From NCBI GenBank assembly GCA_017478025.1, contig JAFVGZ010000027.1, positions 62,001 to 126,000 on the forward strand: a stretch of DNA of 64,000 nucleotides, in the 5' to 3' direction. Positions 1 to 64,000 of the stretch are shown here, piece by piece. Numbering within the stretch: position 1 is the stretch's first letter; each line of letters starts with the position of its first letter. The notes beneath the pieces are model-generated. The model did not search any database, was not told the DNA's origin, and worked only from the letters and a program-made list of their open reading frames with translations. Source of the stretch: Prevotella sp. GTDB taxonomy: Bacteria; Bacteroidota; Bacteroidia; Bacteroidales; Bacteroidaceae. A program made the translations under genes and the position numbers.

Positions 1-1
1 G

Positions 2-601
2 TGTGCGCTGCTTGCAGTCGGCATGGTGCTGCCGCTGACGTGGCTGGAGGAGCAGCTGCCGGACAGTTGGCAGGTCAACATCATAAGCACAGAGATGGCA
101 GGCATACTGAAATCCACCGAGGGATACTTCGTGGTGTGCATGCTTGCACCGCTGATGGAGGAGGTATTGTTCCGCGGAGCCATGATACCCGCGCTGCTGA
201 AGTGGTGGGAGAATAGGACTACGCCGATGAAAGCGCGCTGGGCAGCGATAGGAATATCAGCCCTGCTATTCTCACTGGCACACATGAACCCGGCACAGAT
301 ACCCCACGCACTCATCGTGGGAGTGCTGTTAGGATGGCTATACACCAAGACCCATAGCATAGCGCCAGGCCTGCTGATACACTGGATTAACAACTCCGCG
401 GCCTACGTCGCAGCCAAGATGTTTCCCCTCATTCCCATTGACGCAAAGCTGGAAGTCTATTTCGACGGCAACGATATGGCAGAGGCACAGGCCATCATTT
501 CATCTATGCTCATAGCGCTGCCGGCGCTTTATCAGATGATCGTGACGCAGAATAACCCCGAATATAACAGAAGTATAACCCACCATACGACCCACAGATG
601 A
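2..601 (+). CDS. CPBP family intramembrane metalloprotease, C-terminal part (5' end outside window)
   Basis: The reading frame is open from the first bases, so the N-terminus lies outside the window; the first ATG inside is at 23. The visible part carries the three signatures of the CPBP (CAAX-processing/Abi) membrane protease family: EEVLFRG, then FSLAHMN, then HWINNS. In this family these supply the glutamates and histidines that bind the catalytic metal inside the membrane. Hydrophobic stretches around these motifs fit a multi-pass inner-membrane protein. The stop codon TGA overlaps the start of the following helicase gene (ATGA), so the two are probably translationally coupled. The physiological substrate cannot be read from the sequence. 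Confidence 0.85.
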   Translation, partial: CALLAVGMVLPLTWLEEQLPDSWQVNIISTEMAGILKSTEGYFVVCMLAPLMEEVLFRGAMIPALLKWWENRTTPMKARWAAIGISALLFSLAHMNPAQIPHALIVGVLLGWLYTKTHSIAPGLLIHWINNSAAYVAAKMFPLIPIDAKLEVYFDGNDMAEAQAIISSMLIALPALYQMIVTQNNPEYNRSITHHTTHR

Positions 602-2376
602 AGACCTTTGAAGAACTCGGCGTCTGCTCAGACATCTGCCGCGCCATAGAAGAGCTTGGCTTTGAACACCCCATGCCAATACAGGAGACGGTCATTCCGC
701 TCCTTAATTCCTATGACCGGGGCACAGACATCATCGCACTGGCACAGACCGGAACCGGCAAGACAGCTGCCTTCGGACTGCCGCTGCTGCAGATGGTGGA
801 GCCACACCCGCCAATAGGAGGCCCAAGAGGAGCACAGACACAGGCCATTGTGCTCTCCCCGACACGTGAGCTGTGCCTGCAGATAGCCGATGACCTGAGA
901 GATTTCTCGAAGTATATGAAGGCCATCAACATCGTGGCAGTCTATGGAGGCACGAGCATCCGAGACCAAATCAACGCCCTCAGGCACGGCGCACAGATCA
1001 TAGTGGCTACGCCGGGACGCCTGATAGACCTGCTGGAGCGCGGAAAGGTGGATCTCAGCATGGTGAACAAGATTGTGCTCGACGAGGCCGACGAGATGCT
1101 GAACATGGGTTTCTCTGACAGTATCAACAGGATCTTTGAGGCTATTCCGGACGACAGACAGGTGCTGCTGTTCTCTGCCACCATGAGCAGAGAGGTGGAA
1201 AAGGTGGCCAAGAGCTACCTGAGAGACTATCAGGAGGTGGTGGTAGGCTCAAGAAACGAGGGCGCGGAGCACGTGAACCATATCTATTATATGGTGAATG
1301 CGAAGGACAAATACCTTGCGCTGAAGCGTATCGTGGACTATTTCCCGCGCATATACGGCATCATCTTCTGCCGCACGAAGGTGGAGACGCAGGAGGTTGC
1401 GGACAAGTTGATACGCGACGGATACAACGCCGAGGCGCTGCACGGAGACCTGTCACAGCAGCAACGCGACCTGACGATGCAGAAATTCCGCCAGCACACG
1501 ACGCAGCTGCTCGTGGCTACCGACGTGGCAGCGCGCGGTCTGGACGTGGATGACCTTACCCACGTGATAAACTACTCCATGCCCGACGATACGGAGTCAT
1601 ACACGCACCGCTCGGGCAGGACAGGGCGCGCAGGCAAGAAGGGCACCTCTATCGCCATCATACACTCTCGAGAGAAGCACAAGATACGCACCGTTGAGAA
1701 GATAATAGGCAAGGAGTTCGTCGTCGGAAAGCTGCCTACTCCGCAGGAGATATGCACGAAACAACTGTTCCGAGCCATCGATGAGATAGAAAAGACCGAT
1801 GTCATCGACGAACAGATAGAGCCTTTCATGGTCGAGATACGCAGGCATTTCGAGTATGTGGATAAGGAGGAGATACTTAAAAAGGTTGTCAGCCGAGAGT
1901 TCGGACGCTTCCTGCAGTACTATGCCAACGCCCCGGAGATAGAAGAGGTGAAGGAGAGAAGAGAGAAGAAAGATGAGGGAAGAGGGATGAGAGATGAGGG
2001 TGGAAAGAAGAAACCGCGCGAGTCTGTGCAGCGGGGGTATAGCCGCCTCTTCATAAACCTGGGTAAGAACGACGGCTTCTACCCCGGTGAAATCATGCAA
2101 TTCATCAACCGCAACAGTCACGGGGCACGTCCGCAGGTGGGACACATAGAGCTGATGCCATCGTTCTGCACCATCGAAGTGCCCGAACACGAGGCCGGAA
2201 AACTCATCAAGATACTCAACGGCGCATTCTATCGCAACAAGAAGGTGGTGTGTAAGCATGACGGCGGCAGCGCTAAAAAGGCTCCGCGACGCAGCAATAC
2301 GCCGGATTCATCGAGGCGCAAGAGCCCTAAAGAGGTGACCGAGGGAAGCGCACGACGCAGACCGAAGAAGAAATAA
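598..2376 (+). CDS. DEAD-box ATP-dependent RNA helicase with DbpA-type RNA-binding domain
   Basis: This 592-residue protein has all the helicase core motifs in order: Q motif region near residues 21-33, AQTGTGKT at 49-56, PTREL at 88-92, TPGR at 138-141, DEAD at 162-165, SAT at 193-195 and HRSGRTGR at 337-344. After a charged linker the C-terminus (about 480-560) reads like the DbpA RNA-binding domain (RLFINLGKNDGFYPGEI), followed by a Lys/Arg-rich tail. It probably remodels structured RNA, for example during ribosome assembly or at low temperature. Its ATG overlaps the stop of the upstream CPBP protease. The linker near 1945-2010 is coded by an almost pure purine tract (KERREKKDEGRGMRDEGG), a simple-sequence expansion that may vary between strains. 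Confidence 0.93.
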   Translation: MKTFEELGVCSDICRAIEELGFEHPMPIQETVIPLLNSYDRGTDIIALAQTGTGKTAAFGLPLLQMVEPHPPIGGPRGAQTQAIVLSPTRELCLQIADDLRDFSKYMKAINIVAVYGGTSIRDQINALRHGAQIIVATPGRLIDLLERGKVDLSMVNKIVLDEADEMLNMGFSDSINRIFEAIPDDRQVLLFSATMSREVEKVAKSYLRDYQEVVVGSRNEGAEHVNHIYYMVNAKDKYLALKRIVDYFPRIYGIIFCRTKVETQEVADKLIRDGYNAEALHGDLSQQQRDLTMQKFRQHTTQLLVATDVAARGLDVDDLTHVINYSMPDDTESYTHRSGRTGRAGKKGTSIAIIHSREKHKIRTVEKIIGKEFVVGKLPTPQEICTKQLFRAIDEIEKTDVIDEQIEPFMVEIRRHFEYVDKEEILKKVVSREFGRFLQYYANAPEIEEVKERREKKDEGRGMRDEGGKKKPRESVQRGYSRLFINLGKNDGFYPGEIMQFINRNSHGARPQVGHIELMPSFCTIEVPEHEAGKLIKILNGAFYRNKKVVCKHDGGSAKKAPRRSNTPDSSRRKSPKEVTEGSARRRPKKK

Positions 2377-2419
2377 TAGACAGTGAAGTCAGCACCTGTG
2401 AGGGGATTCTTACGCAGCT

Positions 2420-2456
2420 AATTCGTTAATTTGATAATTCGTTAATTTGATAATTT
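2420..2456. repeat. AT-rich junction repeat (R1a) at the start of the WbqC gene
   Basis: Tandem copies of AATTCGTTAATTTG-like words run into the predicted TTG start codon of the next gene. The same word family recurs near 6745, 14085, 20758, 26464, 26546 and 28425, always at a gene junction. Confidence 0.8.
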
Positions 2457-3045
2457 GACTCATACTGCATATTTCGGCAACATAGACTGGTACCGAAAGC
2501 TGATAGCAGGCGGCGGTATCGACAGCATAGACGGCACGGAACGCTGGCAGAAACAGACGGAACGGAACCGCTGCACCATCGTGACTGCCAACGGAACGCA
2601 GTGCCTTTCGGTGCCCGTGACGGTGCCATCGGCCCACTGCAGGACTGACGAGGTGCTCATCTCCGACCACGGCAATTGGCAGCACGTGCATTGGAACGCG
2701 CTCTGTTCGGCATACGGAACATCGCCGTTCTTTGAGTTTTATGCTGACGACATAAAGCCGTTCTACGACAACAGGTGGGAGGAACTCGTGGATTACAACC
2801 GCGATATAACGCTGAAAATGCTCCATCTCATCGGGCTTAACGACGTAATAAACGCCCATACAGCCAGCAACGGAGCACTCACAGCCAACGCCGGAGCACT
2901 CACAGCCAACGCCGGAGCCCCCGCATGCGGGGTGCGCAGCATGAGATACTACCAGACCTTTCAACGCCGCCACGGATTCATAGAAGGTATGTCAATCCTG
3001 GATCTGCTCTTCAACGAAGGCCCAGAGGCGATAAAATACATATAA
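2455..3045 (+). CDS. WbqC family protein
   Basis: The N-terminal half resembles the WbqC family, a poorly characterised group often linked to surface polysaccharide or sugar metabolism: HTAYFGNIDWY at the start, then WQKQTERNRC, and HWNALCSAYGTSPFFEFY near the middle. The start is the TTG at 2455, because an in-frame TAA lies at 2443-2445 and the protein would otherwise lose the conserved N-terminal strand; this TTG is part of an AT-rich junction repeat. Near residues 136-156 there is a threefold seven-residue repeat (ALTANAG type) coded by a 21-bp tandem repeat, which is unlike the rest of the family. The protein has 196 residues. The actual activity is unknown. Confidence 0.8.
   Translation: MTHTAYFGNIDWYRKLIAGGGIDSIDGTERWQKQTERNRCTIVTANGTQCLSVPVTVPSAHCRTDEVLISDHGNWQHVHWNALCSAYGTSPFFEFYADDIKPFYDNRWEELVDYNRDITLKMLHLIGLNDVINAHTASNGALTANAGALTANAGAPACGVRSMRYYQTFQRRHGFIEGMSILDLLFNEGPEAIKYI
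2861..2923. repeat. In-frame 21-bp tandem repeat inside the WbqC gene
   Basis: Three copies of a 21-bp unit beginning CAGCCAACGCCGGAGCACTC keep the reading frame and code for seven residues each (SNGALTA, NAGALTA and a degenerate third). Confidence 0.85.
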
Positions 3046-3092
3046 CCTGCTACAGTTATAGCGGACACGCAAAGGAAATACATAAATCTAAT

Positions 3093-3938
3093 ATGACAAC
3101 AATACAAGATAAGACCTTCGGAGGTGAGCGGCCTCTGTTTGAGTCACATCATCTGGAACTGATAAACGTGAACATTACCACCGGTGAATCGGGGCTAAAA
3201 GAATGCTCCGACATCATCTGCCGGCACTGCCATTTCGACGGAAAATACCCGCTGTGGCATGTTGACGGCTCGCTGATAGAGGACTGTTATTTTGCTCCGG
3301 CGGCGAGGTCAGCCATCTGGTACAGCCAGAACATGGTGATGAGAAACTGCACCATAGACGGTCCGAAATTCTTTCGCGAGATGAAGGACCTGACGCTGGA
3401 GGATGTTACCATCAACGATGCAGACGAAACATTCTGGGGTGTGGATGGTCTGGTGATGAAGAACGTAGTGCTGCAAGGCGGCACATACCCGCTGATACAC
3501 TGCAGTAACGTAAGGATTGACAACCTGAAGTGCGACAGCAACTACATCTGCCAGTATTGCCGCAACGTGGAGATACACAATGCCGTAATCAATACGAAGG
3601 ACTCTTTCTGGGAGGTGGAGAATGTTACGGTATATGACTCAGAGCTGAACGGCGAGTACCTGGGTTGGCATTCCAAGAACCTGCACCTCGTAAACTGCCA
3701 TATCAGCGGTGAGCAACCACTGTGCTACGCCGAGAATCTTGTGCTGGAGAACTGCACCTTTGACGCTGGCTGCGACCGCGCCTTCGAGTATTCCAGCGTG
3801 GAAGCCGACATAAGGGGGCATATAGAAAGCATCAAAAACCCCGCTACAGGACACATAATGGCCGATTCCATCGGCGAAATCATCATCGATGAGAACATCA
3901 AAGGCCCTGCCGACTGCGTCATAGAGACCCGCAATTAG
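3093..3938 (+). CDS. DUF3737 family protein, beta-helix-like
   Basis: The likely start is ATG 3093, which opens MTTIQDKTFGGERPLF, the usual N-terminus of DUF3737 proteins, and is preceded by an A-rich leader (aaaggaaatacataaa); the open frame extends upstream to 2925 but overlaps WbqC. The 281-residue product is a series of short repeats with alternating hydrophobic residues and turns (for example WHVDGSLIEDCYF, WYSQNMVMRNCTI, WGVDGLVMKNVVL), which suggests a right-handed beta helix. No signal peptide is visible, so it is probably cytoplasmic. The function of DUF3737 is not known. The gene follows WbqC by 47 bases and may be co-transcribed with it. Confidence 0.85.
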   Translation: MTTIQDKTFGGERPLFESHHLELINVNITTGESGLKECSDIICRHCHFDGKYPLWHVDGSLIEDCYFAPAARSAIWYSQNMVMRNCTIDGPKFFREMKDLTLEDVTINDADETFWGVDGLVMKNVVLQGGTYPLIHCSNVRIDNLKCDSNYICQYCRNVEIHNAVINTKDSFWEVENVTVYDSELNGEYLGWHSKNLHLVNCHISGEQPLCYAENLVLENCTFDAGCDRAFEYSSVEADIRGHIESIKNPATGHIMADSIGEIIIDENIKGPADCVIETRN

Positions 3939-4041
3939 TCCAGCGCCGCACAATCGCACAAAACGAACAACGCCACACCATAGTCCAGCCTCCACAATTG
4001 TAGGAAGCAAGACACACGCACTTGTAAAGCAGCAAAAAAAC

Positions 4042-4167
4042 GCCTTTGCAACAGTTTATAAATCAACACGTTGCAAAGGCAGGTCTTTTACCCTCTAATA
4101 GTAGGTCTTTTACTCGGTAATAGTAGGTCTTTTACTCGGTAATAGTAGGTCTTTTACCCGGTAAAAG
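4042..4167. repeat. 22-bp tandem array, family A, copy 1, with adjoining hairpin
   Basis: A perfect inverted repeat (GCCTTTGCAAC / GTTGCAAAGGC, 4042-4080) is followed by about 3.5 copies of a 22-bp unit containing TAGGTCTTTTACTCGGTAA. The same unit occurs at 15773, 33297, 44871 and 52464. It fills most of the 576-base gap after DUF3737. The hairpin could end transcription of that gene, but no clear T-run follows it. Confidence 0.9.
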
Positions 4168-4319
4168 TTACTCTATTACATCGCAATATCAACTCTATTA
4201 CTTTCCAATGCCGCTGCACCACCATCTGACAGCAACAGCACCGATAGGACAAAACGCGCATTTCACCTTCTGAGCAGAGCTCTGGCAAGGAGCGGTTACT
4301 ATGCATGAATTCATTTCTG

Positions 4320-4405
4320 TTGCCCTTACAGGGCGCAATCATACACCAAATAAAAAACCAGGGCGCTGCCCTGGGCTATAAGCTTTTGCCCTTTCAGGGC
4401 GTTAT
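4320..4405. repeat. Palindromic repeat R2, half copy
   Basis: Contains GCCCTTACAGGGC, CCAGGGCGCTGCCCTGG and GCCCTTTCAGGGC stems in the same order as the right arms of the full copies at 33634-33825 and 44426-44650. Between it and lepB (4406-4514) there are only small inverted repeats, such as GTAACAG...CTGTTAC at 4413-4443. Confidence 0.85.
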
Positions 4406-4514
4406 ATCATACTGTAACAGACATGAATACTCTATCTCTGTTACGCTACTATAGCAAGCGCTATATGCAGAACAGCCTTTCGGGATGCTCTGCTGTTTGG
4501 TTGCGGGACTTGTA

Positions 4515-5960
4515 TTACTTTATGTTATCCACAAAGCGGAACAGTCTGCTCCATCGTACTCCCTCTGCGAGACCTTTGCGATCGGGGTCGCTGGACCACC
4601 AGATGAAGATGGGCTTGCCCACGATATGGTCCTCGGGAACGAAGCCCCAGTAGCGTGAGTCGGCGCTGTTGTGGCGGTTGTCACCCTGCATCCAATAGTA
4701 GTCCATCTTGAAAGTGTACTCCGTTGCCGGCTTGCCATTGATGAGGATAGTGCCGTCATCCTTCACCTGCAGGTCGTTCTCCTCATAGACCCTGATAGGC
4801 CTCTCATATATCGGGAGGTTCTCCAGAGTCAGCTTTATGCTCTTTCCCTTGGCCGGAATCCACACGGGACCGTAGTTATCACGCGTCCATCCATAGCGTC
4901 CGTTGAGGGGATAGATGTCGCCGACGGTCCTGGAGGTATTGAGTTTCACGCTCTCCACCAGATCTTTGCGTGACAGCATTGCCTTGTATGCCTTCTGTGT
5001 CAACGGCATATAGCCCGACTGATTGAGCTGCGTGAGGTCCTCCTGCGTGATGCCGTTCTCCTTGATGAAGTCCTCTGGCAGGCGCTCGCGCAGCTTCACG
5101 GCATAGGTATATTGCACGTTGTCCGGCTCCTTGTTGGGCTTACCGTCCAGATATACTATGCGATCCTTAATCTGCAACGTCTGCCCAGGCAGTCCCACGC
5201 AGCGCTTCACATAGTTCTCGCGACGGTCAGCAGGGCGCGACAGGAGCACGCCGTACTCGGCAGGCTGACTGAGAAGATAGTTGCGTCCGGCGCTATACAC
5301 GGCCTCGTAATACTTGCGCTGCTGGAGCGGAGACATTGAGTCAACGTCCATCTTGAGGCCGTTCTGCTCCATAATCAGGGTTCCGTAACCGTAGCACATC
5401 TGATAGTAGTCCTGCGGTTGCCAGCGGGGTTCGCTGACAACGGTGTCACCGGCAGGGAAGTTGAACACTACGATATCATTGAGCTTCACACTGCCCAGGC
5501 CCTTTGCACGACGGTAATCCCAGTGCGGCCAGTCGATGTATGACTTGGTATTGATGATGGGCATCGTGTGCTGCGTCAGTGGCATGGAGAGCGGAGTCTG
5601 CGGTATTCGCGGGCCGTAGCTTACCTTTGACACAAAGAGATAGTCACCCGTGAGGAGTGATTTCTCCAGTGAGCTGGAGGGAATGACATAGTTCTGGAAG
5701 AAGAAAAGGTTGATGAAATAGACCGCCACCAGTGCAAACACCAGCGCATCGACCCACGACATGACCATTCGCATGGGGTTCTCAAGGTCCTTCCACCAGT
5801 CCCAGCGTATCTTTCTGGAGATATAGAGATCGTAGATAAACGGTACTACGATGAGTCCCAGCCAGCTCTTCAGCCACCAGAGGAACAGCAGATAGAGCAG
5901 CAGAACGATGATGAACTTCGCCCACTGCACCTTCATATTCGGTTGATTCTTTACTTTCAT
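4515..5960 (-). CDS. lepB: Signal peptidase I
   Basis: This inner-membrane serine protease removes signal peptides from exported proteins. The N-terminus has two membrane segments (FIIVLLLYLLFLWWLKSWLG and a second one at VDALVFALVAVYFINLFFF). The catalytic-serine box is VIPSSSLEKSLLTGDYLFVSK, with Leu where most bacteria have Met after the Ser; the catalytic lysine lies in YVKRCVGLPGQ, and the C-terminal GDNRHNSADSRYWG box is intact. Its length of about 480 residues and the large insert between the boxes are usual for Bacteroidota. I chose the ATG at 5960 (MKVKNQPN) because an A-rich leader (aacaaagaaacgaaaga) precedes it; an upstream ATG at 5996 is also open. dapB lies directly upstream on the same strand, as in many relatives. 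Confidence 0.93.
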   Translation of the reverse strand: MKVKNQPNMKVQWAKFIIVLLLYLLFLWWLKSWLGLIVVPFIYDLYISRKIRWDWWKDLENPMRMVMSWVDALVFALVAVYFINLFFFQNYVIPSSSLEKSLLTGDYLFVSKVSYGPRIPQTPLSMPLTQHTMPIINTKSYIDWPHWDYRRAKGLGSVKLNDIVVFNFPAGDTVVSEPRWQPQDYYQMCYGYGTLIMEQNGLKMDVDSMSPLQQRKYYEAVYSAGRNYLLSQPAEYGVLLSRPADRRENYVKRCVGLPGQTLQIKDRIVYLDGKPNKEPDNVQYTYAVKLRERLPEDFIKENGITQEDLTQLNQSGYMPLTQKAYKAMLSRKDLVESVKLNTSRTVGDIYPLNGRYGWTRDNYGPVWIPAKGKSIKLTLENLPIYERPIRVYEENDLQVKDDGTILINGKPATEYTFKMDYYWMQGDNRHNSADSRYWGFVPEDHIVGKPIFIWWSSDPDRKGLAEGVRWSRLFRFVDNIK

Positions 5961-6023
5961 TCTTTCGTTTCTTTGTTCTGACAGGCCATGAGGCACAGGT
6001 ATTGCGTGTGCTCCGCAAGGTCT

Positions 6024-6740
6024 TTAGAAGGAGAACATATCGTCGATGGTGAGCAGTCCCTGGTGCTCTGCCGTGTATTCAGCAGCGAGAACTGCGCCCA
6101 ATGCGAAGCCTTGACGCGAGTGAGCGTCGTGGGTGATGGTTATCATATCGGCCTCAGAGTCGTAGTTGATGGTGTGTATTCCGGGCACTTCGCCGCGACG
6201 CACGTCATCGATACGCAGTGTGCCGGGCGCTGTCTCATGCAGTCCCCACTTCTCCTTGCGGTCCAGGCGCTCCACAATCTGCTCGGCCAGAGTGATAGCC
6301 GTGCCTGAGGGAGCATCGAGTTTGTGCACGTGGTGGGTCTCAACCATGTTGACATCATACTGTGGGAAACCGTTCATAATCTTTGCCAGATACTTGTTTA
6401 CGGCAGAGAATATCGCTACTCCCACGGAGAAATTGGAGGCCCAGAAGAGTGTCTTACCCTCGTTGGCGCACGCATTGCGAACCTCATCACCGTGGTCTTT
6501 CAGCCACGCCGTAGTGCCGCTGACCACCTTTACGCCCTTTGACCAGGCCTTGAGGTAGTTGTCGTAAGCCACTTTCGGGTTGGTAAACTCTATCGCTACA
6601 TCAGCCGATGCAAAGGCAGGAGAGTCAAAATCCTGCAGGTTGTCTATGTCGATGATGCTGACAATCTCATGTCCGCGGCTGAGGGCAATCTGCTCTATCA
6701 TCTTGCCCATCTTGCCATATCCTATTAATGCTATTTTCAT
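6024..6740 (-). CDS. dapB: 4-hydroxy-tetrahydrodipicolinate reductase
   Basis: DapB reduces hydroxy-tetrahydrodipicolinate with NAD(P)H in the lysine and diaminopimelate pathway, feeding peptidoglycan synthesis. The N-terminal dinucleotide-binding motif is MKIALIGYGKMGKMI, and the active-site stretch ETHHVHKLDAPSGTA at 134-148 contains the conserved His136-His137 and Lys140. GEVPGIHTINY is the usual motif downstream. The 238-residue length is normal for the short DapB form of Bacteroidota. The start ATG at 6738-6740 sits only a few bases after an AT-rich junction repeat. lepB follows after about 60 bases, which suggests one transcript. Confidence 0.95.
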   Translation of the reverse strand: MKIALIGYGKMGKMIEQIALSRGHEIVSIIDIDNLQDFDSPAFASADVAIEFTNPKVAYDNYLKAWSKGVKVVSGTTAWLKDHGDEVRNACANEGKTLFWASNFSVGVAIFSAVNKYLAKIMNGFPQYDVNMVETHHVHKLDAPSGTAITLAEQIVERLDRKEKWGLHETAPGTLRIDDVRRGEVPGIHTINYDSEADMITITHDAHSRQGFALGAVLAAEYTAEHQGLLTIDDMFSF

Positions 6741-6744
6741 ATAT

Positions 6745-6787
6745 GCAAATTAACGAATTAACAAACTTACAAATTTACGAATTAACG
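6745..6787. repeat. AT-rich junction repeat (R1b) upstream of dapB
   Basis: Four to five tandem words of the AAATTAACGAATTAACAAAC type end five bases before the dapB start codon, forming an A/T-only leader. Confidence 0.8.
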
Positions 6788-6825
6788 ACTGACCGAGGCG
6801 CACAAAACACCCACACTGTGAGCTC

Positions 6826-7962
6826 TTACGAGGAATAAGCCTCAGCCTCTGCGGCTGCTATTATGTCCTCGCGTGCCTTCTCTTCGTCGTTCACATCGTC
6901 CAGAGTGAGCTCGTCTATGGAGCGTTCTGCCTCCTCTACCTTGCGGGACTGCTCTGTCTGAACCTTCTCTTCTTCGTGAGAAATCACTACCACCTCGTCC
7001 TCCGCGTCAATGTTTGGCGCTGCCACGGTGGGCATTTCCTCCATCTGCGTGCGTGCTGTCTTGGCAGCAAAGACGCTGTCCTCAAAGGCCGAATCAGCAC
7101 GCAGCTTGCGCAATGTCTCCTGAGCTGCGTTCTGCTGGGCCTCCTTCTTGGAGAAGCCGGAGCCTGTGCAGCCATCGACACCCTCAAGCACTGCGGTGTA
7201 AACGAACTTAGGCGAACCGTTACTGTCAATGGTTTGCTCCTCCATGCGGAACTCCAAAGTGATGCGATTCTTCTGTGACCACTCCAGGATCTTGGACTTA
7301 AAGTTCACCTCTTTATACGCCATTTTATCGATATTGATGTACTTGTCCATCACCTTCTCATTCCAGAACTTCATGCAGGCATCGTATCCGTGGTCCAGAT
7401 AGAGCGCTCCCACGATAGCCTCGAATGCGTTGCCGCCCATGTAGCTATTGTGTGATGCATTGCGTGCCGATGCCATTATGAGGCGTGAGAGCCCCATTTC
7501 CTTTGCCAGCTTGCCCAGCGTGTCGCGCTGCACGAGCTTGGAGCGGGTTGTCGTGAGGAATCCTTCCGGCTTGCCGGGGTATCTTCTGAACACAAGATCG
7601 CCCACTACGGCATCGAGCACAGCATCGCCGAGGAACTCCAGACGCTCATTGTTCAGCTGCTTTCCCAGCTTGCTCTGCTGCTCTGGTGCGCCCTTGCGCC
7701 CGCGTCCCTTGCGGCCTTTACGCCCAGTGTAGGCAGGGTTTTCTGCGTCCCCGTTTTTCTTTTTCTTCCCTAAGATAGTCTCTGCCTCCAGAACTTTCAG
7801 TTCCTCTGCCGTGGCTCTGTGGCCCAGGCTCTTGTGCATCAACGCCACCTTGTAGAATGTTATCGTGTGTGGCAGGACGCCGAGGATGTTGTATAAAGCC
7901 AGATAAAGCTCCTTCTCCTTGCGGAAAGGAAGCTTTATCCTGTCTATAATGTTACTCAGCAT
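6826..7962 (-). CDS. rnc: Ribonuclease III with a basic insertion and acidic C-terminal tail
   Basis: RNase III cuts double-stranded RNA in rRNA and mRNA processing. The catalytic signature NERLEFLGDAVLD is at residues 105-117, the second acidic helix reads NAFEAIVGALYLDHGYD, and a double-stranded RNA-binding domain follows (FKSKILEWSQKN to FSKKEAQQNAAQETL). The ATG at 7962 overlaps the fabF stop by about ten bases; an in-frame ATG at 7998 lies further inside fabF and is less likely. Two features are odd. About 50 residues (51-102), rich in Lys, Arg and Gly (RKGRKGRGRKG), sit between the first helices and the signature, and the last 90 or so residues form an acidic, probably disordered tail. 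Confidence 0.93.
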   Translation of the reverse strand: MLSNIIDRIKLPFRKEKELYLALYNILGVLPHTITFYKVALMHKSLGHRATAEELKVLEAETILGKKKKNGDAENPAYTGRKGRKGRGRKGAPEQQSKLGKQLNNERLEFLGDAVLDAVVGDLVFRRYPGKPEGFLTTTRSKLVQRDTLGKLAKEMGLSRLIMASARNASHNSYMGGNAFEAIVGALYLDHGYDACMKFWNEKVMDKYINIDKMAYKEVNFKSKILEWSQKNRITLEFRMEEQTIDSNGSPKFVYTAVLEGVDGCTGSGFSKKEAQQNAAQETLRKLRADSAFEDSVFAAKTARTQMEEMPTVAAPNIDAEDEVVVISHEEEKVQTEQSRKVEEAERSIDELTLDDVNDEEKAREDIIAAAEAEAYSS

Positions 7963-9211
7963 ACTTCTTGAAGATGACGCAGGCATTGTGTCCACCAAAG
8001 CCGAAGGTGTTGCTCAGAGCTGCTCGCACCTCACGCTTTTGTGCCTTATTGAAGGTGAAGTTCATGTTATAGTCTATCTCCGGATCCTCATCTCCATCCT
8101 CATGGTTGATGGTTGGCGGCACGATATCCTCCTGAACAGACTTCACACAAGCCATTGCCTCCAGCGCTCCGGCGGCTCCGAGCAGGTGTCCGGTCATGGA
8201 TTTGGTGGATGATATGTTCAGTTTGTAAGCCCACTCACCGAAGAGCTCCTTGATGGCCTTAGCCTCAGAGATGTCTCCTACGGGCGTTGATGTGCCGTGC
8301 ACGTTGATGTAATCGATGTCCTCCGGCTTCATCTCTGCGTCAGCCAGAGCCTCTTCCATCACGATTTTTGCGCCCAGACCCTCTGGGTGAGATGCTGTGA
8401 TGTGGTAAGCATCGGCACTCATTCCGGCGCCAACCATCTCGCAGTATATCTTAGCACCGCGTGCCTTAGCGTGCTCCAGTTCCTCCAGTATGAGGCATGC
8501 AGCGCCCTCGCCCATCACGAATCCGTCGCGTGAAGCGCTGAACGGACGGCTTGCCTTCTGCGGTTCGTCGTTGCGCGTAGATAGGGCGTGCATAGAGTTG
8601 AAGCCTCCCAGACCTGGGTCTGTGATGACAGCCTCGGCTCCACCGCTTACGATGACGTTGGCCTTACCCAGACGGATGAGGTTGAATGCATCTGCCAGAG
8701 CGTTGGATGACGATGCGCAGGCACTCGTTGTGGCATAGTTAGGACCGTGGAATCCGTACTTGATAGAGATGTTTCCGGGGGCTATGTCACCTATCATCTT
8801 AGGGATGAAGAACGGTCCCCACTTTGGGTTTTCACGGTGTGCAGTGAAGTATTCTATCTCCTCCTGCATGGTGCGGAGTCCTCCGATGCCGACACCGAAG
8901 ATTACTCCGACGCGGTTCTTGTCTATCGTCTCGAGGTTCATCTCAGAATCTTCTACGGCCATTGTGGCTGCTGCCATAGCGAACTGGCAGAACTTATCCA
9001 TCTTGCGAGCCTCCTTTCGGTCTATCCACTTAGAAGGATCAAAGTCCTTCACCTCACATGCGAAGTGCGTCTTGTAGGGGGTTGCGTCAAACTGTTTGAT
9101 GGTATCAGCGCCGCTAACACCAGCAAGCAGATTCTTCCACGTCTCTTCGGCAGTGAGTCCCAGCGGACTAACGGCTCCAAGTCCAGTTACTACTACTCTT
9201 TTCAGTTCCAT
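7952..9211 (-). CDS. fabF: 3-oxoacyl-ACP synthase II
   Basis: FabF elongates fatty acids by condensing malonyl-ACP with acyl-ACP. The Cys-His-His triad is visible: Cys165 in TTSACASSSN, His305 in VHGTSTPVGD and His342 in STKSMTGHLLGAAG. The length of 419 residues is standard. It lies downstream of acpP, the classic Bacteroidota order acpP-fabF-rnc, and its 3' end overlaps rnc. A terminator-like hairpin stands between acpP and fabF (9249-9304), so fabF may be expressed by partial read-through, giving more acpP than fabF transcript. Confidence 0.97.
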   Translation of the reverse strand: MELKRVVVTGLGAVSPLGLTAEETWKNLLAGVSGADTIKQFDATPYKTHFACEVKDFDPSKWIDRKEARKMDKFCQFAMAAATMAVEDSEMNLETIDKNRVGVIFGVGIGGLRTMQEEIEYFTAHRENPKWGPFFIPKMIGDIAPGNISIKYGFHGPNYATTSACASSSNALADAFNLIRLGKANVIVSGGAEAVITDPGLGGFNSMHALSTRNDEPQKASRPFSASRDGFVMGEGAACLILEELEHAKARGAKIYCEMVGAGMSADAYHITASHPEGLGAKIVMEEALADAEMKPEDIDYINVHGTSTPVGDISEAKAIKELFGEWAYKLNISSTKSMTGHLLGAAGALEAMACVKSVQEDIVPPTINHEDGDEDPEIDYNMNFTFNKAQKREVRAALSNTFGFGGHNACVIFKKYAE

Positions 9212-9248
9212 AATGTAGCTTGGTAAATTATATTAGAAGTTTATTAAT

Positions 9249-9304
9249 CAAAAAAGAAAGGTGATGGGATAGTGAATAGATCACCCTCCCATCACCTTTT
9301 TATC
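9249..9304 (-). terminator. Intrinsic terminator after acpP
   Basis: On the minus strand an AAAGGTGATGGGA stem pairs with TCCCATCACCTTT and is followed by CTTTTTT. It would separate the abundant acpP transcript from fabF. Confidence 0.8.
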
Positions 9305-9338
9305 ATACGTCTTTTACGCATGCAAGAAATAACAGGTA

Positions 9339-9575
9339 TTACTTGCCGGCATTCTCGATGTATGCGATAGCATCGCCAACGGTCTGTATCTTCTCGGCCT
9401 CTGAATCAGGAATCTGTACGTCAAACTCCTTCTCGAGCTCCATGATGAGCTCTACAGTGTCAAGTGAGTCAGCGCCCAGGTCGTTTGTGAAACTTGCCTC
9501 TGGCTTTACCTCTGCTGCGTCAACACCCAGCTTGTCAACAATAATCTCTGTTACTTTTGTTTGAATTTCAGACAT
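9339..9575 (-). CDS. acpP: Acyl carrier protein
   Basis: ACP carries growing acyl chains on a phosphopantetheine arm. The 78-residue acidic protein has the attachment site [10 protein letters not shown], with Ser37 as the modified residue. The start [17 protein letters not shown] is typical. It has its own promoter about 110 bases upstream and a terminator downstream, which suits its high cellular abundance. fabF and rnc follow on the same strand. Confidence 0.98.
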
Positions 9576-9685
9576 GATTTTAATGTTTTAATTTTTAATT
9601 TTTAGTCAATTTCTTTATTAATTTTAGCTTCGGGCAGACACTCTTTCCGCCCTTAGCCAGTGGGTATGCTCGTCAAATTCGGGTG

Positions 9686-9717
9686 CAAAATTACTTATTT
9701 AATTCCGAACTACCAAA
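9686..9717 (-). promoter_or_regulatory. Promoter of acpP
   Basis: On the minus strand, TTTG (9714-9717) and TAATTTTG (9686-9693) are separated by 20 bases, matching the Bacteroidota -33/-7 consensus. Confidence 0.75.
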
Positions 9718-9816
9718 TAATTTGACCGAAAAAGCGCCTTTTCTTGCACATAGTGGTATGGTTTGTGCAATTCTCCTGCCGTATATCAAGATTACAGAAG
9801 TAGCTCAAATGCACTA

Positions 9817-9970
9817 TGTTACACTTACCGAAGCATGAATCTGCACTTACCGGAACGTAATTATACGCCTATCGGAACATGATTATACACCTACTGGAAC
9901 ATGATTATACGCCTACCGGAACGTGATTATACACCTACCGGAGCATGTTTTTACATTTCCCCGAGCTGCT
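9817..9970. repeat. 22-bp tandem array, family B, seven units
   Basis: Seven consecutive 22-bp units with the core TTATACACCTACCGGAACAT; the outer ones are degenerate. The last unit (9949-9970) includes the stop codon and final codons of the S41 protease gene, so the array may have grown from the gene end. It lies upstream of the acpP promoter. Confidence 0.85.
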
Positions 9971-11561
9971 TGAGGGCACATTTCACGATGTCGCTGTCCT
10001 CGTTCATTATCTTATAGAACTCGGTCATCGTCCATATATCCCTTGCTACGAGTGCCTTGAGTTGCATCTTCAGCGCCTTCGTTGTCTGCTCGCGCTCCGT
10101 CTCGTCCTTGGGTTCCACTTTCTGCTTCTTACCCTCGGCATAGATCTCATCTATCATCGACTGCGGTATCTCATACTCACGTATGAATGCCTCTATACCT
10201 CCTTTTCCGTCGGCACCGTTGGCATCCTTGCCGTAGGTCTTGATGAGTTCCTTGCGGTGTTTCTCTGCATAGCGCAGGTTGGCGTTGAGCACAATGCTCT
10301 TTGCAGACAGTTCGCGGTGGAACTTTGTATATTTCGTTGTGTCGAGCGGCACGAAGAAGTCGGGCATCACGCCGCCTCCGCCGTATATGGTGCGATGCTT
10401 TTTCAGCGTCTCATACTTCAGCGAATCGGCAAAGTGTATGCTGTCGGCATTGGTAAATTCACCGTGCTTGTATCGGTTGATAAGGTCCATTGCATAGTCC
10501 TTTATCTTACCTTTCTCGTATGGTTTCTGTATGCAGCGGCCCGACGGGGTGTAGTAATGAGCCACTGTGAGGCGTATCATAGAGCCGTCCGGCAGGTCTA
10601 TCGGGCGCTGCACGAGGCCCTTTCCAAATGTGCGACGGCCTACGATAGTGCCGCGATCCTGGTCCTGTATGGCGCCAGAGACGATCTCTGCCGCCGATGC
10701 GGAGTATTCATTGACGAGCACTACCACCCTTCCGTCGAGGAAACGCCCGTTGCCTCTCGCCCTGAACTCTTGTCTTCTCACGGCACGACCCTCTGTATAT
10801 ACGAGCAGATCGTTCTCGGGCAGCAACTCATTGAGCACTTCAGCAGCCGCCTGCAGATAGCCGCCGCCATTGTCTTCCAGGTCAATGATGAGGTCTTTCA
10901 TGCCGCTTTCCTTCAGGCTTTTCAGCGCGTTGAGGAACTCACTGTGGGTCGTTGCGCCAAAGGAAGATACCTTTATGTATCCCACCGTTGGGCGTATCAT
11001 GTAGAAAGCGTCAATGGTGTTGAGCGGAATCTTGTCTCTGACAACGGTGAAATACACTATGTCCTTGATGCCGTTGCGCTTCACACCAATCTTCACCTTA
11101 GTGCCTTTCGGTCCTCTGAGGCGGCGCATTATCTCTTCTTTTGACATCTGGACGCCTGCTATGGCAGTGTCATTGACCGACACAAAGCGGTCGCCTGCCA
11201 GGATGCCGACCTTCTCCGACGGGCCGTCGTTGATGGTCTGCACCACGAGGAGGGTGTCTTCAAGCATATTGAACTGTACTCCCACGCCCTCAAAGTTGCC
11301 CTGCAGGGGCTCATTGAAGGCTTTCACCTCCTTGGGTGTGGAGTACGACGAGTGGGGATCAAGCTTCTCTATCATTCCTCTGATGGCATCTTCCACCAGC
11401 TTTTTGCCGTCCACGCTATCCACATAGAGTTGCTTTGTGGCCACAATGGCAATGGCAAGTTTCTGCAATTCAGCCTCTCTTACTTTCGTATCACCGCCCT
11501 GAGCCATTGTGCCGACACATGCCGGCAGCAACATCAGCAGCGCCAGGATAATCTTTTTCAT
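9951..11561 (-). CDS. S41 family C-terminal processing peptidase
   Basis: This 536-residue protein is a tail-specific periplasmic protease. It has a signal peptide (residues 1-20, LALLMLLPACVGTMAQG), a PDZ domain at about 90-165 (GVGVQFNMLED ... GDRFVSVNDTAI) and the S41 catalytic domain. Ser289 in NEYSASAAEI and Lys314 in FGKG form the catalytic dyad, and DLEDNGGGYL is the usual motif before it. The C-terminal 150 residues are an extra helical domain common in Bacteroidota members. A well-formed promoter lies about 280 bases upstream, leaving a long leader with a strong hairpin. The stop codon is embedded in the last unit of a 22-bp tandem array. Confidence 0.93.
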   Translation of the reverse strand: MKKIILALLMLLPACVGTMAQGGDTKVREAELQKLAIAIVATKQLYVDSVDGKKLVEDAIRGMIEKLDPHSSYSTPKEVKAFNEPLQGNFEGVGVQFNMLEDTLLVVQTINDGPSEKVGILAGDRFVSVNDTAIAGVQMSKEEIMRRLRGPKGTKVKIGVKRNGIKDIVYFTVVRDKIPLNTIDAFYMIRPTVGYIKVSSFGATTHSEFLNALKSLKESGMKDLIIDLEDNGGGYLQAAAEVLNELLPENDLLVYTEGRAVRRQEFRARGNGRFLDGRVVVLVNEYSASAAEIVSGAIQDQDRGTIVGRRTFGKGLVQRPIDLPDGSMIRLTVAHYYTPSGRCIQKPYEKGKIKDYAMDLINRYKHGEFTNADSIHFADSLKYETLKKHRTIYGGGGVMPDFFVPLDTTKYTKFHRELSAKSIVLNANLRYAEKHRKELIKTYGKDANGADGKGGIEAFIREYEIPQSMIDEIYAEGKKQKVEPKDETEREQTTKALKMQLKALVARDIWTMTEFYKIMNEDSDIVKCALKQLGEM

Positions 11562-11699
11562 ATTTCAAATTTCTCGTTTTGTTCGTCTTTTCCTTTGCTA
11601 TTCCTTATCGGGATGTGCGTTGCTCCTTATTTATATATACGCGCGCAAGGGGTATTTCCACTTTTATGGATGTCCTTCCGGGCCGCGGCAGTTAAAATG

Positions 11700-11747
11700 C
11701 AAAGGCCATGTCTCGTAAGAATCGTGTCTCACCGAGCATGGCCTTTG
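11700..11747 (-). other. Strong hairpin in the S41 protease leader
   Basis: CAAAGGCCATG pairs perfectly with CATGGCCTTTG, and inside it CTCG pairs with CGAG. It lies in the 454-base gap between the pectate lyase and the S41 gene, downstream of the S41 promoter, so it would be transcribed as part of the leader. It may also end pectate lyase transcription, but the T-run is weak. Confidence 0.6.
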
Positions 11748-11841
11748 TTGCGTCAAGCCTTTCACAAGGACTGCGCTGATATTGTAGGTTAGTTATGATT
11801 CAACACCTATCATTCCGGCCCTCCACCGGAAATCAGCTATG

Positions 11842-11872
11842 CAAAGTTACTCAATATAAGTCAATCTACAAA
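11842..11872 (-). promoter_or_regulatory. Promoter of the S41 protease gene
   Basis: On the minus strand, TTTG (11869-11872) and TAACTTTG (11842-11849) are 19 bases apart, a full match to the Bacteroidota consensus. Confidence 0.8.
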
Positions 11873-12015
11873 GAGTAATGCCCCTTGAGATGCGTCAATC
11901 GCACGTATTTTAACGTCGATTAACAAGCGCTGGGATTATCTTTACATCCCTTAACATCTATGCGTGATGCCATGTGTGCGCACACACCCCATCAGACCTT
12001 AGAGTCAGCAACAGA

Positions 12016-13872
12016 TTATTGCATTATCTTTTTGCCGTTGTTGATTATCAATCCTCGTGTGTTTGGAGCCACTGGCTGACCCAAAAGGTTGTAGTAAGCA
12101 CCGCTCTGCTGCACAGCGCCGTTGTCCTTGTTGACACTTACGATGCCTGTGGTGCCGTCGTCATAGGTTACCTTCATGAGGAAACAGAGCTGCTCACCGC
12201 TGTTCTTGAACTTAAAGGACGACACCGGAGCGAAGGTGAACTCGGCTACATCGGGGTTTGCAGGGTCGCGAGAGACGAGCATCGTCACACCCTCGCCATT
12301 GGCGGTATATGTATTGTCGCCGATGGTAGCCCAAAAGCTGGGGCGGAATCCCGTACCGGGATACTTATCATAGTCGAGTTTCTCTTCCTTTATGTTTACG
12401 TAAGAGTAGAACGTCACGCCAGTTGCCTTCTTGCCCTCTGGTGCATAGAACATGTTCTCTGCGCCGTTTGACAGCTTTACGGACGTGTATGTCTCTTCAT
12501 CGAGGGTGATGGAGGTTCCATTCGACCATGTCTTTTCCTTGTTGTTCAGAGTAGCGTATGCACCGTCATCGAAGGTTATCACGGACAGTCCGCTGGCATT
12601 GGTGCTCACACTGCCCTCCAAAAAATAGTACAGCTTTGCTGAGCCGTCACTGTTCTCTTTCTCTACGGTCGGAATGGTAGAGAGAATGTAGTCAGCATCG
12701 TTGCCCAATGTGGCACCAACACCCTCTGCGCCTGTCAGGTTGGACACAACGCCAGAGAGAGGGAGGGCTGTATATTGATAAGGAACCGTCACCTCCGGGC
12801 CTATGTTTGCATGAGTATAGGTATTGTTACGTGCCGTGATATTTCTGTTAGAACCACTGCCGGTTATCTGGTTCTTCACACCCTGAGCGGCAAAGTTACC
12901 TTCTATCAGTGCCTTACAGTTTTCATTGATGGTCATGGCGGCGCTGTTGCCGGGGCAGTTATGATAGTTGTTCAGCAGGTGAACGTAGCAGTCGCCGCAC
13001 TGTGGCAGACGTCTTACGCAACCCTCATCCCAGTCGTTATATGCGAAAGTGAGGTGGAGTGTCATAGCGCCCTCAGCCCATCCGCAGCCGCAGGTGTAGG
13101 CGTGGGAGTAGCTGCGAGAGGTGTAATAGAACTTGTTGTACGTATATGTTGACCAGTCGCAGCGCTTGCTGTCCAGGGCTCCGTCCTGCGAATCCACCAG
13201 TGTGCAGTGGTCCACCCACACGTGCTGACCCATATTCGTGATGAGATCCACGCCGTCAATATCCACGGCACCGGGTCCGATGAGCGACAGGTTGCGTATG
13301 ATAAAGTTGCTCACCGATGCGTTCAGCTCAAAGATACCGGCCCTGTTGGGCAGCGAATAGACACCCGTCTTCTGGTACTGCAGCTCCATCATCGCCTTCT
13401 TGGTATAGAAAGCGCGCTCGTCGCATTTCAGAGTAGTGCCGTCGGGGAGGGTTCCTGATATCTGCACCGTGCTGCTCAGGCCCTCCAGATTCTGCTTCTT
13501 CAGGTAGGCATGGTCCTCCTCTGTGAGGTAGAACTTAGTGCATAGGCGGGCATTATTGATGCCGATGATAGTCTTGTTCTTTACTGATGACAGCTGCATC
13601 ACCCTCTCAATGGTGAAGTCACCGTTTGATCCGTCGAGGATGATGATGTCATACTTTGAGATAGCCGCCTTGATTTGGTTGTCATCAGCCTGTCCGTTGC
13701 CCAGCGCCTGCAGAGTAACCTTTGTTGCATCGGTGAAATTACCGCCGCTCATGGTGAATGCCGTGCCGGCCTCGTCAGAACATGTTGCCCATCCCATCGG
13801 GGCAAGATTGTTGCCTGCCAGCAGTGGCAAGGAAGCCAGCATGCAGGCAAGTGAGAGTAAAGTTTTCTTCAT
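12016..13872 (-). CDS. Secreted pectate lyase, polysaccharide lyase family 1
   Basis: The 618-residue protein starts with a signal peptide (MKKTLLSLACMLASLPLLAG). A parallel beta-helix pectate lyase domain follows to about residue 380, with the PL1 hallmarks VWVDHCTLVDSQDGALD and the distal DEGCVRRLPQCGD strand, which carries the arginine used in beta-elimination of polygalacturonate. A second all-beta region (about 390-570) may bind carbohydrate. The C-terminus (YYNLLGQPVAPNTRGLIINNGKK) matches the tail seen on other secreted proteins in this window and may be a sorting signal. It has its own promoter and stands alone, away from the Sus locus at 54-62 kb, but would suit the same substrate. 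Confidence 0.9.
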   Translation of the reverse strand: MKKTLLSLACMLASLPLLAGNNLAPMGWATCSDEAGTAFTMSGGNFTDATKVTLQALGNGQADDNQIKAAISKYDIIILDGSNGDFTIERVMQLSSVKNKTIIGINNARLCTKFYLTEEDHAYLKKQNLEGLSSTVQISGTLPDGTTLKCDERAFYTKKAMMELQYQKTGVYSLPNRAGIFELNASVSNFIIRNLSLIGPGAVDIDGVDLITNMGQHVWVDHCTLVDSQDGALDSKRCDWSTYTYNKFYYTSRSYSHAYTCGCGWAEGAMTLHLTFAYNDWDEGCVRRLPQCGDCYVHLLNNYHNCPGNSAAMTINENCKALIEGNFAAQGVKNQITGSGSNRNITARNNTYTHANIGPEVTVPYQYTALPLSGVVSNLTGAEGVGATLGNDADYILSTIPTVEKENSDGSAKLYYFLEGSVSTNASGLSVITFDDGAYATLNNKEKTWSNGTSITLDEETYTSVKLSNGAENMFYAPEGKKATGVTFYSYVNIKEEKLDYDKYPGTGFRPSFWATIGDNTYTANGEGVTMLVSRDPANPDVAEFTFAPVSSFKFKNSGEQLCFLMKVTYDDGTTGIVSVNKDNGAVQQSGAYYNLLGQPVAPNTRGLIINNGKKIMQ

Positions 13873-13918
13873 TCTTAGTCAGTATTGATTGTTGTTATCG
13901 TCCATTTTTTTTCGCGTG

Positions 13919-13949
13919 CAAAAGTACTACTTTTTTTTCATTCCACAAG
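13919..13949 (-). promoter_or_regulatory. Promoter of the pectate lyase gene
   Basis: On the minus strand TACTTTTG (13919-13926) matches the -7 box exactly; a CTTG at 13946-13949 stands at -33 distance. The rest of the gap to 14124 is AT-rich. Confidence 0.65.
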
Positions 13950-14030
13950 CCGATTACTCTTATTTTTTATTTTATTCACACAAACGCCATCTTTTCATAT
14001 ACCATCTTCGGTAACTTCAAAAAATATTCG

Positions 14031-14038
14031 TACCTTTG
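14031..14038 (+). promoter_or_regulatory. -7 box for the amidohydrolase gene
   Basis: TACCTTTG matches the Bacteroidota -7 consensus; the -33 region is only TTCG. The leader that follows consists largely of AATTCGTTA-type words. Confidence 0.6.
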
Positions 14039-14084
14039 CGTCTGATACTTTAATTCGTCTAATTTGACTACTGTACAGATCGCC

Positions 14085-14121
14085 AATTCGCTAATTTGTT
14101 AATTAGTTAATTCGTTAATTC
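14085..14121. repeat. AT-rich junction repeat (R1c) before the amidohydrolase
   Basis: Four tandem AATTCGTTAATT-like words end three bases before the ATG at 14125. Confidence 0.8.
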
Positions 14122-14124
14122 GTC

Positions 14125-15474
14125 ATGACAATACGCTTTCGCAACGCCCGCATCCTTACAATGAATCCCAGCGAGGACATCTTCCTCGGTGAACTACACG
14201 TTACAGACTCCCGCATCACATACGTAGGCCCCTCCACCGCCGGCTCTACCGCACCCTCCACCGCCTCCGTCTCCGCTGACAAGGCAACGGGTGTCGTGTT
14301 CCCGGCATCTGTTACACCGGATTCCGTCATCGACATTGACTGTCGCGGCAACCTCCTCATGCCGGGCTTCAAGAATGCCCACGCCCACAGCGGCATGACC
14401 ATTCTGCGCTCGCTGGCCGATGACAAGCCGCTGCACGCATGGCTCAACGAAGACATATTCCCTGTAGAGGCGCGCATGACGGGTGAGGACATCTACTGGG
14501 CTTCACAACTCTCGGTGCTGGAATACCTCACTAGTGGCATCACAGCCTGTTTTGATATGTACATGGAGCAGGAGGATGTGGCACGCGCTATGGACGACAT
14601 GGGGTTCCGCTGCGTACAGACGGGCGGCGTGAATGACTTCTCGAAGGACGTAAGATGGATTGACTATATGTACAACAAGTACAACCAGCCCGGCTCCCTG
14701 CAGTCATACGAGCTGGGCTTTCATGCCGAATACACCACCAACATCGACAACCTGAAGACCATCGGCCAGGTGGTGCAGAAGAACCGCGCACCGCTCTACG
14801 TGCACGCCTGCGAGACAAAGGAAGAGGTGGAAGGCTGTCTGCAGCGCTACGGCAAGACGCCCGTTGCCTTCCTCGACAGCCTCGGGTTCTTTGACTACGG
14901 CGGCGGAATATATCACGGCATCTACATGTCGGAAGAGGACTATGAGGTGATGCAGCGCCGCGGACTGTATCTTGTCACCAATCCCGGCAGCAATACCAAG
15001 CTGGCCAGCGGCATAGCGCCCGTCACCGAATACCTGCGGCGGGGCATACCCGTAGCCATTGGCACCGACGGACCGGCCTCGAATAACTGCCTGGACTTCT
15101 TCAGGGAGATGTTTCTTGTCACCGGACTTGCAAAGCTCCGCGAGCACGATGCCGCAGCACTCGATGCACGCGAGGTGCTGACGATGGCCACCGTCAACGG
15201 CTCGCACGCCATGCGCCTGAAGGACTGCGACACGCTTTCCGAAGGGCAGAAGGCTGACATCATCATGCTCGACCTGTGGCAACCCAACATGCAGCCGCTA
15301 AACAACATCGCCAAAAACATTGTCTATAGCGGCTCAAAGCAGAACGTCTGCATGACGATGATAGACGGACGCATACTCTATCACAACGGAAAATTCGCCG
15401 ACAACATCGACCCCTGCACCATATACCGCAAAGTAGAGGAGGTAAAACAACGCCTCATAGCGCCGGCAGAGTGA
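14125..15474 (+). CDS. Metal-dependent amidohydrolase (chlorohydrolase / MTA-SAH deaminase type)
   Basis: The 449-residue cytoplasmic enzyme belongs to the cytosine deaminase-like branch of the amidohydrolase superfamily. Metal-binding His86 and His88 are in NAHAHSG, a third ligand is in HACETKEEV, another conserved His in YHGIYMSEED, and the catalytic Asp in GTDGPASNN. Relatives deaminate 5'-methylthioadenosine, S-adenosylhomocysteine, guanine or similar compounds; the exact substrate cannot be assigned. Residues 37-68 are an unusual Ser/Thr/Ala-rich insertion between the N-terminal strand and the HxH motif. A TACCTTTG box, AT-rich junction repeats and a terminator frame it as a single-gene transcript. 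Confidence 0.88.
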   Translation: MTIRFRNARILTMNPSEDIFLGELHVTDSRITYVGPSTAGSTAPSTASVSADKATGVVFPASVTPDSVIDIDCRGNLLMPGFKNAHAHSGMTILRSLADDKPLHAWLNEDIFPVEARMTGEDIYWASQLSVLEYLTSGITACFDMYMEQEDVARAMDDMGFRCVQTGGVNDFSKDVRWIDYMYNKYNQPGSLQSYELGFHAEYTTNIDNLKTIGQVVQKNRAPLYVHACETKEEVEGCLQRYGKTPVAFLDSLGFFDYGGGIYHGIYMSEEDYEVMQRRGLYLVTNPGSNTKLASGIAPVTEYLRRGIPVAIGTDGPASNNCLDFFREMFLVTGLAKLREHDAAALDAREVLTMATVNGSHAMRLKDCDTLSEGQKADIIMLDLWQPNMQPLNNIAKNIVYSGSKQNVCMTMIDGRILYHNGKFADNIDPCTIYRKVEEVKQRLIAPAE

Positions 15475-15492
15475 CTCTGGTACGGTTATTTC

Positions 15493-15521
15493 AAATTATC
15501 CTTTTTGGATAATCTTTTTTG
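15493..15521 (+). terminator. Intrinsic terminator after the amidohydrolase
   Basis: ATTATCC, a T5 loop and GGATAAT are followed by CTTTTTT. Confidence 0.75.
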
Positions 15522-15776
15522 GATAATCGCTTGCAAGAGTCAAAAAAATGCAGAACCCGTAAATTACACTTTGCTCATTTTTATGTTAAAAAAGTAACAA
15601 AAGCGATTTTCGAACCTTCAAAATTTGGCGATATTTGCCAGCACAGTCACTCGCGCCCGCAAATATCGCCAAAAATCTCACAAACAGCTAACACACTGTC
15701 TAACAGAGTGTTCGGCGCTTCCCGCGCCGAATATCATCCACAAAAACCGCCAAAAAGACCACAAAACCGGGGGTAA
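15519..15776 (+). CDS. Doubtful small hypothetical protein
   Basis: An 85-codon open frame begins with a TTG at 15519 inside the terminator T-run. The product (KKCRTRKLHFAHFYVKK ...) is Arg/Lys-rich with no recognisable domain and has no convincing leader or promoter. I have the impression that similar short frames occur in other Prevotella genomes, which would suit a dispersed repeat more than a gene. It ends at the start of a 22-bp array. Probably not expressed. Confidence 0.2.
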   Translation: MDNRLQESKKCRTRKLHFAHFYVKKVTKAIFEPSKFGDICQHSHSRPQISPKISQTANTLSNRVFGASRAEYHPQKPPKRPQNRG

Positions 15777-15904
15777 AAGACCTACTATTACTCAGTAAAA
15801 GACCTACTGTTACCCGGTAAAAGACCTGCTTTCACCCAGTAAAAGACCTACTATTACCCTGCAATAGACCAACTTTCACCCTCCGGAAGGCCATTTTTCA
15901 TCCT
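15773..15904. repeat. 22-bp tandem array, family A, copy 2, six units
   Basis: Six exact-length 22-bp units with the core GTAAAAGACCTACTATTAC; the last two are diverged. No inverted flanks are visible here. The following stretch to about 16120 is AT-rich without a gene. Confidence 0.9.
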
Positions 15905-16121
15905 CCAACCCTCATCTTTCCTCTCTATTCCGCTCTAGATTTCATTTTTTCGTCGTAACTTTCAAAAACGCAATTGTCACAAAAAAAGCCCCAAAATGAA
16001 CGATTTATCATTTCGGACTTTTTTGATTTTCCTGCTCCGTAACTCTATTATATCATGGACGGAAACGTAAAAAAATACTCAAGTTTTCGCCCGAAATGTT
16101 TTCAGTTTCAATTATTGTTTG

Positions 16122-16129
16122 TACCTTTG
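16122..16129 (+). promoter_or_regulatory. -7 box for the small toxin-antitoxin-like pair
   Basis: TACCTTTG lies 21 bases before the ATG at 16151; the -33 region is only a TTTT run. Confidence 0.6.
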
Positions 16130-16150
16130 CCGAGAGAAAATTATTATTGA

Positions 16151-16315
16151 ATGAGTAACAAGGAATACGATATACTTGAGGAAGAACGCCTGCTGGCAAG
16201 TGAACCAGCAGCCATTTCTATGGTGGTAGATTCACGCAGTGACATCAGTCATGCAATAACTGGCGAGGAATTGCTCAATCGCTTAACCCCAAGAATTCAG
16301 GGGCTATTCAAATGA
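16151..16315 (+). CDS. Small antitoxin-like protein (54 residues)
   Basis: The frame reads MSNKEYDILEEERLLAS... and ends ...LLNRLTPRIQGLFK. It follows a TACCTTTG promoter box and an A-rich leader, and its TGA overlaps the ATG of the next small frame (ATGA), the arrangement typical of type II toxin-antitoxin pairs. The acidic, helical composition fits a small antitoxin, but I do not recognise a named family. It is the only apparent gene between the amidohydrolase terminator and the BspA leader apart from its partner. Confidence 0.5.
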   Translation: MSNKEYDILEEERLLASEPAAISMVVDSRSDISHAITGEELLNRLTPRIQGLFK

Positions 16316-16452
16316 AAACCGTATTATTTGCTCCTGAGGTTGAACAAGACCTGTTCGAACTTACAAAGATACTGGTTGATAAGGAATACCTTGCAAACGC
16401 AGATTATGCAATAACAAACAACCACGTAAACGGTCAATACTTCAACCAATAA
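16312..16452 (+). CDS. Truncated RelE/ParE-like toxin remnant (46 residues)
   Basis: The frame opens MKTVLFAPEVEQDLFELTKILVDKEYL, which resembles the N-terminal strand and helices of RelE/ParE-superfamily toxins (usually 90-110 residues) and is coupled to the preceding small gene by an ATGA overlap. After about residue 30 the likeness is lost and a stop follows at 16450-16452. The catalytic C-terminal strands are therefore missing and the toxin is most likely inactive. The toxin reading is inference from a short stretch. Confidence 0.4.
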   Translation: MKTVLFAPEVEQDLFELTKILVDKEYLANADYAITNNHVNGQYFNQ

Positions 16453-16563
16453 CTTACAATAGCTCATGTCGAAAACTTACAAATGGTGAGGATGCCGACG
16501 AGCCGACACGACTGCTATACAACAGATAGTCACATGTTATCTGCGTGTTTCTTTGGAAAAAGA

Positions 16564-16594
16564 TTTGGAGTTAAAGATATTTTTATTACCTTTG
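16564..16594 (+). promoter_or_regulatory. Promoter of the structured leader RNA
   Basis: TTTG (16564-16567) and TACCTTTG (16587-16594) are 19 bases apart, a full Bacteroidota promoter. Transcription would start near 16602, well upstream of the BspA-like gene. Confidence 0.75.
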
Positions 16595-16693
16595 CAATCG
16601 TGACATAATCATCAAAAACAGATTTGCCTATGGACATATAAAATCAATAAGATATAAAAGATAAGACATAAGACAGAACGTCAACTTTTGTTT

Positions 16694-16848
16694 CTTGTTT
16701 CAGATAATTGGGGAATTAGAAGAAACATTCAAGAACTGAAGTAGATAGTTCATGCCGTTCGGCGTGGGCATTTACTCGTTTAAGAATGTTAGGTTATCCC
16801 CAATACCTCTGAAACGTAAGCGAAGTAGATTGCTCACGTTTTCTTTTT
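16694..16848 (+). ncRNA. Structured RNA ending in a terminator, upstream of the BspA-like gene
   Basis: Nested pairings are visible. GTTTCAGA (16697) pairs with TCTGAAAC, ATTGGGGA with TCCCCAAT, and AACATTC with GAATGTT, making one long closing stem. Inside it are a hairpin GAACT-GAAGTAGAT-AGTTC and a GCCGTTCGGC hairpin. Directly after the closing stem, AAACGTAAGC and GCTCACGTTT form a terminator stem followed by TTTTCTTTTT. Two hairpins carry the identical loop GAAGTAGAT. It could be an independent small RNA, or a leader whose terminator controls the BspA-like gene 125 bases further on. I could not match it to a named RNA family. Confidence 0.6.
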
Positions 16849-16973
16849 GTGTATATTTAAGACCGAAGATAAAACGAATATCATGTCGTCGGGCATAGAG
16901 AGGCTATGCTCGCTTAATAATAGCGAATCACATAAAAACATAACACACTATTCAACTTAAAAACAATACAATT

Positions 16974-19028
16974 ATGAAAAAACAATTACTATTACTCGTG
17001 ATGCTGCTACTGCCGATGTTGGCGAGTGCAGATGATTCTGGATCTTGTGGTGATAACCTTACTTGGACTTATGTTGAGAGTACTAAAACGTTGACTATCT
17101 CAGGGAGTGGCATGATGTACAATTATAGCAACAACAATCATGCACCTTGGTTTGGTTACAAAGAAGGTATTTCAAAAGTAAAAGTAGCTTTTGGTGTTAC
17201 AAGTATAGGTAATTCTGCTTTCTATGGTTGTAGTCGTCCAACTTCTATTAGCCTCCCTGATTGTTTAACTTGCATTGGTGATTCCGCTTTCTACGGTTGC
17301 AGTAGTTTGACTTCAATCAACATCCCTATTGGAGTTGTTTCTATAGGTAGTAGTGCTTTCGCTAGATGCAGTAGTTTACCTTCAATCAGCATTCCGAATG
17401 GAGTAACATCTATCAATAAGGCTACTTTCTTTGACTGTTATTATCTGACCTCCGTGACCATTCCCAACAGCGTAACGTGTATTGACGAATATGCCTTCGC
17501 TGGCTGTAATCGTTTAACCTCAGTGACCATGGGTAACGGCGTGACGAGCATTGGCAAAGGCGCATTCAATTGTCCTTTTCTGAACAAGATTATTGTAAAA
17601 GATATTGCAGCATGGTGTAGAATTAAGTTTGAAACAGAAGACAGCAATCCACTGTTATATGCACGACACATATATAGCGATGAGAATTCTGAGATAAAGG
17701 ATTTGGTTATCCCTGATGGTGTGACAAGCATTAATGAGTATGCTTTCTATGGTTGTAGTGGTTTAACCTCTGTTACTATTGGCAAAAACGTGACGGCCAT
17801 TGGCGAACGTGCGTTCGCAAGTTGTAAAGGTCTTACATCTGTGACCATAGGAAACAACGTGACGAACATAGGTGGTTATGCGTTCTTTAATTGTAATGCC
17901 TTAACTTCTGTTGTTGTGGGTAACAGTGTTACAAGCATCAGTGAGTATGCCTTCTATGACTGTAGTAATTTAAAAAAAGTTATTGTAAATGATATTGCAA
18001 CATGGTGTAATATTGAATTTGGAGCTTACTACAGCAATCCACTGTTTTATGCACATCATATATATAGCGATGAGAATACAGAGATACAGTATTTGGTTAT
18101 CCCTGATGGGGTAACGAAAATAGGATATGGCGTGTTCGCACAATGCAGTGGTCTAATCTCTGTTACCATTCCTAACAGCGTGACGTCTATTGGTGATGGG
18201 GCGTTCGCAAGATGTGAAGGTCTCACCTCTGTGACCATAGGAAATAACGTGACGCGCATTGGAAGCGGTGCATTCTCAAGTTGCTCATTTACCTCTGTAA
18301 CTATCCCAAACAGCGTGATGTCTATTGGTAAGACAGCGTTCCTATGCGACAATTTGGCAACTGTTGTGTCTTTAATAGAAACCCCGTTTAAAATTAGTGG
18401 TGTATTTACCAAAAACACCTTAATGAACGGTATATTGTATATACCAGCAGGAACAAAGGATGTATATGAGGTAACGCTGGGATGGGAGAATTTTGTGAAT
18501 ATTTTAGAGGGAACAGGCGGCAGTACCCCTGTTATCCCTGAGACGAAGAAATGCGAGAAGCCGACTGTCAGCTATCGTAATGGCAAACTGACATTTAGCA
18601 GCGGGACAGAAGGGGCTACCTGCGTGTCGAGCATCACAGACGCGGACATGGGTACCTATACCACCAATGAGGTACAGTTGGGCGTAACCTATAACATCAG
18701 CGTCTATGCAGCAAAGGCTGGCTATGAGAACTCAGAGACAGTTGCCGCAACGCTGTGCTGGATAGACCAGGAGCCGAAGACGGAAGGCATTACCAGCGGC
18801 GTGGCGAGTGTGAAGGCTAACGCCGTACTGATGCAGAGCGAGGCTGGCGTGCTGAGCATTCAGGGCGTGGATGACGGCACACCCGTAAGCGTCTATACCG
18901 TTAACGGCACAGAGGCGGGCTCAGCTGTCAGCAATGGAGGTCAGGCTCAGGTGAATACAAACCTACAGCCAGGCACTGTCGCCATAGTGAAGATTGGTGA
19001 GAAGTCGGTCAAAGTCGTAGTGAAGTAA
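16974..19028 (+). CDS. BspA-like leucine-rich-repeat surface protein
   Basis: The 684-residue protein has a signal peptide (MKKQLLLLVMLLLPMLASA) and about 15 LRR_5-type repeats of roughly 23 residues (for example VTSIGNSAFYGCSRPTSISL), the BspA/Treponema-type repeat used in adhesion to host or other bacteria. Two repeat blocks are separated by matching spacer segments (AAWCRIKFETEDSNPLLYA and ATWCNIEFGAYYSNPLFYA), which points to an internal duplication. A region from about 520 resembles a small beta-sandwich, and the last 30 residues (VAIVKIGEKSVKVVVK) resemble a type IX secretion sorting tail. The start is set by an A-rich leader (cttaaaaacaatacaatt). A strong bidirectional terminator follows. 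Confidence 0.92.
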   Translation: MKKQLLLLVMLLLPMLASADDSGSCGDNLTWTYVESTKTLTISGSGMMYNYSNNNHAPWFGYKEGISKVKVAFGVTSIGNSAFYGCSRPTSISLPDCLTCIGDSAFYGCSSLTSINIPIGVVSIGSSAFARCSSLPSISIPNGVTSINKATFFDCYYLTSVTIPNSVTCIDEYAFAGCNRLTSVTMGNGVTSIGKGAFNCPFLNKIIVKDIAAWCRIKFETEDSNPLLYARHIYSDENSEIKDLVIPDGVTSINEYAFYGCSGLTSVTIGKNVTAIGERAFASCKGLTSVTIGNNVTNIGGYAFFNCNALTSVVVGNSVTSISEYAFYDCSNLKKVIVNDIATWCNIEFGAYYSNPLFYAHHIYSDENTEIQYLVIPDGVTKIGYGVFAQCSGLISVTIPNSVTSIGDGAFARCEGLTSVTIGNNVTRIGSGAFSSCSFTSVTIPNSVMSIGKTAFLCDNLATVVSLIETPFKISGVFTKNTLMNGILYIPAGTKDVYEVTLGWENFVNILEGTGGSTPVIPETKKCEKPTVSYRNGKLTFSSGTEGATCVSSITDADMGTYTTNEVQLGVTYNISVYAAKAGYENSETVAATLCWIDQEPKTEGITSGVASVKANAVLMQSEAGVLSIQGVDDGTPVSVYTVNGTEAGSAVSNGGQAQVNTNLQPGTVAIVKIGEKSVKVVVK

Positions 19029-19036
19029 GAATAAAG

Positions 19037-19078
19037 CAAAAGAGGTTGTGTCAATAGTAACAGACACAACCTCTTTTA
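19037..19078. terminator. Bidirectional intrinsic terminator
   Basis: AAAAGAGGTTGTGTC and GACACAACCTCTTTT form a 15-bp stem between the convergent BspA-like and transporter genes, with A- and T-runs serving both strands. Confidence 0.92.
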
Positions 19079-19117
19079 TTATAAAGGACTACCGTCAGGC
19101 AAGCCAACGCGGGAACA

Positions 19118-20752
19118 TCACCTCACACCTTGCATCATCTTCTTGAGCATCGGACAGAGGCAGAACAGCAGCACCGATGCTACGCCCGACATCACCGCGA
19201 AGATGAGGAAGAAGTCCGTCAGCGTCACTATGTGGAACCCAAGGAACGTGGGTGCGTCTGCCGCTGTCTGTCCTCCTGAGGGCAGGAGCGTTGCTAACTT
19301 GCCCGCCAGCACGTTGCTCGCAGCGTTGCTCATGAACCATACACCCATCAGCAGCGATGCGAGGTGGGCGGGAGAGAGGCGGCTCACCATGCTCAGACCG
19401 ATAGGCGAGAGCGACAGTTCACCGATGGTATGGATGAAGTAGAGCGCAAAGAGCCACCACATGGACGCCTTCTGACCGTCGGTGAGACCGTATGTGCCGT
19501 AGGCGATGACGAAGTATCCCACGGAGAGGAGCATCAGACCGATGGCCTGCTTCACGGGGCTTGACGGCTCCAAGTGGCGCTTTGCCAGCGTCTCCCACAG
19601 CATTGCCATGACTGGAGCCATGAGGACCACGACGATGGGGTTAATGGACTGGAACCACGGCGTGGGCATTTCCCACGTACCGATATGGCGGTCACACTGC
19701 TGTTCGGCAAAGAGAGTGAGCGACGATCCGGCCTGCTCAAAGGCACTCCAGAAGAAGATGACGAAGACCGCGATGATGTATATCACCCCGATGTGCATGC
19801 GGTCGGTGCGCGTCAGCCTGCCATCGGTGATGATGAAGACGGGCAGGGCGATGGATATGGCATAGATGGCAGCCGAGATATAATCGTTGAAATTCTCTGC
19901 GCTGAGGGAGAAAAGGAAGAGCAGAAGCACTCCCAATGCGATGAGAGCAGGGGCGCGCCACTTTCTCTCGGCAGCATGAGCGTGCAGGCCTTCGGTGCTG
20001 TTCTCACCCGTGTGAGCCTTGTCATCTGCTGCGATTTCGGCTGCCTCCTTCTTTGCCAGCAGCTCTGACTGCGACGGTTTCAGTCCGATGCCGAGGCCGT
20101 CGGGGGTGCAGAGGTACTTGTCCTTCAGCAGCACAAAGACGAAAAGCGATACGAGCATCGCCATTCCGGCGCAGAAAAAGCCCCATTTGAACGCTCCCGG
20201 GTCGGCCCAATTGCCGTTGCCGAAGAAGGCACAGGCAGGCGGTGCGATGAGGGCACCGGCGTTGATGCCCATATAGAATATGGTGAAGGCTGAGTCCTTG
20301 CGGCTATCCAGAGGGCTGTAGAGGTCGCCAACCATCGTGGAGATGTTAGGCTTGAAGAATCCGTTGCCCACTATGAGCGCCGCAAGACCGGCAAACATCA
20401 GCCACAGCGAGAGGCTGTTATCCACGCTGCGGTCTATCCCCCCACCTTCGCTGAAGATACTCTGCTGCACCAGACAGGCGGAGGCGAACATCAGAAACTG
20501 GCCCATTGCCATCACTATGGCACCGAAGATGATGGAGCGACGGTTGCCCCAGTAACGGTCGGAGATGTAGCCTCCAAGCAGCGGGGTGAGATATACCAGA
20601 CCGGTATAGGAGCCGAAAATCTGGCTTGCCTCAGCGTTGTTATAGAATGCGGCAATGAGGTACAACACAAACAACGCGCGCATTCCGTAGTAAGAGAAGC
20701 GCTCGGCCATCTCAGTAACAAAGAGAAGATATAGTCCTTTAGGGTGTGACAT
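19118..20752 (-). CDS. POT family proton-dependent oligopeptide transporter
   Basis: A 544-residue inner-membrane carrier with about 14 predicted membrane segments. The family signature EMAERFSYYGMRALFVLYL is at residues 13-31 and contains the ExxER motif needed for proton coupling; the motif GGYISDRYWGNRRSI follows. It imports di- and tripeptides with protons. The next gene upstream on the same strand is an Xaa-Pro aminopeptidase, so imported proline-containing peptides could be broken down at once. The two genes are joined by an AT-rich junction repeat. Confidence 0.94.
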   Translation of the reverse strand: MSHPKGLYLLFVTEMAERFSYYGMRALFVLYLIAAFYNNAEASQIFGSYTGLVYLTPLLGGYISDRYWGNRRSIIFGAIVMAMGQFLMFASACLVQQSIFSEGGGIDRSVDNSLSLWLMFAGLAALIVGNGFFKPNISTMVGDLYSPLDSRKDSAFTIFYMGINAGALIAPPACAFFGNGNWADPGAFKWGFFCAGMAMLVSLFVFVLLKDKYLCTPDGLGIGLKPSQSELLAKKEAAEIAADDKAHTGENSTEGLHAHAAERKWRAPALIALGVLLLFLFSLSAENFNDYISAAIYAISIALPVFIITDGRLTRTDRMHIGVIYIIAVFVIFFWSAFEQAGSSLTLFAEQQCDRHIGTWEMPTPWFQSINPIVVVLMAPVMAMLWETLAKRHLEPSSPVKQAIGLMLLSVGYFVIAYGTYGLTDGQKASMWWLFALYFIHTIGELSLSPIGLSMVSRLSPAHLASLLMGVWFMSNAASNVLAGKLATLLPSGGQTAADAPTFLGFHIVTLTDFFLIFAVMSGVASVLLFCLCPMLKKMMQGVR

Positions 20753-20757
20753 TATTT

Positions 20758-20786
20758 CAAATTAACGAATTAGCGAATTAACGAAT
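20758..20786. repeat. AT-rich junction repeat (R1d) between peptidase and transporter genes
   Basis: The word AATTAACGAATTAGCGAATT spans the end of the peptidase gene (its final ATT CGT TAA codons lie in the repeat) and stops five bases before the transporter ATG. Confidence 0.85.
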
Positions 20787-22616
20787 GGCCTCCGTTGCAG
20801 CGATGAGCCATTGGCGGTCAGCCTCATCATCAAGCAGAGACATCAATTCCTCCCTCACTCGGCTATGGTAATGGTTCAGCCATTCACGCTCTTCACGCGT
20901 CATTATATCCCATTCCACCGGTGTGAGGTCTATGGGACAGAGCGTCAACGGCTCCAGTCGCAGGAAGGTTCCGAACTCAGTCTCACGGTCTTTCACCACC
21001 AGCATGGTGTTCTCTATCCTCACGCCGAAGCGTCCCTGGAGATATACTCCGGGCTCATCGGTGATGGTCATGCCCTCACGCATCGGTGCCTCACGCCAGC
21101 CTAAGCGAACGCTCTGCGGACCTTCGTGCACGCTGAGACACCAGCCCACGCCGTGACCCGTACCGTGGAGGTAGTTCATATACCCGCGCCAAAGGACGGA
21201 ACGGGCGATGGAATCAATGTTTGTTCCCGTTACGCCCTCGGGGAAAGGCGTTGTGGCAAGGGCGATATTTGCCTTCAATACCAGCGTGTATGCACGTCGC
21301 ATCTCGTCGGTCAGCGGCCCCAATGGGATGGTGCGCGTGATGTCTGTCGTGCCGTCGGTGTATTGCCCGCCGCTGTCCAGCAGCAGCAGACCCTCGGGGC
21401 GCAGCGTCGCATTGCTCTCGGGAGTGGCGCTATAATGCACGATGGCACCGTGCCCGTTATAGCCCGCGATAGTGTCGAACGAGAGGTCATAACACTCCCT
21501 CGCCTCGCGACGCAGGGCTTCGAGGCGGTCGCTGACGCTGATTTCTGTCTTCCCGCCTGCTGCAACGGCAGGCTTCAGCCAGCGCAGGAAGCGCACCATA
21601 GCAACGCCGTCACGCTGCATGGCACGGCGAAAACCTGCTATCTCTGTTGCGTTTTTCACCGATTTCATCGCTTCTACAGGCGATGGAGTATCTACTGCAT
21701 GTTCCTTTATGACGCTATACAATGTGTAGTTCAGCGTCTTACTATCAGCCATAATCCTGCCGGCATCCTGTGCCAGCGCCGTGATGCCCCGCTTATTGCC
21801 CTTCACAGGGAGGAATTCGGCGTACGGCCTCACCTCTACCCCAGCCTGCTGCAGGGCTGACTGAGCCGCCGTTGTCAACGGACCGTTGCAGTAGAGCGTT
21901 GCATCGTCAGCTCTTACTACGAGATATGCCACAAAGACCGGCGTGTGCTTTATGTCGCTGCCGCGCAGGTTCAGCGCCCATGCCACCTGCATGAGGTCTG
22001 ATACCACCAGTGCATCGCAGCGGCTGCCCTTCATCACGGAGCGTATGCGGGACAGCTTGTGTTCTGTTGTCTCGCCGCCGTCTATGCTGCGTATCTCACT
22101 ACCGGGGATGGCGGGACGGTCATTCCAAATGTTCGTCAGGAGGTCTAAGTTGGTGCGGATGGTAGCTCCGATGCGTCTTAGGCGGCGCTCCATAGCCACT
22201 ACTGAGTCGTAGTTTTCCACCATTCCATCGATGGAAACGATGCCTCCGGATGCTCCGCTGCCCTTGCTCGGCAGGATGCTGAGCTTGCGCAACAGCCAGT
22301 CGGTGACCTCAGGGGTGCCTTCTACACCCTCTTTCATCAGTTGCCACACGCCCTCTTCCGGTCTCAACTGCGCTGCAGCCTGCAGGAAATAGCGTGAGTC
22401 CGTCCACAGCGCGGCCTCATCCTGAGTGATGACAGCGGTGCCGGCGCTGCCCGTGAAACCGCTAATCCAGCGGCGGGACTGCCAATGAGGGGCAAGGTAC
22501 TCACTGTTATGAGGGTCAGACGAGGGGAATATGCAGGCGTCAATACCCTCACGACGCATCTCCTGACGGAGGGCCGTAAGGCGCTGCAGCACTGTTTCAG
22601 AGTCGGTTGTATTCAT
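20778..22616 (-). CDS. Xaa-Pro aminopeptidase (M24 family, three-domain form)
   Basis: This 612-residue enzyme cleaves the N-terminal residue from peptides with proline in position two. It has two creatinase-like N-terminal domains (about 1-310) and a C-terminal M24 metallopeptidase domain. Metal ligands are visible in LLLDSGGQYTDGTTDITRT (two Asp), TGHGVGWCLSVHEGP (His), ITDEPGVY (Glu) and IENTMLVV (Glu). The length fits the eukaryote-like long form common in Bacteroidota. The last residues, Ile-Arg, and the stop lie in a junction repeat. Its promoter stands back to back with that of the homoserine dehydrogenase, and its leader consists mostly of 22-bp tandem repeats. Confidence 0.94.
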   Translation of the reverse strand: MNTTDSETVLQRLTALRQEMRREGIDACIFPSSDPHNSEYLAPHWQSRRWISGFTGSAGTAVITQDEAALWTDSRYFLQAAAQLRPEEGVWQLMKEGVEGTPEVTDWLLRKLSILPSKGSGASGGIVSIDGMVENYDSVVAMERRLRRIGATIRTNLDLLTNIWNDRPAIPGSEIRSIDGGETTEHKLSRIRSVMKGSRCDALVVSDLMQVAWALNLRGSDIKHTPVFVAYLVVRADDATLYCNGPLTTAAQSALQQAGVEVRPYAEFLPVKGNKRGITALAQDAGRIMADSKTLNYTLYSVIKEHAVDTPSPVEAMKSVKNATEIAGFRRAMQRDGVAMVRFLRWLKPAVAAGGKTEISVSDRLEALRREARECYDLSFDTIAGYNGHGAIVHYSATPESNATLRPEGLLLLDSGGQYTDGTTDITRTIPLGPLTDEMRRAYTLVLKANIALATTPFPEGVTGTNIDSIARSVLWRGYMNYLHGTGHGVGWCLSVHEGPQSVRLGWREAPMREGMTITDEPGVYLQGRFGVRIENTMLVVKDRETEFGTFLRLEPLTLCPIDLTPVEWDIMTREEREWLNHYHSRVREELMSLLDDEADRQWLIAATEAIR

Positions 22617-22644
22617 AAGTTTCAGCCAGGGTTACACACTAACT

Positions 22645-22740
22645 TGCCGCAGGAGCACGCCTTAAGTTACTCAGGAGCACGCCTTAAGTTACTCAGGAGC
22701 ACACCTTAAGTTACTCAGGAGCATACCTTAAGTTACTCAC
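22645..22740. repeat. 22-bp tandem array, family D, in the peptidase leader
   Basis: Four full units and one partial unit with the core TTACTCAGGAGCACGCCTTA. In the transcribed strand each unit can fold a small hairpin (CTTAAGG with CCTGAG). The array fills most of the leader between promoter and start codon. Confidence 0.9.
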
Positions 22741-22772
22741 GACAGCGGCATATCAATTATGGTGGAGTTGTG

Positions 22773-22804
22773 CAAAATTACGATAATCTTTCGGATTGGA
22801 CAAG
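22773..22804 (-). promoter_or_regulatory. Promoter of the Xaa-Pro aminopeptidase gene
   Basis: TAATTTTG (22773-22780) and CTTG (22801-22804) on the minus strand, 20 bases apart. It is divergent from the promoter at 22811-22842. Confidence 0.75.
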
Positions 22805-22810
22805 AATTTC

Positions 22811-22842
22811 TTTGGATAATTCAAGAAAAAGTAGTAATTTTG
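22811..22842 (+). promoter_or_regulatory. Promoter of the homoserine dehydrogenase gene
   Basis: TTTG (22811-22814) and TAATTTTG (22835-22842), 20 bases apart, a full consensus match. Only six bases separate its -33 box from that of the divergent peptidase promoter. Confidence 0.8.
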
Positions 22843-22858
22843 CCCATCGGTAAATAAA

Positions 22859-22890
22859 GTGACAGCGGGCATTCCCCGGCTGTCGCACGA
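22859..22890 (+). other. Leader hairpin before the homoserine dehydrogenase
   Basis: GTGACAGC, then GGG, CCC and GGCTGTCGCAC form a GC-rich stem-loop starting about ten bases after the predicted transcription start. No T-run follows, so it looks like a stabilising or regulatory hairpin and not a terminator. Confidence 0.5.
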
Positions 22891-22903
22891 TGATAACAAT
22901 AAT

Positions 22904-24022
22904 ATGAGCTCTCACAAACTGAACTTAATCCTCTGCGGAACGGGCACCGTCGGCGGCACTTTGCTTTGCCAGATGGCGTCACAGCAGCAGTATCTCCTCA
23001 ACGATCGCCGTCTTGACCTGCGTGTCGTGGGCGTCGTTGACATCTTTAATATCCTCCTCAACCGCGACGGCATAGACCTGACGGGATTTACTATCGACGG
23101 TTTCCGCCAGACATTCAGCCAGGCCCCGAAGTCAAGCCTTACTGCTATCCACGACGGCGTGCTGTCCATGAAACAGGAACTGGTGCAGGCCAGCATCGAG
23201 GGCGACGGCACGGTGTTCGTCGATTGCACTGCGTCATACGACATCGCAGAGCTCTATCAGGACTTCCTCTCAGCAGGTATCTCCGTCGTATGCGCCAATA
23301 AGGTTGCTGCCGCAGGTGACCATGATGCCTTCCGCAAGCTGAAGAAGACCGCTGTGGAGCAGGATGTGAAGTATAAATATGAGACCAATGTGGGCGCCGG
23401 ACTGCCCGTAATACGCACGATAGACCACCTTGTGACCTCAGGTGACAGGATTACAGGCATCGAAGCGGTGCTCTCCGGCACGCTGAATTATATCTTTGAC
23501 ACCATCAGCAAGGACGTCACCTTCTCCCAGGCAGTAAAGAAAGCAACAGTGGAACGCTTTGCCGAACCCGACCCGCGCATAGACCTCAGCGGTGTCGATG
23601 TGCTGAGAAAGCTTGTCATTCTGGCTCGCGAAAGCGGCTACAACGTGTCGCAGGAGGATGTGGAGAGCCACCTCTTCGTGCCGGGTGAGTATTTTGAAGG
23701 CACGGTGGAGGACTTCTGGCATCGCCTGCCACAGCTGGACGAGCACTTTGAGAAGCTGCGTCAGGAGGTGGAGAGAGACCAGCACAGACTGAAGTTCGTC
23801 GCAAAGATGGACGCAAGAGACGGTAAGCCGAAATGCAGCATAAGCCTGGAAAAGGTGGATGTGCACTCACCATTCTACTCATTGGAGGGCTCAAACAACA
23901 TCGTTATACTCCACACGGAACGCTATAACCCCCACCCCATGATGATACGAGGATACGGCGCAGGCGCAGAAGTGACTGCCGCAGGGGTCTTTGGCGATAT
24001 CCTTGACATTGCTAATGTATAA
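22904..24022 (+). CDS. Homoserine dehydrogenase, stand-alone form
   Basis: This enzyme reduces aspartate semialdehyde to homoserine for threonine and methionine synthesis. The nucleotide-binding start is LNLILCGTGTVGGTLL, SGTLNYIFDTIS is the substrate-domain signature, then GVDVLRKLVILARESGY, and the C-terminus YGAGAEVTAAGVFGDIL is characteristic. The sequence most resembles the C-terminal half of bifunctional ThrA (aspartokinase/homoserine dehydrogenase), but no kinase domain precedes it here. ATG 22904 is chosen over an upstream GTG at 22859, which lies in a hairpin. Length 372 residues. A 21-22 bp array starts in its last codons. Confidence 0.9.
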   Translation: MSSHKLNLILCGTGTVGGTLLCQMASQQQYLLNDRRLDLRVVGVVDIFNILLNRDGIDLTGFTIDGFRQTFSQAPKSSLTAIHDGVLSMKQELVQASIEGDGTVFVDCTASYDIAELYQDFLSAGISVVCANKVAAAGDHDAFRKLKKTAVEQDVKYKYETNVGAGLPVIRTIDHLVTSGDRITGIEAVLSGTLNYIFDTISKDVTFSQAVKKATVERFAEPDPRIDLSGVDVLRKLVILARESGYNVSQEDVESHLFVPGEYFEGTVEDFWHRLPQLDEHFEKLRQEVERDQHRLKFVAKMDARDGKPKCSISLEKVDVHSPFYSLEGSNNIVILHTERYNPHPMMIRGYGAGAEVTAAGVFGDILDIANV

Positions 24023-24084
24023 CTTTAATATAGCTAACGAATAACTTGATATAGCTAACGAATAACTTGATATAGCTAACTCAT
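24011..24084. repeat. 21-22 bp tandem array, family E
   Basis: Units of 22, 21 and 21 bases with the core GCTAACGAATAACTTGATAT. The first, diverged unit contains the last codons and stop of the homoserine dehydrogenase, and the array ends 17 bases before the ROK kinase start. Confidence 0.85.
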
Positions 24085-24100
24085 AAAAAACCTAAAGACT

Positions 24101-25024
24101 ATGTATGCACTTGGAATGGACATCGGCGGCACGAATACCGTCTTTGGAATCGTGAATCGCGAGGGCACCGTGCTCGGTAGTGACTCAGTGAAAACCCAGG
24201 AACACCCTGACCTGGATGAGTATGTAAGCACCGTCAGCAGCAAGATTAAGGCTCTGATGCAGGGTGCCGGCATCACTTTTGACGAAATAGCCGGGCTCGG
24301 CATCGGCGCACCTAACGCCAGTATCTACACGGGTACAATAGAGAAAGCCCCCAACCTTCCGTGGAAGGGTGAGAGCATTCCGTTGGCAGACCTGTTCTCC
24401 AAACAGCTGTCGGGCATACCGGTAAAGATGACAAACGATGCCAACGCAGCCGCATTGGGCGAGATGGCATACGGTGTGGCAAAGGGATTGAAGCATTTTA
24501 TCATGATAACCTTAGGCACCGGAGTGGGCTCTGGCATCGTCATTGACGGTAAGATGGTGTATGGCAAAGACGGTTTTGCCGGCGAATTAGGTCACTTAAT
24601 AATTGATCGCAGCGCTGACGCACGCCTGTGTGGATGTGGTCGCAGAGGCTGTCTGGAGACCTATTGCTCTGCCACAGGCATGGTACGCACCGCCCGCGAA
24701 CGCCTGCAGGGAGTCACCATCAACGGCTCAAAGGATGTCTATGACCTGGCAATGCAGGGCAATGCCGATGCTATCGCGATATTCAATGAAACGGGTAAGC
24801 GCCTGGGACAGGCCCTGGCTGACATGGAAGTGTTCTCCAGCCCGGAGGCTTTCGTGTTCTTCGGAGGCCTGGCAAAGTCAGGAGAGCTGCTGCTGAAGCC
24901 TACCCGCGAGGCGATGGAGGAAAGCATGATGCCTGTCTTCAAGGGCAAAACCAAGCTGCTTGTCTCTACGTTGAAGGACGCAGATGCCGCCGTCCTCGGT
25001 GCCTCGGCGCTCATAGAGCACTAA
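24101..25024 (+). CDS. ROK family sugar kinase (glucokinase-like)
   Basis: The 307-residue protein has the ROK fold: ATP-binding MDIGGTNTVFGIV at the N-terminus, GIGAPNASIYTG, the catalytic Asp113 in MTNDANAAALGE, TLGTGVGSGIVIDG, and the zinc site with His165 and Cys177, Cys179 and Cys184 in LCGCGRRGCLE. These features match bacterial ROK glucokinases, which phosphorylate glucose entering from polysaccharide breakdown. No DNA-binding domain is present, so it is a kinase and not a repressor. It follows the homoserine dehydrogenase and may share its transcript. Confidence 0.93.
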   Translation: MYALGMDIGGTNTVFGIVNREGTVLGSDSVKTQEHPDLDEYVSTVSSKIKALMQGAGITFDEIAGLGIGAPNASIYTGTIEKAPNLPWKGESIPLADLFSKQLSGIPVKMTNDANAAALGEMAYGVAKGLKHFIMITLGTGVGSGIVIDGKMVYGKDGFAGELGHLIIDRSADARLCGCGRRGCLETYCSATGMVRTARERLQGVTINGSKDVYDLAMQGNADAIAIFNETGKRLGQALADMEVFSSPEAFVFFGGLAKSGELLLKPTREAMEESMMPVFKGKTKLLVSTLKDADAAVLGASALIEH

Positions 25025-25044
25025 GAATCTGCCATGACATGGCA

Positions 25045-25176
25045 GAAAACGCAACCCTAAACGGTGAACAACGCAACGCCGAAGGGCATAAAACGGAACC
25101 CCAAACGGCTTTCAACGCAACGCCGTGGGGAGGAAAACTCGACGCTGAAAGGCAGACGATGGAACTCCGAAACTAA
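25045..25176. repeat. Degenerate 22-bp array, family F, six units
   Basis: Six consecutive units of exactly 22 bases align on an AAAACGCAACGCCGAAAGGC core although no two are identical. A palindrome CTGCCATGACATGGCAG (25029-25045) leads in. It fills the gap after the ROK kinase. Confidence 0.75.
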
Positions 25177-25198
25177 CTGACAAACCATATATAATCGA

Positions 25199-25243
25199 AA
25201 AAAGAGAAGGTATTCAGTGTGAACTGAGTGCCTTCTCCTTTTA
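25199..25243. terminator. Intrinsic terminator between convergent genes
   Basis: AAAAGAGAAGG and CCTTCTCCTTTT flank an inner CAGT-GTGA-ACTG hairpin. It ends the ROK kinase transcript and can also serve the opposing gene. The remaining bases to 25344 hold nothing recognisable. Confidence 0.8.
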
Positions 25244-25344
25244 TGTCACCTATGTGACTACCGCCTGGCTTCACAGCCCCTGCGGTGTTTTTGTGTTTTA
25301 ATTTGATTTGATTGAAAGGATATTTAAAGCATAGAAATTAATTG

Positions 25345-25836
25345 TCAATTCATAACCGTCTTCTCCTTTACGGTGGTAACGGTGTCGCCTTGGGCCACTG
25401 CATTCTGATCTTTCTGAATCTTCTGCAGCTGCTCCAGCGTCCTGGCAAACTGCTCTTGCTGCTCCGTGAGGCTACTACTGTACGGCATCTGTGCTGCCTG
25501 CACGATGGTGAGCACCACGGCAACGAATGCTACAGCCTTGTAGAGAGGACGCATGCGACGGTGAAGAGAGACGAAACGCGCCTTGACGTGCTTTGGTGCA
25601 TCGCCCCGCTGCGAGGTCTCGCCGGTTGTCATTGCAAGGATACGCTCATCGAAATCAGCCCCCAGCGACTCACTCCGCTTGGCAAATGTCTGCTCTGCGA
25701 ACAGTTCCTTATATGCCAACAGACGCGCCGGAACATCCTCCTGAGAGAAGAATGCACGGAGAATCTGCTCCTCTTCAAGTGTTGTCTGACACTCAAAGTA
25801 GCAATCCAAAAGCTGTTCGATGTACTTATAATCCAT
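25345..25836 (-). CDS. Putative anti-sigma factor, single-pass membrane protein
   Basis: The 163-residue protein has an acidic helical N-terminal half (MDYKYIEQLLDCYFECQTTLEEEQIL), a basic stretch, one membrane segment (LYKAVAFVAVVLTIVQAA, about 100-117) and a short periplasmic coiled tail. This layout, and its position as the gene following an ECF sigma factor with about 87 bases between them, fit a membrane anti-sigma protein. Similar proteins sit beside sigma factors in Bacteroides genomes. No zinc-binding HxxxCxxC motif is visible. The role is inferred from layout and neighbourhood only. Confidence 0.6.
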   Translation of the reverse strand: MDYKYIEQLLDCYFECQTTLEEEQILRAFFSQEDVPARLLAYKELFAEQTFAKRSESLGADFDERILAMTTGETSQRGDAPKHVKARFVSLHRRMRPLYKAVAFVAVVLTIVQAAQMPYSSSLTEQQEQFARTLEQLQKIQKDQNAVAQGDTVTTVKEKTVMN

Positions 25837-25922
25837 GTTTTAATCTGTTTAATGGCTTAACCGCCGCATATAGGTGACGGATAAAAAGGGGCAAAAGTTA
25901 CATATATCCAGGTTAAAAGAAG

Positions 25923-26456
25923 TTAAATGCCGTCAGAATCTTCTCTACGCGATAACCTCGCCTTCACCGTTTGGCGGGCACGGAAGATGCTGACCTTAAC
26001 CTGTTCTTCGGATATTTCCATTATTGACGCTATCTCCTTGTAGGTCTTTCCCTCAAAGTCGCGCAGTTGCATAGCCGTGCGTTGTTTCTCGGGCAGGGTC
26101 TCCATGATGCTCCTTACGAGTGTAAGACGCTCTGCATTGGCAAGGCTTCGTTCGGAGCTTTCGGTCATCAGTGATGTGACATTACCTTGATGTCCGGCCT
26201 CCACTATAGCATCGAGGCTCTCAAGTTGGTTTACCTTAAGGCGCTGACGGTCTATGGCAAGGTTGCGCGTGAGGCGCAGCAGATAGGCTTGCAGGTTCTC
26301 TATGGTATCGTCAAAGGACTCACTCTGCGACTGTTTCCACACCTTGATGATGACATCCTGCACCACGTCTTCAGCCTCCTGACTGTTAAGCGTAATCCTC
26401 AACGCCAGGCGATACATGGTGTCCTTTAGGGGTAATATGTCGCGCTTTATGTCCAA
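25923..26456 (-). CDS. ECF-type RNA polymerase sigma factor
   Basis: A 177-residue sigma-70 family protein with region 2 (MYRLALRITLNSQEAEDVVQDVIIKVW) and region 4 (LPEKQRTAMQLRDFEGKTYKEIASIMEISEEQVKVSIFRARQ, a helix-turn-helix that binds the -35 region). The start is the TTG at 26456: an in-frame TAA lies two codons upstream, and starting at the internal ATG (26417) would trim region 2. The partner downstream is a likely membrane anti-sigma factor, so the pair probably answers an envelope signal. AT-rich junction repeats precede it. Confidence 0.9.
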   Translation of the reverse strand: MDIKRDILPLKDTMYRLALRITLNSQEAEDVVQDVIIKVWKQSQSESFDDTIENLQAYLLRLTRNLAIDRQRLKVNQLESLDAIVEAGHQGNVTSLMTESSERSLANAERLTLVRSIMETLPEKQRTAMQLRDFEGKTYKEIASIMEISEEQVKVSIFRARQTVKARLSRREDSDGI

Positions 26457-26463
26457 ACCTTAT

Positions 26464-26582
26464 CGAATTGACAAATTAACAAGTTAACGAATTAGCAAAT
26501 TAGCATAATGAAACGACCACGCAGGGATAGCCTGCAGTAATCATAATTTGCTAATTCGTTAATTCGCTAATTCGTTAATTTG
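26464..26582. repeat. AT-rich junction repeats (R1e, R1f) between argB and the sigma factor
   Basis: Two clusters of AATTCGTTAATTTG-like words, 26464-26505 and 26546-26582, flank about 40 bases of ordinary sequence. The second supplies the last seven codons (QINELAN) and the stop of argB. Confidence 0.85.
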
Positions 26583-27392
26583 AATAGTTGTGCCTTGTGT
26601 ATCGTCACTTATGGCTGCTGCCAGGGTGATAATGACGCGCTTTACGCCGCTTTCCACGGCCTCAAGAGCATTCTCTATCTTTGGCATCATGCCGCCGGAG
26701 ATGGTTCCGTCTGATACATATTTATTATATGACGCGCGCGTAATGACGGGTATCACGCTGTCATCATCGTCGGGATTGGAGAGAACGCCTTTCTTTTCAA
26801 ACGAGAAAATGAGCGTCACGTCATAGCGTTCAGCCAGCGCTTTGGCCACGGTGGAGGCCATTGTGTCGGCATTTGTATTTAGCATATTGCCCTCGCCGTC
26901 GTGCGTCAGCGGTGCCACGACAGGTGTGATGCCGCTATCCAGCAGCGCTGCGAAGCGCGCACCATCGGCATAATCCACGTCGCCGACATATCCGAAATCT
27001 ACCATCTGCGTTGTGCCATCGTCCATCTTCACTGATTTCAGCGGCCTCTTGTGGGAACGTATGACGTCCATATCAGCCCCCGTGAGGCCCAGGGCGTTGA
27101 CGCCTTTGGCCTGAAGACGAGCTACGAGGTTCTTGTTTACCAACCCTCCATAGACCATTGTGACAACGGAAAGCATCTCCGCGTCAGTGATGCGACGCCC
27201 TCCTACCATGTGGCTCTCTATGCCCAGCTGACTTGCTACCTTCGTAGCACGGCGTCCGCCACCGTGCACAAGCACCTTCTTTCCCTTGATAGCAGAGAAG
27301 TTCTCAAGCAACATGGCAAGCTGCTCAGGGTCTTCCACCACTGCGCCGCCAACCTTTACAACGGTAATCTGTTCACGCTTATTGTCTGTCAT
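26559..27392 (-). CDS. argB: Acetylglutamate kinase
   Basis: ArgB phosphorylates N-acetylglutamate, the second step of arginine synthesis. The amino-acid kinase fold is clear: VVKVGGAVVED at the start, KVLVHGGGRRATKV for substrate binding, NTNADTMASTVAKAL for nucleotide contacts, and GGMMPKIENALEAV near the end. The start is ATG 27392 (MTDNKREQITVV), preceded by an A-rich leader; the open frame extends to 27443 but adds residues not seen in the family. The C-terminal QINELAN and the stop codon come from the AT-rich junction repeat, so the native end has probably been replaced. No other arginine gene is nearby. Confidence 0.92.
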   Translation of the reverse strand: MTDNKREQITVVKVGGAVVEDPEQLAMLLENFSAIKGKKVLVHGGGRRATKVASQLGIESHMVGGRRITDAEMLSVVTMVYGGLVNKNLVARLQAKGVNALGLTGADMDVIRSHKRPLKSVKMDDGTTQMVDFGYVGDVDYADGARFAALLDSGITPVVAPLTHDGEGNMLNTNADTMASTVAKALAERYDVTLIFSFEKKGVLSNPDDDDSVIPVITRASYNKYVSDGTISGGMMPKIENALEAVESGVKRVIITLAAAISDDTQGTTIQINELAN

Positions 27393-27463
27393 ATCCTTAT
27401 TATGATTATCTTTTGTTACCACCCACAGGGCAAAATTATGCATTGTGAATTATGCACTATGCA

Positions 27464-28426
27464 TTATAAATTGCTTATTCTCTCTCTTATTTCCCCTATT
27501 ACACCCTCCAGTTCATCCACGTTGTCGGCCCTAAGCATCCTGATACGTGTCTCGCGGAAGTTCGGTATGCCCTTGAACAGCGGCGTTGCAGCCAGGTGCC
27601 GGCGGGTATGCAGTATGGCCTTGTGCTCATCTCCTATCAGCTCTATGTTGGTATGTAGCAGCTCCAGCAGTATCCGCAGCTTGTCATCGACCGTCAACAG
27701 GTGTGCCTCGCGGCTGAAGAGCCACGGCTGTCCGAATGTGGCACGGCCTATCATCACCCCGTCCACGCCGTATTTCTCAAAAGCCTCATCGGCCTCAGCA
27801 GTTGATGTTATGTCGCCATTGCCTATGATGGGAATGCTCTTCACGGCCTTTTTTGCCTCCCCTATGAGCGTCCAGTCAGCCTCGCCGGTGTACATCTGTG
27901 CCCTGGTGCGGCCATGAATGGTCAGCGCCTTGATGCCGCATGCCTCCAGCTGCACCGCCAATTGGGGCATCACCAAGTGTCCCGCATCCCATCCCAGACG
28001 TGTCTTGACCGTCACCGGAGTGTTTACCGCATTCACTACGGCCTCTGTCATCTCCAGCATCAGGGGTATATTCTGCAACATCCCGGCCCCAGCGCCCTTG
28101 CCGGCTACCTTCTTTACAGGGCAGCCGAAGTTCAGGTCGATGATGTCGGGATGTGCCTCAGCCTCCACAATGCGTGCCGCTTCTACTACGGCATCAGTGG
28201 TGCGGCCATATATCTGTATGCCCACAGGGCGCTCGTCGTCACTTATGGTGAGCTTGCGCACCGTGGCTTTGATGTTGCGTACCAACGCCTCGGCAGCCAC
28301 AAACTCTGAGTAAACCATAGCTGCCCCATAGCGTTTGCACAGCCGACGGAAGCCGATGTCGGTAACATCCTCCATCGGAGCAAGCATCAGGGGGCGCAAA
28401 CCAAGGTCTATGTCAGCGATTTTCAA
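27464..28426 (-). CDS. dusB: tRNA-dihydrouridine synthase
   Basis: The 320-residue flavoenzyme reduces uridines in the tRNA D-loop. The TIM-barrel N-terminus reads LMLAPMEDVTDIGFRRLCKR, the FMN and tRNA site includes LNFGCPVKKVAGKGAG with the catalytic Cys102, and TVKTRLGWD follows. The first codon is TTG (28424-28426), giving MKIADIDLG, which lines up with the usual DusB start, and this TTG belongs to the AT-rich junction repeat. argB lies about 70 bases downstream on the same strand. Confidence 0.93.
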   Translation of the reverse strand: MKIADIDLGLRPLMLAPMEDVTDIGFRRLCKRYGAAMVYSEFVAAEALVRNIKATVRKLTISDDERPVGIQIYGRTTDAVVEAARIVEAEAHPDIIDLNFGCPVKKVAGKGAGAGMLQNIPLMLEMTEAVVNAVNTPVTVKTRLGWDAGHLVMPQLAVQLEACGIKALTIHGRTRAQMYTGEADWTLIGEAKKAVKSIPIIGNGDITSTAEADEAFEKYGVDGVMIGRATFGQPWLFSREAHLLTVDDKLRILLELLHTNIELIGDEHKAILHTRRHLAATPLFKGIPNFRETRIRMLRADNVDELEGVIGEIRERISNL

Positions 28427-28469
28427 ATTAACGAATTAAAGAATTTTTAAATTAACGAATTAAAGAATT
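28425..28469. repeat. AT-rich junction repeat (R1g) at the dusB start
   Basis: Two direct copies of AAATTAACGAATTAAAGAAT; the dusB TTG start codon is the last TTG of the repeat when read on the minus strand. Confidence 0.85.
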
Positions 28470-28540
28470 GTCGTTTTTGGGGGATTGAAGGCTCCGTGAA
28501 ACCATGTCTTACGAGGTCTCAACGGGCATCATTCAGGGGG

Positions 28541-30535
28541 TTAGTCATAGACTTCTTCCTCCTCCGGTACGTCTTCCTCTATGACCAGATTGTCTATGAT
28601 GAAGTTCTGGCGCTCCATGGTGTTCTTGCCCATATAGTAAGCCAGCAGCTTATCCACCTCGTCGCTCTTGTGGAGCGTGACCTGCTCCAGGCGTATGTCG
28701 GGGCCTATGAATCCGGCAAACTCATCCGGGCTTATCTCTCCGAGGCCCTTAAATCGCGTTATCTCCGGCTCCGGTCCCAGTTCCTCTATGGCCTTCAGGC
28801 GCTCCTCATCGCTATAGCAATAGCGCGTGATATAGTCCTTAGCCTTCTCTCCACGCTCTTTCAGCTTCTGGTCTTCGGCCTCTATCACCTTCTTGTTCTT
28901 TATCTTCGTGCGCTTGTTTCTCACACGGAAGAGCGGTGTCTGCAATACATACACGTGGCCCTTCTTTATCAGTTCGGGGAAGAACTGCAGGAAGAACGTG
29001 ATAGTAAGCAGGCGTATGTGCATGCCATCGACATCGGCATCAGTCGCCACGATGACCTTATTATAGCGCAGGTTATCCAGTCCGTCCTCTATATCGAGCG
29101 CCGCCTGCAGCAGGTTGAACTCTTCATTCTCATACACAACCTTTTTTGTCAGGCCGTAAGAGTTGAGCGGCTTTCCCCTCAGAGAGAATACAGCCTGCGT
29201 ATTCACATCGCGGCTCTTGGTGATAGAGCCGCTGGCAGAGTCGCCCTCGGTAATGAAAATGCACGACTCCTCCTTTCTGTCGTTCTTGGCATCAGAGAAG
29301 TGTATGCGGCAGTCGCGCAATTTGCGGTTGTGCAGATTGGCTTTCTTGGCACGCTCGCGAGCCAGTTTTGTGATGCCCGCCATAGCCTTACGCTCGCGCT
29401 CGGAGGATTTAATCTTCTCTTCCAGCACCTCCACTATCTCCTTGTTGCGGTGCAGGAAGTTATCGACCTCGGTCTTTATGAAGTCACCGACGTATTTATT
29501 GACCGACACTCCATCAGGCGACATGGTCAGCGAGCCCAGCTTAATCTTTGTCTGCGACTCAAAGATAGGCTCTTCTACATTTACCGCAATAGCCGCCACG
29601 AGGCCGTTGCGTATGTCGCCGTACTCGTATTTCCCGAAGAACTCCTTGATTGTCTTGGCTATATGCTCCTTGAACGCCGACTGATGTGTGCCGCCCTGCG
29701 TGGTGTGCTGGCCGTTGACGAAGGAGTCATATTCCTCGCCGTTCTGGTTTGTGTGGGTGAATGCTATCTCAATATCTTCACCCCTCATGTGTATTATGGG
29801 GTATAGCGGCTCGGCAGTCATCTGGTCTTTCAGCAGGTCCTTCAGTCCGTTGCGCGAGATGATGCGTCTGCCGTTGAACATTATAGCCAGCCCGGGGTTC
29901 AGATAGGTATAGTTTCTCAGCATCGTCTCAACGATGTCGTTCTGGAAAGAATAGCCTTTGAAGAGCGTATCATCCGGCTCAAAGTATATGTATGTGCCCC
30001 TTTCGTCCTCGGTGGGAGCAGTCTTGTCGCTCGTCAGCTTGCCACACTCAAAGCAAGCTGTCCTCACATTGCCGTCACGGTAGGAGCGCACCTCAAAGTG
30101 GGACGAAAGGAAATTGACAGCCTTGATACCCACACCGTTCATACCGACGGACTTTTTGAATGCCTTAGAGTCATATTTGCCGCCGGTATTGAGCTGGCTG
30201 ACAGCCTCAATCATCTTGCCCTGCGGTATGCCGCGCCCATAGTCGCGCAGCCGTATGGCCTTGTTGTCAACCATATCAATCTCGATGCGGTTGCCCTCGT
30301 GCATGCGGAACTCGTCGATGGAGTTGTCGATAGCCTCTTTCAGCAATACGTAGATGCCGTCATCGGAGTGTGTTCCGTCGCCCATCTTGCCTATATACAT
30401 ACCCGGACGGGTACGTATGTGATCCACATCAGAGAGGTGTCTGATGTTATCCTCGGTATAATCCACCGCTGCCTGCGGCTCTGCCGTTTGTTCTGTTATC
30501 TCTTCTGTCGTCTGTTCTTTTATCTCTTCTGCCAT
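28541..30535 (-). CDS. parE: DNA topoisomerase IV subunit B (GyrB/ParE family)
   Basis: This ATPase subunit works with ParC to separate daughter chromosomes. The GHKL ATP site is present ([38 protein letters not shown]), as is the Toprim domain ([17 protein letters not shown], then [11 protein letters not shown]). At 664 residues it has the ParE, not the GyrB, length; the short acidic N-terminal extension is unremarkable. The parC partner is not in the window. The gene upstream ends exactly at its start (TAAATG), so the two are translationally coupled. Confidence 0.93.
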
Positions 30536-31669
30536 TTACAATTGTTTCTTGTAGCTTCTCAAGCGTTTGACGGTACGTGAATCAAAATACTGCCATGCGG
30601 AGAGCACACCGTCATTTGTCTCCATCATGGCGAGGGTCAGGGCCTGTTTGAAGTGGTATTTGTTGTACCAGCGTATGAGGTCGTTGAACAGTATGGCGTT
30701 GGCGCCCTTGGACCTGTATTCCGGCAGAACACCGATGATAAGCAGATCCACCGTGTCCGTATCGTGGAACAGGAGCGTGCGAAGCAGGTGGAACCACCCG
30801 AAGGGGAGCAGCTTACCGTTCTTCGTGCGCCGCAGGGCCTTGGAGAAGGACGGGAAAGTGACGCCAAAGCCTACTATTTCATCGTTCTTGTCACCGTCCA
30901 CTATGAGAGTGATGAGGTTCATGTCGGCAAAACCGATATAGTTTTTCACCAGATACTCGATGTGCTCATCGTCCAGTTCGGCATATTCATACAACCCCTC
31001 ATAGCACTTATTCATAAGCTGAAAGACCTTTTTTCCCATTCCCGAATAGGCTTCCCTCTTGGTGAATTTGCGTGCGTGGAGGTTGTATCGCTTGCTTATC
31101 ATGTTGGCAATCTTCTCAAATTTCTCCGGCACTTTCTCTGGTACTGTGACGAGATCCTGCACCCAGTCATTGTCTTTCGTAAATCCGAGCGCCTCCATGT
31201 GGTCCTTGTAGTAGGGGTAATTGTGGTTGGCGTGCATGGTCGCCATAATGTCAAATCCCTCCACGAGCATACCCTCCCTGTCGAGGTCTATGAAGCCCAT
31301 GGGCCCGATGATTTCTGTCATACCGCGCTGGCGACCGTAGTCCATCACCGTCTCAATCAGGGCTTTGGACACCTCCTTGTCGTCAATGAAGTCAAAGTAA
31401 CCGAAGCGCACGCACTTATGCTGCCACGTCTCGTTGGCGCGATGGTTGATGATAGCCGCAATGCGCCCCACTGCCTCCCCGTCGCGGTAGGCCATGTAGT
31501 ATTCAGCCTCGCAGAATTTGAACGCCGGATTCTTCTTCTTATCCAAGTCATCCTGCTCTCCCATGAACAGATACGGCACAGCACAGGGGTCATTTTTATA
31601 TAACTCCGTGCGGAAACCTATGAACTTCTCTATCTCCTTCTCACTGGTTATGATACGTATCTCTATCAT
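30536..31669 (-). CDS. GNAT-like acetyltransferase of unknown substrate
   Basis: A 377-residue cytoplasmic protein. The N-terminal half (AVGRIAAIINHRANE ... FGYFDFIDD) and C-terminal half (LLIIGVLPEYRSKGANAILFNDLI) each resemble part of a GNAT acetyltransferase fold, with the second holding a recognisable acetyl-CoA loop. Homologues are widespread in Bacteroidota, often next to parE, but no activity is established that I know of. Its TAA is followed directly by the parE ATG, so the pair is conserved or coupled. A promoter was not evident in the 87 bases upstream. Confidence 0.75.
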   Translation of the reverse strand: MIEIRIITSEKEIEKFIGFRTELYKNDPCAVPYLFMGEQDDLDKKKNPAFKFCEAEYYMAYRDGEAVGRIAAIINHRANETWQHKCVRFGYFDFIDDKEVSKALIETVMDYGRQRGMTEIIGPMGFIDLDREGMLVEGFDIMATMHANHNYPYYKDHMEALGFTKDNDWVQDLVTVPEKVPEKFEKIANMISKRYNLHARKFTKREAYSGMGKKVFQLMNKCYEGLYEYAELDDEHIEYLVKNYIGFADMNLITLIVDGDKNDEIVGFGVTFPSFSKALRRTKNGKLLPFGWFHLLRTLLFHDTDTVDLLIIGVLPEYRSKGANAILFNDLIRWYNKYHFKQALTLAMMETNDGVLSAWQYFDSRTVKRLRSYKKQL

Positions 31670-31756
31670 CTATATATAATAAGGTAATGAGAATCTAATG
31701 TTACAATTGGGTGTAGGGCTGAAAGTTTATTCGCGTTTTACTATGTAGTTATTGCT

Positions 31757-32392
31757 TTATGGCATCAGTATGACGGTCACTCCACATGCCGCCTGCGCTC
31801 CATACACCAGCGACTGCTCTATGTCTGCGGTCTTTGACGGCCCCGATATGAACGTCCCATACGGCACATCGCCCTGTGCGGAGCCCTGTATATCCTCCAG
31901 CCACCTGTACGCCTGGTGCATATTGCTAACGATATTGCTCCGGCTTACCAGTATGACAAGGTACTCGGAGATGAAGCAGACGGCCCTTTCCTTCATGGTC
32001 TGCGGTATCCAGACACATGCGTTCTCGGCGCACGCCACGCCTCCCTGCAGCACTCCCACGTCGGTGCCGTCCAGCTGCTGGGCTGTCTCCACCGTGTCGG
32101 GGCTGCGCAGCTCCACCGGCCTGCCGTAGGCCTTGCTGAGCCCTTCGGCTGTGATGCCGCTCACATTGGTACTCACCACCTTAGCATCGGGATAGGCCTG
32201 GCGTATCAGCTCGCTGAGATCATCCCCCTCTTTGGCCTCTATCAGCTTTGCACCGGCAGTCGTCGTGGTCTGCTTGATATACTCTGCCACGGGGTCGGCG
32301 AACGTCAGTTTCTTGAACGACAGGTCTGGCATGTCGTATGTCTCACGCGTATTCCGGCGAAGCTTGCCCAGTATGTTGTCCTTGCTTGTCAT
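31757..32392 (-). CDS. lutC: Lactate utilisation protein C (LUD domain), separated from lutAB
   Basis: The 211-residue protein has the LUD domain (VGVLQGGVACAENACVWI and GTFISGPSKTADIEQSLVYGA), the fold of LutC, a subunit of the LutABC L-lactate dehydrogenase complex that oxidises lactate to pyruvate. In most relatives lutC follows lutB directly. Here it is separated from lutB by about 1.5 kb that holds a beta-barrel gene, a 22-bp repeat array and a palindromic repeat. No clear promoter is visible in its 134-base upstream gap. Confidence 0.88.
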   Translation of the reverse strand: MTSKDNILGKLRRNTRETYDMPDLSFKKLTFADPVAEYIKQTTTTAGAKLIEAKEGDDLSELIRQAYPDAKVVSTNVSGITAEGLSKAYGRPVELRSPDTVETAQQLDGTDVGVLQGGVACAENACVWIPQTMKERAVCFISEYLVILVSRSNIVSNMHQAYRWLEDIQGSAQGDVPYGTFISGPSKTADIEQSLVYGAQAACGVTVILMP

Positions 32393-32526
32393 TTTTGATT
32401 ACTTGTTTTATAGTGGCTGATAAAATTACTACATTTCCGCGACACTCGCAAATTTTGCTTGCCTTTCTCCCCGTTCGTTAACTTTATTTATTCTTTTTAG
32501 CAAATAGGAAGAGATAACCAGAGTGA

Positions 32527-33150
32527 TTATCTCGCAAACATATATCCGACAGAAATCTGAATATTCCGGTTCTTGCCGCCGTCGTAGATTTGTGATGTGC
32601 CGGTAAATCCATGACAATAGCGCGCATTAACATAGAAATTGTCATAAAAATTATAACCTAATCCGGCAACGATACTGAAATCTACTTTCTTTGACTTTGA
32701 GTATTCGTACGGATCGTCGTACAGCATCAGGTCCTTAGCATTGTTAGTCCTGCCAAGAAGGAAGCCTACCTGCGGACCGCATTCCACATACAATCCGTTT
32801 GCAACATAATACTTCGCCACAATCGGGATGTTCAGGTAATGGCTGGTGATAGTTTGCAGAACGACTTCATCATATTCGTCCAAGGTTGTGGTGTAGATAT
32901 CCTGCTTGAAACCCTGCATGGAATAGGAGACATCTGCCTCAACGTCAAACTTCTCTGTTACCGGCATATTAACCACACCACCCAGATTAAAGCCTTGTCT
33001 GAATTTGGTGCTGTTCGATATACCTGACAGGTATTTATGACTGCTTTCGTCAGAGATGTTCAATCCGCCCCTGACGCCGAACTGCAGGGGCTTGGCACTG
33101 CAACACAGAGTGAAGAGTGATAATGCTAATACGGATAATAATCTTTTCAT
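32527..33150 (-). CDS. Outer-membrane beta-barrel protein
   Basis: The 207-residue protein has a signal peptide (MKRLLSVLALSLFTLCCSAK), starts its mature part with LQFGVRGGLNIS, shows alternating beta strands and ends ISVYMFAR-like (VGYMFAR), all typical of the porin-like outer-membrane beta-barrel family (OMP_b-brl_2/PorT-like) of Bacteroidota. It is probably an eight-stranded barrel of unknown function. It stands between lutB and lutC and does not belong to lactate use as far as can be seen. About 770 bases of repeats lie upstream, and no TAnnTTTG box was found. Confidence 0.8.
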   Translation of the reverse strand: MKRLLSVLALSLFTLCCSAKPLQFGVRGGLNISDESSHKYLSGISNSTKFRQGFNLGGVVNMPVTEKFDVEADVSYSMQGFKQDIYTTTLDEYDEVVLQTITSHYLNIPIVAKYYVANGLYVECGPQVGFLLGRTNNAKDLMLYDDPYEYSKSKKVDFSIVAGLGYNFYDNFYVNARYCHGFTGTSQIYDGGKNRNIQISVGYMFAR

Positions 33151-33296
33151 AGTTTATAATTATTTTCTTTGGCTTATAATTAAGCTGTACATATTTTACT
33201 CAAGTTTCTGAATTTTTTCATGCTCTGCAGGCCTCTCAGAGGGGGTCTTTACTGTCTGCCATTTTGTCAGTTGAACTTTTACGTTCTAATAGTAGG

Positions 33297-33392
33297 TCTT
33301 TTACCGCCTAATAGTAGGTCTTTTACCCAGTAATAGTAGGTCTTTTACCGCCTAAAAGACCTACTATTGCAACGCTCTGATTATCAGTGCGT
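33297..33392. repeat. 22-bp tandem array, family A, copy 3, with terminal hairpin
   Basis: Three forward units (TAATAGTAGGTCTTTTAC core) and a final inverted unit give a 16-bp hairpin AATAGTAGGTCTTTTA / TAAAAGACCTACTATT. The flank TTGCAACGCTCTGATTATCAG resembles the arms of the elements at 44805 and 52392. Confidence 0.9.
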
Positions 33393-33633
33393 TTGGAACT
33401 GCCAAATTGTCAGTCTCCCAAAACGGGCGTGACATCGGTCTGACACACATCTCATGCCGGAGAAGCACCTGCAAAATTACTAAAAAAAATCATAACATTC
33501 GGGAAATTGCAAAATAATTCTCTGTTTGGAATGATTTTTAACATACATTTCGCTCCACGTCCCGAGTCTTCAGTTGTTTTGTCTGGCAAGAACTACTCCA
33601 TGAACTTGAGTGCTTTATTTCATATTCCGCGAG

Positions 33634-33825
33634 TGCGCCCTGAAAGGGCAACCTGCTTATAGCCCAGGGAGCGCCCTGGGTTTTGAGGCGATTGGTAGGT
33701 GCGCCCTGTAAGGGCAAAAGATGTTCATCCATGCTGTTCTGCTGCCCTTACAGGGCGTGATTACTATTCGCTTTAGTACCCAGGGCGCTGCCCTGGGCTA
33801 TATGCTTTTGCCCTTTCAGGGCGAT
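33634..33825. repeat. Palindromic repeat R2, full copy
   Basis: About 190 bases read nearly the same on both strands: GCCCTGAAAGGGC, CCCAGGGAGCGCCCTGGG and GCCCTGTAAGGGC on the left, mirrored on the right. It could form a branched cruciform or RNA. Nothing gene-like was found from here to lutB. Confidence 0.88.
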
Positions 33826-33920
33826 TATAATTTGCAGATGTCTTAGCTCCTTCGCTCGTCCCAATGAGACGCTTGCATAGCAAGAACTGCATGACTTCTT
33901 AAATGCTTGCGGAACTTAAC

Positions 33921-35381
33921 TCATTTCCCCTTCACCTTGCCGCTCTTCCACAGTTGGTGGAAGGACTTGCCAAACTCGGGCATGGTGTGATACTTGCACC
34001 AGGCGTTGAGATTGATGTTGGTGAGGAACGACGGTATGTAGTTTGCCAGGGGCGCCATCTTGAGAGCTGACTGATAGAGCGTAGGGCTTCCGAACATTAT
34101 CTTCATGCCTCCAGACATAGCTTTCTTCATTGGGTCGGCGTGGCCCATGCTGTCCAGCTCCTGTCGCCACTTGTATATCTGCGTACCCAGGTCAACCTTC
34201 ACGGGGCATACGTTCTCGCACGACAGGCAGAGCGAGCAGGCAGAGCAGTTGTGATAGTTCTTGTCCTTGTCCTTCAGCATGCCCAGATTGATGCCTATCG
34301 GCCCGGGGATGAAGTAGGTATATGAGTATCCCATTGAGCGGCGATACACGGGACAGGTGTTCATGCAGGCTCCGCAGCGCATACACTTCAGTGTCTGCCA
34401 GTGCTCGGGGTTGGCCAATATGTCTGACCTGCCGTTATCCACGAGGATGATATGGAACTCTCCTCCGGGTCTCGGCTTGCGGTAATGCGATGTATAGACG
34501 GTCGTGGCCTGACCTGTTCCGTGGCGTGCCAGGAGGCGCTGGAACACTCCGACGGCCTCATAGTTGGGTATCACCTTCTCCAGTCCTATGCTTGCTATGT
34601 GGAGCTTGGGCACCGATGTTGACATGTCGGCATTGCCCTCGTTGGTGCACACCACTATCTCTCCTGTCGATGCAACACCGAAATTGGCTCCTGTCATGCC
34701 ACACTCGGCAGTCATGAAGTTGTCCCTCAGGTGGTATCGTGCACAGCGGGTGAGGTATGTGGGGTCTGCCTCAGCCTCAAGAGTCTCCCTTGCAGGCACG
34801 CTGCCACCGTCCTTGCCAGCCGCCACAGCGCTGCTGACCATCGATGCCGCGGCCTTGTCGCCCTGCTTCTGCAGTATGCCCTTCTCGCCGAAGTTCTCCT
34901 TCACCTGCTCGCGGGTGATGTGAATGGCGGGCATGATGATGTGGCTGGGCGGCAGATGCATGAGCTGCAGTATGCGCTCGCCGAGATCTGTCTCCACAAC
35001 GTCAATGCCGTTCTTCTGCAGGTTCTCGTTCAGGTGACACTCCTCCGTGAGCATCGACTTGCCCTTGACCACCTTTTTCACCCCGTGGCTGCGCATGATG
35101 TCCATGACGATGGCGTTATACTCATCGGCATCGCTTGCCCAGTGGACTATGGCACCGTTCCTCGTGGCGTTGCGCTCAAACTCCTCCAGATAGTCAGCCA
35201 GATGTGTCACGGTATGCTTCTTGATCTGGCTGGCGGCCTCGCGCAAGTCCTCCCATTCCTCCAGTTCGTATGCCAGCGTGTCACGCTTTGCACGCACGCT
35301 CCAGAAGGTCTGGTCGTGGCGCGTCACCTTTTCAGGGTTGCGCAGAAACTCTGCTGCTTTCTTTGAATGTATAGTGCTCAT
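33921..35381 (-). CDS. lutB: Lactate utilisation iron-sulphur protein B
   Basis: LutB (486 residues) combines an N-terminal LUD-like domain with a C-terminal ferredoxin domain holding two 4Fe-4S sites, CMRCGACMNTCPVYR and CSACSLCLSCENVCPV. It transfers electrons from lactate oxidation within the LutABC complex. The start ATG at 35381 (MSTIHSKKAAEFL) overlaps the lutA stop as ATGA; the longer open frame to 35471 is rejected because it lies within lutA. The C-terminus keeps a helical segment usual in the Bacteroidota form. Confidence 0.93.
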   Translation of the reverse strand: MSTIHSKKAAEFLRNPEKVTRHDQTFWSVRAKRDTLAYELEEWEDLREAASQIKKHTVTHLADYLEEFERNATRNGAIVHWASDADEYNAIVMDIMRSHGVKKVVKGKSMLTEECHLNENLQKNGIDVVETDLGERILQLMHLPPSHIIMPAIHITREQVKENFGEKGILQKQGDKAAASMVSSAVAAGKDGGSVPARETLEAEADPTYLTRCARYHLRDNFMTAECGMTGANFGVASTGEIVVCTNEGNADMSTSVPKLHIASIGLEKVIPNYEAVGVFQRLLARHGTGQATTVYTSHYRKPRPGGEFHIILVDNGRSDILANPEHWQTLKCMRCGACMNTCPVYRRSMGYSYTYFIPGPIGINLGMLKDKDKNYHNCSACSLCLSCENVCPVKVDLGTQIYKWRQELDSMGHADPMKKAMSGGMKIMFGSPTLYQSALKMAPLANYIPSFLTNINLNAWCKYHTMPEFGKSFHQLWKSGKVKGK

Positions 35382-36115
35382 AGTCCGCTTGCTAATATCT
35401 GTGCTACGTGTATGAAGTTTATTCTCTTCTCTCCGTCCTTCTTTGCTATGCCCTGCATGTGCATAAGGCATGAGGAGTCAGGGCCGGTGATATACTCTGC
35501 TCCGGTGGCTATGTGGCGCGCCAGCTTGTCGCGTCCCATGCGTCCTGACACATCGGGCTCCTCGACAGAGAACATGCCGCCGAACCCGCAGCACTCATCG
35601 GGGCGCTCGGGTTCCACCACCTCTATGCCGTCAACGAGCTTCAGCAGGTCCTTGATCTTATTGAACCGCGGGATGCTGCGCTCAGTCGGGGATGACAGTC
35701 CCAGCTCCCTGACGCCGTGACAACTGTTGTGGAGCGACACCTTGTGGGGGAAACGCGCTCCGGGGATAGACGTAACTTTCAGCACATCGTGCAGAAACTC
35801 CACCAGATCGACCGTCTTCTTGGCTGCCTCACACTCATGCCCCACGATGCCGGGGTGGAAAAAGCGCACGTATGCAGCACAGCTGGCCGACGGTGCCACA
35901 ACGTAGTCATAGCCACTGAAGAGCCTGTCATAGCTCTCCACCAGATTGTCTGCCATGTGCTGAAAGCCTGCATTGCCCATAGGCTGACCGCAACAAGTCT
36001 GCTTCTCAGGGTACTCTATGTCGCACCCCAAGGCCGTCAGCAGCTTATATGTTGCTACGCCGACGTCCGGATAAAGGGCATCGACGTAGCATGGTATGAA
36101 TAGTCCTATTTTCAT
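35378..36115 (-). CDS. lutA: Lactate utilisation protein A, (Fe-S)-binding
   Basis: LutA is the CCG-domain (glycolate oxidase iron-sulphur type) subunit of the lactate dehydrogenase complex. Two cysteine motifs are visible: QTCCGQPMGNAG with the later SASCAAYV, and HNSCHGVREL with DECCGFGGMF. The 245-residue length is normal. Its start overlaps the aldehyde dehydrogenase stop by one base (TAATG) and its stop overlaps lutB, so the three genes form one tightly coupled operon. Confidence 0.93.
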   Translation of the reverse strand: MKIGLFIPCYVDALYPDVGVATYKLLTALGCDIEYPEKQTCCGQPMGNAGFQHMADNLVESYDRLFSGYDYVVAPSASCAAYVRFFHPGIVGHECEAAKKTVDLVEFLHDVLKVTSIPGARFPHKVSLHNSCHGVRELGLSSPTERSIPRFNKIKDLLKLVDGIEVVEPERPDECCGFGGMFSVEEPDVSGRMGRDKLARHIATGAEYITGPDSSCLMHMQGIAKKDGEKRINFIHVAQILASGL

Positions 36116-37548
36116 TATCTTGTCTGCAAGTAAGTGACATGCGTGCGGAGATACTCCTCAACGCCGTGCTTTCCGTCGGCACCACCGATGCCCGACTTCT
36201 TCACTCCGGCATGGAATCCCTGTATTGCCTCAAAGTGGAAGCGGTTGATGTAAGTCTCACCGAACTCCAGTTCGCGCACCATGCGTGCCGCTGTATTGAT
36301 GTCGTTGGTGAATACGCTTGATGCCAGACCGTACTCGCAGTCGTTGCACCACTCTATCACCTGGTCTATGTCAGAGAACTCTATGATAGGCAGCACTGGG
36401 CCGAAGGTCTCCTCGTGGATGATGTCCATGTCCTGACGGCAGTTGTCAAGGAGCGTCGCCTCAAAGAAATAACCCTTGTCGCCCACGCGGTGACCGCCTA
36501 CGAGCACCTTTGCTCCCTGTGCCACAGCCTTGTCGAGCTTGGCCTGAACGGACTCCAGGGCTTTCTTCTCTACCAGCGGACCCATGTCGATGTCATCGGA
36601 AGAGAATGGGTCACCCACCTTAACGGCAGCGAACTTAGCCTTCAGCATCTCGGTGAACTTCTCCTTTATGTCCCTGTGGATGTACAGACGCTCAGCGTTG
36701 TTGCATATCTGACCGTTGTTGCCTATGCGGCTGTCGAGTATCGCCTGGGCAGCCAACTCAAGGTCGGCATCGGGGAATACCACTACCGGAGCCTTGCCAC
36801 CGAGCTCCAATGACACCTTCGTGATGTTGTTGGCAGCGGCCTTCATGATGCTTTCACCGGCTCCCACAGAACCCGTCACGCTGACAATATCAATCTTCGG
36901 GCTGCCTGCCAGGGCGTTGCCTATCACGCTACCCTTGCCCGTTACCACGTTGAACAAGCCTGCGGGCAGTCCTATCTCGTCAACAATCTTTGCGAACTCA
37001 CAGCAGTTTTCAGGCGTGAGCTGTGCGGGCTTGATTACTATCGAGCAACCTGCGATGAGGGCTGCACCGGCCTTGCGTGCTATGAGGAAGAAGGGGAAGT
37101 TCCACGGCAGGATGCCTGCAACGACGCCAATAGGCTTCTTGGTGATGAGAATCTTCTCTCCGCGGTTGTCACTTTCCACTATCTCACCCTCGATGTGGCG
37201 GGCAAAGCTGGCCATGTAATCAAAGTAAGCGATGGTGGCTCCCACCTCTATTGATGCCCAATTGCGGGTCTTGCCCTGCTCGCGCATTATGATTTCAACG
37301 AACTCCTGCTCGCGCTTACGTATGCCGTCGGCAATCTTTGTGAGATATACGGCACGCTCGCAGACGGGAGTCTTTGCCCACTCCTTCTGTGCGGCACGCG
37401 CAGCATCCAGGGCTTTCTCCACATCCTCAATGGTTCCTTCGGGCTGACGGCTGATAACCTCCTCGGTAGATGGGTTTAACACGTCAATCCATTTGCCATT
37501 ACCACTTTCAACGAACTGGCCGTTGATGTACATTTTCAATTCTTTCAT
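36115..37548 (-). CDS. Aldehyde dehydrogenase, lactaldehyde dehydrogenase-like
   Basis: A 477-residue NAD(P)-dependent dehydrogenase. The cofactor and catalytic motifs are present: ILPWNFPFFL, VSVTGSVGAGESIM, the catalytic Glu in LELGGKAPVVVF and the catalytic Cys in GNNGQICNNAER. The sequence resembles AldA, which oxidises L-lactaldehyde to L-lactate. As the first gene of an operon with lutAB it would supply lactate, for example from fucose or rhamnose, to the Lut complex. That pathway is an inference from the neighbourhood. The promoter is well formed and the leader holds a 22-bp hairpin array. Confidence 0.9.
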   Translation of the reverse strand: MKELKMYINGQFVESGNGKWIDVLNPSTEEVISRQPEGTIEDVEKALDAARAAQKEWAKTPVCERAVYLTKIADGIRKREQEFVEIIMREQGKTRNWASIEVGATIAYFDYMASFARHIEGEIVESDNRGEKILITKKPIGVVAGILPWNFPFFLIARKAGAALIAGCSIVIKPAQLTPENCCEFAKIVDEIGLPAGLFNVVTGKGSVIGNALAGSPKIDIVSVTGSVGAGESIMKAAANNITKVSLELGGKAPVVVFPDADLELAAQAILDSRIGNNGQICNNAERLYIHRDIKEKFTEMLKAKFAAVKVGDPFSSDDIDMGPLVEKKALESVQAKLDKAVAQGAKVLVGGHRVGDKGYFFEATLLDNCRQDMDIIHEETFGPVLPIIEFSDIDQVIEWCNDCEYGLASSVFTNDINTAARMVRELEFGETYINRFHFEAIQGFHAGVKKSGIGGADGKHGVEEYLRTHVTYLQTR

Positions 37549-37629
37549 AATAGTTAGTGTTGTTAGTTGAGGTTAGTCTTTTTATTGTTGAGTCATAATG
37601 TTGTTTACGCTCGCAACCTGTCATAGGGG

Positions 37630-37740
37630 CCTATAGCCATAACGCGCAGAGGCCTATCAGCCATAGTGCTGAGACTTATCCGCAATAGCATAGAGGTTTC
37701 TCCGCCATAACGGAGAGGCTTATCCGCCAAAAGGCGGACA
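37630..37740. repeat. 22-bp tandem array, family H, in the aldehyde dehydrogenase-lut leader
   Basis: Five units (23, 22, 22, 22, 22 bases) of the type CTTATCCGCCATAACGGAGA. In several units, left and right parts pair within the unit (TCCGCC-TTTT-GGCGGA, CTCCG/CGGAG, TCAGC/GCTGA on the transcribed strand), giving a row of small hairpins starting at the predicted 5' end. Confidence 0.85.
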
Positions 37741-37746
37741 CGTTTG

Positions 37747-37778
37747 CAAAATTAAGAATTAATCCTGAAAGTGGCAAA
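37747..37778 (-). promoter_or_regulatory. Promoter of the aldehyde dehydrogenase-lut operon
   Basis: TAATTTTG (37747-37754) and TTTG (37775-37778) on the minus strand, 20 bases apart. Confidence 0.8.
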
Positions 37779-37798
37779 ACATTTTAGTTTTTTTAATG

Positions 37799-37836
37799 CA
37801 AAGTGCCGCCTCCCTTAGCGAGAAGCGGCACTTTTG
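37799..37836. terminator. Intrinsic terminator after the alpha/beta hydrolase locus
   Basis: AAAGTGCCGC and GCGGCACTTTT form a 10-bp stem; A- and T-runs on both sides allow either direction. It lies upstream of the lut promoter and isolates it from other transcripts. Confidence 0.75.
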
Positions 37837-37900
37837 ATGTATTTTACCTTGTATAGTTTACTATATGTTACCGTTAACAGAACCCTCCTTAGGGTGGCTC

Positions 37901-39571
37901 TTACCATCTCCACTGGTTGTAGTTGACGTCATATCCAGCCAACTTGTACCAGTTTGTCAGTGTCTGTTCATACTGCTGCAGCAGGTATATAGCTGCTTTC
38001 GCCTCATCGCTCATCAGGGCGTCGGTGTCAATCAATGCCGGTGCCGACGCATCTTTGGCTGCCATTGTCGGTGTTTCAGGCTTTGACTGTATATAGTTCA
38101 CAACCTCCATGATATCCATAATGGAGATTCCGGAGTCCTCTAGCATCTCATAGAAATCGGTGATAGTAAGGTCAACCTTCTTCAGAGCCTCGGTGATCTT
38201 TGTTATCATGGAGAACATGTCCATGCCTTTACCGTCTGATCCTGAGGTGGCTCCGGCTGCCAGTGAGCGCAGGTCTATGCCCATGCTCTCCAGATACTTG
38301 ATGGTCTTGAGCAGGTTCAGGTCTTTCACTACGTCGTGATAGTAGCGGTTCTGCTCACCTTCATAATATACGACGGGCCAGAACTGTATTGCTGCAAATG
38401 TCTGAATGGCCCAGAAGATGCCAGAATACTGGTGGCTGAGCTTGAAGACCATCATGTTGGTCTGCAGCGAAGTCTTTCCCGGCACGAGGCTTGGCTTGAA
38501 GCCTTTGCCCTTCATCCACTTCAGCAACTCGCGCGCACACTGCACCGGAATGTAGTTATCGTGGCGGCCGTGGGTGATGTAATAGTTCTGCGTGATGTCC
38601 GGTTCCCATCCGTTGGAGATCTTTATCTGCGCCAGTTTATCCAGCAACACCTTAGCCTTCTCACTCTTTACGTCCATATATGCCGGCTGCAGCACTTGGT
38701 GCAGGGAGTCTATCTTGCCCACTTTCTCAGGCGCAAGGACCGCCTTGTCCTTTGTCTTTATGAACTCAGGTATCAGCGATGCTATGGGTTCCTTGAAGAG
38801 TTCGTCGTATTTTATGCCCAACTGATAGTTCTCATTAGCCGATACTAAGAACATTGCCACGTCTCTCCATTCGGGAATGGCATCCATTTTCACGAACTCG
38901 CTGTATGCCTTCTCACAATCCAATACCGCTCCTCCGAGGAATGTCTTGTCAAACTTGATGTCCTTGTACTCCATGTCACGCAGCTTTGCCACATACATGG
39001 CAACGGTGCCGCCCTGTGAGTTACCGATGTTGAACTGATACTTTCCCAATGGCAGCTCCAAGTCTGTCAGCATCTTCCGGGCTGCCACAAGTCCGTCGAG
39101 CGAGTTCCTGGCGTTGATGTCACCGCAGAAATATGACATATTGTGACCCTTGAAGCTCGAGCCGTAGCCTATATAGTCGCTCGATACGATGATATAGTTA
39201 GGCTTCAGCGGACATGCCAGTATGGCCGATGGAATCTGCAGGCCTATGCCGCCCTTTGACGGAACCTCCGCATCGTTATCTGCGGTGAAGCGGTTGTAGA
39301 GTATTATACCGTCGCACGGCACAGTACCGTTGGCTACGTCTGACGGTACCAGCACTACGCCGCTGATGGTCACGGGCTTGCCATCACCGTCCTTAGAAGG
39401 GTATTCATATACTATATAGTGTGTGTCGCGAGACCCCAGCGAGAGGCCTCCTACCTCCACCTGTGCCTTCACGGTGGTGTCACACTCGTGCAGTATCTTG
39501 TATGCAGCCTCCTGTGCATTGGCCACAGTCATCATGACAGCGGCCAGAAGAGTTAGTGTAAGTCTTCTCAT
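37901..39571 (-). CDS. Secreted alpha/beta hydrolase
   Basis: The 556-residue protein has a signal peptide (MRRLTLTLLAAVMMTVANAQ) and a serine hydrolase core. The nucleophile elbow is GNSQGG with Ser185, after an oxyanion-type stretch SSDYIGYGSS; HGRHDNYIPVQ further on probably supplies the catalytic His or Asp region. Related proteins are annotated as secretory lipases or prolyl-oligopeptidase-like esterases, and the substrate is open. The last 120 residues look helical and poorly conserved. A secreted endonuclease/phosphatase-like gene lies 40 bases upstream on the same strand. Confidence 0.8.
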   Translation of the reverse strand: MRRLTLTLLAAVMMTVANAQEAAYKILHECDTTVKAQVEVGGLSLGSRDTHYIVYEYPSKDGDGKPVTISGVVLVPSDVANGTVPCDGIILYNRFTADNDAEVPSKGGIGLQIPSAILACPLKPNYIIVSSDYIGYGSSFKGHNMSYFCGDINARNSLDGLVAARKMLTDLELPLGKYQFNIGNSQGGTVAMYVAKLRDMEYKDIKFDKTFLGGAVLDCEKAYSEFVKMDAIPEWRDVAMFLVSANENYQLGIKYDELFKEPIASLIPEFIKTKDKAVLAPEKVGKIDSLHQVLQPAYMDVKSEKAKVLLDKLAQIKISNGWEPDITQNYYITHGRHDNYIPVQCARELLKWMKGKGFKPSLVPGKTSLQTNMMVFKLSHQYSGIFWAIQTFAAIQFWPVVYYEGEQNRYYHDVVKDLNLLKTIKYLESMGIDLRSLAAGATSGSDGKGMDMFSMITKITEALKKVDLTITDFYEMLEDSGISIMDIMEVVNYIQSKPETPTMAAKDASAPALIDTDALMSDEAKAAIYLLQQYEQTLTNWYKLAGYDVNYNQWRW

Positions 39572-39611
39572 TGTATCTATATTAATATGTATAGTGTGTG
39601 ATAGTTGACGA

Positions 39612-40784
39612 TTATTTTCCTACACGCTTGTGTGCATTGCCGCCGTTACGCTCTATGTAGAGCCCGCTTGCGGGGTTGTCCATGCGCTGTCCGTTGATGT
39701 TGTAATACTCTGTTGTGCCCTCATCGCCCTTCACGCTGTTGATGTTGGTGACGGCGCTGGTGCCTGAATCCTTTGCGCTTACCACCTCAAAAGTGGCTAC
39801 TACTGGGTAATGGTCGCCTAGAGGCTTGCCTTCATACTTATACTGCAAGGTGTCGCGGTCATAGGCGGCGGCGCGCAATATCTTGTCTGCTCCACTGGGA
39901 TTGATGTACAAAATCTTGTCGAGCGACTCGCCTGTGATTTGCGACAGCTTGTCATCACGGACGCGGTTGTCCTCTTCGTATGCAGGATAGACACCCTTGT
40001 TCTTCAGCTCTACCCACACATCCTTCACCGTGGCCTTGCCCGAATCATTGATGACATCAATGATTTCTTCCTTGACTTTATCGCGCTGATAGATGGTATT
40101 GAAGTCACCCAGGACTATGATAGGACGGTTGTCCAGGTTGGCCATTATGTCCTGCAGCAGCTGCTTCCACTGGTTCAGGCGTGCTGCGCGGTCCGGTCCG
40201 GCCTTGCCTTCCTCTGTGTCCTCATCCAGTTCTGCATCCATGTGGAGGTTATACACCACGACCTTGGTGCCTGAAGCCAGCGTCGCCTCATAGCGGCGAT
40301 AGCCCTTAGTCACGAAGAGGTCATTGTTATGGCTGAACTTTCCGAAGCCATCGGTCCATGCTTTGCGCACTCCGCCGTTCATGGTGATGCCATGTTTCCA
40401 TGCCCCCATCAGGCCATCGCAGTCAAACTGGAGGTTCTGCAGGTGGAGGAAGTCTATCTTCTTCCCAGGGATATCAATACCCACAGTGCCTGACCATGCA
40501 TCAAGCCCGTAGCCTTCCTCCAGCACAGCTGCCAGTTCGCCGTGGTAACTGAAGTCTTCCTGCATGAACAGCATGTCATAACCACGCTTCATGAAGTAGT
40601 TTCCGATGCGCACGGTGCCCGGTCCGCCAGGGCCGTTGGGGTTAGAATTTACAATAAGGATTTTCTTTGGAAGCCCGTCAATGTTAAGCGTTGCTACGCT
40701 AAACCTCTCTGCCTGCTGAGCCTGCGATGTCAAAACCATGCCGAGACCAAGGCAGAATGTAGTAATTTTTTTTATCATAAGCAC
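39612..40784 (-). CDS. Secreted endonuclease/exonuclease/phosphatase family protein
   Basis: The 390-residue protein has a signal peptide (KKITTFCLGLGMVLTSQAQ) and the metal-dependent EEP phosphatase fold: VATLNIDGLPK, FMQEDFSYHG (metal Glu), VLGDFNTIYQRD and the catalytic GDHYPVVATF. Family members include DNase I-like nucleases, inositol phosphatases and sphingomyelinases; the last is a common annotation for secreted forms. The C-terminus (YYNINGQRMDNPASGLYIERNG) is the sorting-type tail seen on other exported proteins here. ATG 40784 or 40778 could be the start. Confidence 0.82.
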   Translation of the reverse strand: MLMIKKITTFCLGLGMVLTSQAQQAERFSVATLNIDGLPKKILIVNSNPNGPGGPGTVRIGNYFMKRGYDMLFMQEDFSYHGELAAVLEEGYGLDAWSGTVGIDIPGKKIDFLHLQNLQFDCDGLMGAWKHGITMNGGVRKAWTDGFGKFSHNNDLFVTKGYRRYEATLASGTKVVVYNLHMDAELDEDTEEGKAGPDRAARLNQWKQLLQDIMANLDNRPIIVLGDFNTIYQRDKVKEEIIDVINDSGKATVKDVWVELKNKGVYPAYEEDNRVRDDKLSQITGESLDKILYINPSGADKILRAAAYDRDTLQYKYEGKPLGDHYPVVATFEVVSAKDSGTSAVTNINSVKGDEGTTEYYNINGQRMDNPASGLYIERNGGNAHKRVGK

Positions 40785-40948
40785 TTTTTATAAATAAAGT
40801 TTTCAAATGTCTTACAGAGTTCGGACTATACTGGATGCCTCATCATAAGGCGAAGCATCTGTAAGTCTGTCAGTATATCTAAACGCCCCCCATCCCTTTG
40901 CAGGGGACAGGGGAGCGCCGTATGTCTTGGATTGGACAACGAGTGTCG

Positions 40949-43552
40949 TTATTCTACTACTACCTCGTACTGCTTTGCGCTGAGGGGCTGCATGGTGTTT
41001 GAGGCTTCATCCCACCAGAGCAGCTGGTCGCCCTCCAGTCGCATGGTGACGTTCTTCGTCTCGCCGGCCTTCAGGTTCACGCGCTGCCACTGGCGCAGAG
41101 CCTTCACGGGACCTTCCTTGTCAGCCGGGCAGGTGAGGTATGCCATTACTGTCTCAGTGCCCTCGCGGCTGCCGCTGTTGGTAACGCTGAGCGTCACGGT
41201 GCAGCCTTTCTTGTCCTTCTTCACCTTGGCAGGGCTCTTAGTGAAGGTGGTATAGCTCAGACCATAGCCGAACGGCCACAGCGGTGTGCCCGAGAAGTAG
41301 CGGTATGTGCGTCCGTGGCTCTTGCCGTCTGCGCTCTTTCCTGTCATGGTATAGTCTAGGAAGTCGGGCAAATCATTCACGCTGCGATAGAACGTGATGG
41401 GCAGTTTGCCTGATGGGTTATAGTTTCCGAAAAGCACATCAGCCACTGCGTCACCGCCTCTCTCGCCCGGATACCAGGCCTGCACAATGGCATCGCAGGT
41501 CTCTGTCTCGGGTACCAGACCCACCGCAGAGCCTGAGAAGTTGACGAAGACAACCTTCTTGCCGCTCTCATGCAGCGCCTTGAGCAGCGAGCGCTGTGCG
41601 TCTGGCAGCTCTATGTCGGTGCGATCGCCGCCCTTGAAGCCCTTGGCATCTACCTTCATCTCCTCACCCTCCAGGCTTGGCGATATGCCGCCACAGAAGA
41701 TTACCACGTCGGCATCAGCCGTCTGTTGCAGCAGCGACTGCTCTGTGAGTTCCGTCTGGTGGGTGATGTCAAACTTCAGGTGGGCCATGCCGCTCAGCTG
41801 CAGGTAATCTACCTGTATGTCATACGTCTCGCCGGCCTTGACTGTGTAGTCCTTGCCACGCTTCTGCACACCGTGCGAAGGAGCGAAGCGATCGACGATG
41901 GTATCGCCGTTGATGATGATGCGCAGGCCGTCGTCAGCCTCTGCGCCTACATGCACCGCGGCATCGGCCTGAGGACGGAACGTGCCCTTGTAGCGAGCGG
42001 AGAAGTTCTCCAGCTCTACGCCAGGGGCAAAGACGGTGTTGCCGCCGTTGTTCTGTACTATGGTAGAGGTGAAACGCGCCGTTGCTACGGGCTCACCCTC
42101 CTGCGTGGTGTTGTTGAAGTATTCTGCCGTCATGCCTTGCTGACCGTCAGAGAATATCTCCGCGAAGTGTGACACGGGCACCTTATTGTTCACCAGACCT
42201 GCACCGCTGACGTACTTTGCCTCCGGAACCAGCTTCCTGATACCCTGCAGCACGGTGACGGTGGCACAGGGATAGCCGCTATAGTTACCCCACTGCATCA
42301 CGCTGTCATTGGCATTAGGCCCCATAACGACAATCTTGCTACTCTTCTTCAACGGCAGTATCGCTTCCCCCTTGGGGGAGGATGGGAGTGGGCTGTTCTG
42401 CAGCAGCACCATTGACTCCAGCGCCATGCGGTATGCCAGGTCGTTATGCTCCTTTGAGCACAGCACGCTCTCCGGTATCTTGGTCCATGCCACGAGGCTG
42501 TCAGGATCCATCTCGCCCAACTTGATGCGCCCTATGATGAGGCGCTTCAGCGATACGTCGATGTCACTTTCCTTCACCTGTCCCAGCTTCACGGCCTTCG
42601 GGATGTTCTTATACACGGAGCCGCAGTTATTGTCGGTACCTGCGAGGACGGCCTTGCCGATGCTCTCTTCCGAGGTCTTGGTGTACATGTGCGTGGTGTG
42701 GAAGTCACGTATGGCACCGCAGTCGCTGACCACAAGGCCCTTGAAACCCCACTCGCCGCGCAGTATCTGGTGGAGGTAACGCGTCTGTCCACAGCAGGGC
42801 ATGGAGTCTATGCGCTGGTAGGCACACATCACCTCGGCCACGTTGCCCTTCTGCACCAGCCCCTTGAAGGCGGGCAGATAGGTCTCCCACAGGTCGCGCT
42901 CAGGCAGGTCCTCCACATTGAACGTGTGTCGGTTCCACTCCGGACCGCTGTGCACGGCAAAGTGCTTGGCACAGGCCAGCAGCTTGTAGTACCCGCGAGG
43001 GTCGGTAGATTTACCGTCCCTCATGCCCTGCAGACCGTTGACCACCGCCAGTCCCATGCGCTCCGTCAGGTATGGGTCCTCGCCGTATGTCTCCTGACCG
43101 CGGCCCCAGCGCGGGTCACGGAAGATGTTGATGTTGGGTGTCCAGAACGACAATCCCTGGTAGCGGCGTATCTCACCCTTGCGCTTTGCCTGCTCATTCT
43201 TCACACGAGCCTCATCGCTGGCAGCGTCAAAGCAGCGATATACCATGTCATCGTCAAACGATGCCGCCATCGCCATCGTGATGGGAAAGACAGTGGTGAA
43301 GCCGTTGCGACCTATGCCGTGCAGCGCCTCGCTCCACCAGGGGAAGCGCTTCAAGCCAAGGCGCGGCAGCGCCTCAGACTCGTCAATCATCAGTTTTGCC
43401 TTCTCCTTCAGCGTCAGACGGCTGATGAGGTCATTGGCACGCTCCTCGGCACTGAGCGCCGGGTTCTGGTAAGGCAGCAATGTCTGCGCCGACGCTGGCA
43501 GCACCGATAACAGCACCGCAGCTGATAATACAATCTTCTTTAGCTTGTTCAT
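40949..43552 (-). CDS. Glycoside hydrolase family 3 (beta-glucosidase/xylosidase) with PA14 domain
   Basis: This 867-residue secreted enzyme (signal peptide residues 1-22) releases sugars from the non-reducing ends of oligosaccharides. The GH3 N-terminal barrel has AKHFAVHSGPE (195-205) and the nucleophile Asp277 in GLVVSDCGA. A second domain follows, interrupted at about 470-600 by a PA14-type carbohydrate-binding insertion (MTAEYFNNTTQEGEPVATA), and the C-terminus is fibronectin III-like. The sequence resembles Prevotella xylosidases and glucosidases; the preferred sugar cannot be set. Residues 387-396 (SPLPSSPKGE) look like a repeat-derived insertion: the DNA there matches G/C-rich direct repeats typical of Prevotella intergenic regions. 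Confidence 0.93.
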   Translation of the reverse strand: MNKLKKIVLSAAVLLSVLPASAQTLLPYQNPALSAEERANDLISRLTLKEKAKLMIDESEALPRLGLKRFPWWSEALHGIGRNGFTTVFPITMAMAASFDDDMVYRCFDAASDEARVKNEQAKRKGEIRRYQGLSFWTPNINIFRDPRWGRGQETYGEDPYLTERMGLAVVNGLQGMRDGKSTDPRGYYKLLACAKHFAVHSGPEWNRHTFNVEDLPERDLWETYLPAFKGLVQKGNVAEVMCAYQRIDSMPCCGQTRYLHQILRGEWGFKGLVVSDCGAIRDFHTTHMYTKTSEESIGKAVLAGTDNNCGSVYKNIPKAVKLGQVKESDIDVSLKRLIIGRIKLGEMDPDSLVAWTKIPESVLCSKEHNDLAYRMALESMVLLQNSPLPSSPKGEAILPLKKSSKIVVMGPNANDSVMQWGNYSGYPCATVTVLQGIRKLVPEAKYVSGAGLVNNKVPVSHFAEIFSDGQQGMTAEYFNNTTQEGEPVATARFTSTIVQNNGGNTVFAPGVELENFSARYKGTFRPQADAAVHVGAEADDGLRIIINGDTIVDRFAPSHGVQKRGKDYTVKAGETYDIQVDYLQLSGMAHLKFDITHQTELTEQSLLQQTADADVVIFCGGISPSLEGEEMKVDAKGFKGGDRTDIELPDAQRSLLKALHESGKKVVFVNFSGSAVGLVPETETCDAIVQAWYPGERGGDAVADVLFGNYNPSGKLPITFYRSVNDLPDFLDYTMTGKSADGKSHGRTYRYFSGTPLWPFGYGLSYTTFTKSPAKVKKDKKGCTVTLSVTNSGSREGTETVMAYLTCPADKEGPVKALRQWQRVNLKAGETKNVTMRLEGDQLLWWDEASNTMQPLSAKQYEVVVE

Positions 43553-43591
43553 CGTATGGTTAGTTAGTTTAGGATTTTTGTTGATTATATT

Positions 43592-43620
43592 TTTGCAAGC
43601 GCGCCCCAGAGGAGCAACCT
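43592..43620. repeat. Fragment of palindromic repeat R2
   Basis: TTTTTGCAAGCGCGCCCC and GCAACCTGCT match the left end of the full R2 copy at 44426-44650. It abuts the stop codon of the following hypothetical gene. Confidence 0.65.
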
Positions 43621-43621
43621 G

Positions 43622-44536
43622 CTACTTATAAGTGTCAGATTTGGCAATCATTTCGATGACCTTGGCAAAGGCTTTGCGTATGTCCTTGCCATCACGGAAG
43701 TTTATGTCGTTGTCCTTACAGAACTGTCGGAACAGCGGCCGCTGCGGCTTCGTGAGCAGCTCCTCAAAGGCTTTGCGCGATACCTTCTCTACCTTTGCCC
43801 CACCCTGCTGCGCCGCGCTGAGCGACGGTGCCGATGAGAGGTAATAAACGTCCTCCAGCAATATCTCACGGCCGTCGGCCTTGCGTTGGCACAACACCTC
43901 GTAGAGCGGGCGGTCGAGACCCTCTAACTCTGAGTTATACAGCCCCTCGTTGGCCGATGCCGACATCGACATGCCGTAGGCGGCACCCTGATAGCGGAAC
44001 AGCTGCTGCCACTGCCCGTCGGTCTGCAGAAGCAGCTCCGTGCCCCCATGACGCGACAGGAGCTCCATCACCTTACCGTCGCGGACGATGTATTTCTTGC
44101 CCGAGAGCACAATGTACTGCGATGGCGTAAACAGGGCATGGTGCACACGGCTGTCGGTCTGATCCACGTAGTGCAGCAGGCTGCCACGAAGGTGTATGTT
44201 GTAAAGAGCCGGGATGCCTACCTCCACGACGTCACTGCTGTCAGCCTCATTGTCGGTGTGTATCTCAGCCTTCTGAAATTCTGCAAAGACATAGGGCCAC
44301 GACGTCTGCGGACGATAGTCGCTCTTAGCTATGGTAACAGCAGCGGCACCCGCAGTCTTCACCTCCTGTCCACCCGATGTAATGGGAGAAAACAGCGCCA
44401 AAAGTATTATAAATAATGCAACTCGACTTTCGCAAGTGCGCCCCGAAGGGGCAGCCTGCTTACAGCCCAGGGCAGCGCCCTGGGTTTTGATGATGTGGGT
44501 TATGTCGCCCTGTAAGGGCAAAAGCATTCTATTCAT
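43622..44536 (-). CDS. Hypothetical secreted protein whose 5' end lies in an R2 repeat
   Basis: The open frame codes for 304 residues. A hydrophobic stretch (VALFIILLALFSPITSG, about 38-54) looks like a signal peptide, but it is not preceded by its own start codon: upstream the frame runs through an R2 palindrome (LLPLQGDITHIIKTQGAALG), a translation commonly seen when this repeat is mistaken for coding DNA. Either translation begins at the repeat-derived ATG 44536, or the native start has been lost. The mature part has no family I recognise; it has mixed alpha/beta content and many Tyr and Gln. A good promoter lies at 44675-44706. The gene is followed by the GH3 enzyme. Confidence 0.6.
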   Translation of the reverse strand: MNRMLLPLQGDITHIIKTQGAALGCKQAAPSGRTCESRVALFIILLALFSPITSGGQEVKTAGAAAVTIAKSDYRPQTSWPYVFAEFQKAEIHTDNEADSSDVVEVGIPALYNIHLRGSLLHYVDQTDSRVHHALFTPSQYIVLSGKKYIVRDGKVMELLSRHGGTELLLQTDGQWQQLFRYQGAAYGMSMSASANEGLYNSELEGLDRPLYEVLCQRKADGREILLEDVYYLSSAPSLSAAQQGGAKVEKVSRKAFEELLTKPQRPLFRQFCKDNDINFRDGKDIRKAFAKVIEMIAKSDTYK

Positions 44537-44650
44537 ATTTTCTGCTGCCCCTACAGGGCGTGGTTATCTTCTGTCTTTACACCCAGGGCGCTGCCCTGGG
44601 CTATAAGCTTTTGGCCCTTCAGGCCGTTTTGCCACTTGCAAAAGTCAAAT
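44426..44650. repeat. Palindromic repeat R2, full copy with matching ends
   Basis: The copy is bounded by GACTTTCGCAAGTG and CACTTGCAAAAGTC, which are inverted matches, and contains the GCCCCGAAGGGGC, CCCAGGGCAGCGCCCTGGG and GCCCTGTAAGGGC stems. It lies between a promoter and the signal-peptide codons of the hypothetical gene. Confidence 0.88.
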
Positions 44651-44674
44651 AATGTGATAATCCAATTCATACTG

Positions 44675-44706
44675 CAAAGGTACGATTAAGTCTTGAGATA
44701 TGCAAA
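44675..44706 (-). promoter_or_regulatory. Promoter upstream of the hypothetical secreted protein gene
   Basis: TACCTTTG (44675-44682) and TTTG (44703-44706) on the minus strand, 20 bases apart. Confidence 0.8.
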
Positions 44707-44804
44707 AAAGTGCTTGCATTTTTTTGAATATCCAAGGCGGAGTACCTTCTTTCTCCGCTTTCGCTATGAAAGCGTCCCTTTAGGGGCCGAGCGCGGCGAA
44801 GCCA

Positions 44805-45022
44805 CGGAAAAATAGGACAATCCGTCACGCGGGAAAAGGCAGTCGTAACGTGCTGATTATCAGCGGGCATAGCAATAGCAGGTCTTTTAGGGTGTAAAAG
44901 ACCTGCTATTAGAGGGTAAAAGACCTACTATTACCACCTAAAAGACCTACTATTAGAGCCTAAAAGACCTGCTATTGCAACGCCTTGAATATGAGCACGT
45001 TGCGGGGTGTTCTATTTTTCGG
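44805..45022. mobile_element. MITE-like element with 22-bp core repeats, family A, copy 4
   Basis: Inverted ends CGGAAAAATAGGACA and TGTTCTATTTTTCGG enclose inner inverted arms (GTAACGTGCTGATTATCAG and TTGAATATGAGCACGTTGC) and a core of five 22-bp units (AGGTCTTTTA / TAAAAGACCT). The right end supplies the stop codon and last codons of the HTCS regulator. No transposase is present. Confidence 0.75.
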
Positions 45023-46991
45023 TGTCTATCAGCGTTGCATTGCGGTACGCATTGGGTGACATTCCGAATTTCTTGTTGAAGGAGTTATAGAAATGTGTAG
45101 GATTACGGTATCCGCTACTGAGCATCACCTCCTCTATGGTGGCAGGCGTATCGCGCAGCAGACGGGCAGCGTAATCCAGGCGGGCGGCCTGCAAATGCTG
45201 CACAGGAGTCTGGCCTGTCAGCTCCTTTACCTTCTTGTAGAACTGCGTCCGTCCAAGGTTCAGTATCGCTGCCCACTGCTCAACAGAAAAGTTTTCATCG
45301 CCTACGTGGGCGTTCAGGGCGGCATCCATGAGGTCAAGAAACCTCTTGTCCCTTACATCCGTGAGGACATTGTCTGCCGCCACGTGCTCCTGTTGGGGGA
45401 CAGGAGGCGGCTCAAGCGCTTTCCTCACACGCTCTGTCAGCACCTTTCCGCTGAAGGGCTTCACGATATAGTCCGTAGCCCCGCAGCGCAGGCTGCGCAG
45501 ATGGCGTGCGTCATCGCTATAGGATGACAGGTGGATAATGGGGAGCGACGGGTAGGCGTCATGCAGACGATGGGTTATATCGCAGCCCGTCTTCTCGCTT
45601 TCCGATATGTCAATTATCACCAATGAGGGCCGATGCCGCGCCACTAAGTCCTCACAGTCCTCCAGCTGTCGGTTGCCAATGATGCGGAAATACGGATTGA
45701 GGGTGTCCGTTAGGTGGGTGAGGTTATCCTCATCGCCCTCTATGATGAGCAGCGTTATATTGTTTATCGGCGGTGGTGCCATCTCACGATACTCCGCCTC
45801 TTCACCATGAATGGCCGACACTATCTTCCTGAAGCGCTGTTCGGTCTCTTCATTCATTGCGTCTGTTTCGGCCTTTATCTGCATCTCCATGTCGCTCAGC
45901 CTGTGAAACTGGCGTATCATATCCATCAGTCCGAGCATACGTTTTGACCCCCGGCGCAGGCTCTGAACCGTTGTCTTGGATGTACCGCTGACCTGCACAT
46001 TCTCTGATGCGCCCAGCAGTACATTGACCGGATTGCGCAACTCATGCTCTATGCGGTCATAGAAATCCTTCTGAAATGCCGCCACCCTGCGCCTCACGTC
46101 AATCTGACGCCTAAGGTGAACAATACGCCACACCGCAACAGCGGCAACAGCAAACACCGACACATAGAGCACCCAGGCCCACCACCTGTTCCACCAAGGC
46201 TGCCGGATAGTAAACTCATATACCGTCTCTTCTCCCCATTGCCCCATACCGTTGTTGGAGCGCACACGGAAGACATACCGACCGGGAGGCAGGTTTCTAT
46301 ACACTGCCGTATGGTCTTTGGTGGGCGCAGACCACCCCGCATCGTATCCGTCAAGGCAGAATTGATAGAGTACACTGGATAGCGAGGCGTACTGAAAATT
46401 AGAGAAACAGAAGGTCACGTTACGCTCATCATAACTGAATGACGACTTCTCCAGCAGCCAATCACCGCCATTTACCATAATCTCAGTGATGGCTGTATGA
46501 GGGGCGACAGTTTTTGCAGCATGATGTTCAGGCTCTATTTCCACAATTCCATCGTGCGTTCCGAACAGCAAACGCCCATCAGACATGCACACGGCGGCGC
46601 GCTCATTGAACACATTGCTGAGCAGGCTGGCGGAAAACCCGTGACTGCGCATATCACCGGACTTAGGATTAAGAGACAACAGACCGTCCTCCGTGCCTGC
46701 CCATATATTTCCCACCCTGTCTTCCACTATGCAATACACATTATTATTGGGCATTCCATCGCTCACGGTGTATCTTTTGGTCTCTATCTTACCATCTGCA
46801 ATCCTAAGCCTCTGGAGACCCTTGCCTATGCTTCCGGCCCACACTCCCCCCACTCTTATCCCTGAAGAGACACACGAAGAAGCCCGCCTGCACGCCACGA
46901 GGCCTCTTCCCGCCGTCATTTGCATCAAAGACATAGATGGAATCTTCTGCTGCCACCCACCATCGCCCTTCCTTGTCCTGCACAATGTCAT
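45012..46991 (-). CDS. HTCS regulator, C-terminal piece: propeller end, Y_Y_Y, His-box, receiver, AraC domain
   Basis: This frame continues the gene that starts at 47979; the join is a run of six G (C6 at 46846-46851), where removing one G gives a continuous DKSGGVWAGS. Residue numbers here refer to the frame starting at 46991. A Y_Y_Y domain ends near 262, a membrane segment lies at 270-290, and an H-box (RIEHELRNPVN, His316) follows. The receiver domain spans 411-513 with Asp461 and Lys511, and the AraC-type DNA-binding domain spans about 545-655. The 80 residues between H-box and receiver contain no HATPase domain, so this is not a normal sensor kinase. The last codons lie in the repeat element at 44805-45022. 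Confidence 0.85.
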   Translation of the reverse strand: MTLCRTRKGDGGWQQKIPSMSLMQMTAGRGLVACRRASSCVSSGIRVGGVWAGSIGKGLQRLRIADGKIETKRYTVSDGMPNNNVYCIVEDRVGNIWAGTEDGLLSLNPKSGDMRSHGFSASLLSNVFNERAAVCMSDGRLLFGTHDGIVEIEPEHHAAKTVAPHTAITEIMVNGGDWLLEKSSFSYDERNVTFCFSNFQYASLSSVLYQFCLDGYDAGWSAPTKDHTAVYRNLPPGRYVFRVRSNNGMGQWGEETVYEFTIRQPWWNRWWAWVLYVSVFAVAAVAVWRIVHLRRQIDVRRRVAAFQKDFYDRIEHELRNPVNVLLGASENVQVSGTSKTTVQSLRRGSKRMLGLMDMIRQFHRLSDMEMQIKAETDAMNEETEQRFRKIVSAIHGEEAEYREMAPPPINNITLLIIEGDEDNLTHLTDTLNPYFRIIGNRQLEDCEDLVARHRPSLVIIDISESEKTGCDITHRLHDAYPSLPIIHLSSYSDDARHLRSLRCGATDYIVKPFSGKVLTERVRKALEPPPVPQQEHVAADNVLTDVRDKRFLDLMDAALNAHVGDENFSVEQWAAILNLGRTQFYKKVKELTGQTPVQHLQAARLDYAARLLRDTPATIEEVMLSSGYRNPTHFYNSFNKKFGMSPNAYRNATLIDTEK

Positions 46992-47979
46992 GGCAATCCT
47001 TGCCCCGCAATATGGTCCTTATGCCGCCGGTTCCTATCCTCGACACGCCGCCCTGCAGCATCGCAACCCATATATTGCCGGTCTTGTCCTCACGTACCTT
47101 ATATATATATGGGGATGGCAGACCCTCTATCTGTCTGTCATCGAGCCACAGACCGCCGCCTCTGGTTCCTATCCACAGGCGCCCCTGACGGTCTTTCAGC
47201 GCCGAATAGACCCTGCGCGGAGCATTGCCGGTGAAGGTGACAGCGCGACTCTGACTGTCATATTCATAGAGTTCACCAATCTGATTGCCTATGAGCAGGC
47301 GGCTTTCGCCTATCGGCGTGATGCTTCTTACGTGGTTTCTGTCGTTTATGGGAGTCTCGGCAACCAGCGGCAACCAGCGTGAGTCCTGCATGTTCATCCT
47401 GAGGCACACCACGCCTAGGTTGTCGGCAGCAAGCCATATACAGCCGGTTTTATCTACAAAAAGGTAGGTCAGGTATAAGAAATTCCCCATTCCATCGGCC
47501 ACCGGAGTCATTTCTCCCGTAGGTTTGTCATAAAGATACAGCCCATTGCCGTAGGTGGAAACGGCCTCTGTCCGCTCATCAACATCGGCTACATGGAAAT
47601 GGTCGTTGCCGGTATAGGCTATCACCTCAGGCGCTATCAGCTGCCACGACTGCCGGTTACCGCTCCCGTCTCTGCGCTCCAGCCTGCCGTTACCCGTCCT
47701 GAACCACTCTGCATCGCGTGTCTTCAGCACCTCCGACTTGCTACTGACGTGGCGAACGCTGTCATCTGCCTGCGTCACACGATAGCCATCATAGCGCGAA
47801 AGACCGTTGGTTGTCTCTATCCAGACATAGCCCACACCGTCCTGCCACACGCGATTGACCGTATTAGTGGGCAAACCGTCGGCTGTCGAAATCCTCCGGA
47901 CCGTCAAATCGTAATGACGGCCAGCGCAGAAAAGAATAGTCCAAAACAGACCTAAGGCAACCAAAATGCATCTCTTCAT
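46804..47979 (-). CDS. HTCS regulator, N-terminal sensor piece (frameshifted)
   Basis: The frame opens with a signal peptide or membrane anchor (MKRCILVALGLFWTILFCAG) at ATG 47979; the longer frame to 48369 reads antisense through the neighbouring gene and is rejected. The 391 residues consist of two-component-regulator propeller blades (DGVGYVWIETTNGLSRYDG, DKTGCIWLAADNLG, DRQGRLWIGTRGGGLW), the periplasmic glycan-sensing part of HTCS proteins. The frame runs off after the G6 run and stops at 46804. The gene faces away from the propeller/CBM gene at 48110, which is the likely target. Whether the shift is real, variable or a sequence error is open. Confidence 0.8.
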   Translation of the reverse strand: MKRCILVALGLFWTILFCAGRHYDLTVRRISTADGLPTNTVNRVWQDGVGYVWIETTNGLSRYDGYRVTQADDSVRHVSSKSEVLKTRDAEWFRTGNGRLERRDGSGNRQSWQLIAPEVIAYTGNDHFHVADVDERTEAVSTYGNGLYLYDKPTGEMTPVADGMGNFLYLTYLFVDKTGCIWLAADNLGVVCLRMNMQDSRWLPLVAETPINDRNHVRSITPIGESRLLIGNQIGELYEYDSQSRAVTFTGNAPRRVYSALKDRQGRLWIGTRGGGLWLDDRQIEGLPSPYIYKVREDKTGNIWVAMLQGGVSRIGTGGIRTILRGKDCHDIVQDKEGRWWVAAEDSIYVFDANDGGKRPRGVQAGFFVCLFRDKSGGSVGRKHRQGSPEA

Positions 47980-48068
47980 GCTGCAAATATAGACATTATT
48001 TTTGAATAAGCGAACAAAATTATTGTAAAAAACAACATTTCTGTCATAAATATAGCGCAGTTTCTCAA

Positions 48069-48076
48069 TACTTTTG
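48069..48076 (+). promoter_or_regulatory. -7 box of the 1330-residue secreted protein gene
   Basis: TACTTTTG lies 34 bases before the ATG at 48110. No clear -33 box is seen, as expected for a gene that depends on an activator such as the divergent HTCS. Confidence 0.55.
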
Positions 48077-48109
48077 CACTCAAATTCTAAAACATAAACC
48101 AACAAAGCG

Positions 48110-51100
48110 ATGAAGAAACTAATTATGACACTTACTCTGCTACTGGCTGTTCTTACACACGTCAGCGCAGATGTAAAGGTGGTATTTGCTGATGCTATGC
48201 CTAAACAGAGTTCCGAGTTAACAGCTGGAGGGCAGTTCATGGACCTGCTATTGCCAATGGAAGGCAGTATTGCTGCTACCGAAAGCGACTGGGGAACCAC
48301 TGCCGGCGAGGAGACAAATGAGAGATATGCAGGTACTTGGGCCGGCACGTTAGGCCGCTGGAAAGACAACGGTATAGAAGATACTGAGCGTTCTTATTGG
48401 GGCGGTAATATAATAAAAGGTAACGATGGCAGGTATCATATCTACGTATCAGGATGGCCGGAGAGCACTGCAAGAGGCCACATGGCTTGGTCAAGCGCCT
48501 CAAGAGTATATCATGTCGTATCAGAAAGCAACGTATGGGGGCCTTATACCTACGTCAGCGACATCGGTGCAGGCCATAATTCTGAGATATACAAGACTGG
48601 CGACACGTACGTAATCTACCACATTGAGCCATTGGGCTACTACAAGTCAAACTCTCTGGGAGATACATGGGAGAGCGGCGAATACACCTTCGACCTGCGC
48701 GACCGTGCTCTCATAGCAGGCGAAAACCGTGAGACAAGCCTCTCAAACTGCTCATTCGCAAAGCGTGAGGACGGCTCGTTTGTGATGATAGACCGTGGCG
48801 GCGGCATCTGGGTGAGCCGTGATGGTCTGACAGATCCCTGGCATCAGGTATCTACCAGCTCTGTTTATCTTAACAATACCGTCACCAACCGTGGTACACT
48901 TGAGGACCCTGTCATCTGGCGCGACCACCTGCAGTATCACATGATTGTAAATGACTGGCAGGCACGCTACGCTTACTACTACCGTTCTAAGGACGGACTG
49001 CACTGGGTGATGGAGTCGGGAAAAGCTTATACTGGTCAGGATCCGTTTGCCAAACACAGCGATGGAACCGTGGAAAGTTGGCATAAGTATGAGCGTCCAC
49101 GAGTGTATCAGGACGAGCTGGGACGTGCCATCCGCATGAACTTTGCCGTTATTGACTGCGTGAAGCAGAGCGACCTGGGCAGTGACACCCACTCTTCGAA
49201 GAACATCAATATGCCGGTGACACGCCAGCTGCTACTTGAGGTGCAGGGCAATACACCCATCACGTCTTCCACCACCAGCATCCGTGTGCTCGTAAAGGCA
49301 GAGGAAGGTTTCAACCCACGTACAGACCTCAACCTCACATCGTTGAAGTTTGGCTCACACGACAAGGTGAATTTCGGTAACGGCCTCAGCTATAGCTCAT
49401 CCGAAAACAGCGGCACGAGCGACATCATCATCACCTTCACAGGCGTAGAAGGACAAAGCGGCATCACCGCAGAGGAATGGGCACCGAAGATGCTGGGACT
49501 AAAAAATGACGGAAGCATCGCCTTTGGATATGCCAAAATGCCAGGCATAGACTACAAACTCGCTATGCTCTCAGCCATCACACCTGCCTTTGACACTGAC
49601 GGAACGGTACAGACTGTAAGTGTGACAAACTACGGAGAGCAGGCTGCCACAGCAACAACCGTACGTATCTATGCCCCTAACGGCACCACGCTACTGGCTC
49701 ACGGTACCACCTCAGCACTCGCTGCATACGGCAGTGAGACCGTCAACCTGACCAAGGACGCTGCTGCCGGTGCCGGTTATAAGTCTATCATCGTACGTTT
49801 CTACGATGGTGAGACTATGCTGAACGAGGAAAAGATTGCCCTGACAGCCATCAATGCTGCACAGACTGCCTTGCAGAACGTCATCGACGAAGCAGAAGAA
49901 CTGTACAATGACAGCAAATTGACTAACGGAAAGCCAGCATTACTGGAGTCCATCAATGCTGCCAAAGACGTGGTAGGATGTTTCAGCATCTCTGCCCTCA
50001 CAGAACAACAAACAACTCTTAATGCAGCACTCAACACCTATAAGTATGCCAATGCTTCTCCCACAAACGGACTGGCTATCACCATCCCCAATGCTACTAT
50101 GGAAGACCTCTCCGGATGGACTCTCACCCGTAAGGATGCAGACAATGCACCTGGTTGGAAAACAAATACCAAGGGTTCAAGCTATGAAGGGTTCGAGGGT
50201 AACTTCATGGAGTATTGGGTAAGCCAGGCTAATGCCCTCGGCTATGCCAACTGCGCTTATCAGTCACTCATAAACATGCCGGCCGGCCGCTATCGTCTGC
50301 GTGCCAATATCATTGCTACCAGACAGAATAGCAGCGATGCCGTGACAGGTGTAGCCCTCTACGCCAACGACCAAACCACTGCTTGCGCCACTGCCAAGGA
50401 CGGTACGCCACAGGAATTCATGGTAGAGATAAATATGGCAGAGGAAGGCACATTGGAAATCGGCATTGACGTTGTCGCATCTACCACAGCCAACTGGGTG
50501 GCTTGGGATAATGTTACGCTGAAATATTTCGGAACACAGGAGGGCGACATCGTTGAGGAAGAAGTAGAGCCCCTGAGTTTCGACCAAAGCAAGGTCTATA
50601 GAATCATGTGGTATGACCACGTAAACTACACAAAACTCTATTGGCAATCGCCCAAGTTTGACACTTCTGGCAACAACATTATCCATCGTACCTCCAACCA
50701 ATCCGAGGCTGCACAATTCATTATCCGCAGCGCCTCCACAGAGGGACAGTTCTACCTATACGACGTTGTGAGCCAGCAGTATGTGGTTCCTTCCGGCAAT
50801 AGCAACAATGGTACCGCATGGACATGGTCTGCCACAACGCTTGGAAAAACTGTTATCACAGAAAGCGGCGATGCCTTCACCATCAGTAGCACAGCCGGCG
50901 GCTATGCCAATGCATACGCCAACGATAACAACTACGCTGACGTGAAGAACTATGGCGGCGGTTCAAAATGGACTATCGAAGAGGCAGGCGAAAACACCGC
51001 AATCTTCGGCATCAATCCCAAGGCTGTATATCGTCTTACTCACCACAACACCAACCGCTATCGCTATCTGGCTTCAGAGCCCGATGGTAACAGCAACCTG

Positions 51101-52102
51101 CTCACCACCAACACCGATAGTGAAAAGGGCGAATACTCACTGCTGCCCATCAGCGGTCAGGAGGGCTACTACTATTTGTATAACAAGGATGGCTACTTCG
51201 TTACTCCTTCCACTGGCAACTGGACTCTCTCCAAGACCACACCCGCTGCCGTAAAAGTAGAAATGAACACACAATACATGGAGGACTATCTCAGCAGTAA
51301 CTCCACCACAAACATTACATTCATGCTGGGCGAAGCCAACCAACATGCCAATGCGCAGCGGATAAACGATGTGGAATTGGTAAAGGCCTATAGCGACCAT
51401 CCTCTCGACAAGGGCAACAACTGGGTGCTGGAACCAATAGCAGATGCCACAGCAGCAATATCCCTCAATGCCGTGACAAGCAACATGGATAACCTTATCG
51501 CATCGGCCATTGCCGAAGACATCGATATGACCTACAGCATTTCTGCGGCAACATTAGGCTATCAGACCTTTGCCGCCGACTGCCCCCTCGATTTTACCGA
51601 TGCCACCGTTAAGGCTTATATCGCAACAACGGTGAACAATAACAAGGTATTTCTACAGCAGGTCACAAAAGTTCCTGCCGGCACGGGACTTCTGCTGGAA
51701 GGTACAGACGCAGAAACTATCCCTGTCCTCACAACAAACGATGCCGAAGACGTGAGTGACAACCTGCTGAGTGCAGGCAACGGCAGTACCATAAGCCAAG
51801 AAAACGGATACGACAAATACGTACTGGCAGCTGACAACAACAACACCACCGTGAGCTTCTACCTCGTCAACAACACATCGGCCACAGTAGCAAAGGGGAA
51901 ATCATATCTTAAAGTTCCTGCCCAGCAAAGCAGCCAGGCAAAGCAAGTTATATTCGCATTCGGCCAAGACATCACAGCAATAAAGCACATCGACGGTAAT
52001 GCCTGCACCACCGACACCATATACAACATAACAGGGCAACAGGTTACAAATCCTGCACAGGGACTATACATCAAAAACGGAAAGAAATACTACATAAAGT
52101 AA
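48110..52102 (+). CDS. Large secreted glycoside hydrolase-like protein with carbohydrate-binding modules
   Basis: The 1330-residue protein has a signal peptide (MKKLIMTLTLLLAVLTHVSA). Residues 60-390 read like a five-bladed propeller related to the GH43/GH117 clan: YWGGNIIKGNDGRYHIYVSG, GHNSEIYKTGDTYVIYH, LEDPVIWRDHLQYH and YERPRVYQDELGRAI repeat the blade pattern with acidic residues, but no family can be fixed. Then come Ig-like and FIVAR-like regions (about 490-660), a galactose-binding-like module (ITIPNATMEDLSGW to VAWDNVTLKYFG), a ricin-type or similar beta region, and the sorting-type tail ITGQQVTNPAQGLYIKNGKK. It is divergent from the HTCS gene, which probably regulates it. Confidence 0.75.
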   Translation: MKKLIMTLTLLLAVLTHVSADVKVVFADAMPKQSSELTAGGQFMDLLLPMEGSIAATESDWGTTAGEETNERYAGTWAGTLGRWKDNGIEDTERSYWGGNIIKGNDGRYHIYVSGWPESTARGHMAWSSASRVYHVVSESNVWGPYTYVSDIGAGHNSEIYKTGDTYVIYHIEPLGYYKSNSLGDTWESGEYTFDLRDRALIAGENRETSLSNCSFAKREDGSFVMIDRGGGIWVSRDGLTDPWHQVSTSSVYLNNTVTNRGTLEDPVIWRDHLQYHMIVNDWQARYAYYYRSKDGLHWVMESGKAYTGQDPFAKHSDGTVESWHKYERPRVYQDELGRAIRMNFAVIDCVKQSDLGSDTHSSKNINMPVTRQLLLEVQGNTPITSSTTSIRVLVKAEEGFNPRTDLNLTSLKFGSHDKVNFGNGLSYSSSENSGTSDIIITFTGVEGQSGITAEEWAPKMLGLKNDGSIAFGYAKMPGIDYKLAMLSAITPAFDTDGTVQTVSVTNYGEQAATATTVRIYAPNGTTLLAHGTTSALAAYGSETVNLTKDAAAGAGYKSIIVRFYDGETMLNEEKIALTAINAAQTALQNVIDEAEELYNDSKLTNGKPALLESINAAKDVVGCFSISALTEQQTTLNAALNTYKYANASPTNGLAITIPNATMEDLSGWTLTRKDADNAPGWKTNTKGSSYEGFEGNFMEYWVSQANALGYANCAYQSLINMPAGRYRLRANIIATRQNSSDAVTGVALYANDQTTACATAKDGTPQEFMVEINMAEEGTLEIGIDVVASTTANWVAWDNVTLKYFGTQEGDIVEEEVEPLSFDQSKVYRIMWYDHVNYTKLYWQSPKFDTSGNNIIHRTSNQSEAAQFIIRSASTEGQFYLYDVVSQQYVVPSGNSNNGTAWTWSATTLGKTVITESGDAFTISSTAGGYANAYANDNNYADVKNYGGGSKWTIEEAGENTAIFGINPKAVYRLTHHNTNRYRYLASEPDGNSNLLTTNTDSEKGEYSLLPISGQEGYYYLYNKDGYFVTPSTGNWTLSKTTPAAVKVEMNTQYMEDYLSSNSTTNITFMLGEANQHANAQRINDVELVKAYSDHPLDKGNNWVLEPIADATAAISLNAVTSNMDNLIASAIAEDIDMTYSISAATLGYQTFAADCPLDFTDATVKAYIATTVNNNKVFLQQVTKVPAGTGLLLEGTDAETIPVLTTNDAEDVSDNLLSAGNGSTISQENGYDKYVLAADNNNTTVSFYLVNNTSATVAKGKSYLKVPAQQSSQAKQVIFAFGQDITAIKHIDGNACTTDTIYNITGQQVTNPAQGLYIKNGKKYYIK

Positions 52103-52108
52103 CACACC

Positions 52109-52285
52109 ATGCAACAAGAAAGAAAACCATATACATCACCACTGGTCCGCATCATCCATGTCGAGACAACACCCATGATGACTGGCAGCAAATACATCAA
52201 CACCGCCAACCAAGAATATGACGGACGCACCGTCCTGGCACGCGAATGCAGATCCTATCTGTGGTTTGATGAAGAAGAAGATTAG
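52109..52285 (+). CDS. Small conserved-looking protein (58 residues) after the propeller gene
   Basis: The frame reads MQQERKPYTSPLVRIIHVE..., has a central PMMTGSKYIN and an acidic end LWFDEEED. It begins six bases after the previous stop codon and is very likely co-transcribed. I recall short Prevotella proteins of similar layout (basic start, MM/GS centre, DEE end), but no function is known to me; a peptide precursor is one possibility. Its stop overlaps the stop of a PIN-toxin fragment on the other strand. Confidence 0.55.
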   Translation: MQQERKPYTSPLVRIIHVETTPMMTGSKYINTANQEYDGRTVLARECRSYLWFDEEED

Positions 52286-52402
52286 TATTCCATAAGGTCA
52301 AGCCCCTGACTGAGATAGAATGCAAACTTCTGGTCACTGGAAAGGAGTGTCATGTGCTCAGTGATGGCATGGGCTATGATGACGTGGTCGCTGGAAAAAC
52401 AG
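52282..52402 (-). pseudogene. 3' fragment of a VapC-like PIN-domain toxin gene
   Basis: Read on the minus strand the frame gives SSDHVIIAHAITEHMTLLSS and ends DQKFAFYLSQGLDLMEY before a TAA. This matches the C-terminal end of PIN-domain (VapC-type) ribonuclease toxins, whose usual form is near DxxDRIIIAQAxxxxxxLIS. The upstream two thirds are missing: the frame runs directly into the inverted end of the repeat element at 52392-52609. It is therefore a remnant, and no antitoxin is present. Confidence 0.65.
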
Positions 52403-52609
52403 AACAATCGGCGGCGGGCAGAGGCACCGTTGTAACGTGCTGATTATCAGGGGGCGTTGTAAAAGCAGGTCTTTTAGGCTGTAAAAGACCTACTATTACA
52501 CGGTAAAAGACCTACTATTACACGGTAAAAGACCTGCTATTAGAGCCTAAAAGACCTGCTATTGCAACGTCCTGAATATGAATGTGTTGCACAGTGTCCT
52601 ATTTTTCGG
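52392..52609. mobile_element. MITE-like element with 22-bp core repeats, family A, copy 5
   Basis: Ends TGGAAAAACAGAACA and TGTCCTATTTTTCGGG are inverted matches. Inner arms GTAACGTGCTGATTATCAG and GCAACGTCCTGAATATGAA, and five 22-bp units in the core, match the copy at 44805-45022. It joins a truncated PIN-toxin gene at its left end. Confidence 0.75.
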
Positions 52610-52666
52610 GTAAAAATACGAGGCATCATAGGAATGACATGATACCGGCTTCTCTGTGAATACCCA

Positions 52667-52701
52667 ATAAAAAAGCCGAAAGTGCAAAACTTTCGGCTAA
52701 T
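52667..52701 (-). terminator. Intrinsic terminator after the two-domain secreted protein gene
   Basis: On the minus strand, AGCCGAAAGT and ACTTTCGGCT are followed by TTTTTTATT. Confidence 0.88.
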
Positions 52702-52745
52702 TTATTTGTATTTAGGCGGAATTATCTTCCTGTCCAAAAGGTCAT

Positions 52746-53963
52746 TTACTTCACCTGTGCGCCAGCTGCGTTGAACTGTGCATCACCGTTAACGAGGATT
52801 ACCTGACCGTTCTTAACGATCTTCTTAACGGCTGGTGCAGCCTCGTCAGCAGCCTTTACGCCCTTTACAGAGCTGCCGCCATTGCGTGCAATGCGGATAC
52901 CGATAATGAAGACGTTGGTGCTTGCTGCACTGCGGGCAATCTTGAAGCTTGTGCTGCCTGCCATAGCGTCAGTAACGTCATAAACGTTAGTGTTTGGCTG
53001 CTGGCCTACGGCTTCGTGGATGTTGTTCCATTTTACGTCAGTACCCTCGTCTATGCTTGAGCCGTTGCTGAACTGAATGTAAAGATTACCGTTCTTGCTG
53101 TCATCATCCTTGTTACGATAACCGGTGATGGCAATCTTGTCGCCCGCCTTCAGAGCCTCCTTGAGGGTAATCTCTGTGTAGTCAGACTCAATGTTTGCCT
53201 TCTTTGCATTGATACGGATGGTGTAGTAAACGCTGTTAGCATAGTTTACGCTCTCACCGTCAGAAGCAACAGCTGTGCCGCCTGCCTCAACAGCGCCTTC
53301 AGCGCCGCCTGTCCAAGTGTAAACGTCACCCCAGCCTGCAGGGATGTCACCACCTTCTGATGGCTGATCATCACCACCGCTTGGAGCGGTTCCCTCTACG
53401 TAAGACATGCCATAGAGACGGCCTGTGGTGCCACGTGCCCAAAGGGTGTAGGTCTTGCCTGCCTCAAGAGCAACGGTCTTGTAGGTCTGTCCGTACTCGT
53501 CATCGGGATTGTCAACATAGAATGCCTTACCTGCGATAGCAGCAGTAGGAGCAGCCTGATCAACAATCTTCATGTCCTTACCATCGTTGTCAGCGTAGCC
53601 GGCATCGGTGACAGCCTGACGACGATAGAAGTATGTGAGGTCAACATTCTTCTTGGCAACGATTACCAGAGGAGTGCTACCTGCCTTTTCTGTACCAGTA
53701 GGAGTTGCTGCACTTGGAGCTGCATCAACACGAATCTGCATGTAGGTCTTGAAGGTCTTGCCTGCGTAAGTAACAGTTGATGCTTCACCTTTCTCATCAA
53801 GGACTGTTCCGTTAGTTCCCTCAAAGACGGTGCTGATGGTCAGCAGGTCATCGTCAACAAGAGTTGCACCAGCTGCAGGGGTAGCACCGCCGGGAGTCCA
53901 ATCTGCTGCATTGACTGATACAGCTGCGAATACAGCTGCAATAAGAGTAAAGATTTTCTTCAT
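52746..53963 (-). CDS. Secreted two-domain beta protein with Prevotella-type C-terminal tail
   Basis: The 405-residue protein has a signal peptide (MKKIFTLIAAVFAAVSVNA). Two beta-rich domains follow (about 20-190 and 215-365), separated by a Gly/Asp/Ser linker (SGGDDQPSEGGD). The first contains DLTYFYRRQAV and TYTLWARGTTGRLYG, patterns I associate with carbohydrate-binding accessory domains of Prevotella pectinases. The C-terminus (KIVKNGQVILVNGDAQFNAAG) is the sorting-like tail seen on secreted polysaccharide lyases of this group. No catalytic site is recognisable. It follows the SusCD operon but has its own -7 box, so it may be expressed separately. Confidence 0.7.
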   Translation of the reverse strand: MKKIFTLIAAVFAAVSVNAADWTPGGATPAAGATLVDDDLLTISTVFEGTNGTVLDEKGEASTVTYAGKTFKTYMQIRVDAAPSAATPTGTEKAGSTPLVIVAKKNVDLTYFYRRQAVTDAGYADNDGKDMKIVDQAAPTAAIAGKAFYVDNPDDEYGQTYKTVALEAGKTYTLWARGTTGRLYGMSYVEGTAPSGGDDQPSEGGDIPAGWGDVYTWTGGAEGAVEAGGTAVASDGESVNYANSVYYTIRINAKKANIESDYTEITLKEALKAGDKIAITGYRNKDDDSKNGNLYIQFSNGSSIDEGTDVKWNNIHEAVGQQPNTNVYDVTDAMAGSTSFKIARSAASTNVFIIGIRIARNGGSSVKGVKAADEAAPAVKKIVKNGQVILVNGDAQFNAAGAQVK

Positions 53964-54061
53964 AGATTGTTTTTTTAGAAGTTAATATTAAGTGTATCTG
54001 ATAAATAAAAGTTACTGGGTGGAGGAGCCGCATGTTTCGTTTAAGGCATTTTCCACCGCTA

Positions 54062-54069
54062 CAAAGTTA
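54062..54069 (-). promoter_or_regulatory. -7 box of the two-domain secreted protein gene
   Basis: On the minus strand TAACTTTG matches the consensus; the -33 site is only TTCG at 54089-54092. The leader to 53963 has no other visible signal. Confidence 0.55.
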
Positions 54070-54194
54070 CGAACTTTTTGTCATTCCACGAAGAGTTTGG
54101 CTGAAAAAGCGTGTTTTTTAACTAAATTCAACTATCACAGCCTAATAATCCGCTCCAATTGGTGCAATTCGAGTAATTCGTGGTAGCAAACCGA

Positions 54195-54227
54195 AGGGGG
54201 GACAGGTCGTGTGACCTATCCCCCCGA
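54195..54227. other. GC-rich hairpin after the beta-helix lipoprotein gene
   Basis: GGGGGGACAGGTC, a GTGT loop and GACCTATCCCCCC form a 13-bp stem with one mismatch. There is no T-run, so it is more likely an mRNA 3' stabiliser or a weak terminator. Confidence 0.6.
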
Positions 54228-54257
54228 AGGTTAAGTTATTGTTAGGTTAGAGTGAGC

Positions 54258-56558
54258 TTACTTAGCAGATGCAGCAGGTGTGCGCCACTTAGATGCACCA
54301 ATACCACGCTTCACGATCTCGTTGTCGAAGTTCTTGAAGTAGAGGTTAGCAGTACCGCCAATCAGTGAGTTGACTCCGGCTGTAGGTGCACTACCGTCGA
54401 TAGAGCCAGTGCTGTGGTTGTAGTCTGTCTCTGTACCTACTACAGGAACTGGTGGGTTAGGACTCTGCATCAGCTCGGTTGCTGAGATTGGAGCAATGTG
54501 AACGAGCAGCTCTTCAGCGCCTGCTGGGAACACAACGTCTGGATTAGCCAGGAACGCACCGAATGAGTTCTTGTTAGCACTGAATCCGTTAGCGGTGAAG
54601 ATGTCGCCGGTAGATTCACTGATATTGTCGTTGGTTGACCAGTTGTCATAGATGTTGAAGGTAGTCTTATCCTCACATACACCGTTCAGAGTACGTACAT
54701 CAGCACCCTGGAGGTTCATCTGACGCTCATCACCGGCAGACTTTGTCTGGATGAAGAGGTTCTTGCGGATGGTGATGGTAGAGCCGGCTGGCATAGAACG
54801 CATTGATATCATCGGACGTCCGCTATAGGTGTTCCAGTTGACGAACGTATTGTTCTCAATGGTGATATTGAATACCAACTTAGGATCAGACCACTTACCT
54901 GTACCTGTTCCATGAGTCAAGAAGTTACCGATAGGTGTCTCATAGAAGGTGTTGTTGCGCCAGATCATGTTGTGGAAGCAGTTAGACTTAGCGTTGTTCA
55001 GATCACCGGTGAAGAAGCCGTAACCGGAACCGTTGCCGCTATAACCACCGCAGTTGAAGAACTCACAACCGTCAACGAGGAAGTTCTCGATGTACTCACC
55101 ATACTTACACTGCGTACGACCGAAGCCGCGGACGAAGCGCTGGAAGGTACAGCCACGGATTATGAAGTTGTTGATGTGGATACCCATACCGCCAGAGTAC
55201 TGGTTGAAGAGGTAGTTACCCGTAGCACCGCCCTGTGCGCTGTTGTGTGCGCCTGGGAAGTCGAAGTCGATGTTCTCGAATACGATATCCTCGATGTCTA
55301 TAGAGATGTTAGCGTTCTCACCGCCCATTGGCATACGGCCGAGCATGAAGAATGCAGGTGAACCGGTAGATGATGGAACGTTGCGCAGGTCAAATACCTT
55401 TGCGTGGCCCTTGCCGGCTGCTATGTCAGCAGGATCGGTCATGAGGGTGAAGCCCTTGTAGAGGTCCATGTTGGCAGTGGTGAAATATACCTTGCCGCCT
55501 TCGAGATAGAAGGTCTGATTCTCTGCGAGGGTATTGTCAGACATGAACGAACGCAGAACGTTGTCGATACGTGTTGCCTTGAAGCCGCTGCCTAGGAGGT
55601 TAGCATATTCAGAGAAGTTATAAACAACACCGTCGATGTTCATAGTGTCAACAGGCATGTATCCGTTAGCCTCGCTGATGAGGATAGGAGCACCTGGGTC
55701 ACCCTTGGTACGTACTGACTGAGTGTTATAGACTGCATCAACTGCGATAGGAATGTCCTTATCCACAACGTCAATGATGTAAACCGAGTTGGAGTCAAGT
55801 CCTGCGATGTCAACATAACCGCGTGCGAAGTCCTGAGCGGTCAGGTCATAGTGCTGGAACTGACTTGGAACCTGAGCATTTGGAGAACTCTCAGAAGCAG
55901 CTACACGGAGGTAGTCACACTTCCATACCTTTGCATCGGCACTGTCAACCTGTGTGAAGTGGTCAGCCCACTCGTCGTAGTCGGCAGCATCAGCATAGAC
56001 CTTACGGTCGAGATAAACGCGGAAGCCTTCCTTGGTTCTGTTGGCCTTGTTAGTGATAATCTCTGGTGTAGAGTAACGGCTGTCGGTCTGCAGACCAAGG
56101 TAGTCAGCCCAGTGCTGTCCGTCACCATAGCCCCACCACTGAGAGTGGTGACCCTCACCGCGTGAAGAAAGGGCACGGATGGCGAAACGATAGGAAGTAG
56201 AATAGCTCATGTTGGTGAGCAGGAGAGTGTCTCTGTAGGCAGGGAGAATGGTGTCGATGAGGACATTCTCAGGATTTTCCCACGCTTCCTCACCTTTACT
56301 TACTTTCTGCTCAGTAGAGATTTTCAGCTCATAAGCCTCAGCATCCTGTATTAAGCTCCATGAGAGGAAGATGCTATTGAGGTTGCGCACCGCACAAAGG
56401 TCAGGATCGCTGGAGCCAGCCGACACGGTGTAACGTGTGCGGAACTGGGGGCGCATCAGTCGATCCGCTGATGCTGACACTTCGTTGTCCTTGTCGCTAC
56501 AAGAGAAGACAGCAAAGGTGGACAGCAACATTAATGAATATAGAAATATCTTTTTCAT
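54258..56558 (-). CDS. Surface lipoprotein with fibronectin-like and parallel beta-helix domains (DUF4957/DUF5123 type)
   Basis: The 766-residue protein is a lipoprotein (lipobox FAVFSCSDK, Cys20). A fibronectin III-like part follows (about 55-290), then a right-handed beta-helix (about 340-650) with many Asn ladders, for example HINNFIIRGCTFQRF and NITIENNTFVNW. This architecture matches DUF4957/DUF5123 proteins that sit next to SusCD pairs for pectin in Bacteroides, where they bind or cut acidic glycans on the cell surface. No PL catalytic signature could be confirmed, so it may be binding-only. It is the third gene of the susC-susD operon. Confidence 0.82.
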   Translation of the reverse strand: MKKIFLYSLMLLSTFAVFSCSDKDNEVSASADRLMRPQFRTRYTVSAGSSDPDLCAVRNLNSIFLSWSLIQDAEAYELKISTEQKVSKGEEAWENPENVLIDTILPAYRDTLLLTNMSYSTSYRFAIRALSSRGEGHHSQWWGYGDGQHWADYLGLQTDSRYSTPEIITNKANRTKEGFRVYLDRKVYADAADYDEWADHFTQVDSADAKVWKCDYLRVAASESSPNAQVPSQFQHYDLTAQDFARGYVDIAGLDSNSVYIIDVVDKDIPIAVDAVYNTQSVRTKGDPGAPILISEANGYMPVDTMNIDGVVYNFSEYANLLGSGFKATRIDNVLRSFMSDNTLAENQTFYLEGGKVYFTTANMDLYKGFTLMTDPADIAAGKGHAKVFDLRNVPSSTGSPAFFMLGRMPMGGENANISIDIEDIVFENIDFDFPGAHNSAQGGATGNYLFNQYSGGMGIHINNFIIRGCTFQRFVRGFGRTQCKYGEYIENFLVDGCEFFNCGGYSGNGSGYGFFTGDLNNAKSNCFHNMIWRNNTFYETPIGNFLTHGTGTGKWSDPKLVFNITIENNTFVNWNTYSGRPMISMRSMPAGSTITIRKNLFIQTKSAGDERQMNLQGADVRTLNGVCEDKTTFNIYDNWSTNDNISESTGDIFTANGFSANKNSFGAFLANPDVVFPAGAEELLVHIAPISATELMQSPNPPVPVVGTETDYNHSTGSIDGSAPTAGVNSLIGGTANLYFKNFDNEIVKRGIGASKWRTPAASAK

Positions 56559-56590
56559 ATATGTATGTACTATTTTTACTGTGTTATGAA

Positions 56591-58711
56591 TTAATATCCA
56601 TAGTAGTTGGTGTATCCACCACGACGGAGAGCCTCACGTGGGATTGGGAGGAGGTAACGGACAACAGGGAATGACTCTGGTACTACACCTGCCTCAATCT
56701 TCTTTGGTACACCGTTCTCAATGATATAGATGCTGCCATAGTCGCCTGCATCCACACCGCCGCGGATGTAACCGTAGAGAGAGTAGCGTACAGCTGTCTG
56801 TGGGTAGCCGCCGTCCTCATCGTACCACTTAGTAAAGAACTCTGCAGACTCTGTCCATGTTATCTTATCAACAGACTCATCGTTTGGCTTCTTGATAGCC
56901 TTGAAGTCAAGACCCATGTCGTCAAACCACCACTGTGGGTTGTTACGTATCTGTACTGCAGAGTGTATCTGAGCGCCTGATGCGTCTGTAGTCTTCAGGT
57001 CAGCGTTGGCTGCCTCTGGGTTGAGGACATAGAGACAAGGCAGGATAGTGTTCTGATAGTAGCTCAGGTCAATCTTGCTCTTTGCAGGATTCTGTACATA
57101 TATATAAGTAAGGTAGTTAGGCAGCAGTCTGTCGTCGAAGTATTCTACGCCGTCGTGCTCCTCGATGAGGTCACCCCAAGAGATACCTACACCTGCGTCC
57201 TCAGCTACGCCGTAGTTACGCATGAAGGTCCAGTAGAGGGTCTCAGAAAGCAGATTGTTTCTTACGAGGTCCTTCCAACGCATGTTCTCACCTGCGAACT
57301 CCCACTTACGCTCATCGAGAATCTTCTTAAGGAACTCTTCAGCGTTTGCTGGATCAACGAAAGGATCTTCGTTTGCATCGCGGAAAGCACGCTCGCGAAC
57401 CTCCTTGAGGGCTGCAAGAGCCTCAGGATTAACCTCGCCGGTGAGCTTAAGGTCAGCCTCAGCATACATCAGCAGCACGTCAGCATAGCGCAGATATGGA
57501 TAGTTGATACCTGTGTTGCCTGTGGTGATGTTAGTGTAAGCGCTGGTAGTGTTCCATATCTTAGACCACTTGAGGTTGTGGAGGCCGTATGAAGCACGGA
57601 GCACAGGAGTACCCTGGTAGTCATAGTACCAGAAGCCCTCGCCTACATACTTACGTGCGTCGCCCTTAGCGAAGCTGTAGCGATAGAATGACTCTACGTA
57701 CTGGTTGCCGCCGCACTCACCCCATGTGTAGTTTGTCTCACCACCGTTAGACTGGAATGTAGGACCCTGACGGTATCCGATGTAACCAGAAGCCTCGATA
57801 GCGAATGGCAGTTCGAAGATTACGTCATCGCCGGTGCTTACGGTCATGTTACACTCATCATAGAACACATCCTGATAGTTCTTCTTCAGGGCGTGCTTGC
57901 CGCTGGTGATAACAGAGTCAGCATAGGTGCGTGCCTGATTGAGGAAGTAGGTCTTCAGCACATCGTCAGGCTCAGCCATATAACCGTAAGAAGTAGCATC
58001 ACCTGCAGTGTGGCGCAGAGAGTAGCCTGCTGCCTGCAGTGAGATACGTGCTATGAGAGCCCAGCAAGCTTCCTTAGAAGCGCGCTCCACGCCCTGTGCG
58101 TTGTCCTCAGCATACTTCATGTAAGGTGCAGCCTCAGCCAAGTCCTCAACGAGAGCCTTTGCTATGACGTCACGTGACTCGATGGCAGGAGCGAAGTCCT
58201 CTGTAGCAGATGTAGGTGCGAGGGTGAACGGAACGTCTCCCCAGTAGCACATCAGCTCATAGTAGAGCATTGCACGCAGCACTTTAGCCTCGCCGAGCAT
58301 CTGCATCACGTCCTTGTTGTGCTCATCATAGATAGAGCCGTTCTCTAGGTTGAAGATGAAGTTGTTGGCGTTCTCAATGCCAGCGTATGTTGCCTTCCAC
58401 ACTTTGTTCACAGTACCGCTGCTGGCGTCACAGTCGTAACGCTTCGGTGTGTTGGTCTGCTTGGACTCAGTACTGTTGCTGACATAGTCAACATCAGAGT
58501 TGAGCACGAGCGAATATGTGTATGCCTGGCCGAAGCAGTCGCCTGCCAAAACGCTGGCATAGACACCGTTCAGGGCCTCGTTGGCATCCTTCTGTGAACT
58601 GAAGACATCTTCTATGGAGTACTTGGAAGGCGTGTCAACGTCAAGGTAGTCGTTGCAGGCAGTCAACGCAAGTACACCAAGTCCACTGATTAATATATTC
58701 TTGATTTTCAT
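56591..58711 (-). CDS. SusD/RagB family nutrient-binding outer-membrane lipoprotein
   Basis: SusD-like proteins bind glycans on the outer surface and act as the lid of the SusC transporter. The 706-residue protein has a lipobox (GVLALTACNDYLD, Cys19), the N-terminal segment SIEDVFSSQKDANEALNGVYAS, TPR-like helices, and the C-terminal LRYADVLLMYAEADL and ERKWEFAGENMRWKDLVRN motifs typical of the family. It is larger than SusD itself, as is usual for pectin-type systems. It lies 27 bases after the susC-like gene and is followed closely by the beta-helix lipoprotein. Confidence 0.95.
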   Translation of the reverse strand: MKIKNILISGLGVLALTACNDYLDVDTPSKYSIEDVFSSQKDANEALNGVYASVLAGDCFGQAYTYSLVLNSDVDYVSNSTESKQTNTPKRYDCDASSGTVNKVWKATYAGIENANNFIFNLENGSIYDEHNKDVMQMLGEAKVLRAMLYYELMCYWGDVPFTLAPTSATEDFAPAIESRDVIAKALVEDLAEAAPYMKYAEDNAQGVERASKEACWALIARISLQAAGYSLRHTAGDATSYGYMAEPDDVLKTYFLNQARTYADSVITSGKHALKKNYQDVFYDECNMTVSTGDDVIFELPFAIEASGYIGYRQGPTFQSNGGETNYTWGECGGNQYVESFYRYSFAKGDARKYVGEGFWYYDYQGTPVLRASYGLHNLKWSKIWNTTSAYTNITTGNTGINYPYLRYADVLLMYAEADLKLTGEVNPEALAALKEVRERAFRDANEDPFVDPANAEEFLKKILDERKWEFAGENMRWKDLVRNNLLSETLYWTFMRNYGVAEDAGVGISWGDLIEEHDGVEYFDDRLLPNYLTYIYVQNPAKSKIDLSYYQNTILPCLYVLNPEAANADLKTTDASGAQIHSAVQIRNNPQWWFDDMGLDFKAIKKPNDESVDKITWTESAEFFTKWYDEDGGYPQTAVRYSLYGYIRGGVDAGDYGSIYIIENGVPKKIEAGVVPESFPVVRYLLPIPREALRRGGYTNYYGY

Positions 58712-58738
58712 ATCTGTTTCAGTTTCTTTAAGTTGTAA

Positions 58739-61700
58739 TTAGAATGTCGCGTTAATACCGAAGGAGAATGTACGAGAGCGTGGGTAGCGGTTAATGTCCA
58801 TAGACGGTGTGAGGCCGCTCTGAACATCTACCTCAGGATCGTAACCAGAGTAACCGGTAATCATGAACAGGTTGCCTGCAGAGAAGTATGCACGAAGCTT
58901 GCTCAGGTAAATCTTGTTGATAATCTTCTTTGGGAAGGTGTAACCTACGGTGATGTCCTGACAACGGAGGAATGAACCATCCTCTACGAAGTAAGAGTTG
59001 ATGGTGTTTGTTACTACGTCAGCAGGGTTCCAGAGTGACTTGTTAGCGTTCATTGTTAAGTAGTCAGTGGTCTGGTCGAGCACAGTCTTACTTGTTGTCG
59101 TGTAGTCATCGTGGCTGCCGAAGTCTGCTGTGTAAGCCCAACGGTTAGAGCGACCGAACTTAGCAAGTACGTTGTTGTAGGTTGTCGCAGTGCTTGAGCT
59201 TGATGAGAGAGCGTAAGCAGTAGCGTTATACACGTCAAACTTGAGCATGTAGGTGAAGTTTGCAGAGAAGTCCCACTCCTTGTATGAGCCGGAGATTCCG
59301 AAACCACCCTGCCAGCGTGGGTTGGTGTTACCGATGACGGTACGGTCCTTAGTAGTAATCTTGCCGTCGCCGTCGAGGTCCTTGAACTTCATCTTGCCAG
59401 GCATTGATGGGTCACCTGATGTTGATGCAGCCAGCACGTCGGTTGTCATCTCAGGCACGCCAGGATTGAGCACCCACTTGGTCTTGTTGTTCCACTGGTC
59501 GATGTCGAAGTCGCTAACCTGATACAGACCGTCGTAAACGTAGCCGTAGAGCATGCCTACCTCGCCGCCTACCTGAAGGATGTAGTCATCCTCGCCAGCA
59601 GACTTGAAGCGGCTGGTGTAGTTGTACAGCACGTCGTCGGTAGCATTGAGCTGCTTAACCTTCATCTTGTTGTGACCGATGGTGAGGTTTCCAGAGAGGA
59701 CATAGTCCTTACCGCGGATGAAGTCACCGTTGACTGTCAACTCGAAACCAGTGTTCTGCACCTTACCGATGTTCTGCATCTGAACGGTGTAACCAGAGGT
59801 AGAGGAGATGGTTGACTTGTAAAGCAGGTCACGTGTGGTGTTGATATAGAACTCAGGAGTTACGCTGAGACGTCCGCCCCACAGCACGATGTCGGCTGCA
59901 AAGTTGCGAGTGATGGTTGTCTCCCACTTGATGCCCTTGTTAGGATAGGTACTAGGAGAGGTGTAATACATCTCACCATACTGACGAGACTCGCCGAAGC
60001 CAGGACCGCCTTCAGTTGCTACGGTGTAGCGATAGCGCCACAGGTCAGCGTCGATGTTGTTGTTACCTGCCAGACCGAATGCGAAGCGGAGCTTCAACTG
60101 GTCAATCCACTTAACGTCAGAGAGGAACTTCTCCTTGTTCATTACCCATGCACCAGAGATTGATGGGAACCAACCCCACTGGTTGCCAGGAGCGAACTTT
60201 GTAGAACCGTCGGCACGGAGTGTAGCAGAGATGAGGTACTTGTGGTCGTAGTTATAAGAAGCCTGACCGAAGAAAGATGCTGTGCGGTCAGCTGTTGACT
60301 TATAGGTATCAGAGATGTAAACGTCACCCAGGCCCATGTTGTCGAATGCACGGTCAGCAGTGATAGAACGGTCGAAGTAACGGTTCTTCTGTGTGCTCTC
60401 CTTATACTGGGTGTGATAGATTTCCTGACCCAGGAGGAACGACAGGTTGTGTACGTCCTTGATGTCGAAGTTATAAGAAGCGGTGTTGGTCCAGGTGTAA
60501 GACTGAGTCGTACGGTTCTGGATCTGTGCCACAGGCTGTGAGTTGTACTTCTTACCCTCAGAAGAGAGGTAACCCCAGTAACGCTGTGTGTCACGGAAGG
60601 TGATAGAATAGTTACCCTCGGTGCGCAGTGTGAGACCCTCGATAGGAGTCCAGGTCAGCGACATACGGTTGTTGATGTTGTAAGAGTGCTTCTTCTGCAC
60701 GTTGGTTGCAATGTTAGAGAGAGGATTGTTCTCATCCCACTCTGCCAGCTTGTCAGGGTCAACGTTTACGAACTTAGAGTCGTAGATAGCGAAGTCGGTG
60801 TAACCCTTGGTAGGAGCATACTTCAGTACGTCGATGATACCACCGGTACCTACGCCTTCACCACCGGCACCCTCGTCACGACGATAGGTCATCGTTGGGC
60901 TGTAGTTGAACTTGAGTTTCGGATGCAGGTCGGTGTTCAACTTGAAGTTGATGTTGGTACGGCGAACGCCTGAACCGAGGATGACACCCTTATCCTCTGA
61001 CTGTGTGAGAGAGAGCTTGAACTTGGTCTTGTCGTTACCGCCGCCGATGGCTACGTTGGCCATATAGTTCAGCGGAGTCTCGTTCATCACCTCATCCTGC
61101 CAGTTGATGTTACGGTGTGTAGCATACACATCCATGTCGGCAGGGTTACCGAAGTTCTCACGCCAGTTACGTGCAGATGTAGAAGAGTAAGACACGCCGC
61201 CCTGAGCACGGTCCCATGTATATTCCACGAAGTCGGTGGTCCTCATCAGGTCCAGCTTCTTAGAGATGTGAGACAGTGTCAGACGTCCGTTGAACTCTAC
61301 CTGCACCTTACCAGACTGTGCAGACTTGGTCGTTACGACGATAACGCCGTTACCACCCTTCGCACCGTAGATGGCGGTGAGTGATGCGTCCTTCAATACA
61401 TCGATAGATGCGATATCACTTGGTGGGATATCGTTGATGTTTGACTGCTGGAAGCCATCGACGATGTAGAGAGGCTCGTTGGACTGCGTCACAGACGTAG
61501 CACCACGCACGCGGATGTTAACATCAGCACCTGGCTGACCATCGACAGAGGTTACCTGCACACCGGCAATCTTACCGGCCAGGGCCTCCGTAGCAGATGA
61601 TACCGGGATAGCTGCCAGCTTTGCACCGCTGACAGAACCTACCGAACCGGTCAGATCCTTACGGGCCTTTGAGCCGTAACCGATGGCAACGACTTCGTTA

Positions 61701-62011
61701 AGAGTCGTAGCATCGTCTTCAAGGGTAACATCGAGCTGAGTCTTGCTACCTACCTTTACATTTGCAGTCTTCATACCAACGTAGGAAATCTGCAAGTCAT
61801 GCGACGTCGAGGACATCTTGATGGTGAAGTTACCGTCAAAATCGGTAACGGTGCCATTCTTAGTGCCTTTCTCCATTACGGTAGCACCAATGACCGGCTC
61901 ACCCATACTGTCCTTAACGTTTCCTGTCACTGACTGCGCCTGCAGTGCTGCACAATAGAAGAGCAACATGCTTACGAGCGCGTAGCGAACGTTCTTGAAT
62001 TTTTCAGACAT
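58739..62011 (-). CDS. SusC/RagA family TonB-linked outer-membrane transporter
   Basis: This 1090-residue protein imports oligosaccharides across the outer membrane with TonB energy. A signal peptide (MLLFYCAALQAQSV region) is followed by a carboxypeptidase-like D2 domain (VTGNVKDSMGEPVIGATVMEKG), the TonB box-like region with DDATTLNEVVAIGYG, the plug (ATEALAGKIAGVQVTS, VRGATSVTQSNEPLYIVDG, DVLKDASLTAIYGAKGGNGVI) and a 22-strand barrel ending in Phe (FSFGINATF). It is the first gene of the Sus-like operon, with a strong promoter about 290 bases upstream and a long leader holding a small open frame. Confidence 0.96.
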   Translation of the reverse strand: MSEKFKNVRYALVSMLLFYCAALQAQSVTGNVKDSMGEPVIGATVMEKGTKNGTVTDFDGNFTIKMSSTSHDLQISYVGMKTANVKVGSKTQLDVTLEDDATTLNEVVAIGYGSKARKDLTGSVGSVSGAKLAAIPVSSATEALAGKIAGVQVTSVDGQPGADVNIRVRGATSVTQSNEPLYIVDGFQQSNINDIPPSDIASIDVLKDASLTAIYGAKGGNGVIVVTTKSAQSGKVQVEFNGRLTLSHISKKLDLMRTTDFVEYTWDRAQGGVSYSSTSARNWRENFGNPADMDVYATHRNINWQDEVMNETPLNYMANVAIGGGNDKTKFKLSLTQSEDKGVILGSGVRRTNINFKLNTDLHPKLKFNYSPTMTYRRDEGAGGEGVGTGGIIDVLKYAPTKGYTDFAIYDSKFVNVDPDKLAEWDENNPLSNIATNVQKKHSYNINNRMSLTWTPIEGLTLRTEGNYSITFRDTQRYWGYLSSEGKKYNSQPVAQIQNRTTQSYTWTNTASYNFDIKDVHNLSFLLGQEIYHTQYKESTQKNRYFDRSITADRAFDNMGLGDVYISDTYKSTADRTASFFGQASYNYDHKYLISATLRADGSTKFAPGNQWGWFPSISGAWVMNKEKFLSDVKWIDQLKLRFAFGLAGNNNIDADLWRYRYTVATEGGPGFGESRQYGEMYYTSPSTYPNKGIKWETTITRNFAADIVLWGGRLSVTPEFYINTTRDLLYKSTISSTSGYTVQMQNIGKVQNTGFELTVNGDFIRGKDYVLSGNLTIGHNKMKVKQLNATDDVLYNYTSRFKSAGEDDYILQVGGEVGMLYGYVYDGLYQVSDFDIDQWNNKTKWVLNPGVPEMTTDVLAASTSGDPSMPGKMKFKDLDGDGKITTKDRTVIGNTNPRWQGGFGISGSYKEWDFSANFTYMLKFDVYNATAYALSSSSSTATTYNNVLAKFGRSNRWAYTADFGSHDDYTTTSKTVLDQTTDYLTMNANKSLWNPADVVTNTINSYFVEDGSFLRCQDITVGYTFPKKIINKIYLSKLRAYFSAGNLFMITGYSGYDPEVDVQSGLTPSMDINRYPRSRTFSFGINATF

Positions 62012-62026
62012 AGTTAGTTTGTTTGT

Positions 62027-62212
62027 TTAGTATAGTTGATAATAAAAAAAGTCGTCATAATGCATCTTTAACATCTGTTCCTCTAATGCCCTGAGGCATT
62101 CCGGACACACGTCTCCAACTGCCTCAACAGGCTGTCTGTCAGTCTTTACGGAGCATCCGGTTAGTATCTGTCGGGCTGCTGACGGTCTTATGGAGCTCAT
62201 CTCTGCTTGCAT
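62027..62212 (-). CDS. Possible upstream open frame in the susC-like leader
   Basis: A 61-codon frame starts after a purine-rich AGGGGGTCAA and ends 15 bases before the SusC start, inside the region transcribed from the 62303-62332 promoter. The product MQAEMSSIRPSAARQILTGC... contains CPECL and ends in YYQLY; no family is recognised. It could be a regulatory leader peptide or a chance frame in an untranslated leader. Confidence 0.3.
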   Translation of the reverse strand: MQAEMSSIRPSAARQILTGCSVKTDRQPVEAVGDVCPECLRALEEQMLKMHYDDFFYYQLY

Positions 62213-62302
62213 TTGACCCCCTGCTTAGCCCTTTTGCGGTCTTAGCTTGGTAAAAGTAGCGAAAATTCAACAGTCATTAACGCCTATTAAGGTAATTTGG
62301 TG

Positions 62303-62332
62303 CAAAGATAATTAAAAATTGATAATGAGCAA
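62303..62332 (-). promoter_or_regulatory. Promoter of the susC-susD operon
   Basis: TATCTTTG (62303-62310) and TTG (62330-62332) on the minus strand, 19 bases apart. The transcript would have a leader of about 285 bases. Confidence 0.75.
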
Positions 62333-62364
62333 TTAATCGTACAGTTAAAAAACATTAAGAAATA

Positions 62365-62405
62365 AAAAAAACCGCAAGATTACACTATCCTGCGGCATTT
62401 TTACA
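62365..62405 (-). terminator. Intrinsic terminator after the DUF3108 gene
   Basis: On the minus strand CCGCAGGAT and ATCTTGCGG are followed by TTTTTTTTA. Confidence 0.85.
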
Positions 62406-62416
62406 GCAAAATTACC

Positions 62417-62460
62417 AAGGGTTGGTAATCGGGTTAACAAGGGTTGGTAATACGTTTAAG
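62417..62460. repeat. 22-bp direct repeat, family K, two units
   Basis: Two adjacent 22-base units starting AAGGGTTGGTAAT, three bases beyond the DUF3108 stop codon. The second half of each unit has diverged. Confidence 0.75.
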
Positions 62461-62463
62461 TCG

Positions 62464-63231
62464 TTACTTTATGGACGTGACAAAGGCTTTGGCGGTGCCG
62501 AAGCGCAGGTTGAGATCCAGGCGGATGGGGATGTGGCGACGGTCGTCGGTGACGTAGAACTTCACTATTTCCTTCCACTTCCCGTTGTCTTTCTCGTTGT
62601 ATGATATCTCAAGACAGGCGTATTTCTTGTTGTCATCACCCTTTATGGTCTTTCTGCCGTTGAGCACGAGGCGCGCCGTTGTGAGGCTTGAGCCACCGGC
62701 TATATAGACCGTCTCGGCGTGGCCCACCTTCCAGCGTGACACGTCCATGCTCCTGATGCGCATGAAACTGTTTATCATGTCCGACACATTGCGCTCATAC
62801 GTATGCTTCTCATTGATTATCTCACCGTCTGCCGTAAGGTGTCGCATGGTGGCGATGCTCTTGCTGCCCTGGTTGTTGTACCACACCTCATCAACGTAAT
62901 AGCGCTTTCCCTCGCGCGCACCTTTCCTATAATATAGGGGCGAAAGGTCCAGGTCACAGAAGCTGGTGATGGTATCGCGCATGACGAAGAAGCGGTCTAT
63001 CTTGCGCGATGTCTGCGTGATCAGGCTGGTGCGAAACACGTTCTTGCCCCCATAGGTGGAGGGCTGGGTGGTCATAGTAGCCGTACCAGCCTTTATCCAA
63101 ATGAATTTCCAGTTGAAATAGAGCTGGTAAGATATCACCTCGCGGTCATTGAACGCGCGTGTCACGGCGTTGCCCTGCAAGGGTATCAGCAGCGTTATCA
63201 ATAGTATAAGAATGATTTGTGCCCTTCTCAT
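62464..63231 (-). CDS. DUF3108 domain-containing exported protein
   Basis: The 255-residue protein has a signal peptide (MRRAQIILILLITLLIPLQGNA) and an all-beta mature part typical of DUF3108: ISYQLYFNWKFIWIKAGTAT, SFCDLDLSPLYYRKGAREG, and the end PIRLDLNLRFGTAKAFVTSIK. The family is periplasmic and of unknown function, possibly lipid- or envelope-related. In Bacteroides a homologue also follows an Ig-like protein gene, as here, which supports a shared transcript. Confidence 0.85.
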   Translation of the reverse strand: MRRAQIILILLITLLIPLQGNAVTRAFNDREVISYQLYFNWKFIWIKAGTATMTTQPSTYGGKNVFRTSLITQTSRKIDRFFVMRDTITSFCDLDLSPLYYRKGAREGKRYYVDEVWYNNQGSKSIATMRHLTADGEIINEKHTYERNVSDMINSFMRIRSMDVSRWKVGHAETVYIAGGSSLTTARLVLNGRKTIKGDDNKKYACLEISYNEKDNGKWKEIVKFYVTDDRRHIPIRLDLNLRFGTAKAFVTSIK

Positions 63232-63274
63232 TGTGTGTATCCTGTTTCTTGTTTGCTATGTGTAGTCTGTATTA

Positions 63275-64000
63275 TTACTGCAGATATTCGGGCAGAGGAA
63301 TGCCTTTCTCCTCAGCGCGCTTCTGGTTGCGGTTGCGAATTTCCTTCTTCTTCTCTCCCTTCTGCTTGGTCAGCTTGCCGGGCTTCTGTCGGTACAGGGG
63401 CGTTTCGGAGATGTTCCAGGTCTTGGTGATGTCCCATTTCTCCTTCAGCTCCACCTCTTTCGGGTAGTAATAGACCTCCTCGGGCTGCTGGTCAATGTAG
63501 TAATCACCGCTGTCCCATCGTCCGTTACCGTTGCGGTCCATGAAGGCGCGCAAATAGAATGTGCCGCCCTTGAGGTAGTATAGCTCCGCCGTTCCCTTTT
63601 CCACCACTGCCGATCTCACCACTCTGTCGCTGCTGTCGAGCACCTGCACCACCATCTGTGGCTTGCCCGCAGGCTGCACAGGGGCCGGCTCGGCATTGCC
63701 TTCTGCACCCTCAGCAGCCTCAGCTTCCGCATCCGAAGGCTGCTTTGCCGAGTTGCTCTTTGCCTTAATGGAGGATGACATAGCCGGTATGCCGGTGACA
63801 TTGACAAACAGAGAAGAGTATGAATCCAGCGGCAATACACGGATACCGGTCTTGTATGGGTCTGAGGTAGTGCCATAGACATCCTCGAATGCCAGCGTGT
63901 CAACCTCAAAGGAATAGTTGGCTCCAGGTATCCATTCAGTAAACATCTCCCACTCGCGGCTGAGGTTTCTCTGCGGATTGTCACCCATGTAAGGCAGTCT
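63275..64000 (-). CDS. C-terminal part of a large Ig-like domain protein (continues beyond window)
   Basis: The frame is open to the window end (codons RLPY precede the first internal Met), so at least 241 residues belong to a longer protein. The visible part has a beta-sandwich region, a linker rich in Ala, Glu and Pro (EAEAAEGAEGNAEPAPVQPAG), a carboxypeptidase-like strand set with FMDRNGNGRWDSGDYYIDQQ, which looks like a calcium-binding DxNxDG-type turn, and a basic C-terminal tail (KLTKQKGEKKKEIRNRNQKR). Homologues in Bacteroides are exported Ig-like proteins of unknown role located beside DUF3108. Confidence 0.75.
   Translation of the reverse strand, partial: RLPYMGDNPQRNLSREWEMFTEWIPGANYSFEVDTLAFEDVYGTTSDPYKTGIRVLPLDSYSSLFVNVTGIPAMSSSIKAKSNSAKQPSDAEAEAAEGAEGNAEPAPVQPAGKPQMVVQVLDSSDRVVRSAVVEKGTAELYYLKGGTFYLRAFMDRNGNGRWDSGDYYIDQQPEEVYYYPKEVELKEKWDITKTWNISETPLYRQKPGKLTKQKGEKKKEIRNRNQKRAEEKGIPLPEYLQ

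What the first reader, a model, noticed from the sequence alone, without database searches (positions are those of the whole stretch)
4080..62460. Intergenic DNA is full of tandem arrays with a common 21-22 bp period but unrelated sequences
Eleven arrays were read directly: 4080, 9817, 15773, 22645, 24011, 25045, 33297, 37630, 44871, 52464 and 62417, plus a 21-bp coding version at 2861. Five share one unit (family A); the other six have different cores (for example TTATACACCTACCGGAACAT and TTACTCAGGAGCACGCCTTA), yet every unit is 21-23 bases, about two DNA turns. Different sequences with the same period suggest a process that creates repeats of fixed length, such as slippage or copying guided by a protein or RNA, and not spread of one element. 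Direct repeats of about 22 bp are reported in the relative Porphyromonas gingivalis; I cannot say whether they are the same.
Basis: partly seen in the sequence, partly recalled or inferred. Interest (0 to 1): 0.82.

Follow-up and report, generated by a model that had tools for sequence, protein, structure and literature searches.

The report
Intergenic 22-bp minisatellite arrays
The gaps between genes in this bacterium hold many short tandem arrays that repeat every 22 base pairs; some are spread copies of a few elements, others were found at one place only, and related species show the same repeat length with other sequences, a known but unexplained kind of bacterial repeat.

Summary
All 11 arrays are real. 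Exact recurrences in intergenic DNA peak at 22 bp in this genome and in pooled congeners, not in coding DNA and not in sampled other Bacteroidales families. "Unrelated sequences" is half right: five arrays are family A, 22650 and 62412 belong to two other dispersed families, and 9820, 25041 and 37636 were found at one place only (weak for 37636). The 24002 array starts with a gene's 3' end that is single-copy in the sister species. With related units merged, 22 bp is the commonest period in 11 genomes of the genus (27 of 56 families), but only 4 of 19 here. Nine family A arrays with both flanks matched in the sister species keep their unit number; one has two units flipped in register, one is turned round. 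Different cores keep the 22-bp register in 31 of 31 pairs. RNA hairpins are no general explanation. "Constant repeat size, variable sequence" repeats (20-23 nt) are published (PMC8161180), as is a 23-nt minisatellite within a MITE of P. gingivalis (PMC4596501). A new member of a known, unexplained kind.

The parts
4081..4168 (-). family A array, 4 units, followed in register by an AAGTTACTC-core unit
9820..9955 (+). array found at this place only, 6.2 units of 22 bp, TACACCTACCGGAACATGATTA; the gap is 133 bp shorter in the sister species
15773..15881 (+). family A array, 5 units; same unit number and spacing in the sister species with 24 substitutions
22650..22739 (+). family B array (AAGTTACT core), 4 units; absent from the sister species (gap 89 bp shorter, clean junction)
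24002..24080 (+). array of 21/22-bp units whose first unit is the coding 3' end of ORF 22859-24022; that end is single-copy in the sister species
25041..25125 (+). array found at this place only, period 22/44, 16 bp after the stop of ORF 24101-25024
33256..33413 (-). family A MITE-like element: palindromic ends CTGCCATTTTGTCAG and CTGCCAAATTGTCAG around 22-bp units at about 33286-33368; the 718-bp stretch that holds it is absent from the sister species, though many related copies are in both genomes
37636..37729 (.). array of 4.2 units GCCATAACGGAGAGGCTTATCC, found at this place only (weak test)
44874..44976 (+). family A array, one inverted plus four direct units; same number, order and spacing in the sister species; folds into a long hairpin (z about -8)
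52461..52563 (+). family A array, one inverted plus four direct units; same number, order and spacing in the sister species
62412..62459 (+). family C array (related to TTACCAAGCCTTGGTAA palindrome units), 2.2 units
2860..2918 (+). 21-bp array inside ORF 2455-3045; fits a seven-codon repeat and not the 22-bp class (inference)

Best explanation
These are intergenic minisatellites of the 'constant size, variable sequence' kind. Shown: in this genus 22 bp is the prevailing period whatever the unit; arrays are of two sorts, dispersed mosaic cassettes (families A, B, C; family A cassettes are MITE-like with inverted terminal units and palindromic ends) and arrays found at one place; matched family A arrays keep unit number and spacing between sister species while their sequence changes, and can flip in register; other arrays are wholly present or absent. 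Inferred: new 22-bp duplications arise by ordinary slippage or template switching, and arrays with a pitch of two helical turns are the ones kept, most likely because a DNA-binding protein (perhaps nucleoid-associated) binds short cores cooperatively along one face of the helix; cassettes spread through a transposase or recombinase acting in trans. The protein is not identified.
For: Lag peak in intergenic and not coding DNA; same period in congeners with other sequences (families merged). AAGTWRST-N14-AAGTWRST: 53+47 places, 0 for the reversed pattern. Two alternative cores (TTACT and AGG) lie at multiples of 22 in 31 of 31 same-strand pairs within 100 bp, and inverted AGG cores share one register in 38 of 39 pairs within 80 bp. 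Nine family A arrays with both flanks matched to the sister species, and three with one flank matched, all have the same number of units; five of them, compared base by base without any gap, carry 69 substitutions in 474 bases at identical unit offsets (one of the five has one matched flank), where other intergenic DNA gives 14.8 indel events per 100 substitutions (which includes some forced alignment). Arrays are fewer than expected in divergent gaps, 7 against 14.4, and in co-directional gaps lie nearer the upstream stop in 32 of 43. Two helical turns and protein polymerising on the repeats is also the suggestion of PMC8161180 (section 14 read).
Against: No binding protein was identified. 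TRF arrays of period 22 are no poorer in indels than arrays of other periods (48 of 71 against 26 of 39 diverged arrays indel-free), so pitch maintenance rests on the matched family A arrays. Register between cores is also kept if one core mutated into the other. Arrays found at one place share no visible core with A/B, so one protein could not read all by sequence. In this genome alone, merged families do not peak strongly at 22 (4 of 19). 22-bp arrays also turned up in records of other named groups (L163, L170, L171, L180), so the restriction to this genus may not hold.
Confidence: 0.45

Rival explanations
1. Selfish MITE-like cassettes with an internal minisatellite (BrickBuilt-like). The 22-bp units are binding sites or structural parts needed by the enzyme that moves the cassette; there is no host function.
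For: Family A sits in cassettes with inverted terminal units and palindromic CTGACAAAATGGCAG ends; the element query gives 78 and 79 matches (overlapping ones counted separately) in the two genomes; arrays are present/absent between sister species; long hairpin fold, z about -8. P. gingivalis has a 23-nt minisatellite inside a MITE (PMC4596501).
Against: Arrays found at one place, an array that starts with a coding end, and many unrelated 22-bp families in G026 are not copies of one cassette. No REP-type transposase (Y1_Tnp) in the 85%-complete genome; other transposases were not searched. No clear target-site duplication was seen by eye.
Confidence: 0.26
2. A mutational ruler: a polymerase, nuclease or recombinase of this genus makes tandem duplications of about 22 bp from any sequence; no selection for pitch.
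For: One prevailing period with many unrelated units across congeners; likely local birth at 24002 and perhaps 9820; no peak in sampled other families.
Against: Few birth cases, direction of change not proved (loss in the sister is possible), and 24002 is 21/22; no 22-bp peak in coding DNA, where a ruler should also act; no enzyme identified; in this genome merged families at 21 are as many as at 22; no unit gained or lost in matched family A arrays.
Confidence: 0.16
3. RNA-level function: each unit forms a small hairpin at a 22-nt pitch in 3' UTRs (mRNA protection or termination).
For: Dyad symmetry is enriched in 22-bp intergenic units, 18 of 73 at p<=0.05 and 11 of 73 at p<=0.01, most clearly in G026; arrays favour 3' sides of genes.
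Against: No covariation between the seven dyad pairs of 226 family A unit contexts: observed pairing is within 2 of expectation or below it; arrays other than family A folded here reach z -2.2 at best; 0 Rfam matches in the window; family B units are mostly not dyads.
Confidence: 0.09
4. Artefact or chance: coding repeats, low-complexity 7-bp ladders, or the repeat finder's preferences.
For: The 21-bp class is partly of this sort.
Against: Independent lag counts peak at 22, 44 and 66 in intergenic DNA only, with the same method giving no such peak in other families.
Confidence: 0.02

Closest known systems
Constant-size, variable-sequence bacterial tandem repeats (20-21/20-23 nt and 52 nt; Subirana and Messeguer, PMC8161180)
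   Same: One dominant non-coding repeat length, several unit families of that length, species-specific sequences, a short sequence shared by repeats of a species, about two helical turns.
   Different: Here 22 bp, in a Bacteroidales genus. Added here: in-register flips, unit number and spacing kept between sister species at changed sequence, an array starting with a coding end, frequent dyad units. They report array length seldom conserved between strains for the 52-nt class. Many arrays here have fewer than the 4 repeats their search required.
BrickBuilt MITE/minisatellite of Porphyromonas gingivalis (PMC4596501)
   Same: Intergenic minisatellite inside a multi-copy element with leader, tail and inverted ends; predicted long stem-loops; presence differs between strains.
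   Different: 23-nt unit and one family; here 22 bp and several families, some found at one place. Sequence similarity was not tested.
REP/BIME mosaics with RAYT transposases (recalled, not looked up)
   Same: Intergenic, palindromic modules, mosaic, in both orientations.
   Different: No Y1_Tnp gene found in this genome; strict 22-bp tandem pitch.

Membership tests
Constant-size, variable-sequence tandem repeats (PMC8161180) | One dominant repeat length in the genome's non-coding tandem repeats | tested here: met
   Lag peak at 22 in the own sample and G026; 72 of 107 intergenic arrays of period 16-28 in 11 genomes of the genus, low-complexity units dropped
Constant-size, variable-sequence tandem repeats (PMC8161180) | Several unit families of that length in one genome | tested here: met
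   G026 12 of 15 families at 22; in the window's genome 4 of 19
Constant-size, variable-sequence tandem repeats (PMC8161180) | Species-specific sequences | tested here: met
   Family A core in 0 of 59 other genomes, 35 of them congeners, but shared with the sister G194, which was not among them; AAGTTACT pair in 5 of 249 genomes of the genus, this one included, frequent only in it and its sister
Constant-size, variable-sequence tandem repeats (PMC8161180) | Short sequence shared by repeats of a species | tested here: met
   AAGTWRST at 22-bp spacing, 53+47 places, reversed control 0; not shared by the single-place arrays
Constant-size, variable-sequence tandem repeats (PMC8161180) | At least four repeats per array (their search setting) | tested here: inconclusive
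   Copy numbers 1.9 to 9.3 among period-22 rows; many below 4
BrickBuilt-type MITE with minisatellite | Flanking leader/tail with inverted ends | tested here: met
   One class of family A elements:
BrickBuilt-type MITE with minisatellite | 23-nt unit | tested here: not met
   22 bp
BrickBuilt-type MITE with minisatellite | Target-site duplication | tested here: inconclusive
   Read by eye alignments; none clear
REP/RAYT | Y1_Tnp (PF01797) gene in the genome | tested here: not met
   0 matches; the control search rings in 5 of 14 genomes; genome 85% complete
CRISPR array | Identical repeats separated by unique spacers | tested here: not met
   Units follow one another directly and the variable bases are alike within an array
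Known structured RNA (Rfam 15) | Match above a family's gathering score | tested here: not met
   0 matches in the window

The most novel reading that the evidence does not exclude
A lineage-specific machinery measures two helical turns: in this genus a protein (or a copying enzyme) creates or retains tandem arrays solely by their 22-bp pitch, with the sequence left free to change from species to species and from array to array; 23 bp (P. gingivalis, and two arrays in G053) and 20-21 or 52 bp (Bacillus) would be the settings of related machineries elsewhere.
Probability: 0.25. Interest if true: 0.78.

Novelty: new member of a known kind. Interest (0 to 1): 0.45.

Why it matters
Why some bacteria keep tandem repeats of one length and any sequence is an open question in print. 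This genus offers at least 249 held species, a close sister pair, and arrays that keep number and spacing while the sequence changes, so the rival causes (binding pitch, mutational ruler, mobile cassette) can be separated by ordinary experiments.

Tried and rejected
RAYT/REP mobilisation: no Y1_Tnp in the genome. Per-unit RNA hairpin: no covariation, weak folds outside family A. Rfam: nothing. Special scarcity of indels in 22-bp arrays by TRF statistics: not seen. First clustering of families chained through long units and was replaced by a stricter one (then 67). A first spacing pattern had a wrong gap length (23-bp pitch) and gave 0 matches; one search is the right one.

Three apparent one-unit differences (L147/L138, L030/L134, L135/L148) came from a decayed flanking unit counted on one side only, so 'changes by whole units' was dropped. 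For this the confidence in pitch maintenance was raised slightly and the two rivals above it lowered by 0.01.

Not usable as orthologs: 4081 had no orthologous gap and no flank match; 25041, 37636 and 62412 could not be aligned. Of the 16 locus pairs, L002/L050 share only 320 bp, L023/L154 is the same locus as L141/L154, L102/L160, L101/L100, L018/L140, L009/L110 and L015/L110 have no shared match next to an array on both sides, L021/L099 have no array, and L026/L109 has the array in the sister only. L103, L005 and L107 have one matched flank.

Taxonomy: genus not named by the tools; the sister genome's contig C69 matches in length and gap sequence the record DEKQ01000088.1, Prevotellaceae bacterium UBA2718. 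Literature: seven searches were answered. The earlier Subirana and Messeguer paper and the P. gingivalis genome paper were not read; they are known only through citing papers.
Full report
Observation. Tandem Repeats Finder reports an array at every one of the 11 coordinates. Nine have period 22; 24002 is called 21 and alternates 21 and 22 by eye; 25041 is called 22 and 44. To be free of that program's preferences I counted exact 8-base recurrences at each lag, splitting intergenic from coding by a simple ORF call. In 57,080 intergenic bases of a 464-kb sample of this genome there are 77 at lag 22, 63 at 44 and 32 at 66, against 6 at 20 and 9 at 23. Coding DNA has 12 at 22. Lag 21 (36) fits a 7-base ladder. 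In 320 kb from nine congeners the intergenic counts are 34, 21 and 13 at 22, 44 and 66, with 2 each at 20 and 23 but 30 at 21 and 39 at 14, the same ladder. Single congeners differ: G026 56 at lag 22, G016 8, G024 only 6 against 5 at 21 and 7 at 10. In 273 kb from 20 genomes of other Bacteroidales families lag 22 has 2, and in 540 kb from seven of these genomes (some stretches shared) it totals 6 over 55,840 intergenic bases. So the peak is real and was not seen in the other families sampled. But 22-bp arrays with other sequences turned up in four further records, titled Candidatus Equicola, Prevotella, Bergeyella and Clostridia, so the limit of the phenomenon is not known.

Are the units unrelated? 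Family A (GTAAAAGACCTACTATTAC plus 3) has 159 places with up to 2 mismatches in this genome (control 1) and none in 59 other genomes with up to 1 mismatch, 35 of them congeners; the sister G194, not among those 59, has it. A second motif, AAGTWRST spaced by 22, has 53 + 47 places, with 0 for the reversed control; the stricter AAGTTACT pair occurs in 5 of 249 genomes of the genus, this one included, and is frequent only here and in G194. Both cores occur in the same arrays: 31 of 31 pairs of a TTACT core and an AGG core within 100 bp on one strand lie at multiples of 22, and 38 of 39 inverted AGG pairs within 80 bp share one register. A third family is the palindrome TTACCAAG.CTTGGTAA, to which 62412 belongs. 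In contrast the units of 9820, 37636 and 25041 were found nowhere else in this assembly or the sister; the 37636 pattern found only one of that array's own units, so that negative is weak. When related units are merged, 11 genomes of the genus, this one included, give 27 of 56 families of period 16-28 at 22, 9 at 21 and 6 at 23; G026 alone has 12 of 15 at 22; this genome has 4 of 19 at 22 and 4 at 21; G003 and G004 have none at 22. Low-complexity and coding arrays were dropped first. Families were merged per genome, so one shared by sister species counts twice. Other families gave 1 of 5.

Comparison with a sister species. G194 is 87% identical in coding DNA; its contig C69 has the length and gap sequence of a record named Prevotellaceae bacterium UBA2718. 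The 22650 array is missing there with a clean junction and a difference of 89 bp; the 9820 array is missing with a difference of 133 bp; the 24002 array is missing while its first unit, the last codons of the upstream gene, is present once. Local growth is the simplest reading, but loss in the sister is not excluded. The stretch holding the 33286 element (718 bp) is missing. In the other direction, the sister array at L109:10157 is missing here. Flank matching pairs nine family A arrays on both sides (15773, 44895, 52481, L104, L143, L147, L141, L030, L135) and three on one side (L103, L005, L107). All twelve have the same number of units in both species. Five of them (15773, 44895, 52481, L103, L104) have identical unit offsets and orientation and, compared without gaps, 69 substitutions in 474 bases. 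Other intergenic DNA in the aligned region shows 14.8 indel events per 100 substitutions, a figure that includes some forced alignment. At L141/L154 the two middle units are inverted in register; at L030/L134 the whole element is turned round. At L143/L152 the leader sequences differ although the units match. Against special maintenance, arrays of period 22 found by the repeat finder are no poorer in indels than arrays of other periods: 48 of 71 and 26 of 39 diverged arrays are indel-free.

Anatomy. Family A arrays often begin with one inverted unit; one class of elements is bounded by the palindrome CTGACAAAATGGCAG in either orientation, so it looks like a small mobile cassette; the element query gives 78 and 79 matches, overlapping ones included, in the two genomes. 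One such array region folds into a long hairpin (z -8.0 and -6.9 for its two strands), while four other arrays give z between -2.2 and +0.9. Dyad symmetry is enriched in 22-bp intergenic units, 18 of 73 at p<=0.05 and 11 of 73 at p<=0.01 (the arrays are not independent), and is plain in G026, for example TTGGACA-N4-TGTCCAA plus 4. Yet in 226 distinct family A unit contexts the seven dyad pairs show no more pairing than independent columns would. Arrays lie in 43 co-directional, 17 convergent and 7 divergent gaps of 67 (expected 37.9, 14.7 and 14.4), and in co-directional gaps nearer the upstream stop in 32 of 43.

Mechanism. Shown: a prevailing 22-bp pitch in the genus, cassette spread, arrays at single places, kept number and spacing under sequence change for family A, in-register flips. 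Inferred: that duplication by slippage or template switching supplies arrays and that retention favours two helical turns because a protein binds the cores cooperatively. A selfish cassette explains families A to C but not the single-place arrays or the many families of G026; a mutational ruler explains the latter but not the lack of a coding peak or the shared cores. RNA hairpins fail as a general account.

What is known. PMC8161180 (abstract, introduction, discussion and the first part of its results read) describes bacterial tandem repeats of constant size and variable sequence, 20-21 and 52 nt in Bacillus and 20-23 nt in many groups, species-specific and with a short shared sequence, and suggests a protein that needs a constant repeat size to polymerise on DNA. 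PMC4596501 (abstract, sections 5 and 8, and passages read) describes BrickBuilt, a 23-nt minisatellite in a MITE of P. gingivalis. PMC6749651 was seen as an abstract, PMC5771137 as passages. The present arrays fit the first class on its main features and, for family A, resemble the second. I found no paper on 22-bp arrays in this genus in seven answered searches; none named the genus, which the tools do not give, and the library lacks most subscription journals.

Noticed in passing
window 2419-2458, 6748-6788, 14085-14123, 20760-20786, 26466-26502, 26544-26580, 28419-28469: A second kind of tandem repeat: AT-rich 8-bp units (AATTAACG / TAATTCGT type) at several places, mostly gaps; lag counts also show separate 7-bp and 8-bp ladders.
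   Followed up: partly
window 33633-33826: Another dispersed palindromic element (GCCCTGAAAGGGC...GCCCAGGG type) next to the 33286 array, with several copies in the sister genome.
   Followed up: no
L074:8231-8298 and L074:9647-9736: A genome of another Bacteroidales family (G053) has two arrays with a 23-bp unit CTCACAAGYTTGTCA..., a dyad; possibly the same phenomenon with another pitch.
   Followed up: partly
L167, just downstream of 3487: An 11-bp tandem array (AACTCAATCGG type, half of 22; read by eye) directly after the relative of the window's 24101-25024 gene in MAG RUG11335.
   Followed up: no
L163:54-120, L170:1593-1658, L171:914-987, L180:3552-3636: 22-bp arrays with yet other sequences in records titled Candidatus Equicola, Prevotella, Bergeyella and Clostridia, so the period may be wider than this genus.
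   Followed up: no
L009:17239, L012:877 (minus), L055:1706 (minus): Arrays that switch in register from AAGTTACTYACATC units to AAGTAGGCYAACGC-like units, as if two words were allowed at the same place of the unit.
   Followed up: partly
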